This document shows positions 1 through 27,575 of a stretch of DNA of 27,575 nt, piece after piece. Position 1 is the stretch's first letter. The number at the start of each line of letters is the position of its first letter. Under the pieces are notes generated by a model. That model was not told where the DNA came from and ran no database searches. It saw only the letters and a program-made list of their open reading frames with translations. The translations under genes and the position numbers were made by a program. This stretch comes from a virus, in the IMG/VR virus record IMGVR_UViG_3300025120_000420, positions 1-27,575 of that record; one strand, 5' to 3'.

Positions 1-110
1 GGTAGTGTCATACCGTCTGGATACTTTTCTAACTTGGGTAGATCCGTAAGTGGATAACTCTCAGGCATTCCGCCTTTGGGGTCGTCGTATAATACGCATA
101 GTATTTTCAT
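1..110 (-). CDS. fdh: NAD-dependent formate dehydrogenase, N-terminal fragment (runs off window edge)
   Basis: The ATG at 110 opens a frame that runs off the left edge after 36 complete codons. It reads MKILCVLYDDPKGGMPES, followed by YPLTDLPKLEKYPDGMTL. This closely matches what I remember of the start of bacterial NAD-dependent formate dehydrogenases (D-2-hydroxyacid dehydrogenase superfamily; Pseudomonas sp. 101 type begins AKVLCVLYDDP and has DDLPKI..YPGGQTLP). That enzyme oxidises formate to CO2 and makes NADH in the cytoplasm. A strong Shine-Dalgarno AGGAG lies 5 bases before the ATG, and a sigma70-like promoter lies just upstream. The catalytic and NAD-binding regions are outside the window, so whether the enzyme is intact cannot be judged. 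It lies 23 bases downstream of the UV endonuclease gene on the same strand. This would be an unusual metabolic gene for a phage. Confidence 0.8.
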   Translation of the reverse strand, partial: MKILCVLYDDPKGGMPESYPLTDLPKLEKYPDGMTL

Positions 111-132
111 TTTATCTCCTGTTAGTGTAATG

Positions 133-161
133 ATTATACAGAATTTTCTAGGTACTGTCTA
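133..161 (-). promoter_or_regulatory. sigma70-like promoter for the formate dehydrogenase gene
   Basis: On the minus strand TAGACA (156-161) is followed by a 17-base spacer and TATAAT (133-138). A start 6-7 bases downstream would give a leader of about 18 bases that includes the AGGAG Shine-Dalgarno sequence before the ATG at 110. The element overlaps the end of the UV endonuclease gene. Boxes and spacing were read directly; activity is inferred. Confidence 0.5.
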
Positions 162-1174
162 TATAATTGTTCTGTGGCCATGTTTTTTCCTTTGGCCTCT
201 ACCTGTATGTCGAAGTTCTCTGAGAAAGATAGTGCCCAGTCATTAACCTTCCTGTTTGGTAATAGGTCCGAGTGTGCTCGTAGTTTCTGTTTTTTACAAC
301 CTCTGTCTAGTAAATCTTTCATGTTGTGCATCTCTGTGTGCATAGTGTCTGTCAATCCTGCGACTGCAAGGTGTTCGTCCCTGGAGTAAGAGTAATGCAT
401 ACTAGGTCTCACACCACGCCAACTGTCTATGACTCTCTTGACTCTATCATCTGTTGCTTCGATGTATTCCTCATCTCTGATCCAATGATGGTGTATGTCC
501 AGTACCAGTGCTAGATGTTTTTCAAGCATCAACGATTGATCCAGTCCATGCGACATCTCGTCATTCTCTATAGTGATCAGATTCCTTGCCTCTTGCGATA
601 GTCTTGGTAATGCTTTTATGATACCGTCTGGTCCTTGCTTGCCTGAGATGTGTACATTTATCTTGCAACCGTCTTGGAATGATTTGCCGAATCCCATCCA
701 TCTTGCCATGTCTGCATGATATTCAAATTCTTCTATGCTACGTTCAACGATGTCTGGTGTTGCACTCGAAAGCACACAGAATTGTCCAGGATGAAAACTG
801 ATTTTTACATCTAACTTCCTTGCCATCTCACCAACGGGTGCGAATAATTTTTCCAAGTGATTTTGTAGGTCAGGCTGTTGCCACCAAGATTTCCAATCTT
901 TCTCTGTGTAGCCCTGTAGCATCTCGCTACCCAGTCTAACCATCCTACGTTCAGGCGGAAGACTGCCAACACGTTGCACTAGTCTACGTGCGGCCAGTGT
1001 GTTATGTGTAAGTATGTCCCACTGGCGTTGTACCGCTTCGTCCTTGTGTTCACGAAGCCAACGCATTGTTGTAGATCTGCCGTTGAGTTCTCTGTCTTTT
1101 GCATTGACCTTCATCCCACCAAACTCGCTAGTGTCATTGAGCCATTTGCAACAGAAACCAAAGCGTTGTACCAT
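134..1174 (-). CDS. uvsE: UV-damage endonuclease (UvsE/UVDE family)
   Basis: A 346-aa TIM-barrel repair enzyme. UVDE nicks DNA 5' of pyrimidine dimers and some other lesions and so starts alternative excision repair. Family hallmarks are visible: the N-terminal RFGFCCKWLN strand (about residues 4-13), HPGQFCVLSS (128-137), an IENDE motif (202-206) and LDIHHHW (225-231), which supply metal-binding His, Glu and Asp residues. Length is normal for the family. The ATG at 1174 is favoured because the first conserved strand begins at once. There is no Shine-Dalgarno sequence; instead a sigma70-like -10 box ends 6 bases before the ATG. For a sunlit-water phage this would protect the infecting genome from UV. 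It precedes the formate dehydrogenase gene on the same strand. Confidence 0.93.
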   Translation of the reverse strand: MVQRFGFCCKWLNDTSEFGGMKVNAKDRELNGRSTTMRWLREHKDEAVQRQWDILTHNTLAARRLVQRVGSLPPERRMVRLGSEMLQGYTEKDWKSWWQQPDLQNHLEKLFAPVGEMARKLDVKISFHPGQFCVLSSATPDIVERSIEEFEYHADMARWMGFGKSFQDGCKINVHISGKQGPDGIIKALPRLSQEARNLITIENDEMSHGLDQSLMLEKHLALVLDIHHHWIRDEEYIEATDDRVKRVIDSWRGVRPSMHYSYSRDEHLAVAGLTDTMHTEMHNMKDLLDRGCKKQKLRAHSDLLPNRKVNDWALSFSENFDIQVEAKGKNMATEQLYRQYLENSV

Positions 1175-1180
1175 GTGCTT

Positions 1181-1208
1181 ATTGTAACAGATTATGGAGA
1201 TTTGTCAA
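1181..1208 (-). promoter_or_regulatory. sigma70-like promoter, apparently leaderless, for uvsE
   Basis: TTGACA (1203-1208), a 16-base spacer and TACAAT (1181-1186) on the minus strand. Only six bases (AAGCAC) separate the -10 box from the ATG at 1174, so a typical start point would fall at or next to the start codon. No Shine-Dalgarno sequence is present. The element sits in the 35-base gap after the SGNH-like gene. Confidence 0.6.
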
Positions 1209-1209
1209 G

Positions 1210-1914
1210 TTAATTTGATCGGTTATGATTTATTTGGTCTTTTACAGACACCACCCAATCTAGGTAAACACTGTTGTGGAAATGGCATTTGTCATCTTGT
1301 AGACCGTTATGCTTGGCACAGTATGAATGTGGATCACTGTTAATCCAGTGTGTTTTATCTAAAAGATCAGGAAACTTTTCAACATGGCCATCATACATAT
1401 CTTGTTCTGGGGTTGCAGGATTAGTGATGTCGTAAAAAAATGTCCAGTTGTGTGGGATATTCTTTTGTTTCAAAAACCAAAGTGTGCTGGCCACTGATTG
1501 GATGCTTTCTTTTGCTACGTGTTGATATTCTTCATCGTTGAAGTAACAGGGCATAAAAATTTCATTTGTTCTGTCACTTCCTACCCAACTACCAACTTTT
1601 CCACCTGAACACAAATATCTTCGTTTGTAAGTTTTTACGCAGTAATCGTAATCTGGAATGGAATAATTATCATGAGCAGGTATGTCAAATCTTGCCAATC
1701 CAGTAAATTGTGCGTAAACGTAATCAACTTTGTTGTTTGAAATATAATCTATACAATTGCCTAGTATGAATTGATTTCCCACACCCCACCAAGATAAATT
1801 TACTATCTCGGCATCTTGGCCAAACACAACATCTTTCCAGATCTGATCTTTATTTGGATTTTGCCCATCACCTGCTAGGTTGCTACAACCGAGGAAAAGT
1901 ATTTTTTTAGTCAT
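1210..1914 (-). CDS. SGNH/GDSL-like hydrolase family protein
   Basis: A 234-aa protein resembling the SGNH hydrolase fold (esterase/lipase/acetyl-hydrolase type). It starts with a beta strand and nucleophile-elbow-like ILFLGCSNLAGDG (residues 5-17), has WWGVGNQFI near residue 42 (block III-like G.N) and ends with DDKCHFHNSVYLDWV, where the Asp and His could complete a triad. Block I is GCSN rather than classic GDS, so the call rests on the overall pattern. Substrate is unknown; polysaccharide or lipid deacetylation would be typical of the fold. Its ATG overlaps the end of the GroES-like gene by 8 bases, implying coupled translation. A second SGNH-like gene lies on the other side of that gene. 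Confidence 0.6.
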   Translation of the reverse strand: MTKKILFLGCSNLAGDGQNPNKDQIWKDVVFGQDAEIVNLSWWGVGNQFILGNCIDYISNNKVDYVYAQFTGLARFDIPAHDNYSIPDYDYCVKTYKRRYLCSGGKVGSWVGSDRTNEIFMPCYFNDEEYQHVAKESIQSVASTLWFLKQKNIPHNWTFFYDITNPATPEQDMYDGHVEKFPDLLDKTHWINSDPHSYCAKHNGLQDDKCHFHNSVYLDWVVSVKDQINHNRSN

Positions 1915-2350
1915 TGCCAGGTAGTTTGGTCATCTGTCGTGCACCACCTGTGTTGATGTACCCTGCCTTTTTGCTGTTGAAGTCTGGCTCGTCATCTGAT
2001 ACCAGCAAGATGTCATTCTCGTCGATCATCCTCACCTCAAGTTCCACACCGTTTTTCTGAACCTTGAAGCCTCTGCTCCATCTACCATGAGACACCATGA
2101 CCCACTCACCAACTTTTACATCTTCCTGTTGGTCACCTATGGCATAAACCTTGCCCCATCTTGGATGAATTCCGCCTTCTGATCCGTCGTCGTCCATCAT
2201 TATTATTCCACCAGCGGATTTCCTTTCACCAAAGTGCATGTCTGATACCAGTACTCTTTTTTTAAGTGGTTTTATATCGTTCTTTACGGTGTATTCTTTG
2301 CCACCGTGTGATCCAAAACCTTTTGCTTGTAAGTCTTCTAGTTGTCCCAT
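1907..2350 (-). CDS. GroES/gp31-like co-chaperonin
   Basis: A 147-aa protein with a GroES-type core. IKPLKKRVLVSDM (26-38) matches the first strand, the mobile loop region (37-52) ends SAGGIIMM, where GroES has SAGGIVL for binding GroEL, and GKVYAIGD plus VKVGEWVMVSHGR (79-90) match the later strands. The final core strand is IDENDILLVSDD (109-120). It is longer than GroES (about 97 aa), with about 25 extra residues at the N-terminus and a tail of about 27 residues. Like T4 gp31, such proteins replace GroES so that host GroEL can fold phage capsid protein. A TATAAT box sits 8 bases before the ATG and no Shine-Dalgarno sequence is visible. Confidence 0.85.
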   Translation of the reverse strand: MGQLEDLQAKGFGSHGGKEYTVKNDIKPLKKRVLVSDMHFGERKSAGGIIMMDDDGSEGGIHPRWGKVYAIGDQQEDVKVGEWVMVSHGRWSRGFKVQKNGVELEVRMIDENDILLVSDDEPDFNSKKAGYINTGGARQMTKLPGND

Positions 2351-2358
2351 ATGCTAAT

Positions 2359-2387
2359 ATTATATACTAAGTTTCGCTTTTATGCAA
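2359..2387 (-). promoter_or_regulatory. sigma70-like promoter, near-leaderless, for the GroES-like gene
   Basis: TTGCAT (2382-2387), a 17-base spacer and a perfect TATAAT (2359-2364) on the minus strand, then 8 bases to the ATG at 2350. The -35 box is weak but spacing is optimal. It overlaps the 3' end of the next upstream gene. It shares architecture with the promoters at 1181, 22905, 23330 and 25635. Confidence 0.5.
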
Positions 2388-3113
2388 GTCAGAAAATACT
2401 TCATTTAGAAATAATTCATAAGGTTTATAGTAATCTGGATGTAAAGTATCGTCAACATATTCTAATTGATTTAAGTATTCTTTTAATTCTAATGATTTTT
2501 GTACGTCTTCTGCAAAATCAAAATCAAATATTTGTTTCCTATCTTTTAAAAACTCCAAAATACCATTGCTGTATACTGTGAAAACATCTTGTGGTTTATC
2601 TTTAGTAGATGTTCCACAAAAATCTATAATTGGTTTGTTACTGTTAAAATTATTGGTAATAAAACTTGTAGTAATGTGGTGAGGATAATTTTTAATTAAG
2701 TTATAAACTTGGTTGTATTGTTCTTTAAGAGTGGCACCAAAAAAATCATGAGTGTTTTTATACTTTGTTGGTTTCACATATGTCAGATCGGTTTGTGTCC
2801 TGCCGACTTCGCTAAAACTTACAAGAAAAGTTATATCTACCTTGTTTTTTAAAAGCAGATCTAAATCATTTCGAAGTGTGTTTATGATTAGACTATTACT
2901 CATTCCGTCCATTGCCCTGTTTATAAGCAAATAGTCTTGATATTTGTTTGCAAAGGTTCTCACAAAATACTGTGAAAATAGCCAACTATCTCCAATGGAA
3001 TAAAAAATTTTACTAGGTTTAATATTATAAGATGATTTCTGGAAATTCCACGGATACTTTTTTTTATCGTATCCTTGCCTATCAAAAATTTTGCTTAGGT
3101 CTTTGTCGTACAC
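2367..3113 (-). CDS. SGNH-like hydrolase family protein (second copy)
   Basis: A 248-aa protein with SGNH hallmarks: IFYSIGDSWLFSQYF (about 36-50) carries the GDS nucleophile motif, AMDGMSNSLI (about 67-76) resembles block II/III, and YVDDTLHPDYYKPY near the C-terminus carries the D..H of the catalytic triad. The only start available is GTG at 3113, two bases after the stop codon of the preceding gene; an in-frame TGA lies just upstream, so translation is probably coupled. Composition is visibly more AT- and Lys/Asn/Tyr-rich than its neighbours, which could mean separate acquisition. It is not closely similar to the other SGNH-like protein. Function is unknown; glycan or lipid ester hydrolysis is the family norm. 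Confidence 0.6.
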   Translation of the reverse strand: MYDKDLSKIFDRQGYDKKKYPWNFQKSSYNIKPSKIFYSIGDSWLFSQYFVRTFANKYQDYLLINRAMDGMSNSLIINTLRNDLDLLLKNKVDITFLVSFSEVGRTQTDLTYVKPTKYKNTHDFFGATLKEQYNQVYNLIKNYPHHITTSFITNNFNSNKPIIDFCGTSTKDKPQDVFTVYSNGILEFLKDRKQIFDFDFAEDVQKSLELKEYLNQLEYVDDTLHPDYYKPYELFLNEVFSDLHKSET

Positions 3114-3115
3114 TA

Positions 3116-3505
3116 TTATAAACCATCAAGTGCCGCGTCTATGCCTTTTTTAGTTGTGCTCTCTGTTTTAGGTTTAGAAGCCACTGTTTTTTTTGACGAT
3201 GTCTTAGATGCCACTGGTGCCGTTTTTTGCACAGTCTTCACCGGCTCTGCCTTTGGTGCCTCAGTTGGCTTGTTCTTTGTTGGTGTGTCACTGACCATGC
3301 CCTTTGGCTGTTCGTAGTATTTTCTCATCACCGTTTCTTTTTTTATGACTACCTTTCCGCCTGCTCCCAACACGTCGCCTTTGGCATTGACACTCATGTT
3401 TCCAACTGCTTGCACGGCTTCGTTGGCCGCTCTAAGTTTTTCAATATCAATCATGCGTCCTTGCATTGATCTGTACATTTTTTTTCGGGGTGCTCTTGCT
3501 ACCAT
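3116..3505 (-). CDS. small basic protein with Lys/Thr/Pro-rich tail, unknown function
   Basis: A 129-aa protein. The first ~75 residues look ordered (ARAPRKKMYRSMQGRMID, then an Ala-rich helix and GDVLGAGGKVVIKKE); residues 76-120 are low-complexity (Thr, Lys, Pro, Ala, Ser), likely a disordered linker, ending in a short hydrophobic GIDAALDGL. I have the impression of similar proteins in marine T4-like phages but cannot name a function. A TAGGAG Shine-Dalgarno sequence lies ahead of the ATG at 3505. The high positive charge could suit nucleic-acid or virion binding; that is speculation. Confidence 0.7.
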   Translation of the reverse strand: MVARAPRKKMYRSMQGRMIDIEKLRAANEAVQAVGNMSVNAKGDVLGAGGKVVIKKETVMRKYYEQPKGMVSDTPTKNKPTEAPKAEPVKTVQKTAPVASKTSSKKTVASKPKTESTTKKGIDAALDGL

Positions 3506-3532
3506 AATATTAAACTCCTATATAATTACTTA

Positions 3533-4060
3533 TCATCTCAAAAACTCAGTGATATCTAAATTGTACAACAGTGGATTGATCTTGTGTACTCCTATCAAGA
3601 ATAAACAGAAACTGGCCACACTGGATCCCCTGCCCACACCCCAAACAATATTATTTGCTCTCAACGTGTCAACAAAGTAAATCAAGAACTGTAAAACACG
3701 TATGAATTGTTTCTTCTCAAACAGATCATATTCCATCTGCACTCGGAACTTCTCTTCATCGTTCTGACATTTGTCAAGCAACCACTGTAGGACATTTATT
3801 TGGTAATAACTCTCAGGCATGTGCCATTCGTCACAGTTCTGTTTGTCGAACTTCGCGGGTGTTGGCCTCTCTGGTAATGTATTGATCACAGGTAGATCTA
3901 TGCCCAACTCCCTGAGGCTTTTGGAATATTTGTCTATGTCGTCGAAGTAAAGTTTTGATATGTCAAAGTCCGGGTCTGTGTAAAGTAATTGAATGGCCTC
4001 CTCTTCCGAGAAGATTACATCACCGTGGTCATTTATCTTTTTTTTTATGTTTTCCGCCAT
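3533..4060 (-). CDS. DNA polymerase III alpha-like palm fragment protein
   Basis: A 175-aa protein. The N-terminal ~130 residues are acidic and helical. The C-terminal 40 residues contain NNIVWGVGRGSSVASFCL (about 136-153) then HKINPLLYNLDITEFLR. This resembles the family C polymerase (DnaE) palm segment 'VGPGRGS.AGSLV.Y.L.IT..DPL...L.FERFLN'. In DnaE the catalytic PDFDID motif follows directly, but here the protein stops at the equivalent of FERFL, so it cannot be a polymerase by itself. It may be a relic, a regulator or a partner protein. Its start overlaps the upstream gene by 32 bases in another frame, so the two are probably co-translated. The ORF itself is secure; the relationship is my own motif comparison. 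Confidence 0.7.
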   Translation of the reverse strand: MAENIKKKINDHGDVIFSEEEAIQLLYTDPDFDISKLYFDDIDKYSKSLRELGIDLPVINTLPERPTPAKFDKQNCDEWHMPESYYQINVLQWLLDKCQNDEEKFRVQMEYDLFEKKQFIRVLQFLIYFVDTLRANNIVWGVGRGSSVASFCLFLIGVHKINPLLYNLDITEFLR

Positions 4061-4670
4061 CTAAAACCTTTGGTTGGAATTCAAATATTTTAGCATGATA
4101 TTCGTGCTTCTTGTCAACAGGAATCTCTTGATTTTTCCAACTGAAATGTCCTGTGTATATTCCTTTGTCAAGTTCTTGGTCATATGTTGCCGTGTCTGCC
4201 CTCAGCCACCATGGATCAAATTTGCTGAACTTTGCTGAAAACCAATCGGGCCTATCTAACAGTATAAGCTCTTTGCTGTCTTTGTCAACCTTGTAGGTAA
4301 TACCATCACCCTGCCATGAACTCAATTCAATATTATTAATCACTATCTTGCTGTCAAGGATGCTGTTGGCCTTGCAGAAACACACCGCGGCCATGATCTG
4401 GTCGTATGGTGGCTTTGGCAATTCAACGAACCTGTTGGTGCTAGATTTTTTAAGTGTGTTATACAGTGGTTCATCCCTCCACGTTGTAATGGTGTTTGCG
4501 AAAACCTGTTCAAAAAGATTTTTCAGTCTCTCAAAGTATTCTGTCTGCTCCTTTAAACTTGCCGTGTGTGGAGTAAGTGATATGTTGAGACTATATTCAT
4601 TGGCGAACAGTTCGCCGTCCACTATGATTATTGATTTGAATTTTGTCTTCCAGGTAAATGTGTTTGACAT
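4029..4670 (-). CDS. conserved-looking protein of unknown function
   Basis: A 213-aa protein starting at the ATG at 4670 (MSNTFTWKTKFKSIII); the codon just before is TTG, so a start one codon longer is possible but less likely. The N-terminus looks like beta strands (KFKSIIIVDGELFANEYSLNISL), followed by a helical part with Phe/Leu heptads (about 40-65), then a Trp-rich region (SSWQGDG, DRPDW, DPWWLRAD). The C-terminus is Lys-rich. No domain was recognised. It overlaps the Pol III-like gene downstream by 32 bases and follows the 83-aa gene by about 12 bases, forming one transcription unit. Confidence 0.65.
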   Translation of the reverse strand: MSNTFTWKTKFKSIIIVDGELFANEYSLNISLTPHTASLKEQTEYFERLKNLFEQVFANTITTWRDEPLYNTLKKSSTNRFVELPKPPYDQIMAAVCFCKANSILDSKIVINNIELSSWQGDGITYKVDKDSKELILLDRPDWFSAKFSKFDPWWLRADTATYDQELDKGIYTGHFSWKNQEIPVDKKHEYHAKIFEFQPKVLDGGKHKKKDK

Positions 4671-4682
4671 CAAAACTATTTA

Positions 4683-4934
4683 CTAGTCGATGTTGACCAG
4701 GTCGCCTAGGTCTGGTTCATTCCTTAACTTCTTGTTGTTCTTGTGCCAGTCTTCGATCCGTCGCTGTCTGACGGCATCTTGATATGTTCGTAATGCATGT
4801 TGTAGGTTGGCTAGCATCTCAGGATTACGCCCACGCCTTGCTATTGCAACTTTCCTCGACAGTTCCTTGATACGTTTGGAGATATCCTCCTCGCTCATGT
4901 TGCCTATCTCTTCTTGTAATGGATGGAAGTACAT
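4683..4934 (-). CDS. small helical protein, unknown function
   Basis: An 83-aa protein starting MYFHPLQEEIGNMSEEDISK, followed by an Arg/Lys-rich helix (ELSRKVAIARRGRNPEM, then LANLQHALRTYQDAV) and an acidic end DLGDLVNID. It is predicted helical and may form a coiled coil. An AAGGAG Shine-Dalgarno sequence precedes the ATG at 4934. It sits directly after the structural block and before the 213-aa gene. I recall similar small proteins near structural genes in cyanophages but cannot assign a role. Confidence 0.7.
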   Translation of the reverse strand: MYFHPLQEEIGNMSEEDISKRIKELSRKVAIARRGRNPEMLANLQHALRTYQDAVRQRRIEDWHKNNKKLRNEPDLGDLVNID

Positions 4935-4949
4935 TATACTCCTTAGTTA

Positions 4950-5513
4950 TTATGCGTACTGTTTGCCCAGTTGGTGCATCAGCACAGTTGTGCCACCGTC
5001 TGGCGACATGAATTCAAAAAGGAATCTACCTAATCCTGTTGTGATCTGGTCCGAAGTTCCGTCACTGCCTGTGACATTGTCTGCTTTTATGACTGCAGTT
5101 GGCAAAGTCAAAATTCCTGTCGAAGTAGGTGCCACTGTTATATCTAGTATAATCCTACCTACCGCTCCTGCGGGAAAGTTGAGAAATGAAAAAGTTGTGT
5201 TAGCAGTGATAGTAAGTGTTTGATAATGACCATTGGCATGATTCAGTACAACCGATCCGCTAGAAACCGATCCATGCGGGAAAACAGTTTCTGATGTGTT
5301 TTTAAGTTTAGCCCTGGTTACTTCATTGTTGGTGAAATCACTGGATGCGTTGAGATTTGCTTTGTTTGTTTGGAGATCTTCTATCTCAGATTTTGCTTCA
5401 GTGAAATTATTTTTGGTTTCGGTGAAGTTGTCTCTGAATCCTTGCGAACTGTTGTCCTGTCCTGCCTTAGGGTAAGTTGCATCAATATTACCTGGTACTA
5501 TTTTACTTGCCAT
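4950..5513 (-). CDS. putative virion/fibre-associated protein
   Basis: A 187-aa protein. The N-terminus (residues 8-50) has NIDATYPKAGQDNSSQGFRD, then NFTETKNNFTEAKSEIEDLQ, a variant of the 'NDGTGD..R.A..KIN.NF.ELY' module of the neighbouring fibre genes, running into a short coiled coil. The remainder is beta-rich, with Gly/Thr/Ser strands (SGSVVLNHANGHYQTLTITA, GILTLPTAVIKADN). The end MSPDGGTTVLMHQLGKQYA suggests a compact closing strand. The start codon shares its A with the stop of the 837-aa gene (TAATG), so the two are translationally coupled. Virion component is inferred from location and composition. Confidence 0.75.
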   Translation of the reverse strand: MASKIVPGNIDATYPKAGQDNSSQGFRDNFTETKNNFTEAKSEIEDLQTNKANLNASSDFTNNEVTRAKLKNTSETVFPHGSVSSGSVVLNHANGHYQTLTITANTTFSFLNFPAGAVGRIILDITVAPTSTGILTLPTAVIKADNVTGSDGTSDQITTGLGRFLFEFMSPDGGTTVLMHQLGKQYA

Positions 5514-8026
5514 TATTGTATTCCTTTGTCTCTAAATTTAAGATATTTATCGTTGCTTCTCTCCACCTTTATAATTGTACCCGCTTGAGGCGTTTCTTTG
5601 GTAAAAGTGATCGTTGTTTGTTGAGTCGAGGTATTGTGAGAAAGTGTTATACCTAACTCATGATCAGCGGATCTCAGTGTGCCATCTGCAGTGAGATATG
5701 TTGGTTTAATATTGTTGTCAGCGGTGACTCCCTGCCCAACAAAAACAATGTTACTTCCTTCTTTGACAAGTATATCTTGCTCGTGTATCAGTTCGTCAAC
5801 AACGAAACTAGTTGAGGTTCCATCTGCAGTGAAAGTGTCCGTTGCCACCTTGCTGTTGCCTACAACATATCTGTCTATGTTGAATGCTATGTTCTTGTAA
5901 TTCAATATCTTATCCTCAATCCTTTTCTTGACCAATTCCGATTTTCCAGGCTTACAGTAACACACAGGTACAGCCTTCACATAGCCCAGTGGTGCTAGAT
6001 CACCCACCTGTGTTGTCTTCATCCATAACGGCAAGTAGTCGTATTCCTTATGTCCAAGGCTTTTCATCCTAAGCCTCATGTTGGCCACAGCATTTGGGAA
6101 CAGTGTTGTTACAAAATCTAAATCTGCAGATAATTGGTTTGCAAATCTTACTTTTGATCCTGATGCACTGAATGCCAGTCCACTTTGGTGGGTGAATTCA
6201 AACACCTCCATGTCTGCTGTTATGTCCACTGTGCTGACTGTTGGACCTAAAAGTGGTTTTCTCACAGAAGTTCCTATTGGTACATCTGCGCCGATGGCCA
6301 CACCATCTCCACCAACAAGATCGTCTACGATATCAAGATATACAATCTCATATTTTACAACACCGTCTTCTTTTGCAACAGCAGTCTTAAGATCTCCAAA
6401 GTACAAGGTCTTAGGGGCATGGTTCTTCTCCATCTGTTCTTGGAATGTTGTAAGTGTTTGTGCTTCTAGGCCTGCCATCAGCAACATGTCAGGCTTGACT
6501 TTCATACCAAAATTTTCGTCCTCGGATCTGAATATGTTATCCATGGAGTTGATGTTGGGATCCTGTGCCACATTGTAGAATATGTTTTGATCGATAAATG
6601 ATGTTGCATGTCCACGCATATTTCCGTACTCGACTTGTGTGTATGGAATATCTATGTTGATAGTGAATTCTTTGGACGTTCCCAAAGACTGGTATTGATC
6701 ACCAACGGTAGCAGTGAATGAGTACGCCCTTGTTGAATCAGTAAACTCGCTAGTGTCGATTGTACCTATCAAGTTTCCTTGCGTAGAAAGTGTTATGCCG
6801 GGTGGTAAAGATCCAGATGTTTTCTCATAACTTAAAACTCTGTTGTTCGATTCTGCCACTGCTTCTATCGAAAGTATACTAGGAATGCCTGCGGTCAATG
6901 TACCTATCACAGAAGGTGTGGTAAATGCGATTCCTAGGTCAATCTCGCCTATCACCTTCATGGTGAATGCTTGGTCAGTGAACACGTTCAATCCTGTTAC
7001 TATGAACCTGTTGGCTCTTACAGTGAAATTGTAAGTGACTTCAACTGCCGATTGCCTCGCAAGTTGACCGTACAGTTCTCCTGAGCTGATGTCTATGGCT
7101 ATGCCTGGTGGTAGGGATCCTGATTGTATAGAATATTCGAGGTCAGCCTGCAGTGGATCGAAGTCCTCCACATCTATCTTCACGACCAGGGCGTTATCGT
7201 GTCTGAATGTGCCAAGGTCTGAACCTGTCCTGAAGACAGGTCTCCTGTTTGCACTTAAATCCATGGTCAATGGTGTTCCGTCTATCTCTGTCTTGTCTAT
7301 CGTGATAGCAGTGTTTGAAACTCTCCAGAAGTCTGCTGAATATACGAAAATGCTGTTGTTCTGTTCGATAAAACTTGTTCCATCGGATACACGAACTATG
7401 AAGTCAAAATTTTTGCTGATACTTTTTGTGGTCACTGTCCTGTCGTATGTCCCGTCAAATTCGTCTTCGTCACCTGTTCCATCATATCCGCCACGCTTAC
7501 CAAATCTTTGATCGTCTGTCAGTTCGACTATTCCTGATATCAATCCTGATTTGCTCATCGTGACTCCTGGAGGCAACGACCCTGCTGTTATTTCATAAAC
7601 CAGTTTTTGTCCTGCTTCGGTGTCTTGGTCCGTGGCCTGTATCTGTAGCTCTACACTGGAACCGTCTATGACCCAGTAAAGTCCCACGCTGGTGCTGTCA
7701 TCTAGTAGTAGTTGTCCCGAGGCTGTTGTGAAAGTGGGAGTGTCCGCTCCCTGAACGTCTAAACTGAAAGTCCTGTCTGTGATAGCGGTACCGGCCGTGG
7801 CTCGCACGACGAAGGTGTAAAGAGTTCTTTTGGCAACCTCAGCCGGAGTACCTGTCAGTAAGCCATCTGTGGTGACCTGCATTCCTGCGGGTAGGCTCCC
7901 TGCTATCACGGAGTAAATGATGGCCGTTGAATCGCTGGTATTAGCCTCTAATTGAAGGCTAAATGCGATCTGCTCGTCTATAGTTGCAATTTTACCTGCT
8001 GTGGTTGTCCACACTGGTGTTGCCAT
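5513..8026 (-). CDS. large structural protein with four Ig-like (He_PIG-type) repeats
   Basis: An 837-aa protein. Four copies of the 'Y.I..GSLP(P/A)G......G.L.G' signature of putative Ig/cadherin-like domains occur at about residues 44, 150, 304 and 406; each domain spans roughly 90-130 residues. Residues ~460-700 form a different region, including FIDQNIFYNVAQDPNINSMD and a KYEIVYLDIVDDLVGGD strand. The last ~100 residues contain TFTADGTSTSFVVDE, similar to segments of marine phage virion proteins. Such Ig-domain proteins usually decorate the tail, baseplate or capsid and help adhesion. Shine-Dalgarno AAGGAG precedes the ATG at 8026, with GATAAATA further upstream. The exact virion position cannot be told from sequence. 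Confidence 0.8.
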   Translation of the reverse strand: MATPVWTTTAGKIATIDEQIAFSLQLEANTSDSTAIIYSVIAGSLPAGMQVTTDGLLTGTPAEVAKRTLYTFVVRATAGTAITDRTFSLDVQGADTPTFTTASGQLLLDDSTSVGLYWVIDGSSVELQIQATDQDTEAGQKLVYEITAGSLPPGVTMSKSGLISGIVELTDDQRFGKRGGYDGTGDEDEFDGTYDRTVTTKSISKNFDFIVRVSDGTSFIEQNNSIFVYSADFWRVSNTAITIDKTEIDGTPLTMDLSANRRPVFRTGSDLGTFRHDNALVVKIDVEDFDPLQADLEYSIQSGSLPPGIAIDISSGELYGQLARQSAVEVTYNFTVRANRFIVTGLNVFTDQAFTMKVIGEIDLGIAFTTPSVIGTLTAGIPSILSIEAVAESNNRVLSYEKTSGSLPPGITLSTQGNLIGTIDTSEFTDSTRAYSFTATVGDQYQSLGTSKEFTINIDIPYTQVEYGNMRGHATSFIDQNIFYNVAQDPNINSMDNIFRSEDENFGMKVKPDMLLMAGLEAQTLTTFQEQMEKNHAPKTLYFGDLKTAVAKEDGVVKYEIVYLDIVDDLVGGDGVAIGADVPIGTSVRKPLLGPTVSTVDITADMEVFEFTHQSGLAFSASGSKVRFANQLSADLDFVTTLFPNAVANMRLRMKSLGHKEYDYLPLWMKTTQVGDLAPLGYVKAVPVCYCKPGKSELVKKRIEDKILNYKNIAFNIDRYVVGNSKVATDTFTADGTSTSFVVDELIHEQDILVKEGSNIVFVGQGVTADNNIKPTYLTADGTLRSADHELGITLSHNTSTQQTTITFTKETPQAGTIIKVERSNDKYLKFRDKGIQ
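5544..5551 (-). promoter_or_regulatory. possible T4-late-like promoter box (GATAAATA)
   Basis: GATAAATA on the minus strand, 30 bases before the ATG at 5513, with an AAGGA Shine-Dalgarno sequence between. It matches the ATAAATA core of T4-like late promoters. It lies inside the last codons of the 837-aa gene (Asp-Lys-Tyr), so coding chance cannot be excluded. Confidence 0.35.
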
Positions 8027-8046
8027 TACTTTACTCCTTACAAGGA

Positions 8047-8054
8047 TATTTATC
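8047..8054 (-). promoter_or_regulatory. possible T4-late-like promoter box (GATAAATA)
   Basis: GATAAATA on the minus strand, 20 bases before the ATG at 8026, followed by an AAGGAG Shine-Dalgarno sequence. The TAA within it is also the stop of the 52-codon ORF just upstream. The same octamer precedes the gene starting at 5513. Confidence 0.45.
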
Positions 8055-8208
8055 GGCTATCGTTCTGCGTGCGAATCCAGTGTTCTAGGTGTTGTCGTAG
8101 ACTTTCCTTGTCAACTTTATCAGAAGCACGTCGTATGGCCTCCTCCAAGCGTATGATCTCGGTTTGTGCGTTCTTATGCCTGTTACGGTCGTGATAACGT
8201 TTCTTCAT
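8050..8208 (-). CDS. small charged protein (52 aa), hypothetical
   Basis: The largest gap in the structural block contains an intact ATG-to-TAA frame reading MKKRYHDRNRHKNAQTEIIR, then LEEAIRRASDKVDKESLRQH and LEHWIRTQNDSR. It is highly charged with Leu/Ile/Ala spacing, suggesting an amphipathic helix or short coiled coil. No clear Shine-Dalgarno sequence precedes the ATG at 8208, which weakens the case. In favour, the frame fills the gap between two large genes on the same strand, and its stop lies 23 bases before the next start. No family was recognised. It could be a small virion or chaperone-like peptide, or chance. Confidence 0.5.
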   Translation of the reverse strand: MKKRYHDRNRHKNAQTEIIRLEEAIRRASDKVDKESLRQHLEHWIRTQNDSR

Positions 8209-8240
8209 TAGTGTCGTTTTTGACAGTGTGGAAGTGTGTA

Positions 8241-9803
8241 TTATTCGCTTTCGATGTACTTGTTGCCTGTGAAGGACTCAAGATCACGAATCATTGCTTC
8301 CATGTTAATTCTGACAGTTTTTCCTGTCCTGCTGTTCCGTGAAAAATATTCCCATTCGCCGCTATCGTTGTGCGGTGAAATCTTTGTTTCGTTGTCTGCG
8401 GCATCAAGAACGAATACTTCACCTGTTCCTGAGTCATTTTTTACATATATGAAACCATGATCTGTGACTGCAGTCGGCTTAGACACTTCCGCCATTTTGA
8501 TTGCGGCGTTGAAGTCGAACACGCCTGTACCTTGAGTGTTGAAAACAAGGTCTGCGTTTGATGTATCACTTTCGATTGTGTTGGCTCTTGCAGTGGTTGC
8601 CTCCATTAGTGTGAAGTTGGCCTCTGCGGCGGTCAAGTTTGTGTTTGTACCACCGATAGTGACGTTCTGTCCATTTGCCGGAGTAATTGTAATACTACCC
8701 GATGTTGCAGATATAACGTTCCCGTCTAATCTCAAGTTGTCAACATTCAGTTGTCCAGTTGTTGTCTGTGTTCCTGCGTGTGTAATTGCACCGGTCAACA
8801 CAATAGCACCTGTGCCTGATGGATCGATGTTGACATCACCGTTGGTGTCTGTTGTGATCTTTCCTGATGCGTCGATGTTTAAGTCACCAACGTTAAAAGT
8901 TCCTGTTGTCAGTGATCCCGACACAGTCGTGTTACCGGTTGTGCTTACATCAGCAGTGTTCAAAGTTCCTACCACTGTTGCATTTGCCAGTACCTTCACT
9001 TGTCCTGTGCCACCACCATCTAATTCTAAATCTGCATTCGAGGCGTTGGCAATGATAGTGTTGTCGTTAAGTGTTATCCCATTGATTGCAACAGCACCAG
9101 TCATGGTCGCCGCGTTAATTGTAGGGTTGGTAAGAATTTTGTTTGTCAAAGTCTGAGAACCAGTCAATGTTGTCACTGTGGAGTCAATCGCTATGGAAAC
9201 TGTGTTACCAGAAGCACTCGTCGTGATGCCCGTATCTCCAGAGAACTGCATGACTTCTGAATCTAGATCAATCGATAAAGTTGTTGAGTCATCACAAGCG
9301 AAATCTAAATCCTGTGCTGTGACCTGTGCGTCAACGTAAGTCTTTATTGCGCCTTGTGTGGCCAACAAAGTTGCACTTGATCCCAATGCACCGTTGTCTA
9401 TTCCTGTGACTGTTGCACCCGTAGCCAGTGCTATGGATGTTCCCACAGCAAGTGTTCCACCTAAAGTGGTAGCACCAGAAATATTTGCTGTGCCATCCAC
9501 AACTAGACCTTCGTTGATGTTTATTAATGTTGAATCGTCCGAACTCAATGTTGTGCCATTGAACTTCATTGCACCAAGTTTTATATTTCCTGTTCCATTT
9601 GGTGTGATCGTTATGTCACCGTTGGTAACACCTGTCGTGATAGCGAAAGTGCTTACGTCCAGATTTGCATCAAGTGTGTTGATGTCATTGTCAGTACCGT
9701 AAAGTTCTACGAAGTTGTCATTGATCTTGTCAAATGCTGTTCTTAATGGATCACCTGTGCCGTCATTTGCACTTGATCCGATGTTGATTGGTTGTCTAGC
9801 CAT
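8241..9803 (-). CDS. tail-fibre-like structural protein (520 aa)
   Basis: The N-terminal module INIGSSANDGTGDPLRTAFD, then KINDNFVELY (residues 6-35), is shared with three neighbouring genes and is typical of marine T4-like phage fibre/structural proteins. Residues ~40-430 are low-complexity beta-rich sequence with repeated short units such as 'SNADL.LDGGGTG.V.V..N', 'GDVNIDPSGTGAI' and 'NGTGNIKLGA', consistent with a fibrous beta-solenoid or trimeric shaft. The C-terminus changes to FIYVKNDSGTGEVFVLDAAD, then HNDSGEWEYFSRNSRTGKTV and RINMEAMIRDLE, a helical cap. AAGGA Shine-Dalgarno and an AATAAATA box lie upstream of the ATG at 9803. Receptor binding or baseplate decoration is inferred. Confidence 0.8.
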   Translation of the reverse strand: MARQPINIGSSANDGTGDPLRTAFDKINDNFVELYGTDNDINTLDANLDVSTFAITTGVTNGDITITPNGTGNIKLGAMKFNGTTLSSDDSTLININEGLVVDGTANISGATTLGGTLAVGTSIALATGATVTGIDNGALGSSATLLATQGAIKTYVDAQVTAQDLDFACDDSTTLSIDLDSEVMQFSGDTGITTSASGNTVSIAIDSTVTTLTGSQTLTNKILTNPTINAATMTGAVAINGITLNDNTIIANASNADLELDGGGTGQVKVLANATVVGTLNTADVSTTGNTTVSGSLTTGTFNVGDLNIDASGKITTDTNGDVNIDPSGTGAIVLTGAITHAGTQTTTGQLNVDNLRLDGNVISATSGSITITPANGQNVTIGGTNTNLTAAEANFTLMEATTARANTIESDTSNADLVFNTQGTGVFDFNAAIKMAEVSKPTAVTDHGFIYVKNDSGTGEVFVLDAADNETKISPHNDSGEWEYFSRNSRTGKTVRINMEAMIRDLESFTGNKYIESE

Positions 9804-9830
9804 GTTATATTAATCCTTTGTTGTTAAGAA

Positions 9831-9838
9831 TATTTATT
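9831..9838 (-). promoter_or_regulatory. possible T4-late-like promoter box (AATAAATA)
   Basis: AATAAATA on the minus strand in the 62-base non-coding gap, 27 bases before the ATG at 9803, with AAGGA between. Unlike the box at 5544 it is truly intergenic, which strengthens it. Confidence 0.5.
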
Positions 9839-9865
9839 TAGAATTTTATAAACCTAATGTAATTA

Positions 9866-12508
9866 TTATAGGTCTATCAACACTCTTTGGAATTTGAATT
9901 GACAACTGTCATCAGAGATGTTTGTTGCCAACAGCCTTACATTACCGTCGTCAATGTCTGCTGTGAATGTGCATAGTGGCCCTGTGTGTGAAGTTGTAGA
10001 ACCAAACACAGTCAAGTAGGCCTCGATTGTGCTGTCAGCACTTGGTCCATGTATAAGGTTGGCCTCTACTATCTCAAATCTGCCATTTGTTGAATCTGTT
10101 ATTGAAAGGAAATACTTGGCACTCCTGTAAGTGCCTGATGCCCAACTGTCTACCAGTGATGTGGCCGAAGTTGCCACTGTGGCTGTGTTGTCTCCGATCT
10201 CTGAGTGATTCAGTGTTGATGGTGACGACAGCGTGATGAAACCCAGATTGCCCGAACCGTCCGTTTTTAATACTTGGCCCGATGATCCGTCGGTTAATGG
10301 GAAACCAAATCCGCTGATTATCACTCTGCCCGAGCCGTTTCCTGTCAACTCGAGGTTGGAGTTGGATGCATTTGTCGAGACAGTGTTGCCGTTTATGGTT
10401 ACTCCGTCTATGGTGAATGAATTGGTAGCGGTCACGCTGGTGAAAGATCCTGCCGCTGGTGTTGTTGCACCTATCACGGTGTTGTCTATTGTTCCACTGT
10501 TGATGTCTGCCTTTGCCATAACCACCTGGCCTGTGCCTGCAGGTGCAATCACAAGGTCTGAATTCGATACAGTTGTTCTGATCTCGTTGTCACTTATGTT
10601 GATGTTTGAGTCAACAGTCAAGTTCGCTATGATAACGTTTCCTGTTCCACCTGGAGTTAAATTAATATCTGCGTTAGAACTGGAACTGATGGTATTGTCA
10701 TTAAGTGTGAGGTTGTCGATTGTGATTCCACCGCCACCGAATGTTGTTGCACCGGTCACAGTAAGTGCTCCGAGAGTTGTCAGTCCACTGACGTTCAAGG
10801 TACCTGTTGTGGTCAAGTTTTCATTTCCAAAGTCTATTTCGCCGGAAGAATCAGTTATTGATCCTCCTCCTAGGACAAGGGTTCCAGCAGTCACGGTGCC
10901 TGTAGTTGATAAGTTTTCGTTTCCGAAACTGATGGCACCTGATGAATCGGTTATTGATCCATTCGCGAGTGTTAGGTTTCCTATCGTAGACCCGGTACCA
11001 CTGTTGATTGTACCTGTTGAGGTCAAGTTTTCATTGCCAAAACTTATTGAACCACTTGAATCAGTGATCGATCCACTCGCAAGTGTCACATTACCAACCA
11101 CAAGTGTACCTGTTGTGGACAAGTTTTCGTTTCCAAAACTTATTGCTCCACCTGAGTCCGTTATTGATCCATTTGCCAGTGTAAGGTTACCGATCGTAGA
11201 CCCGGTACCACTGTTGATAGTGCCCGTTGATGTTAGATTCTCATTGCCAAAACTTATGGCACCTGATGAATCTACTATGGAACCACTTGAAATTGTTACA
11301 TTGCCAACGTCTAGTGTACCTGTCGTGGTTAGATTTTCATTGCCAAAACTTATTGCTCCACTTGAGTCAGTTATTGATCCATTTCCCAGTGTAAGGTTAC
11401 CGATTGTTGATCCTGTGCCACTGTTGATTGTACCCGTTGATGTTAGGTTTTCATTGCCAAAACTTATTGCTCCACTTGAATCTACTATGGAACCACTTGA
11501 CAAGGTTACGTTACCAACCACCAGTTGACCTGTAGTGGACAAGTTCTCGTTTCCAAAACTAATTGCTCCACTTGAATCGGTTATTGATCCATTCGCGAGT
11601 GTCAGGTTACCGATTGTGGATCCTGTGGCACTGTTGATTGTGCCTGTTGATGTAAGATTTTCATTTCCAAAACTTATGGCACCTGATGAATCTACTATGG
11701 AACCACTAGAAAGTGTGACATTGCCAACCACCAGTTGACCTGTAGTGGACAAGTTCTCGTTTCCGAAACTAATTGCTCCACTTGAGTCAGTGATTGATCC
11801 ATTTGACAGTGTAAGATTGCCCAGTGTTGATCCTGTTGCCGCTGATATTGTGCCTGTTGTGGACAAGTTCTCATCATTGAAAGTTATGGCACCACTTGAA
11901 TCTGTTATCGATCCATTGGCCAGTGTTAGGTTGCCCAAGGTTGAACCTGTGGCCGCCGATATAGTTCCTGTGGTTGTTAGGTTCTCGTTGCCGAAAGTTA
12001 TGGCACCACTTGAATCTGTTATTGATCCGTTTGCCAGTGTAAGGTTACCGATCGTGGTTCCTGAACCTGCTGTGATGGCACCTAGGAATGTTGTTGTACC
12101 AGACACGTTTATCGATCCATCAACTATCAGTCCGTCGTTGATGTTAATTGTGGTTGAGTCTGTTGAACTCAGTGTTGTGCCTTTGATCTGAATGGCACCG
12201 AATACCACGTTCCCAGTGCCGGCCGGTTTGATGTTAATGTCCTCGTTTGATCTTGTGCCTTCGATGTTGTTGTCATTGATCCTGAAGGCTGGGAACAGCA
12301 CGCCACCTGTGCCAGCGGGTTGGAAAACTAGATCTTCATTGGATCTTGTTGCTGATATTTCATTGCCAACAAAGGATATATCACCAGCCGATAATGGTGA
12401 CAGATACAACTCTGTGAAATTTTCATTCACTTTGTTCATTGCGACTCGTAAATTATCGCCTGTTCCGTCGTTTGCGTTTGATCCTATGTTTAGTGTCTGC
12501 TGAGCCAT
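9866..12508 (-). CDS. repeat-rich tail-fibre-like protein (880 aa, 12 tandem repeats)
   Basis: N-terminal module LNIGSNANDGTGDNLRVAMN, then KVNENFTELY (6-35), two 'SNEDL.F.PAGTG.V.F' units (about 56-107) and a strand TININDGLIVDGSINVSGTT. Residues ~156-575 are 12 tandem copies of 'L.LANGSITDSSGAISFGNENL..TGT', mostly alternating 38- and 32-residue spacing. After two more 'SNADINLTPGGTG' units, the protein ends with one globular beta domain of about 100 residues (SWASGTYRSAKYFLSI to FKFQRVLIDL). This is the build of a phage fibre: attachment module, repetitive shaft, terminal receptor-binding or trimerisation head. It begins only two bases after the 1229-aa gene ends. The terminal head resembles each of the four heads of that paralogue. 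Confidence 0.82.
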   Translation of the reverse strand: MAQQTLNIGSNANDGTGDNLRVAMNKVNENFTELYLSPLSAGDISFVGNEISATRSNEDLVFQPAGTGGVLFPAFRINDNNIEGTRSNEDINIKPAGTGNVVFGAIQIKGTTLSSTDSTTININDGLIVDGSINVSGTTTFLGAITAGSGTTIGNLTLANGSITDSSGAITFGNENLTTTGTISAATGSTLGNLTLANGSITDSSGAITFNDENLSTTGTISAATGSTLGNLTLSNGSITDSSGAISFGNENLSTTGQLVVGNVTLSSGSIVDSSGAISFGNENLTSTGTINSATGSTIGNLTLANGSITDSSGAISFGNENLSTTGQLVVGNVTLSSGSIVDSSGAISFGNENLTSTGTINSGTGSTIGNLTLGNGSITDSSGAISFGNENLTTTGTLDVGNVTISSGSIVDSSGAISFGNENLTSTGTINSGTGSTIGNLTLANGSITDSGGAISFGNENLSTTGTLVVGNVTLASGSITDSSGSISFGNENLTSTGTINSGTGSTIGNLTLANGSITDSSGAISFGNENLSTTGTVTAGTLVLGGGSITDSSGEIDFGNENLTTTGTLNVSGLTTLGALTVTGATTFGGGGITIDNLTLNDNTISSSSNADINLTPGGTGNVIIANLTVDSNINISDNEIRTTVSNSDLVIAPAGTGQVVMAKADINSGTIDNTVIGATTPAAGSFTSVTATNSFTIDGVTINGNTVSTNASNSNLELTGNGSGRVIISGFGFPLTDGSSGQVLKTDGSGNLGFITLSSPSTLNHSEIGDNTATVATSATSLVDSWASGTYRSAKYFLSITDSTNGRFEIVEANLIHGPSADSTIEAYLTVFGSTTSHTGPLCTFTADIDDGNVRLLATNISDDSCQFKFQRVLIDL
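10784..12043 (-). repeat. 12 tandem coding repeats in the 880-aa protein
   Basis: Twelve in-frame copies of a 32- or 38-codon unit centred on NGSITDSSGAISFGNENL. Spacing is 38, 38, then mostly alternating 32/38, giving a superperiod near 70 codons (210 bases). DNA identity between units is high enough for recombination-based expansion. Boundaries are approximate. Confidence 0.85.
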
Positions 12509-12510
12509 CT

Positions 12511-15500
12511 TTAAACCTTAATTATCCTTCTTAAAACAACAATCTCATGGTCGTTTAAGTTACTTATCGTACCTCTCAGTCTTAAATTTCCACTGTCTAA
12601 GTCTCCTGAGACTGAGATCAAATTCACTTGGTTTCCTACGTTTCCATAAACAGATGTGAACACATTAGTACCGTCGTGCACCGATTGAACTTGAAAGGAT
12701 TCGAAGTTGTTGCCCACTGAGTCTGTGACCTGTACGAGGTAATATACGGCCCTGTATGCTGTTGCACTAATCGAATCCAGCGTTGCTACCGCTGTGGAAG
12801 TACCCGCACCTCTGGCCAAGTTTACCCTGTATGCATTTACTTTCGTAGAACCTCCCGATGTCGAAGTTGCCGACAGTGTTGTAGTGCTACCGGCGTGTCC
12901 GACTGATAATATGATCTGATCTGTGCCTTTAGTTGATGTAAGTCCGTATTGAGTCACGAATGCGTTGGTGCCATCACTGACTACAGCCGCCTCACAGATT
13001 GCTGAATGGCCTTCTGCGGCGTTGTGTGAAACTATCACGTAGTGTGCCGCTTGGTATGTGCCAGTGCTGAAAGTGTCCAGAGTAGTTGTTGAACTTGAAA
13101 CTGTGACATTTCCTATTACGTTGATGTTTGTCGAACTCCTGTCTGCTTCGTTGTCAGCCAATCTGATCCTGTATGCGTGTACTCTCAGATTTGTTTCCAG
13201 TCCTGCCGCTTTAAGTTCAACGTTTGAACCATTTATCGCCGCGGTCAATGTAATTAGATCGTTGTTTCCTGTGTTCACAATGTTGTATGTGGAGACAAAG
13301 GCATCAGTGCCATTGTGCACCAAGGTTGCCTCGCAGTTCATTAGTTCTGTCTTTGATGCGTTGTTCACGGAGATGTAATACTTGGCACCTCTGAATGATG
13401 CGTGTGCCCACGAGTCTATGACTTCGCTGGCACTGTCCACGTCTGTGTTTATCACGACAGCCGCTTCATCCTCGCCTGAATATCCTGTTGAGTCGTCATC
13501 TCCCAGGCCTATCCTGTAGTAGGAAACACTGTTCTCGGGTGAACTACCTGTGCCTAGCAATCTCACAAGGCCAGCGTTTATGTCCACTGTGGTTGTGACA
13601 TGATTGTTTGTTCCTGTCCTTGCATTTATGGTGCTTGTGATAAAAACATTTGAGTTGTTGTGCACCACGGAGTGTTTGGTGACTTCGAACTCATCGCTGG
13701 CATCGTCCCTGTTGACTGCCAAATAAAATGCACTGTCATATTGTGAGGTAAGAAAATTATCCTGGACCGCTACGCTTGATTCTATTCTGTCGTGTCCACC
13801 TGCCGCTGTCACATGATCTATGTCGGTCCGATTAGCGAATGAAATTGTTGTTCTACCATCTTGCACGTCTGTGTCTGTGACCACGAATGACGGTGGAGCG
13901 ACTGTGGACAACACTTTATTTGCGTCCGTCTTGATCTGGCGTCCCGCCACCATGCTGTTGGGAAACGTGAAACCGTTTATGAGAACATTGCCTGAACCAC
14001 TTGGTAGGAACAATAGGTTTCCACCTGTGTCCGTTGACTTAATCTTGTTGTCCGTGATGTTTACATTGCCTGCGTTGATGTTTGGTACAGTGAAGGAGAC
14101 TGTTGTGAAGTCTCCCGCCGCGGGTGTTGTGCCACCTATCACTGTGTTATCCACGGTTCCTTGATTCATGTCTATTTTTGAAATCTGTACAGATCCTGTA
14201 CCGTTGCCCGATAATACAAAATCGTCATTGGACTTGGTGACCTTGATCACGTTGTCGGTCAGGTTGATGCTTGAATCTATTGTCAAGTTAGAAACATTAA
14301 CAACACCGGTCCCCCCAGGCGAAAGATTCAAGTCTGCATTTGAACTGGTTGAAATAATGTTGTCATTGAAAGTGAGATTGTCTATCGTTGTAGAGCCAGC
14401 GAAAGATGTTGCTCCTGACACTGTTGTCAAACTGCCAAGCGTTGACAGTCCACTGACATCCAATGTCCCTGTTGTGGTCAGGTTGTCATTGCCAAAACTT
14501 ATTGCACCTGTTGTGTCAGTGATGGCGCCACTGCCCGCAGTCATTGTGCTACCGATGGCCATGCTTGAGGCCGACGTTGTAAGATTCTCATTGCCAAAAC
14601 TTATGGCTCCTGATGAATCTGTTATTGATCCATTGGCCAGCGTTAGGTTACCTATCGTGGATCCTGATCCTCTTGCAATGGTACCTGTCGTGGTTACGTT
14701 CTCATTGCCAAAAGTGATAGCACCTGTGGAATCTGTTATGGATCCATTAGCCACAGTCAGTGTGCTGTTGATCGCAATAGATGTTGAACTAGTTGTCAGA
14801 TTTTCATTACCAAAACTGATTGCTCCACTGGAGTCTGTTATTGATCCATTGGCAAGTGTTAGGTTTCCTATGGTAGACCCAGTTGCTCTTGCAATGGTGC
14901 CTGATGTGGTTACGTTCTCATTCCCAAAACTGATTGCTCCACTGGAGTCTGTTATTGATCCATTGGCCACAGTAAGTGTGCCAATCTGAGATGACGTTGC
15001 TGTCGTTGTTAAGTTCTCATTGCCAAAACTTATGGCTCCTGATGAATCTGTTATTGATCCATTGGCCAGCGTCAAATTACCTATTGTGGAACCTGTTGCC
15101 CTGCTGATTGTACCTGTCGTAGTTACGTTCTCATCGCCGAAAGTGATAGCACCTGTGGAATCAGTTATGGATCCATTGCCCACAGTCAGTGTGCTGTTGA
15201 TGGCAATTGATGTTGCAGTGGTTGTTAAGTTCTCATTGCCAAAACTTATGGCGCCTGAAGAATCTGTTATTGATCCATTGCCCAATGTCAGGTTACCTAT
15301 AGTAGAACCTGTTCCTCTGGCTATTGTACCTGTCGTGGTTACGTTCTCATTCCCAAAACTGATTGCTCCACTGGAGTCAGTTATGGATCCATTGGCTACA
15401 GTAAGTGTGCTGTTGATCGCAAATGAAGTTCCTGTTGTTGATAGATTCTCATTACTGAAACTGATGGCACCCGATGAATCTGTTATGGAACCGTCTGCAA

Positions 15501-16200
15501 AAGTTAGGTTGCCAAGAGTGGAACCAGATTCGGCTGATATTGTTCCTGTTGTGGAAAGGTTTTCATTTCCAAAACTTATTGCACCCGATGAATCTGTTAT
15601 GGAGCCATCCGCGAATGTGATATTGCCAAGACTTGATCCGGTCTCCGCTGACAGGGTTCCTGTCGTTGTGAGATTCTCATTGCCGAAACTGATCGCTCCG
15701 GATGAATTGGTTATCGATCCATTCGCGAAGGTGAAATCTGCGACCACACTGGGAGATACAAATGTCTGTGCACCACTGAACGTGAAGCCACCGCTGGTTG
15801 AAAAGTTCCCATCAACTACTAGGTTCTCGTTGATGTTCACAATTGATGAATCTGATGAACTTATTGTTGTTCCGCCGAAACCGATTCCCTCTATGACCAA
15901 CCTACCGGCACCATTTGCCCGCAAAAATAGATCCTCGTTTGATCTTGTGCCTTCGATGTTGTTGTCATTGAGCGTGATGGCCGGAAAAACAATGTTTCCC
16001 GTGCCAGATGGTTTGAATACTATGTCCGCGTTGGACTGCGTTGTGCTGATTTCATTCTGGATAATACCCAGTGATGACTGGGCGAATGGCTTCAAATATA
16101 ACTCAGTGAAGTTGTTGTTGATCTTGATGCCGGCTCTCCTTATGGTATCACCCGTACCATCATCGGCCAAAGCGCCTAAGTTTATCAGTTCCTGTGCCAT
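12511..16200 (-). CDS. very large repeat-rich tail-fibre-like protein (1229 aa, 12 tandem repeats, four C-terminal heads)
   Basis: The longest gene in the window. N-terminal module INLGALADDGTGDTIRRAGI, then KINNNFTELY (6-35), 'SNADIVFKPSGTGNIVF' and 'SNEDLFLRANGAGRLV' units, then 12 tandem 'NGSITDSSGAISFGNENL' repeats (~156-584) alternating 38 and ~34 residues. A linker of 'SNADLNLSPGGTG' and 'GGNLLFLPSGSGN' units follows. From about residue 805 to the end come four related ~100-residue beta domains with the pattern 'YR.A.Y.V.V...... E....VH.GT..F.T.Y....... I.L...I..G.V.L'. This is a shaft plus a chain of heads, probably a long tail fibre or adhesin; the role is inferred. The ATG at 16200 sits downstream of an ACTAAATA box. 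Confidence 0.85.
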   Translation of the reverse strand: MAQELINLGALADDGTGDTIRRAGIKINNNFTELYLKPFAQSSLGIIQNEISTTQSNADIVFKPSGTGNIVFPAITLNDNNIEGTRSNEDLFLRANGAGRLVIEGIGFGGTTISSSDSSIVNINENLVVDGNFSTSGGFTFSGAQTFVSPSVVADFTFANGSITNSSGAISFGNENLTTTGTLSAETGSSLGNITFADGSITDSSGAISFGNENLSTTGTISAESGSTLGNLTFADGSITDSSGAISFSNENLSTTGTSFAINSTLTVANGSITDSSGAISFGNENVTTTGTIARGTGSTIGNLTLGNGSITDSSGAISFGNENLTTTATSIAINSTLTVGNGSITDSTGAITFGDENVTTTGTISRATGSTIGNLTLANGSITDSSGAISFGNENLTTTATSSQIGTLTVANGSITDSSGAISFGNENVTTSGTIARATGSTIGNLTLANGSITDSSGAISFGNENLTTSSTSIAINSTLTVANGSITDSTGAITFGNENVTTTGTIARGSGSTIGNLTLANGSITDSSGAISFGNENLTTSASSMAIGSTMTAGSGAITDTTGAISFGNDNLTTTGTLDVSGLSTLGSLTTVSGATSFAGSTTIDNLTFNDNIISTSSNADLNLSPGGTGVVNVSNLTIDSSINLTDNVIKVTKSNDDFVLSGNGTGSVQISKIDMNQGTVDNTVIGGTTPAAGDFTTVSFTVPNINAGNVNITDNKIKSTDTGGNLLFLPSGSGNVLINGFTFPNSMVAGRQIKTDANKVLSTVAPPSFVVTDTDVQDGRTTISFANRTDIDHVTAAGGHDRIESSVAVQDNFLTSQYDSAFYLAVNRDDASDEFEVTKHSVVHNNSNVFITSTINARTGTNNHVTTTVDINAGLVRLLGTGSSPENSVSYYRIGLGDDDSTGYSGEDEAAVVINTDVDSASEVIDSWAHASFRGAKYYISVNNASKTELMNCEATLVHNGTDAFVSTYNIVNTGNNDLITLTAAINGSNVELKAAGLETNLRVHAYRIRLADNEADRSSTNINVIGNVTVSSSTTTLDTFSTGTYQAAHYVIVSHNAAEGHSAICEAAVVSDGTNAFVTQYGLTSTKGTDQIILSVGHAGSTTTLSATSTSGGSTKVNAYRVNLARGAGTSTAVATLDSISATAYRAVYYLVQVTDSVGNNFESFQVQSVHDGTNVFTSVYGNVGNQVNLISVSGDLDSGNLRLRGTISNLNDHEIVVLRRIIKV
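12514..13790 (-). repeat. four tandem ~100-residue beta domains at the C-terminus of the 1229-aa protein
   Basis: Related domains begin near VQDNFLTSQYDSAFYL, IDSWAHASFRGAKYYISV, LDTFSTGTYQAAHYVIVS and LDSISATAYRAVYYLVQV. Each continues to a strand such as VSYYRIGL, VHAYRIRL, VNAYRVNL and IVVLRRIIKV. They are diverged at residue level, so duplication is old. The 880-aa paralogue has one copy. Confidence 0.7.
14449..15735 (-). repeat. 12 tandem coding repeats in the 1229-aa protein
   Basis: Twelve in-frame copies of the NGSITDSSGAISFGNENL unit. Longer units (38 codons, with G(S/T)GSTIGN linkers) mostly alternate with shorter units (33-34 codons, with SIAINST-type linkers), giving a superperiod near 72 codons. 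Boundaries are approximate. Confidence 0.85.
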
Positions 16201-16209
16201 ATCGACTAA

Positions 16210-16217
16210 TATTTAGT
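16210..16217 (-). promoter_or_regulatory. possible T4-late-like promoter box (ACTAAATA)
   Basis: ACTAAATA on the minus strand, 9 bases before the ATG at 16200, inside the 46-base gap. It has one mismatch to the ATAAATA core and lies within a small inverted repeat (ACTAA..TTAGT). The box is closer to the start codon than the others, so it is a weaker candidate. Confidence 0.3.
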
Positions 16218-16246
16218 GTATTTTAGGTATATGCATCTAACGGCTA

Positions 16247-16735
16247 TTAGCCTGTGCTTACTCTAAGATCGTTACCGCTTCGGAACAACTGACCTGCAAC
16301 ATTTGGGTTACTTGTAGGTAGATTGGCCATTAGGATCTTAATAGGTATCATTTCAACTGCGCCTGTACCTGTTGCATCAAGTTGCAGGTTGTCATTGGAT
16401 CTGTTTGCTGTGATAACATTATCGGATATCGTTATGGCATCCAAAACAATATTACCTGTTCCGTTTGCGGTTAGTGTGATGTCTGAATTGGTCGTAATTG
16501 GTGAAATTGTAGTGTTATTGATCTGTAGTTGATCTACTTCAATTATACCTGTTCCATTCGCTTGGAGTTTTAGGTCACCATTTGTCACAGTAGTTGTAAT
16601 AGTTCCAGTTGATCCATCACCTACCAATTGGTATACTTCTTCAAAATTACTGTTGATCTTGGCCATTGCTGTTCGCAATGAATCACCTGTGGCCGGATTT
16701 CCCAGTACTCCTGTGTCGATGTTAAGTTTAGTCAT
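16247..16735 (-). CDS. short fibre-like structural protein with shared N-terminal module (162 aa)
   Basis: Starts at the ATG at 16735 with MTKLNIDTGVLGNPATGDSL, then RTAMAKINSNFEEVYQLV: the same N-terminal module as the three big neighbouring fibre-like genes. The body has three or four short 'NGDLKLQANGTGIIEVDQL', 'NSDITLTANGTGNIVLDAI' and 'NDNLQLDATGTGAVEMIPI' units, about 40 residues apart. The end PNVAGQLFRSGNDLRVSTG is a short cap. The frame stays open 33 codons further upstream, but those codons would cover the start region of the opposite-strand gene and do not resemble the family. It looks like a minimal version of the paralogues with the repeat shaft left out. An AATAAATA box is 13 bases upstream. 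Confidence 0.8.
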   Translation of the reverse strand: MTKLNIDTGVLGNPATGDSLRTAMAKINSNFEEVYQLVGDGSTGTITTTVTNGDLKLQANGTGIIEVDQLQINNTTISPITTNSDITLTANGTGNIVLDAITISDNVITANRSNDNLQLDATGTGAVEMIPIKILMANLPTSNPNVAGQLFRSGNDLRVSTG

Positions 16736-16748
16736 AATCTTGTAATCG

Positions 16749-16756
16749 TATTTATT
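16749..16756 (-). promoter_or_regulatory. possible T4-late-like promoter box (AATAAATAC)
   Basis: AATAAATA followed by C on the minus strand, 13 bases before the ATG at 16735, in the divergent gap to the plus-strand gene at 16767. TATAAATAC is the usual T4 late core. Being in a short non-coding region, it is one of the better candidates. Confidence 0.45.
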
Positions 16757-16766
16757 AAATAATAAT

Positions 16767-17045
16767 ATGTTCATTGAAACCCTAAAAACCATGAAGTTGT
16801 ACAAGAGGGAGAGCAAACTAGGCACCATGCACAACTACCACAGGAAAAACCTGATCTACGTGTTCAAATGCGATGCCTGTACGGAGACATTCATGAGGCC
16901 AAAAAGCAAGGTAGATCCAGAACGTGCATCTAATGACTACAAGCACGTGTGCAACAACTGTGATTCAAAGAAGTTCGCCCAGTCAGTGGGTGTCAAGATG
17001 CGTAAGGTGTATCAGTTGGACGCTAGCAGTACCAAGACCCTATAA
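16767..17045 (+). CDS. small zinc-ribbon-like protein
   Basis: A 92-aa protein on the plus strand. Two CxxC pairs, CDAC (about 35-38) and CNNC (about 62-65), are about 23 residues apart and could hold one zinc ion. The region between is Lys/Arg-rich (FMRPKSKVDPERASNDYKHV). Starts at 16767 or the second ATG at 16791 (MKLYKRESKLGTMHNYHRKN) are both possible; the latter may be nearer the conserved part. No strong Shine-Dalgarno sequence is seen. It is the only plus-strand gene among minus-strand blocks and converges on the GNGESR gene, with stop codons overlapping by 6 bases. DNA, RNA or transcription-factor binding is plausible but unproven. Confidence 0.75.
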   Translation: MFIETLKTMKLYKRESKLGTMHNYHRKNLIYVFKCDACTETFMRPKSKVDPERASNDYKHVCNNCDSKKFAQSVGVKMRKVYQLDASSTKTL

Positions 17046-17783
17046 CTGTTTCCATCGGATGTCGTCACGTGATCCCGTGATCCATCTCTGCAGATCGGCG
17101 TAGATACCACATTTGATGTTGGGTTGATCGAAGTACCAACGCAGGAACGGATTGCCCTCGAGATACTCCTTCCTGTTGATGAAATGGAAGTTGGTGTTGG
17201 GAAATTTCCTAAATGTCTGCCGGAGTTGGTACATCCATTCATATTTGAGATATGCCTTCATACTGGCCCTGTCCGGATAGTTTATGCTGTCCTTGTAGAT
17301 GTTGTTGTGCAGTCTGCTCGGGGTCTCCATCTCCCACTGTTGGGCACCCATGATGTCGAAAGCCATTATGACGACGTTTTTTATGCCAGACTCAGCGGCC
17401 ATCACAACTGCACTGCAACCGGAACCTCTTGCCTTGGAGAAGTCATTGGTCTTGATCTTGCCGCCTTTCTTGACGTCACCTCCACGCCACACTCTATAAA
17501 TTTTCAGACCGTCTGGTATGTCATGTTCGTGATCGCCTTCACAGATGTAGTCCCATTTGCTTACGTCCTGTGGACCGTGTATTGTCGGAGATTCCTTGCC
17601 GCTGTTGTGCCACTTGGTCAGTTCCTCGTACATGGGAGGGTTCACCGCCACTATGTGGTCGCACAGCATGGGATGGTCTCGGTATATGGCGTTACATCCA
17701 TATATTGTGCCATGTCCTTTTAATTTGTCTATTGGGAATATGTTTCTTGATTCACCGTTGCCTATTATGAAAGCAGTGTCCAT
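17040..17783 (-). CDS. GNGESR-motif Rossmann-like protein (copy 1)
   Basis: A 247-aa protein starting at the ATG at 17783, which shares its A with the stop of the Fe-S carrier gene (TAATG); ten further in-frame codons upstream are unlikely to be used. MDTAFIIGNGESRNIFPIDK gives a beta strand and glycine loop, then IYGCNAIYRDH (about 28-38), ARGSGCSAVVMAAESGIKNV (second nucleotide-fold half) and NNIYKDS. The paralogue at 23343-23984 shares IGNGESR, GCNA..RDH and NNIYK. The glycine loop is reminiscent of DUF115/Maf-type glycosyltransferase-like proteins (G.GPS), but I cannot confirm that. The enzyme neighbours (radical SAM, SDR, glycosyltransferase) fit a sugar or small-molecule role. Confidence 0.7.
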   Translation of the reverse strand: MDTAFIIGNGESRNIFPIDKLKGHGTIYGCNAIYRDHPMLCDHIVAVNPPMYEELTKWHNSGKESPTIHGPQDVSKWDYICEGDHEHDIPDGLKIYRVWRGGDVKKGGKIKTNDFSKARGSGCSAVVMAAESGIKNVVIMAFDIMGAQQWEMETPSRLHNNIYKDSINYPDRASMKAYLKYEWMYQLRQTFRKFPNTNFHFINRKEYLEGNPFLRWYFDQPNIKCGIYADLQRWITGSRDDIRWKQL

Positions 17784-18118
17784 TACACTCCAAACGATTC
17801 TCCACAACCACAACCGCTCGAAGCGTTAGGATTAGATACCTCAAATTGAGAACCAAACACTTCTTCTTTCCAGTCTATCTTTGTGCCTGCAACATACAGC
17901 ATACTTGCGTCATCCACGACAAATTTGCCTGTGTGCCAGTCTTCTGTGTGATCGTCAGCACCCACATCTTCCTTGTTGTCTATGAATCCCCACTTGTACT
18001 TGAATCCTGCACAGCCTCCACCTTCAACCATGAGGCTGACAGCGTACTTGTCTGACTGTTTTGCCAACAACTTTTCCATTTGATTTTTTGCTTCTTCTGT
18101 GATTTCAAACCATTTCAT
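17783..18118 (-). CDS. A-type iron-sulfur carrier (IscA/ErpA/HesB-like)
   Basis: A 111-aa protein with the three conserved cysteines of A-type carriers: GGGCAGFKY (C36) and SGCGCGES (C103, C105). Length and layout match IscA, SufA and ErpA. These proteins hold or deliver [2Fe-2S]/[4Fe-4S] clusters to target enzymes. In this window two radical SAM proteins need a [4Fe-4S] cluster, so local supply is an attractive explanation. HesB-like genes are known in marine T4-like phages. The start at 18118 has a GAGAG Shine-Dalgarno-like sequence; the stop overlaps the GNGESR gene start. Confidence 0.92.
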   Translation of the reverse strand: MKWFEITEEAKNQMEKLLAKQSDKYAVSLMVEGGGCAGFKYKWGFIDNKEDVGADDHTEDWHTGKFVVDDASMLYVAGTKIDWKEEVFGSQFEVSNPNASSGCGCGESFGV

Positions 18119-18126
18119 ACTATTAA

Positions 18127-18444
18127 TTATCTCTCATTTCTGCCGCTGTTTTGTATTCCCACCGACATCCAGAATCTCGTTGCATCTCTCTTCTTTTCAA
18201 AACTCATGTATGCGTTCTGGTCCTCCCAGTTATGACGTATAGGATCATACAAGTCTGTTTGTTCGAACCACCATCCCCACTTGCCTTGGCAGTTTGTCTG
18301 GCACCATGATATGCATTCACCCATGATACCGTTAGAGTTCATGTCTATGTTGTGTTCGAACTGTTTCTCATATCCGCAATCCTCAGGAATCTCATCCATT
18401 GCTGAATTGTTTCTCTTAACTTTAACTTTTCCGTAACTTCTCAT
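18127..18444 (-). CDS. conserved-looking small protein, unknown function
   Basis: A 105-aa protein. Basic N-terminus MRSYGKVKVKRNN, then CGYEKQFEHNIDMN, a Cys/Trp-rich centre (GECISWCQTNCQGKWGWWFE) and a C-terminus AYMSFEKKRDATRFWMSVG that looks like a small alpha/beta fold packing on Trp and Phe residues. Four cysteines could bind metal, but spacing (C..C...C) is not a textbook motif. The start overlaps the stop of the radical SAM gene (TAATG), so it is co-translated with it. It could be a partner of that enzyme; no family was recognised. Confidence 0.7.
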   Translation of the reverse strand: MRSYGKVKVKRNNSAMDEIPEDCGYEKQFEHNIDMNSNGIMGECISWCQTNCQGKWGWWFEQTDLYDPIRHNWEDQNAYMSFEKKRDATRFWMSVGIQNSGRNER

Positions 18445-19541
18445 TAATTTGTATAGTATCCTATTCCGTATTTTTTATCAACCACATTTTTATTACATTT
18501 TTGTGAACACTCCACGAAAGTGTTGTTGTTAAAACTATCGAAGAGTGTTTCCCAGATATCATCATTTAGGATCTCTTCTATAGACCTATTACTTTTTGCG
18601 TTTACAAGATGTTTATTTTTAACAAAAAAACTGTCCTCCCACTGTATTACCTTACCATTGTGTTCTAAACTTTTATAAGGGAAACTGGTCCAACTACAAG
18701 GAAATATTGTTCCTTCAGCATTCATGTACAATCCTCTATTTCCTATCAAGCACATGGGCACAATGTCGCCTGTAAATTTTTTTTTTATTTCGTTAAACTT
18801 CTTGTAATTTGTTTTCATATAATTTAATCTGACGGGTTTCCTACTAGATAGATTTACAACCTGCCTTTCATATCGGTGAGTTTTGCTAATAAATTTATTA
18901 CTGGGTTCTAAGGGATCATGATCCCCACCATACGCATCGCCATACTTAGATCCAAATTTCGTGCTATGGGTGAGCTGTAATTGATCACACCCTTGATCTT
19001 TGGCCAACTGTTTGATCAAGTCTAACTTGTCTTCGTTGAATTTAAATATTATTGTGGCCCAATTTACAAACATTTCGCTTTGTTGAGCACAAATCCTCAT
19101 TCCGGTCATGATGCTTTGCCAATGACTGTTGATCCTATAAATGTCATTTGACTGCTGATCATACCCATCAACACTGAAATTGATTGTGTCGCGTTTGTTC
19201 GACACAGCGGCAAATTCTTTCCACCATTTTTCAGTTTTGTAACTGCCATTTGTTATGGTGAATATCTGTATCTCAGGATTGTAGGATTTAATGTACCTGA
19301 TTATATCTATATAATCTTTAGCATATATCGGATCGCCAACATCACCGCACATTGTAAATCGCTGAGTGTGTTGTAATATTTTATGCGAGAACACCCTCTT
19401 GAATTCCTCAAGCGAAATCTCTTTCTGCATCCAACTGATATCTGGATGTTCTTGCCTCGGACATCTTGGACATTTTAGGCTACACTTTGAACTTGGTTCG
19501 ACGTGCCAATGATACAGTTGCCATCCGTACCTATTCAACAT
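18444..19541 (-). CDS. radical SAM protein with SPASM/twitch-like C-terminus (copy 1)
   Basis: A 365-aa protein. The radical SAM cluster motif CxxxCxxC is at C20, C24 and C27 (SSKCSLKCPRCPR), followed by MCGDVGDP and ITNGSY in core-barrel positions and NFSVDGYD (about 121-128). The C-terminal third has MCLIGNRGLYMNAEGTIFPC (C264, C282) and later ECSQKC, the pattern of SPASM/twitch auxiliary Fe-S domains. Such enzymes modify peptides, sugars or cofactors; substrate is unknown. The ATG at 19541 is preceded by GGAG and overlaps the SDR gene end by 11 bases. The sequence is AT-rich and Lys/Asn-rich like the SDR gene, so the pair may have been acquired together. Confidence 0.88.
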   Translation of the reverse strand: MLNRYGWQLYHWHVEPSSKCSLKCPRCPRQEHPDISWMQKEISLEEFKRVFSHKILQHTQRFTMCGDVGDPIYAKDYIDIIRYIKSYNPEIQIFTITNGSYKTEKWWKEFAAVSNKRDTINFSVDGYDQQSNDIYRINSHWQSIMTGMRICAQQSEMFVNWATIIFKFNEDKLDLIKQLAKDQGCDQLQLTHSTKFGSKYGDAYGGDHDPLEPSNKFISKTHRYERQVVNLSSRKPVRLNYMKTNYKKFNEIKKKFTGDIVPMCLIGNRGLYMNAEGTIFPCSWTSFPYKSLEHNGKVIQWEDSFFVKNKHLVNAKSNRSIEEILNDDIWETLFDSFNNNTFVECSQKCNKNVVDKKYGIGYYTN

Positions 19542-20040
19542 AAAAATAAATCTCCGGTACGTAAACTTTATGTTCTAAAATAAACTTCATCATTTCGGCG
19601 ACGTCTTGCGTAGACAACTTGTTACAGTTACGTGATGCTACTAGTTTCGTATCTGTAACTCCCGGGTTGACCAGATATGATTTACATGCCGTTGTTTTCA
19701 AATTTACAATTTTACAGTGACTTTCACGTAATTCTTTTTTGTACTCGACATAAGCACTGTATCCGGAACTTGAAGGTTTGTAGGTCGCGACAGAACTCCC
19801 AATCGAAATAATTTTTTTACTTTCATTTTTCCATTTCTCAAAGAAATACTCTAGGAGTTTGGTCTGGCAATCTGCCTCCCATGCATTGTTGATGAACACA
19901 TCACACGCCTTTAACTTTTCATACACAACAGATGCATCATTGATATCACCGTCGACTCTGTTAAAAACTACAAATTCGTAAGGCAGTTGTGATATGGCAT
20001 GACCTATACCGGATGTTGTTCCTGTGATACCTATTATCAT
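19531..20040 (-). CDS. short-chain dehydrogenase/reductase (SDR family)
   Basis: A 169-aa protein starting at the ATG at 20040, because the Rossmann strand MIIGITGTTSGIG begins immediately; seven in-frame codons upstream are not needed. Motifs: TGTTSGIG (6-13, TGxxxGxG), NNAW (51-54, like NNAG), a Ser after strand 5 (ISIGSS), YxxxK at Y97/K101, and NPGVTDTKL (125-133). It is shorter than usual SDRs (about 250 aa) because spacing between motifs is compressed, yet the full motif set remains. It would catalyse an NAD(P)-dependent oxidation or reduction, perhaps of a sugar. Start and stop overlap flanking genes: ATGA with the glycosyltransferase and 11 bases with the radical SAM gene. Confidence 0.85.
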   Translation of the reverse strand: MIIGITGTTSGIGHAISQLPYEFVVFNRVDGDINDASVVYEKLKACDVFINNAWEADCQTKLLEYFFEKWKNESKKIISIGSSVATYKPSSSGYSAYVEYKKELRESHCKIVNLKTTACKSYLVNPGVTDTKLVASRNCNKLSTQDVAEMMKFILEHKVYVPEIYFYVE

Positions 20041-20738
20041 TTCCAGTTGTCCTCCACCCATTTATCTGCACATTCCATGGGATTTGGTGAGCCATGGAAC
20101 ACCGCAACCCTGTTATCTGGTTGCACCTTTACCGGTGTTTTGAAATATTTCTTGCCTTCTTTTGTTAACAACTTTGTGTCTTTGAAGCCGATCATCTCCC
20201 ACTTGTATGATCTTATCCAATCGTCTGGGAACCAGGTAATGTCTTTGTCGGCCCTCTTGGTTATCCAGTCCTGATCTCCGTGGTTCTGTTGCATTATCTG
20301 TGTTGACCGTTGCTGGAATTCCGTCCATAGATAATCCATAGTGCCTGCCTGCCAACGCATGACACTTGAGTTACTCATTTTCCAATCTTTTATCCTGCAC
20401 CTGTTGAAATCTCTTATTATGTTGAACTTGCCAGGATTGGTGAACAGAGCGTCGATGTTGTCAAATATCACAACATCCAGGTCAAAATACAGTATGTTGC
20501 CCTGCAAGGGTATCTCTGGTGCGAACATGAAAAGTTTGCTCCACCATGTTTTGATCCATGGATCATTGGGTAGTTTTATCACGTTGATGTCTGGATCCAG
20601 TCCTGAGGGATCATCAGTCAAACAATGAAACTGATAAGGTACGGTAGTGTGTCGCTTGACCATGCTGTTGAGCACGTTGGCGTACTTGGAAGGGTACTTC
20701 ACACCCCACTTAACGCACACCACATGATTTGTATCCAC
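20037..20738 (-). CDS. glycosyltransferase-like protein (GT8-like DxD)
   Basis: A 233-aa protein starting at GTG 20738, with AAGGA 7 bases before it. HVVCVKWGVKYPSKYANVLN is the first strand and helix, FHCLTDD a second strand, and ILYFDLDVVIFDNIDALF (82-99) contains the DxD metal- and nucleotide-sugar-binding motif (D86, D88). Later HGDQDWI and a late VAVFHGSPNPMECAD match the C-terminal His/Asp patterns of retaining glycosyltransferases. It would transfer a sugar to an unknown acceptor: DNA base, virion protein or surface glycan. It overlaps the upstream 388-aa gene by 29 bases and the SDR gene by 4. Confidence 0.78.
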   Translation of the reverse strand: MDTNHVVCVKWGVKYPSKYANVLNSMVKRHTTVPYQFHCLTDDPSGLDPDINVIKLPNDPWIKTWWSKLFMFAPEIPLQGNILYFDLDVVIFDNIDALFTNPGKFNIIRDFNRCRIKDWKMSNSSVMRWQAGTMDYLWTEFQQRSTQIMQQNHGDQDWITKRADKDITWFPDDWIRSYKWEMIGFKDTKLLTKEGKKYFKTPVKVQPDNRVAVFHGSPNPMECADKWVEDNWK

Positions 20739-21876
20739 TGTCTAATCCTTCCATCTGTATTTGTTTCCAATCATTACTCTCGAGTGTGTAAGGAAAATTG
20801 TTTGCAGTATTTTCATCACCCGATATCTGTATTCTATTGATATTTAAATTATTTTTCATGCTCTCATAGATACCTTGGAATTTGGTGTCTTGGAAAGAAG
20901 TTTCTAGATTGACTTGTCCCAGTTTGATGTGTCCCAGTGATAACCTTGGCTCCTCCCAGTCGTAGTTGTTTTCCGCAAGCCACTGCCTGTATTCGTCCAT
21001 TTCCTTTTTCTTGAACCAGTGCGTCATTTCTGTAATGGTGTTGCCCCATTCTATGTCAAATTCTCCCGAGTAAAACTTTTGATGATTTATTTCAGAACAC
21101 AACGCTTCTGTCATTACAGGTGCATGTTCGTCCCTAAACACTTCAAACAAAGTTTTGCCCACCTGTGACCAGTGTAAGTAGACACCACCCAACTCCCTGT
21201 CATATCTGTTCTGCTTAAACAGTTCGAAATCACCTTCGTGTAGATCATGCCTGGGTGCGTTCAGGAATGTTGTGATCTGTGAAGGTCTGATCCAATCGGG
21301 GTCGACCACACTTTTCCTGTATGATAATACCCAGCTCTCAACCTCATGACATATATTATTCAGTTGTCTGATGGCATATTTTGTTTTTGTATCGGCCTGT
21401 TTGTAGTATTTGGAAATTGACCAAGCAGTGCCTTGCAGTTCCTCAAAATATCTGTGTAACAAATTACAGGCCTCGTGTTTAAGTCTAAGGCCAGGTTTAT
21501 CCATCTCATTGCCGTCTGGGCAAAGTCCTGTTTTTAAATTTGCTGAATATTGGAAATCATCTGGGACGAATGGATCTAACCTTTCGTAGGGTGGATCAAA
21601 ATCGAACGAATTTATCTGATTGATGTTTTTGTTAAGTTCTCTACACAAGAAAACTAGGTCTCTTTTTGAACTTGCCCAACCGAGAAAGCAGAAATTTTTC
21701 TCCAGTATTCTCTTCTGTGCGAGATTGTCCCTTAATGCTTCTATGAACCTCTTGCCCAGAGGCGTGTCATATACATCGATCGTGACTTCTTTGCCGTCGT
21801 AATCTATGATGATTTTATCTTTTAGAGTAGATGGCACTGTTGGCTCCGTGTTCTGCACATTCCACTTCCACAACAT
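20710..21876 (-). CDS. conserved-looking protein of unknown function (about 375-388 aa)
   Basis: No domain recognised. The protein begins with an Ig-like or beta-rich stretch (IIIDYDGKEVTIDVYDTPLG), then a helical Lys/Arg/Glu-rich centre with FCFLGWASSKRDLVFLCREL, YSANLKTGLCPDG, HRYFEELQG, a WVLSYRKSVVDPDW strand, and GGVYLHWSQVGKTLFEVF with FYSGEFDIEWG. Start is uncertain: the ATG at 21876 (388 aa) lacks a Shine-Dalgarno sequence; the GTG at 21837 (375 aa) has GGAG six bases before it and overlaps the PTPS gene by only 23 bases. A longer frame to 21951 is less likely. It sits between PTPS-like and glycosyltransferase genes, so may act in the same pathway. Confidence 0.65.
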   Translation of the reverse strand: MLWKWNVQNTEPTVPSTLKDKIIIDYDGKEVTIDVYDTPLGKRFIEALRDNLAQKRILEKNFCFLGWASSKRDLVFLCRELNKNINQINSFDFDPPYERLDPFVPDDFQYSANLKTGLCPDGNEMDKPGLRLKHEACNLLHRYFEELQGTAWSISKYYKQADTKTKYAIRQLNNICHEVESWVLSYRKSVVDPDWIRPSQITTFLNAPRHDLHEGDFELFKQNRYDRELGGVYLHWSQVGKTLFEVFRDEHAPVMTEALCSEINHQKFYSGEFDIEWGNTITEMTHWFKKKEMDEYRQWLAENNYDWEEPRLSLGHIKLGQVNLETSFQDTKFQGIYESMKNNLNINRIQISGDENTANNFPYTLESNDWKQIQMEGLDSGYKSCGVR

Positions 21877-22264
21877 AACATCTATTGTCAGTTTTCTCTC
21901 TGATAAGTTTATCTGCGAAGTCAAATGCGTGTTTGGCAAACATCTCAGCACCTACACCATCAAACATCACAATGTCTACAAGATCCAATTCCTCAAGCTC
22001 TCTGAACTTGTCGAGGTGCGGGTCATTCACATCTAATGCGGTCTTATGATCAAAGTGATCTTCTAACCATTTCTTTAATGGTTTCAGTCCACCAAAATCC
22101 ACTGCCCAGTTCTTGTTGTCCAGTTCCTTACAACCGAATGTGAATTTAAATTGTAAACTATATCCGTGTAGCAAATGGCAATGTGAGTGATCTGCGTTGG
22201 GTTGTCTGAACACACAGGCCAATCCTATGTTGTGTCCGTATGTTTTAGTTGAGTAGTAAGTCAT
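21815..22264 (-). CDS. 6-pyruvoyltetrahydropterin synthase / QueD-like protein
   Basis: A 149-aa protein of the PTPS/QueD family. Catalytic-site signatures: CHLLHGYSLQF (29-39, with the Cys and His of C...HGH), WAVDFGGLK (53-61), FDHKTAL (71-77, the catalytic Asp-His pair) and VECAEHGANSA (E138). QueD makes 6-carboxytetrahydropterin for queuosine and 7-deazaguanine; PTPS makes the tetrahydrobiopterin precursor. The usual HGH zinc motif reads HGY here, with nearby H26, H28 and H30 as possible replacement ligands, so activity is uncertain. An AAGGAG Shine-Dalgarno sequence is present. No QueC, QueE or FolE was seen in the window. PTPS/QueD-like genes are known from cyanophages. Confidence 0.85.
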   Translation of the reverse strand: MTYYSTKTYGHNIGLACVFRQPNADHSHCHLLHGYSLQFKFTFGCKELDNKNWAVDFGGLKPLKKWLEDHFDHKTALDVNDPHLDKFRELEELDLVDIVMFDGVGAEMFAKHAFDFADKLIREKTDNRCYVVEVECAEHGANSAIYSKR

Positions 22265-22335
22265 CTTTTCTCCTTGCGTTGATGACTTGCAGAGTGTTTA
22301 TAGAGGGATGAAAGTCTTTTAGTCCTCTCGATCAT
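22261..22335 (-). CDS. possible 24-aa basic mini-ORF between two genes
   Basis: An ATG at 22335 that shares the A of the upstream stop (TGATG) opens a 24-codon frame: MIERTKRLSSLYKHSASHQR then KEKR. Its TGA overlaps the PTPS ATG (ATGA). Both junctions are classic coupling overlaps, and the frame spans the whole 70-base gap. The AAGGAG Shine-Dalgarno sequence of the PTPS gene is inside its last codons. It may simply relay ribosomes or may be a real basic peptide. Short length makes chance possible. Confidence 0.4.
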   Translation of the reverse strand: MIERTKRLSSLYKHSASHQRKEKR

Positions 22336-22589
22336 CAGTTCAATTTTTTGTCAATCTTCTGATCTAGGTCAAACTGGAACGCAACGTCTCTGATGCGTTC
22401 TGTCAGTTCGTTTGGTATATTTAACTCACCGTCTATAATACTTTTTAAAAAATGTATCAACACAGTGAACTCACTTCTGTCAGCCACTGTCTCGGGATCA
22501 ATGCCGTGTTGTTCCATTGCGTTAAGCATGGCCTCTGACACGTCCACCAGTGCCTTGATGCTTGTTGAGTGTTTGTCAAAATGTGCCAT
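22335..22589 (-). CDS. small helical acidic protein, unknown function
   Basis: An 84-aa protein: MAHFDKHSTSIKALVDVSEA, then MLNAMEQHGIDPETVADRSE, FTVLIHFLKSIIDGELNIPN and a Lys-rich end. Entirely helical by pattern, with Leu/Ile/Val heptads. The start shares its A with the stop of the Sm-like gene (TAATG), so both are coupled. No domain was recognised. Confidence 0.7.
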   Translation of the reverse strand: MAHFDKHSTSIKALVDVSEAMLNAMEQHGIDPETVADRSEFTVLIHFLKSIIDGELNIPNELTERIRDVAFQFDLDQKIDKKLN

Positions 22590-22897
22590 TATGTGATAAT
22601 CTTGGGTTTTGCAGGAACCTCAATCTTGCTGAACACCCTGTTGTACTCATCAGCGATCTTGTCATTGATGTGTGCAATGGATATCAACTTGTCCGTTGCT
22701 ATGTTGAACGGTTGGTCCTGTCTAGCAGTGGAGAAAAATGTACCAAATGCCAATCCCTGCGGACCATTCATTAGTACAAGTGCCTTCTCAATACTGACGT
22801 ATTGTGAGTCGGTCCTGCTAAGATATTTTGCGATGACCTCTTCCCCTGAAGTCAATTTTAGAGTAACTAGATCTCCATCTTTTATTTTATCAAACAT
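22589..22897 (-). CDS. Sm-like (LSm/Hfq-fold-like) small protein
   Basis: A 102-aa protein. The start FDKIKDGDLVTLKLTSGEEV, then IAKYLSRTDSQYVSIEKALVL, resembles an Sm fold: helix, then 'G..V.L.L..G....G.. ......V....A'. The following MNGPQGLAFGTFFSTARQDQ would be the loop to Sm2. The C-terminal ~25 residues (HINDKIADEYNRVFSKIEVP) form a helix and tail. Sm-like proteins bind RNA and form rings, so a role in phage RNA control is possible, but the similarity is only structural-pattern level. A TATAAT box ends 7 bases before the ATG at 22897. This start has no Shine-Dalgarno sequence. Confidence 0.65.
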   Translation of the reverse strand: MFDKIKDGDLVTLKLTSGEEVIAKYLSRTDSQYVSIEKALVLMNGPQGLAFGTFFSTARQDQPFNIATDKLISIAHINDKIADEYNRVFSKIEVPAKPKIIT

Positions 22898-22904
22898 ATG
22901 TCTT

Positions 22905-22932
22905 ATTATAAACTATCCTACGAGTTTGTCAA
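22905..22932 (-). promoter_or_regulatory. sigma70-like promoter, apparently leaderless, for the Sm-like gene
   Basis: TTGACA (22927-22932), a 16-base spacer and perfect TATAAT (22905-22910) on the minus strand, then 7 bases to the ATG at 22897. Both hexamers match consensus at all 12 positions. The -35 box lies in the last codons of the glycosylase gene. No Shine-Dalgarno sequence follows. Confidence 0.68.
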
Positions 22933-23323
22933 TGTATTTTCTCAACTCCTTGTCCTGTACGTTGGGAGGAATGTTATTGAAAAAGAATATCTGGTAACTG
23001 TCAGATCCATACTTGCCAATGCCGTGCAACTCGCTGGCTTCTTTCCTGTCCCACGTTAGGTACTGTTCTGTCATCTTCCTTATTCTCTTTGATCGAACTG
23101 CCCACATGCCTAGAGGCTTCAACATATCCTGTTGCGTTTTTAACCTACCACGCAGATACGCTTCGGGGTTAGGATATCTAGCAAATAATTTTGGTAAGAC
23201 AATTTTCACATGCTTACGATATGTGAGATTGAGGCACATCACGCCCACCATGTGCTTCCACCTTTTGTGAGGCGCCTTAAGTTGTTGTTGCACCATCAAG
23301 TGATCTACCATTGGTTTACTCAT
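22913..23323 (-). CDS. MBD4-like HhH-GPD DNA glycosylase
   Basis: A 136-aa protein resembling the catalytic domain of MBD4, a mismatch-specific thymine/uracil glycosylase. LNLTYRKHVKIVLPKLFARY, then PNPEAYLRGRLKTQQDMLKP and LGMWAVRSKRIRKMTEQYLT, align with the MBD4 helices. ASELHGIGKYGSDSYQIFF (96-114) matches the MBD4 helix-hairpin-helix ELHGIGKYGNDSYRIF almost residue for residue. D124 in VQDKELRKYIDK falls where MBD4 has its catalytic Asp (PEDHKLNKYHDW). It lacks the Fe-S cluster loop of endonuclease III. It would excise U or T from G mismatches (deaminated C or 5-methylC), protecting phage DNA. The start lacks a Shine-Dalgarno sequence and is preceded by a sigma70-like promoter. Confidence 0.82.
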   Translation of the reverse strand: MSKPMVDHLMVQQQLKAPHKRWKHMVGVMCLNLTYRKHVKIVLPKLFARYPNPEAYLRGRLKTQQDMLKPLGMWAVRSKRIRKMTEQYLTWDRKEASELHGIGKYGSDSYQIFFFNNIPPNVQDKELRKYIDKLVG

Positions 23324-23329
23324 ACAACA

Positions 23330-23357
23330 ATTTTATATTATTTTACTTTTTTGTCAA
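23330..23357 (-). promoter_or_regulatory. sigma70-like promoter, apparently leaderless, for the glycosylase gene
   Basis: TTGACA (23352-23357), a 16-base AT-rich spacer and TAAAAT (23330-23335) on the minus strand, with 6 bases (TGTTGT) before the ATG at 23323. No Shine-Dalgarno sequence. The -35 box lies at the end of the upstream GNGESR gene. Confidence 0.6.
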
Positions 23358-23984
23358 CTGTTTATGGATCCATTTGGCCAAACCTTCGTAGGTATCTTGA
23401 AAAACATTTTTATGTTCTTTCCATTCGTCTGGCATTTTCCAACCTTCTTGGTTGACTATGATCCATCTGCACTCTGAGTGTTGGAATAATTTATTAAATT
23501 GGTATATCCAGTATCTTGGATCAACTGGTCTTTTTATGTAAGTGTAGCCCTTTGAACCCTTGTATATATTATTGACATTTTCAGGTTTGTTTTCTTTGCC
23601 TATCCCCCAGAGATCCATCCCCACTAGAAATATTGCTTTGGGTTTGAAACTGATGCCTACTAGAGCGGCAAATTGTCCAGTGCCCCAGTGGAAGGGATCG
23701 TCCTGTCTTTTGTCCCCATCGTAGGGCAGGTCAGGCACTTTCTTTACATTAGGCCAATATGCAAATTGTTGGTACCAATTTTCTCTTGTGAAGATTGTGG
23801 TATTTTTACCACATGTGTTTGCGGCCTCCTGACACATATGCCTGTCGCAGGCAACCACATATTCTAAATTATGATCCCGAAACAATGCATTACAACCAAC
23901 CATCGTTGTCACGTTTTTCAATGGAGTCAGATCGAATCCTCTCCTGCTTTCACCGTTGCCTATTACACTTACAAACTTGGTCAT
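23343..23984 (-). CDS. GNGESR-motif Rossmann-like protein (copy 2)
   Basis: A 213-aa paralogue of the protein at 17040-17783. Shared pieces in the same order: VSVIGNGESRRGFDLTPLK, MVGCNALFRDH, GTGQFAALVG (for GSGCSAVVMAAESG), FLVGMDLWG (for VIMAFDIMG), NNIYKGS and late aromatic strands. It lacks part of the middle insert present in copy 1. No Shine-Dalgarno sequence; the 34-aa ORF upstream ends four bases before its ATG, suggesting coupling. Function is unknown, possibly glycosyltransferase-like or nucleotide-binding. Confidence 0.72.
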   Translation of the reverse strand: MTKFVSVIGNGESRRGFDLTPLKNVTTMVGCNALFRDHNLEYVVACDRHMCQEAANTCGKNTTIFTRENWYQQFAYWPNVKKVPDLPYDGDKRQDDPFHWGTGQFAALVGISFKPKAIFLVGMDLWGIGKENKPENVNNIYKGSKGYTYIKRPVDPRYWIYQFNKLFQHSECRWIIVNQEGWKMPDEWKEHKNVFQDTYEGLAKWIHKQLTKK

Positions 23985-23988
23985 AAAC

Positions 23989-24093
23989 TTATTTAATCAC
24001 CCCGTTAAACTGCTTTAGAGCTACATACAGTGCTGGTAAAAACAAAGTTGGAACAGTTGCACATTCTACTGATTTCCGTTGATTAAATGCCAT
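23989..24093 (-). CDS. possible 34-aa hydrophobic mini-protein
   Basis: The gap between two genes contains ATG 24093 to TAA 23989: MAFNQRKSVECATVPTLFLP then ALYVALKQFNGVIK. A polar head precedes a hydrophobic stretch (ATVPTLFLPALYVAL, about 12-26), short for a membrane span but plausible for peripheral insertion. It overlaps the end of the 108-aa gene by 28 bases in another frame and ends four bases before the GNGESR gene. Shine-Dalgarno signal is weak. It may be real because it fills the gap exactly. Confidence 0.45.
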   Translation of the reverse strand: MAFNQRKSVECATVPTLFLPALYVALKQFNGVIK

Positions 24094-24392
24094 ACGGTGA
24101 GATACTTGTCCCAGGCCTTTTGCAGTGTAGGGTACTTTCTCCTCAGTGCGATGGCCTCTGCATTTACCATTTCCGCCTCTTCGTATGCCTGTTCTTCGTC
24201 CTTGGCCTGCTGTGATTGTTCCACCAAGACACGGTCACCGTTTGGTAATTGTTCATACACTGTCTCACCACCGTCAGGTGAAACATATATGGGATTGATC
24301 CTTCTTACTTTCTTTTTCATGATAGGAAAATTGCATATTCCATCAGTCTTGTTTTCCTTGTCCATGTGTGTCACCCTCTGAATAATATTCAT
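24066..24392 (-). CDS. small protein of unknown function
   Basis: A 108-aa frame. The likely conserved part starts at MKKKVRRINPIYVSPDGGET then VYEQLPNGDRVLVEQSQQA, followed by a Glu/Ala-rich helix (DEEQAYEEAEMVNAEAIA) and LRRKYPTLQKAWDKYLTVWH. Start is uncertain: 24392 has AGGAG nine bases upstream, 24365 has AGAGG nine bases upstream, and 24320 has none but avoids overlapping the HIT gene. No domain was recognised. The YVSPDGGETVYEQ pattern looks like a small beta sheet; the rest is helical. Confidence 0.65.
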   Translation of the reverse strand: MNIIQRVTHMDKENKTDGICNFPIMKKKVRRINPIYVSPDGGETVYEQLPNGDRVLVEQSQQAKDEEQAYEEAEMVNAEAIALRRKYPTLQKAWDKYLTVWHLINGNQ

Positions 24393-24780
24393 AGTGGTCC
24401 GCTCCTGGGTGTGCGTGTCTCATTCCGCCTATCTTCTTGGCGTCACCCTCGTGCCTGGGTATGAAATGTATGTGTGGCCACATGATTGTCTGCCCTGCCG
24501 GTTTCCCCATGTTCATGCCGATGTTGAATCCGTCTATCTCTCCTGCCTTGATCTTTTCATTTCCGTAGTCATAGGCCATGCCGTAGGATCTGCCCACGAA
24601 GTGTGCGTTTTTCTCCTTGGGTATGAAAAGTTTGTGTCCTTTAACACAAGGATATCTGTCATTGAAAACGAAAGTAAAGTCTGACTCCATGATGGGTGAG
24701 TCATTGCCCATCCACACGCTCTCATCTACGCTGTCAACTGGTTCGTATGCTTTCTTGTAGATAGATTTTTTTGATTGCAT
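24343..24780 (-). CDS. HIT-family protein with an altered histidine triad
   Basis: A 145-aa protein. FVFNDRYPCVKGHKLFIPKE (about 37-56) is the typical HIT strand and 'GH.LV.PK' region, and MGKPAGQTIMWPHIHFIPRH (91-110) is the active-site strand. In Fhit/Hint proteins this reads HxHxH; here the first His is Trp (W101), while H103 (nucleophile position) and H105 remain. HIT proteins hydrolyse nucleotide adducts such as Ap4A or AMP-amides. The changed residue may lower or alter activity. The C-terminal ~35 residues are His/Gly/Asp-rich. It overlaps the gene upstream by 47 bases and the gene downstream by 50. Confidence 0.85.
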   Translation of the reverse strand: MQSKKSIYKKAYEPVDSVDESVWMGNDSPIMESDFTFVFNDRYPCVKGHKLFIPKEKNAHFVGRSYGMAYDYGNEKIKAGEIDGFNIGMNMGKPAGQTIMWPHIHFIPRHEGDAKKIGGMRHAHPGADHYEYYSEGDTHGQGKQD

Positions 24781-25102
24781 TTGTTTTGATAATTCCTACT
24801 CTTATATTACTAGAATTTGGTCTGTGTTGCAATCTAATTTTTTCCCAGTGCTTGGTTTTTGTCACCGATGGATTGTATTCCAAGACATTCAATAAATTGA
24901 CCAATGCCTTTCTTACTTTCTCCGCACCGCCGTGCTTTTTACAGGTGTCTGATCTGCCAACGTCAACTATTGTGTCGTTTACTTTTATCTTGTACACACA
25001 TGGCAGTCGGATCCATTTAGTGACAGGATCTTTTCTATGTGTTATTTTATAATCTTTTACTGTGTATAGGTCTTCTATGTTGAACCACTTAATATCTGAC
25101 AT
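24734..25102 (-). CDS. protein of unknown function, possibly GIY-YIG-like
   Basis: A 122-aa basic protein. LPCVYKIKVNDTIVDVGRSD (33-52) is reminiscent of the first two strands of GIY-YIG nucleases (G(I/V)Y.I......YVG.S), followed by a Lys/Arg-rich helix (KKHGGAEKVRKALVNLL). The Glu and Arg that complete the catalytic site were not identified, so a nuclease is only a suggestion. It overlaps the DEDDh exonuclease by 14 bases upstream and the HIT gene by 47 bases downstream, so it belongs to the same operon. Confidence 0.62.
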   Translation of the reverse strand: MSDIKWFNIEDLYTVKDYKITHRKDPVTKWIRLPCVYKIKVNDTIVDVGRSDTCKKHGGAEKVRKALVNLLNVLEYNPSVTKTKHWEKIRLQHRPNSSNIRVGIIKTNAIKKIYLQESIRTS

Positions 25103-25628
25103 TTTTTATTCCCAACTGCTTGTACACCTTTTGTACTTTCCTTGCTTGGAAATAGCAATCTTCGAGAGCATTGTGAAGTCCTGTTCTTTTTTCATTTGGA
25201 TCACGAGGCACTAGAGCAAAAAGTGTTCTTGAATCTCTTATCTGCCAGTACTGCCAGGGTTGTGGGTGTCCTAACTGTGTGTATAGATTCTGTAGTATAG
25301 CATAGTCGAACAATGGACCTTGGCACCAGAACACGTCCACACCAACACTCCATTTGTTTACTGTCTTTATCATGGCATCCAGTGATATCCTGTCCTTGTC
25401 TCCCAAGGCTTCTTCCATAATTTCTGGATCCTGCCGTCCCCACCAGTCCAAGGTATCTTGCATGACATCTCTGCCCATCTCGGTCTGTGAGTCCACGTCC
25501 ACTCGGAAATACATGCCCTGTGCGGGTTCTACGTTTGTGTAGGGATCAAACTTCACACCACCCACTGTCAGTATAGTGGCATTGGGATTGGTAGATAAAG
25601 TTTCCAGATCTATCATAGCATGTATCAT
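25089..25628 (-). CDS. DEDDh 3'-5' exonuclease (DnaQ-like, T4 DexA-like)
   Basis: A 179-aa protein with all five catalytic residues in order: MIDLET (D7, E9), WCQGPLFDYAIL (D108) and GLHNALEDCYFQA (H152, D157), the ExoIII motif of DEDDh exonucleases. The compact size and strand SPNA-like 'LSTNPNATILTVGGVKFDP' match the small exonuclease/exoribonuclease branch that includes T4 DexA-type enzymes. It would trim single-stranded DNA or RNA 3' ends. A sigma70-like promoter ends 6 bases before the ATG at 25628, with no Shine-Dalgarno sequence. The first gene of a dense operon (HIT and others follow). Confidence 0.87.
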   Translation of the reverse strand: MIHAMIDLETLSTNPNATILTVGGVKFDPYTNVEPAQGMYFRVDVDSQTEMGRDVMQDTLDWWGRQDPEIMEEALGDKDRISLDAMIKTVNKWSVGVDVFWCQGPLFDYAILQNLYTQLGHPQPWQYWQIRDSRTLFALVPRDPNEKRTGLHNALEDCYFQARKVQKVYKQLGIKNVRY

Positions 25629-25634
25629 GTTGTT

Positions 25635-25663
25635 ATAATACTATGGAATTGTGGTAATGTCAA
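25635..25663 (-). promoter_or_regulatory. sigma70-like promoter, apparently leaderless, for the exonuclease operon
   Basis: TTGACA (25658-25663), a 17-base spacer and TATTAT (25635-25640) on the minus strand, then 6 bases (AACAAC) to the ATG at 25628. The -35 box begins immediately after the upstream gene's stop codon, so the whole 35-base gap equals the promoter. Confidence 0.68.
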
Positions 25664-26821
25664 CTATACGTCAAGATCAACCCAATTAATAAAACTCTTG
25701 GGCAGGAATTCAAGATTCAATCCACGACGTGATGAGAACTCAGCCAGGTAATCCGCCATGTTGACTCGGTGTGTGTCATCTGGCGTGTCCTTTATCATGT
25801 GCAGTAGCCTTTTGAATTCTGGTAAATCTTTTTTGGACCGAGTGCTATCAATGAAATCCATTTTTGATTGCGTGTCGAGGACGTGTGGCATCATCCAATC
25901 GGCACCCGTGAGATTGTTTAATGTTATCTGATGGCTTCCGTGATATTTGTCATAGAAATCAGCAAACCCTAGAATCGACAGATTGGAGATTGTTGATATG
26001 AATTGTATTTTATGACCGTTTTGTTCTATCATTTTAACCCTGTCCTGGAAATCCCTCCATGTGACTCCGTGTCTAATAAGTTCAAATAACTCTCCTGTTG
26101 CTTCTCCCGATATTTGAAATTTGACGTCCATCCCTTTGGTCTTTTGTAACACCTTTTGCAATCTGTCATTACTAACACCCAATCCTGTTGTTATCGTAAT
26201 TTTTTTTCCATGAATGTGATCTAGCATCTGATCCAATTGGTTGTTAAGCAAAGGTTCTCCTCCTAGAACCAATATACTGCCTAGTTCTGTAGACAATTTA
26301 ATTTCCCTGAGTATCTGAGAAAAGAACCTAGACTCCATGCCACGTGATTTCTGTTTCATCTTGGCCCATAGGTCACTCCACTCATCATTTTGCTTGGCCG
26401 CAACACCACCCAACAAGTAATCACCGTTTTTTGCGATATCTCTTTGCCACGACGAGCTCCATTCTGGCGAACAGTACATGCAGGTGAGGTTACAATCTGT
26501 GCTCAAGGAAATGGCAAGATGTCTTATAGGTGCCTGTGGATCAGTTATTTTATCTTCGTTGATGTAGTCCTGTCTTGCACTGGGCAATCCTTGTTCTTCA
26601 TACTTGTAACAACCATAATGACAGGACGCACAGGACTTGTTTTTTAGCATGAGTTTTCGGTCCTCTAACATGGTTTCCGTGTGGAACAACCTGCCGGGAT
26701 TGGCCTCCAACCAGTCTAGGTCCACCCTTTCGGGATAGGCCTTGCAACAGTTGTACAGCAATCTGCCTTGCACATGTACCTGCATCTCAGTGAATTTAGC
26801 GGAACAGTAGTAATCCTCCAT
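25664..26821 (-). CDS. twitch-type radical SAM protein (copy 2)
   Basis: A 385-aa protein. An N-terminal Cys-rich part (YYCSAKFTEMQVHVQGRLLY, NCC at 24-26, CASCHYGC at 64-71) resembles the auxiliary Fe-S (twitch) segment of such enzymes, followed by the radical SAM motif C110-x3-C114-x2-C117 (STDCNLTCMYCSPEW) and GGEP (187-190) in the barrel. The long C-terminus completes the barrel and ends NLEFLPKSFINWVDLDV. Twitch radical SAM proteins of unknown function are known in marine phages. Substrate is unknown. It is distinct from the radical SAM protein at 18444-19541. No clear Shine-Dalgarno sequence precedes the ATG at 26821. Confidence 0.88.
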   Translation of the reverse strand: MEDYYCSAKFTEMQVHVQGRLLYNCCKAYPERVDLDWLEANPGRLFHTETMLEDRKLMLKNKSCASCHYGCYKYEEQGLPSARQDYINEDKITDPQAPIRHLAISLSTDCNLTCMYCSPEWSSSWQRDIAKNGDYLLGGVAAKQNDEWSDLWAKMKQKSRGMESRFFSQILREIKLSTELGSILVLGGEPLLNNQLDQMLDHIHGKKITITTGLGVSNDRLQKVLQKTKGMDVKFQISGEATGELFELIRHGVTWRDFQDRVKMIEQNGHKIQFISTISNLSILGFADFYDKYHGSHQITLNNLTGADWMMPHVLDTQSKMDFIDSTRSKKDLPEFKRLLHMIKDTPDDTHRVNMADYLAEFSSRRGLNLEFLPKSFINWVDLDV

Positions 26822-26856
26822 GCTGTTATTTAAATGATGTTATGTTGCTACTAAAA

Positions 26857-27078
26857 TTAGGTATCTTCGCCTATCTTGTAGTAGTCTTGGTATTGCTTGA
26901 ATTCATCTTCAGTAAGACAATACATCTTACCGGAACTCTGAGGCCATTTCTCCATGGCATAAATTTTGACTTCTTCGCCGGCGGCCTCACACAATACTTT
27001 TGTGTCGTATTTTTTTAACTCGTACACACTCTCGCAGGCACCGGCAATGCACATATAAACCACCAAAATAAATTTCAT
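26857..27078 (-). CDS. small Cys-containing protein with hydrophobic N-terminus
   Basis: A 73-aa protein: MKFILVVYMCIAGACESVYE, then a polar part with C30 and C54 and an acidic/aromatic tail. Four cysteines (10, 15, 30, 54) and the N-terminal hydrophobic stretch suggest an exported or membrane-linked protein with disulfides, though the stretch is short for a signal peptide. No family was recognised. A GTAAATAC box is 4 bases upstream of the ATG at 27078, with no Shine-Dalgarno sequence. Confidence 0.6.
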   Translation of the reverse strand: MKFILVVYMCIAGACESVYELKKYDTKVLCEAAGEEVKIYAMEKWPQSSGKMYCLTEDEFKQYQDYYKIGEDT

Positions 27079-27082
27079 ACAA

Positions 27083-27090
27083 GTATTTAC
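27083..27090 (-). promoter_or_regulatory. possible late-promoter-like box (GTAAATAC), minus-strand copy
   Basis: GTAAATAC on the minus strand, 4 bases before the ATG at 27078. The identical octamer occurs on the plus strand at 27131-27138 in the same 69-base divergent gap. It differs from the ATAAATAC core at one base. So close to the start codon that it may be a -10 element or coincidence. Confidence 0.3.
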
Positions 27091-27130
27091 GTACAGGCAA
27101 AATGTGTAAAACTAGCACATCTGTGTTTTG

Positions 27131-27138
27131 GTAAATAC
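27131..27138 (+). promoter_or_regulatory. possible late-promoter-like box (GTAAATAC), plus-strand copy
   Basis: GTAAATAC on the plus strand, 9 bases before the ATG at 27148 and mirrored by a copy at 27083-27090 facing the other way. It could drive the plus-strand membrane-protein cassette late in infection. Confidence 0.35.
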
Positions 27139-27147
27139 ACGCATATT

Positions 27148-27426
27148 ATGGATTTCGTAACATTGATCGCAGAAGTGGGTTTCCCAATAGCAGGTGCCCT
27201 GGCGGCGGGTGCGTTTGTGTTCATCACACTGAAATTCATCTTGGCATCGGTCACAGGCAGTGTGAACACACTGAAGGCCATCATAGGTGCACTGGACAAC
27301 AGGGTGCAGACCATGAACAATGACCTGGTCAAGATAGATGCACTGTTGAGTTATGTGCTCAAGATCAGACCAAACGCAGAACGTATCGCGGCCAATGAGG
27401 GCAAGGACGATGCGAGGAGAGACTAG
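27148..27426 (+). CDS. holin-like membrane protein
   Basis: A 92-aa plus-strand protein. MDFVTLIAEVGFPIAGALAA, then GAFVFITLKFIL, gives one long transmembrane segment (about residues 9-33). It is followed by an amphipathic, coiled-coil-like helix (SVNTLKAIIGALDNRVQTMN, then NDLVKIDALLSYVL) and a charged tail. This layout resembles small single-span holin-like proteins of the BhlA/UviB type, which form lysis pores. The gene is followed immediately by a tiny membrane protein, as in lysis cassettes, but no endolysin is in the window, so lysis is inferred. Confidence 0.6.
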   Translation: MDFVTLIAEVGFPIAGALAAGAFVFITLKFILASVTGSVNTLKAIIGALDNRVQTMNNDLVKIDALLSYVLKIRPNAERIAANEGKDDARRD

Positions 27427-27540
27427 ATGCACAAGGTGACGATATTGATTTTCCTGCTTGGTTTGATATGTGGCATGATGATAGGTGTGGCGATTAATCA
27501 GCCCGTGAGGGAACAAGCACCCAGAGGGGTGCAAGGATGA
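27427..27540 (+). CDS. tiny membrane protein (37 aa)
   Basis: The ATG directly follows the TAG of the holin-like gene. The frame reads MHKVTILIFLLGLICGMMIG, then VAINQPVREQAPRGVQG, and ends at TGA 27540. It is one transmembrane helix (about 4-22) with a short Pro/Arg/Gln tail, similar in build to small spanin-like or lysis accessory peptides, but no lipobox is clear (LICG could be a loose lipobox with the Cys at 15). It overlaps the next start (ATGA), so it is within an operon. Confidence 0.6.
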   Translation: MHKVTILIFLLGLICGMMIGVAINQPVREQAPRGVQG

Positions 27541-27575
27541 GCATGGGATTGGCATCACTGATAAAAGATTTTGGG
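27537..27575 (+). CDS. start of a further gene, cut by the window edge
   Basis: The ATG at 27537 overlaps the preceding TGA (ATGA) and opens MSMGLASLIKDFG before the window ends. A CAAGG-type Shine-Dalgarno sequence is close upstream. Thirteen residues are not enough to assign a family. Confidence 0.5.
   Translation, partial: MSMGLASLIKDFG

Follow-up and report, generated by a model that had tools for sequence, protein, structure and literature searches.

Sigma70-type promoters set against start codons predict leaderless mRNAs in an aquatic lineage related to T4

In a fragment of an uncultured T4-like myovirus, genes for enzymes and other proteins carry TTGACA- and TATAAT-type boxes that end 6–8 nt before the start codon, an arrangement that recurs in related contigs. 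Judging from sequence conservation and spacing, these are very probably true host-sigma70 promoters, and each gene would be transcribed into its own leaderless mRNA starting at the A of the AUG or 1–2 nt beside it. The window, by which we mean the whole stretch of DNA analyzed, is a 27,575-base IMG/VR record that carries nearly all of its genes on the minus strand and encodes baseplate and fibre proteins together with UvdE, a GroES-like protein, and an exonuclease. Genes are named below by the position of their start codon, and d is the number of nucleotides between a promoter box and the ATG.

Promoters in front of five window genes

The initial annotation had proposed such promoters for five genes, and a base-by-base check bore this out for 1174, 22897, 23323, and 25628 (Table 1). 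For 2350, the −10 box is perfect, but the −35 box matches at only 3 of 6 positions, and the standard promoter scan missed this site. Its orthologs have a TTGACG −35 and a d of mostly 8–9, and we regard 2350 as the weak member of the set. At 22897, the −35 box falls inside the 3′ end of the neighboring upstream gene. In all five genes, the ATG is the first possible start of the open reading frame, and, as had been claimed, none (0/5) is preceded by a Shine-Dalgarno (SD) sequence. The description of the set as enzyme and repair genes stood in part: UvdE is a firm match and 25628 encodes a DEDD-type exonuclease, whereas 23323 shows only a sub-threshold HhH-GPD similarity, 2350 is GroES-like, and the function of 22897 is unknown.

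Table 1 Promoter boxes and genes of the window (d, nucleotides between box and ATG)
Feature	Positions	Boxes and start codon	Strand	Match or conservation
UvdE promoter, TTGACA-16-TACAAT-6-ATG	1175..1208	−35 1208-1203; −10 1186-1181; ATG 1174	-	
GroES-like gene promoter, weak member, TTGCAT, TATAAT-8-ATG	2351..2387	−35 2387-2382; −10 2364-2359; ATG 2350	-	
phrog_527 gene promoter, perfect 12/12, TTGACA-16-TATAAT-7-ATG	22898..22932	−35 22932-22927; −10 22910-22905; ATG 22897	-	
HhH-GPD-like gene promoter, TTGACA-16-TAAAAT-6-ATG	23324..23357	−35 23357-23352; −10 23335-23330; ATG 23323	-	
Exonuclease promoter, TTGACA-17-TATTAT-6-ATG	25629..25663	−35 25663-25658; −10 25640-25635; ATG 25628	-	
Possible late-type leaderless box, TAAATA-6-ATG	4671..4682	box 4682-4677; ATG 4670	-	
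Late-type box, leadered SD gene	5544..5549	ATG 5513, d = 30	-	TAAATA 25/25, SD-like 21/25 orthologs
Late-type box, leadered SD structural gene	8047..8052	ATG 8026, d = 20	-	TAAATA 33/33, SD-like 32/33 orthologs
TAAATA-5-ATG, predicted leaderless late gene	23985..23995	box 23995-23990; ATG 23984	-	
TAAATA-5-ATG, radical SAM gene	26822..26832	box 26832-26827; ATG 26821	-	
TAAATA-5-ATG	27079..27089	box 27089-27084; ATG 27078	-	
UV damage endonuclease UvdE, 346 aa, predicted leaderless	134..1174		-	Pfam PF03851 E 2.4e-30; PHROG 8420
GroES-like co-chaperonin, 147 aa	1907..2350		-	Pfam Cpn10 E 1.3e-7
phrog_527 protein, function unknown, 102 aa, predicted leaderless	22589..22897		-	
136-aa protein, HhH-GPD (base-excision glycosylase-like), predicted leaderless	22913..23323		-	E 0.0019, below Pfam cut-off
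3′-5′ exonuclease, Rv2179c-like/DEDD, predicted leaderless	25089..25628		-	Pfam PF16473 E 7.7e-34; PHROG 255

Conservation and start-site signature

Scanning IMG/VR with four window proteins yielded more than 250 loci, and the predicted leaderless arrangement is conserved across ~100 related phage contigs. Ortholog upstream regions keep both hexamers, TTGACA and TATAAT, and the distance separating them from the ATG while the spacer and flanks vary, and boxes and spacing persist even where the neighboring upstream gene is another one. Counted on unique upstream regions with d of 4–9, the promoter was found in 85/85 orthologs of 22897 (including L097, L125, L126, and L140, which have a different upstream gene) and in 80/81 of 23323. 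For UvdE at 1174, it was present in 26/27 orthologs with ≥75% identity and in 26/44 at 50–75%; for the exonuclease at 25628, in 59/77 close orthologs, the remaining quarter or so having different coding or intergenic DNA upstream; and for 2350, at a laxer threshold, in 18/18. When all 32 window genes were treated alike, the five named genes had the promoter in a fraction of 0.74–1.0 of their orthologs and every other gene in 0–0.19. Because the UvdE relatives G003, G009, and G002 mix leadered and leaderless-type sigma70 promoters, we assign the unmixed pattern to the nearer lineage, comprising the window, G006, G013, and G001.

We analyzed the geometry of these promoters at non-redundant sites matching at least 11 of the 12 consensus bases, before ATGs that open an open reading frame in related IMG/VR contigs. 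The distance d was 5 at 78 sites, 6 at 286, 7 at 33, 8 at 17, 9 at 7, and 10 at none, so that exactly 6 nt separated box and ATG at 286 of the 418 sites with d of 4–8. The spacer between the hexamers was 16 nt in 260/414 sites and 17 nt in 146/414; TTGACA and TATAAT hexamers with a 16–18 nt spacer, as defines a host sigma70 promoter, are thus present. Transcription from sigma70 promoters usually starts ~7 nt beyond the −10 box, and a peak at d = 6 would therefore place +1 on the A of the ATG. At 95% of sites (n = 418), a T or C preceded the ATG, compared with 36% for ATGs at d of 12–49; a start of transcription on that A would predict just such a pyrimidine–A initiator.

Start codons at d of 5–8 were enriched for ATG alone (369 seen versus 54 expected, 7-fold; GTG, 14 versus 49; TTG, 43 versus 47), as expected for leaderless translation, and all 171 mapped leaderless mRNAs of Sinorhizobium meliloti likewise begin with AUG (PMC3616915). 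An SD match of at least 5 nt preceded 0/55 genes with such promoters and 27–43% of other genes. The definition of bacterial TA-led leaderless genes comprises a −10-like box ~10–12 bp upstream, no SD, and an AUG start (PMC3160421), and all three are found here. Folding energy in the first 40 nt of RNA showed no clear or consistent difference. Spacing, initiator, AUG restriction, lack of SD sequences, and a geometry shared with lambda cI strongly support, as a prediction, the earlier proposal that transcription starts at or beside the ATG.

Late-type boxes and distribution among phages

The initial annotation had also assigned ATAAATA boxes to structural genes and SD sequences to other genes, and both assignments hold at 5513 and 8026, whose orthologs retain the two signals (Table 1). 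This layout, a box followed by an SD leader, is that of T4 late genes. The initial annotation's link of leaderlessness to an early sigma70 class alone did not survive, as the late-type boxes at 23984, 26821, and 27078 are placed in the same way. TAAATA-N4-7-ATG occurs in 73/85 orthologs of 23984, with T at −1 in 72/73; the box is kept in 15/25 orthologs of 26821, with C or T at −1 in 15/15, and in 46/69 of 27078, with T or C at −1 in 41/46. At 4670, 43% of orthologs have TAAATA within 45 nt.

Late-type boxes at d of 4–7 occur in large excess genome-wide in the relatives G006, G013, G001, and G002, and the Pelagibacter (SAR11) phage HTVC008M has 10 where 0.8 are expected, with d = 5 in nine cases; nine leaderless-type late starts in this phage, at 6280, 7562, 16007 (minus strand), 18916 (minus strand), 19456, 31132, 49760, 75559, and 142360, match those annotated in its record. 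Counts of boxes at d = 5 are 9 versus 1 in a control for HTVC008M and 8 versus 1 for a second SAR11 phage, Mosig. Given ATAAATA boxes 5 nt before the ATG in the window, its relatives, and SAR11 phages, predicted leaderlessness is not confined to the sigma70 class; it is therefore a general option of the lineage, and of the late genes of SAR11 phages, rather than something that marks the early class only. HTVC008M has no leaderless sigma70 class (1 site), and HTVC008M and Mosig belong to a different family; portal and gp23 were not detected in the window lineage. T4, KVP40, S-PM2, P-SSM2, and P-RSM4 also combine host sigma70-type with ATAAATA-type late boxes. In these phages, however, the boxes lie 15–39 nt before the ATG, leaving a leader, and practically never at 4–8 nt; late-type boxes at d of 4–7 were absent or at chance numbers.

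The pattern TTGAC-N16-19-TATAAT-N5-8-ATG occurred 44 times in 14 lineage contigs (1.03 Mb), compared with 7 times when the ATG was shifted to 22–25 nt. Across 4.0 Mb from 17 cultured phages, among them T4, KVP40, cyanophages, 121Q, RaK2, Atu_ph07, Phosso, and HTVC008M, it occurred 5 times versus 17 in the control, and the leaderless sigma70 pattern is absent from them. At least 21 families of three or more members bear leaderless-type sigma70 promoters, some of which are likely chance matches; recognizable members are a clamp loader, a sliding-clamp-like protein, UvdE, the exonuclease, QueD, QueE, DnaJ, and GroES. Because the recognizable genes serve replication, repair, and metabolism, early timing of this class is plausible.

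The lineage DNA polymerase is 42–51% identical to those of the jumbo phages Phosso, Atu_ph07, Vibrio 2.275.O, and 121Q. The Gp23 major capsid protein (PF07068), by which membership of the Straboviridae or Kyanoviridae is judged, gave no match in ten long relatives, whose contigs may be incomplete, and was detected in T4 and HTVC008M. Probing genome contigs for a host with the DNA polymerase and a conserved promoter string gave no match. Que genes are common to the lineage and Far-T4 phages (PMC4360716), which we record as a lead only.

Alternative readings, mechanism, and known systems

Promoter-like strings in the window only slightly exceed those in shuffled sequence (34 versus 27 and 40 versus 32 in two scans), as they would if chance or AT-rich composition dropped them near ATGs at random. 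The strongest sites nevertheless concentrate on gene starts with one spacing. On both strands of the whole window, only six sites match at least 11 of 12 bases, and four of these lie on the gene starts 1174, 22897, 23323, and 25628. Four sites 4–9 nt from the 32 gene starts compare with 0.021 expected (Poisson P = 7.8e-9; P = 1.7e-5 for the window when any ATG opening at least 40 codons is counted), and related contigs gave P = 4e-13 (G006), 6e-15 (G013), and 2e-14 (G001), in tests that assume independence; nor are the ortholog counts phylogenetically independent. Sites are also kept in hundreds of orthologs despite diverging flanks. We rejected random placement, which conservation and spacing rule out and to which we leave a very small probability. 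A true start codon farther downstream, with an ordinary leader and the promoter-adjacent ATG unused, draws on internal ATGs in some genes, e.g., at exonuclease codon 5. Yet codons 2–14 of three families vary chiefly at third positions and are therefore translated (at 22897, variability by codon position is 0.08/0.03/0.23, coding from codon 2), enrichment at d of 5–8 is limited to ATG, and internal ATGs have no conserved SD. This reading is very improbable, and it was rejected on the third-position variation and the ATG-only enrichment.

Very short leaders of 1–5 nt, with genome compaction squeezing promoters against genes and translation proceeding by a leadered, non-SD route, are unlikely but deserve more weight. 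The range of d among orthologs (5–9), the longer distances of the GroES members, and the overlap of promoters with upstream genes fit such leaders; against them, d peaks sharply at 6 and a T/C–A initiator lies at the start codon, both of which favor +1 at the A, and HTVC008M and T4 are equally compact, yet their sigma70 promoters are not so placed. Under leaderless initiation, the RNA polymerase holoenzyme would bind TTGACA/TATAAT and start transcription ~7 nt past the −10 box, at a pyrimidine–A initiator that doubles as the start codon. The ribosome would then recognize the 5′-terminal AUG directly without an SD, through 70S or another form of entry. In the same genomes, some late promoters of the T4 type, with ATAAATA ending 5 nt ahead of the ATG, would use the same device, while other structural genes appear to retain SD leaders. 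The 5′ ends of the sigma70-class mRNAs are predicted from sequence; start-site choice shifted by 1–3 nt may produce very short leaders, and read-through from upstream genes could add leadered transcripts.

The lambda cI mRNA is established as leaderless (PMC3160421, PMC9031893), and its PRM promoter has the same geometry (TAGATT-6-ATG, T at −1, no SD). It differs in serving one repressor gene of a temperate phage from weak boxes, whereas the window lineage, of T4-like phages, has near-consensus boxes before several enzyme genes per genome. Bacterial TA-led genes (PMC3160421) and the leaderless genes of S. meliloti (PMC3616915) share a −10 box ~10–12 bp before the start, transcription starting at the AUG, and AUG only. 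Those are cellular genes; here, a phage lineage has both early-type and late-type promoters so placed. Phage transcripts have been said in passing to be often leaderless (PMC5312081, citing Brock 2008). Literature searches found no leaderless early class for T4-like phages, cyanophages, or jumbo phages.

To our knowledge, the known examples of leaderless phage mRNAs are chiefly those of single regulatory genes, e.g., lambda cI, while the conserved class predicted here spans genes for many enzymes of uncultured phages that are abundant. We tentatively suggest, at somewhat less than even chance, that this T4-related aquatic lineage uses leaderless initiation genome-wide, in its sigma70 and late classes (the latter also in cultured SAR11 phages), perhaps because host ribosomes favor 5′-terminal AUGs or because such initiation survives phage-induced changes in initiation factors. 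The parallel late-promoter class reaches the cultured HTVC008M, so that laboratory work can address the question directly. Gene callers that presume SD sequences or leaders will mis-call such starts, and the predicted arrangement bears on how compact marine phage genomes merge promoter with start codon.

Mixed sigma70 promoters in UvdE-bearing relatives

In the UvdE-bearing relatives G003, G009 and G002, sigma70 promoters of leaderless and leadered type were mixed, and both modes therefore coexist within a single genome. Leadered promoters, with 10-59 nt between the -10 box and the ATG, numbered 14, 12 and 15, respectively, versus ~1 expected.

Additional genes in the window and in G001

Further window features
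Feature	Position	Strand	Remark
Stand-alone 175-aa protein	3533-4060	-	phrog_11127; match to bacterial-type DNA polymerase III alpha
Long fibre-like gene	9866-12508	-	adjacent to next; common repeat family phrog_36164
Long fibre-like gene	12511-16200	-	as above
Radical SAM gene	18444-19541	-	first of two in one 27-kb phage fragment
Radical SAM gene	25664-26821	-	second

The phrog_11127 match is limited to the GxGRGSSVxSF region, and the same phage has a T4-type polymerase. This protein is conserved; its copy in the related contig G001 (82728) carries a leaderless-type promoter, as do G001 homologs of QueD and QueE (3959 and 95266), which possibly serve deazaguanine DNA modification.

Late-type boxes at start codons

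ATAAATA boxes lie exactly 5 nt upstream of the ATG at window genes 23984, 26821 and 27078, and in the pelagiphage HTVC008M. Late genes with boxes in this position form a class predicted to be leaderless, and cultured SAR11 phages share this ATAAATA-5 nt-ATG class with the window phage.

Follow-up and report, generated by a model that had tools for sequence, protein, structure and literature searches.

Exchange of small enzyme sets at one spot of a conserved gene row beside the tail-fibre genes of a marine T4-like phage

Gene row and protein families

The window, a stretch of 27,575 nucleotides (positions 1 to 27,575 of IMG/VR record IMGVR_UViG_3300025120_000420), contains eight open reading frames between positions 17040 and 22264, all on the minus strand, co-oriented and densely packed. 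The initial annotation had described an eight-gene enzyme cluster here, and the genes called bear this out; since the proteins are kept in dozens of independent contigs, they do not represent chance ORF content. The row starts with a QueD/PTPS-like protein of 149 aa (21815-22264), followed by a phage-only protein (20710-21873; 387 aa from its ATG instead of the 388 aa given before), a glycosyltransferase (GT, 20037-20738), an SDR oxidoreductase (19531-20040), a radical SAM protein (rSAM, 18444-19541), a Cys-containing protein of 105 aa with a CX3CX3C stretch (18127-18444), an A-type Fe-S carrier similar to IscA/SufA/ErpA (17783-18118) and a protein named GNGESR (17040-17777). The first fibre gene after this row, also on the minus strand, codes for a T4 gp9/10-like baseplate-fibre connector (16247-16747; PF07880, phrog_677). 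Overlaps of 59 nt connect QueD and the 387-aa gene, 29 nt the latter and GT, 4 nt GT and SDR (ATGA, the SDR start lying on the GT stop), 11 nt SDR and rSAM, and 1 nt rSAM and the 105-aa gene (TAATG, the rSAM stop on the next start); gaps of 8 nt and 5 nt separate the Fe-S carrier from the 105-aa gene and from GNGESR, respectively.

The previously proposed family affiliations were upheld by profile and motif analyses. The first protein matched PF01242 (54.1 bits, cut-off 22.4) and phrog_2389 (QueD-like, E 9e-41), while its score for TIGR03367 was below the cut-off (36.2 versus 89.25 bits), thus it is named QueD-like only. In nine aligned phage proteins C29 and H33 of the C-x3-HGH site are invariant and the second histidine is replaced by tyrosine (LLHGYS). 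GT belongs to phrog_1962 and has a DxD motif (FDLDVV). SDR was assigned without a Pfam match by its motifs, TGTTSGIG and the residues S82, Y97 and K101 conserved among nine sequences. The radical SAM protein exceeded the cut-off for PF04055 (38.4 versus 29.5 bits); among 19 sequences the cysteines of the CX3CX2C motif (C20, C24, C27) are invariant, as are C264, C282, C345 and C349 in a SPASM-like C-terminus, which scored 17.4 bits against PF13186, the SPASM C-terminal domain, at a cut-off of 21.5. No specific match to rSAM was present in NCBIfam, and a PDB search with rSAM and GT gave no homologue of note. The Fe-S carrier scored above the cut-offs of PF01521 (59.5 bits) and TIGR00049 (99 bits) and has the three usual cysteines (C...CXC) in GGGCAGF and SGCGCGE. 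The 387-aa protein had 72 relatives in IMG/VR and no match in Pfam, PHROG or PDB; its AlphaFold model (pLDDT 79, pTM 0.81) resembled no PDB fold and, in BFVD, nine uncharacterised phage proteins. GNGESR belongs to phrog_30607 (E 2e-14) and has a Rossmann-like model, for which the fold search yielded no significant match. Possibly it is a transferase; the identification as sialyltransferase, indicated by a partial and weak match to phrog_4603, was supported neither by the profile search nor by the fold search.

A conserved backbone with one exchange slot

Six of the eight genes form a backbone in the order QueD, 387-aa protein, GT, 105-aa protein, Fe-S carrier and GNGESR, leading into the gp9/10-like tail-fibre genes. 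This order was found almost without exception in 73 relatives and again in 82 contigs of a second set, recruited by the leader RNA only and without use of the cluster enzymes. Together with the start-stop overlaps it persists even where protein identity drops to about 60 %. The variable position is the junction between GT and the 105-aa gene. An insert of more than 450 bp was present here in 28 of 75 loci of the first set, and 21 of 69 loci of the second set were occupied. Most relatives, the nearest one (L077) among them, have an empty slot, and the flanks of L077 are ~90 % identical to those of the window; such statements of absence are weak, because all relatives are fragments. Other occupied slots carry another radical SAM gene or a 162-aa gene together with a PLP-like gene. 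Inserts are rare at the remaining junctions inside the backbone; in two loci (L119 and L203) a radical SAM gene stands in place of the 387-aa gene.

The boundary of the exchange is seen in a pair of contigs (L019 and L020) that agree at 99.93 % identity for 5438 bp as far as the GT stop and part beyond it: one has a cassette of 1.5 kb that is absent from the other. On the core-gene tree, at least 20 changes of the slot state are required. Thus this marine T4-like phage has a conserved gene row beside its tail-fibre genes in which small enzyme sets are exchanged at one spot, and SDR and rSAM are a seamless two-gene cassette placed at the GT stop codon. The initial annotation had seen one fixed pathway of eight genes. 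This was rejected, as the cassette is present or absent between near-identical contigs and missing from most relatives that share the backbone. Independent occurrence of the genes across relatives, the outcome set against a common pathway at that time, was observed for SDR and rSAM, mostly absent and in one genome (G001) at another locus, and not for the six backbone genes.

In G001, SDR and the radical SAM protein rSAM1 (67 % and 86 % identical) have a carbamoyltransferase, an NAD epimerase and a DegT aminotransferase as neighbours. Relatives of rSAM1 are located beside an Ara4N-type aminotransferase and a carbamoyltransferase in the SAR11 phage Mosig, and beside sugar-nucleotide transferase-like genes near the baseplate genes in Campylobacter phage CP220. 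A scan of genome contigs for a bacterial origin of rSAM1 recovered two contigs only, one of them phage-like by gene content.

QueD and its leader RNA

Genes for 7-deazaguanine synthesis are present in the clade away from the operon. G001 encodes FolE, QueE and a transporter of the YhhQ type (Vut_1); it shares a gene at 96 % identity with G017, a genome that has the RNA-QueD locus, and is thereby tied to the clade. A further 16 long contigs from the clade contained no clear FolE or QueE, so the link of these enzymes to the clade rests on G001, G004 and G017. A QueC partner was not found in 16 records. Because the clade carries FolE, QueE and the transporter elsewhere, QueD is most likely better assigned to 7-deazaguanine synthesis than to the chemistry of the slot.

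The leader of queD contains, immediately ahead of the gene, an H-type pseudoknot RNA of 44-45 nt (22284-22328, minus strand) with the stems P1 AGAGG/CCUCU and P2 GACUU/AAGUC. Strong compensatory changes were observed in the stems across 72 distinct phage leaders; this support comes from distant phages only, the element being too invariant to covary in the clade of the window, and its conservation in a set selected by pattern is biased. It is situated almost always ahead of queD, and was missing from four cultured phages whose queD is part of a que operon. When folded by minimum free energy, the leader did not do better than shuffled sequences, as expected for a program that cannot model pseudoknots. 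Rfam gave no match at the gathering threshold and listed no preQ1 family up to E 10. As a control for canonical preQ1-I, viral contigs were searched with the string AGAGGTT...CCCTCTATAAA; the matches, mostly inside coding genes, appeared to be chance, thus a string match alone is weak evidence and a preQ1-I control for the Rfam search was not obtained. The preQ1-I aptamer of B. subtilis (AGAGGUUCUAGCUACACCCUCUAUAAAAAACUAA; PMC8494917, PMC10639078) is likewise an H-type pseudoknot with identical P1 strands, AGAGG and CCUCU, a C immediately 5' of the second P1 strand, AUAAA following, and a position upstream of a queuosine-pathway gene. The phage element differs in its hairpin loop and tail, which are unlike those of the aptamer and longer, in a covarying P2 of 4-5 bp, in a conserved nUCUGC before P2 and in the missing Rfam match. 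The element is a candidate riboswitch of preQ1-I-like type, and on balance we slightly favour a phage riboswitch outside Rfam, either a new class or a preQ1-I-like subtype, that would sense a 7-deazaguanine intermediate and set the expression of queD and the operon.

Function of the locus and related systems

We interpret the locus as glycan-tailoring for the virion or the host surface, with a chemistry interchangeable via the slot, at a probability of roughly 0.5; the swapping of enzyme sets probably varies a sugar-like decoration. The cassette would convert a donor sugar by radical SAM C-H chemistry and a subsequent keto-reduction by SDR, as do known deoxysugar-forming pairs of a radical SAM enzyme and a reductase. 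The backbone GT, perhaps with GNGESR, would transfer the converted sugar to a surface acceptor, either a virion fibre or a host envelope glycan, while the A-type carrier would load Fe-S clusters into the several radical SAM enzymes of the phage. QueD, together with FolE and QueE encoded elsewhere, would make a 7-deazaguanine precursor, most likely outside the sugar chemistry, and the pseudoknot in the leader probably controls queD. AprD4/AprD3 of aminoglycoside biosynthesis are a radical SAM enzyme and its NAD(P)H-dependent reductase partner, with a sugar as substrate, and the cassette is likened to this pair by enzyme type. Of the products initially considered, the modified sugar was retained as best guess, in agreement with the nucleotide-sugar-type enzymes adjoining the rSAM1 relatives. 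Several observations count against this reading of the locus: enzymes for donor activation, which a nucleotide sugar should require, are absent from the operon; GT and GNGESR are retained where the slot is empty, thus they can do without the cassette; the fold search did not confirm GNGESR as a transferase; the 59-nt overlap of QueD with the 387-aa gene argues for some common role; and a radical SAM gene replaces the 387-aa gene in L119 and L203.

A possible, though distinctly less probable, explanation is a loose run of auxiliary genes that each serve a separate process (QueD for 7-deazaguanine, the carrier for Fe-S supply, SDR and rSAM for host metabolism) and lie together because the region beside the fibres is plastic. 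The likely QueD partners encoded elsewhere, the gain and loss of cassettes and inserts at several neighbouring junctions agree with this, but the backbone order and its overlaps are kept among diverged relatives, and the slot accepts a narrow range of genes (rSAM, SDR, PLP-like with the 162-aa partner), no endonucleases or random genes. Improbable is a hypermodification of DNA in which a 7-deazaguanine base is supplied through QueD and then receives additional decoration from GT, rSAM and SDR. QueD as first gene fits the hypermodified base proposed initially, and it alone does so within the row; FolE and QueE in the clade, a TGT/DpdA-like protein with the motif DSGGYQ in G001 and G017, and phage carbamoyltransferases able to modify DNA bases (PMC8670742) point in the same direction. 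Against this, most relatives carry QueD without the cassette, GT relatives occur also in unlike kinds of phages such as P1 (PmgQ) and Mosig, rSAM1 relatives have the neighbours described above, and the DpdA assignment was made by motifs, without support in PDB, Pfam or PHROG and with PF01702 absent from the 16 records searched. Maturation of a peptide, the third product suggested, is very improbable and found no support: the radical SAM protein weakly matches SPASM peptide maturases and its gene overlaps that of the presumed substrate, the 105-aa protein, but this protein is conserved at the same residues in phages with an empty slot, its conserved positions are spread across the entire domain with no division into leader and core, and in the CX3CX3C stretch only two cysteines (C48 and C52) are invariant.

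Marine phages that are nearly the same except for a two-gene cassette, either radical SAM or PLP-like, at a fixed junction are a clean natural experiment, with which an assignment of the decoration chemistry of phage or host surface would become feasible cassette by cassette. Comparable exchange is known from the host recognition cluster of pelagimyophages, where, according to the available text of PMC7029224, two related genomes differ by radical SAM gene cassettes in a plastic region with glycosyltransferases at the tail fibres. In contrast, the locus described here has a conserved backbone with one junction that takes cassettes with codon-exact overlaps, a gene set and slot not described in that text. 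In the Campylobacter phages CP220 and CPt10 (PMC2853527), an exchangeable block close to the baseplate genes carries five radical SAM genes along with sugar-nucleotide transferase-like genes; this is a large en-bloc module without the backbone of the window, and one radical SAM protein is only ~30 % identical. T4-like marine environmental genomes, possibly of the same wider phage group, associate an A-type carrier with up to 12 radical SAM genes, while no slot, cassette or leader RNA is described in the accessible portion of that report (PMC5332604). Cassettes with radical SAM genes are already known from the vicinity of phage tail genes, thus the cluster varies a known theme. The most novel part of the locus is the queD leader RNA: it occurs widely among uncultured phages, covaries strongly and is absent from Rfam, so that a riboswitch for phage 7-deazaguanine metabolism is directly testable.

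A conserved backbone with an exchange slot

The cluster genes of the linear virus record (27,575 bases, IMG/VR) are all located on the minus strand and span 17040-22264. Their 5'-3' order is QueD, an unknown 387-aa protein, glycosyltransferase, SDR, radical SAM protein, 105-aa protein, A-type Fe-S carrier and GNGESR protein; about 290 bases past the latter follow a T4 gp9/10-like protein and repetitive fibre proteins. Family matches and conservation across dozens of contigs supported the reality of the gene cluster. The initial annotation had seen in these eight genes one possible biosynthetic pathway: maps of relatives revealed a fixed backbone order, but a varying content at the junction of glycosyltransferase and 105-aa gene, so the set held as a unit only in its backbone. 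The 387-aa and 105-aa proteins had no match among 50,697 phage records. Between the GNGESR and fibre genes, the opposite strand encodes a 92-aa ORF with two CxxC pairs (16767-17045, plus strand) without a Pfam match.

Relatives were fetched with the radical SAM protein (16 loci) and with the 387-aa protein (72 loci). Across the maps of these loci, which are all fragments from searches covering the best 80 loci, with near-copies counted and some counts made among the matches listed, a single order was present: QueD, 387-aa protein, glycosyltransferase, then 105-aa protein, carrier, GNGESR and gp9/10. The cluster is a backbone of these genes plus a cassette in the slot between glycosyltransferase and 105-aa gene. 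The slot was empty in most loci, where the glycosyltransferase stop overlaps or touches the next start, e.g., in ATGA. Observed contents were SDR with the radical SAM type of the window (rSAM1, 18444-19541), a second SDR type with rSAM1, rSAM-B alone (about 41 % identical), rSAM-c with SDR, and a 162-aa protein with a PLP-like enzyme, a label based on an invariant Asp and an SxxK motif in the absence of a family match. After removal of duplicates, inserts of more than 450 bases were present at this junction in 28 of 75 loci and between 105-aa gene and carrier in 5 of 76, while none occurred at QueD/387-aa, 387-aa/glycosyltransferase or carrier/GNGESR. The same gene order recurred in an independent second sample of 82 contigs found only via the leader RNA described below (48 slots empty, 21 occupied); none of these contained the SDR and rSAM1 pair of the window.

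Cassette exchange is plain from two natural comparisons. The nearest relative, contig L077, has DNA about 90 % identical on both flanks and lacks the SDR and radical SAM pair; in the window, the SDR start lies inside the glycosyltransferase stop (ATGA) and the radical SAM stop inside the start of the next gene (TAATG). Contigs L019 and L020 are 99.93 % identical across 5438 bases as far as the glycosyltransferase stop, beyond which the 162-aa and PLP-like cassette is present in L019, compared with 40 bases in L020. A tree built from four backbone proteins requires at least 20 changes of slot state, and at least 15 for empty versus occupied. The slot label was nevertheless more clustered than with shuffled labels, as expected when close relatives share a cassette.

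Possible cassette chemistry and further genes of the window

The radical SAM protein has CX3CX2C and four further invariant Cys, with nothing above any NCBIfam cut-off; the SDR has its catalytic residues. In contig G001, the same SDR and radical SAM pair is placed amid a carbamoyltransferase, an NAD epimerase and a DegT aminotransferase. In SAR11 phage Mosig, distant relatives of the radical SAM protein neighbour an Ara4N-type aminotransferase and a carbamoyltransferase; in CP220, the neighbours are sugar-nucleotide transferase-like genes. Because of these sugar-type neighbours and the invariant DxD of the adjoining glycosyltransferase (20037-20738), sugar tailoring would be the most economical reading of the cassette function. 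The nearness to fibre genes suggests the virion or host surface as a possible target, in line with what PMC7029224 argues for such regions.

Contigs L119 and L203 have, in place of the 387-aa gene, a radical SAM gene related to the second one of the window (25664-26821, minus strand; twitch-domain family NF033640, above cut-off), and two genes, one VOC-like and one resembling SufE by sequence, precede the carrier; this variant spans queD to the fibre genes. Genes similar to the second radical SAM gene are arrayed in tandem in contigs G001, with six radical SAM matches, and G004, with seven. Also on the minus strand are a second GNGESR-type protein (23343-23984, phrog_30607), whose gene has its own conserved leader ending in late-promoter-like GGGGTGATTAAATA, a 175-aa protein (3533-4060) with a match to part of PF07733, a bacterial DNA polymerase III alpha family, and the UV-damage endonuclease UvdE (134-1174, PF03851).

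QueD and its leader RNA

QueD is probably a story separate from the cassette. In cultured phages, FolE, QueE and often QueC accompany its relatives in queuosine-type operons. G001, of the wider clade of the window, encodes FolE, a transporter of the Vut_1 (YhhQ) type and a protein resembling QueE. This contig shares one protein at 96 % with contig G017, which holds the RNA-QueD locus; by eye, with DSGGYQ and following motifs, this protein looks like TGT/DpdA, an identity confirmed by no library. The QueE-like proteins of contigs L091 (2973-3875) and L095 (5713-6639) have the cysteine stretches CNLQCSGF and CNFRCRKF, in which the third Cys of the usual cluster-binding motif is missing from its expected place.

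The leader RNA AGAGGACTAAAAGACTTTCATCCCTCTATAAACACTCTGCAAGTC (22328 to 22284, minus strand) is located between queD and the gene before it. It was present in 56 of 66 relatives fetched without using the RNA, with a mean pairwise identity of 94.7 % versus 60 % at queD third codon positions; in nine of the ten loci without it, the preceding gene runs straight into queD. Two overlapping helices are possible, P1 (columns 1-5/23-27) and P2 (13-17/41-45), near-invariant within the clade of the window. In distant phages, first seen in G004, they vary yet stay paired. Of 157 phage queD leaders examined, 126 (72 distinct) contained the pseudoknot RNA. The search pattern constrained just the two inner pairs of P1 and short single-stranded anchors, leaving the three outer pairs of P1 and five pairs of P2 free. 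All eight free pairs exceeded each of 2000 shuffles; for example, P1 pair 3 was paired in 72/72 (AU, CG or UA), versus no more than 48 in shuffles, and P2 pair 5 in 66/72 (UA, GC, CG, AU or GU), versus no more than 43. The shuffles overstate significance because the sequences are related, yet most positions show several pair types repeatedly.

When at least 4+4 pairs were required, the pattern had 292 matches on both strands of 2.96 million bases of loci, many of which cover the same contig twice, and zero in the reversed sequence. All but one match precede queD or sit at a contig end with the leader cut, a specificity that applies only within these phages, since most loci had been retrieved through queD or the RNA itself. 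The sole match before a non-queD gene (contig L254, around position 707) precedes a 240-aa unknown, about 0.8 kb upstream of queD.

The RNA had no match in Rfam 15. Covariation, the position before queD and preQ1-I-like anchors make a candidate riboswitch with a putative ligand likely. Both AGAGG and CCCUCUAUAAA, the anchors of the RNA, occur unchanged in the B. subtilis preQ1-I aptamer, and the three preQ1-I subtypes have the pseudoknot fold in common; the leader RNA differs from preQ1-I in its loop lengths and the nUCUGC segment.
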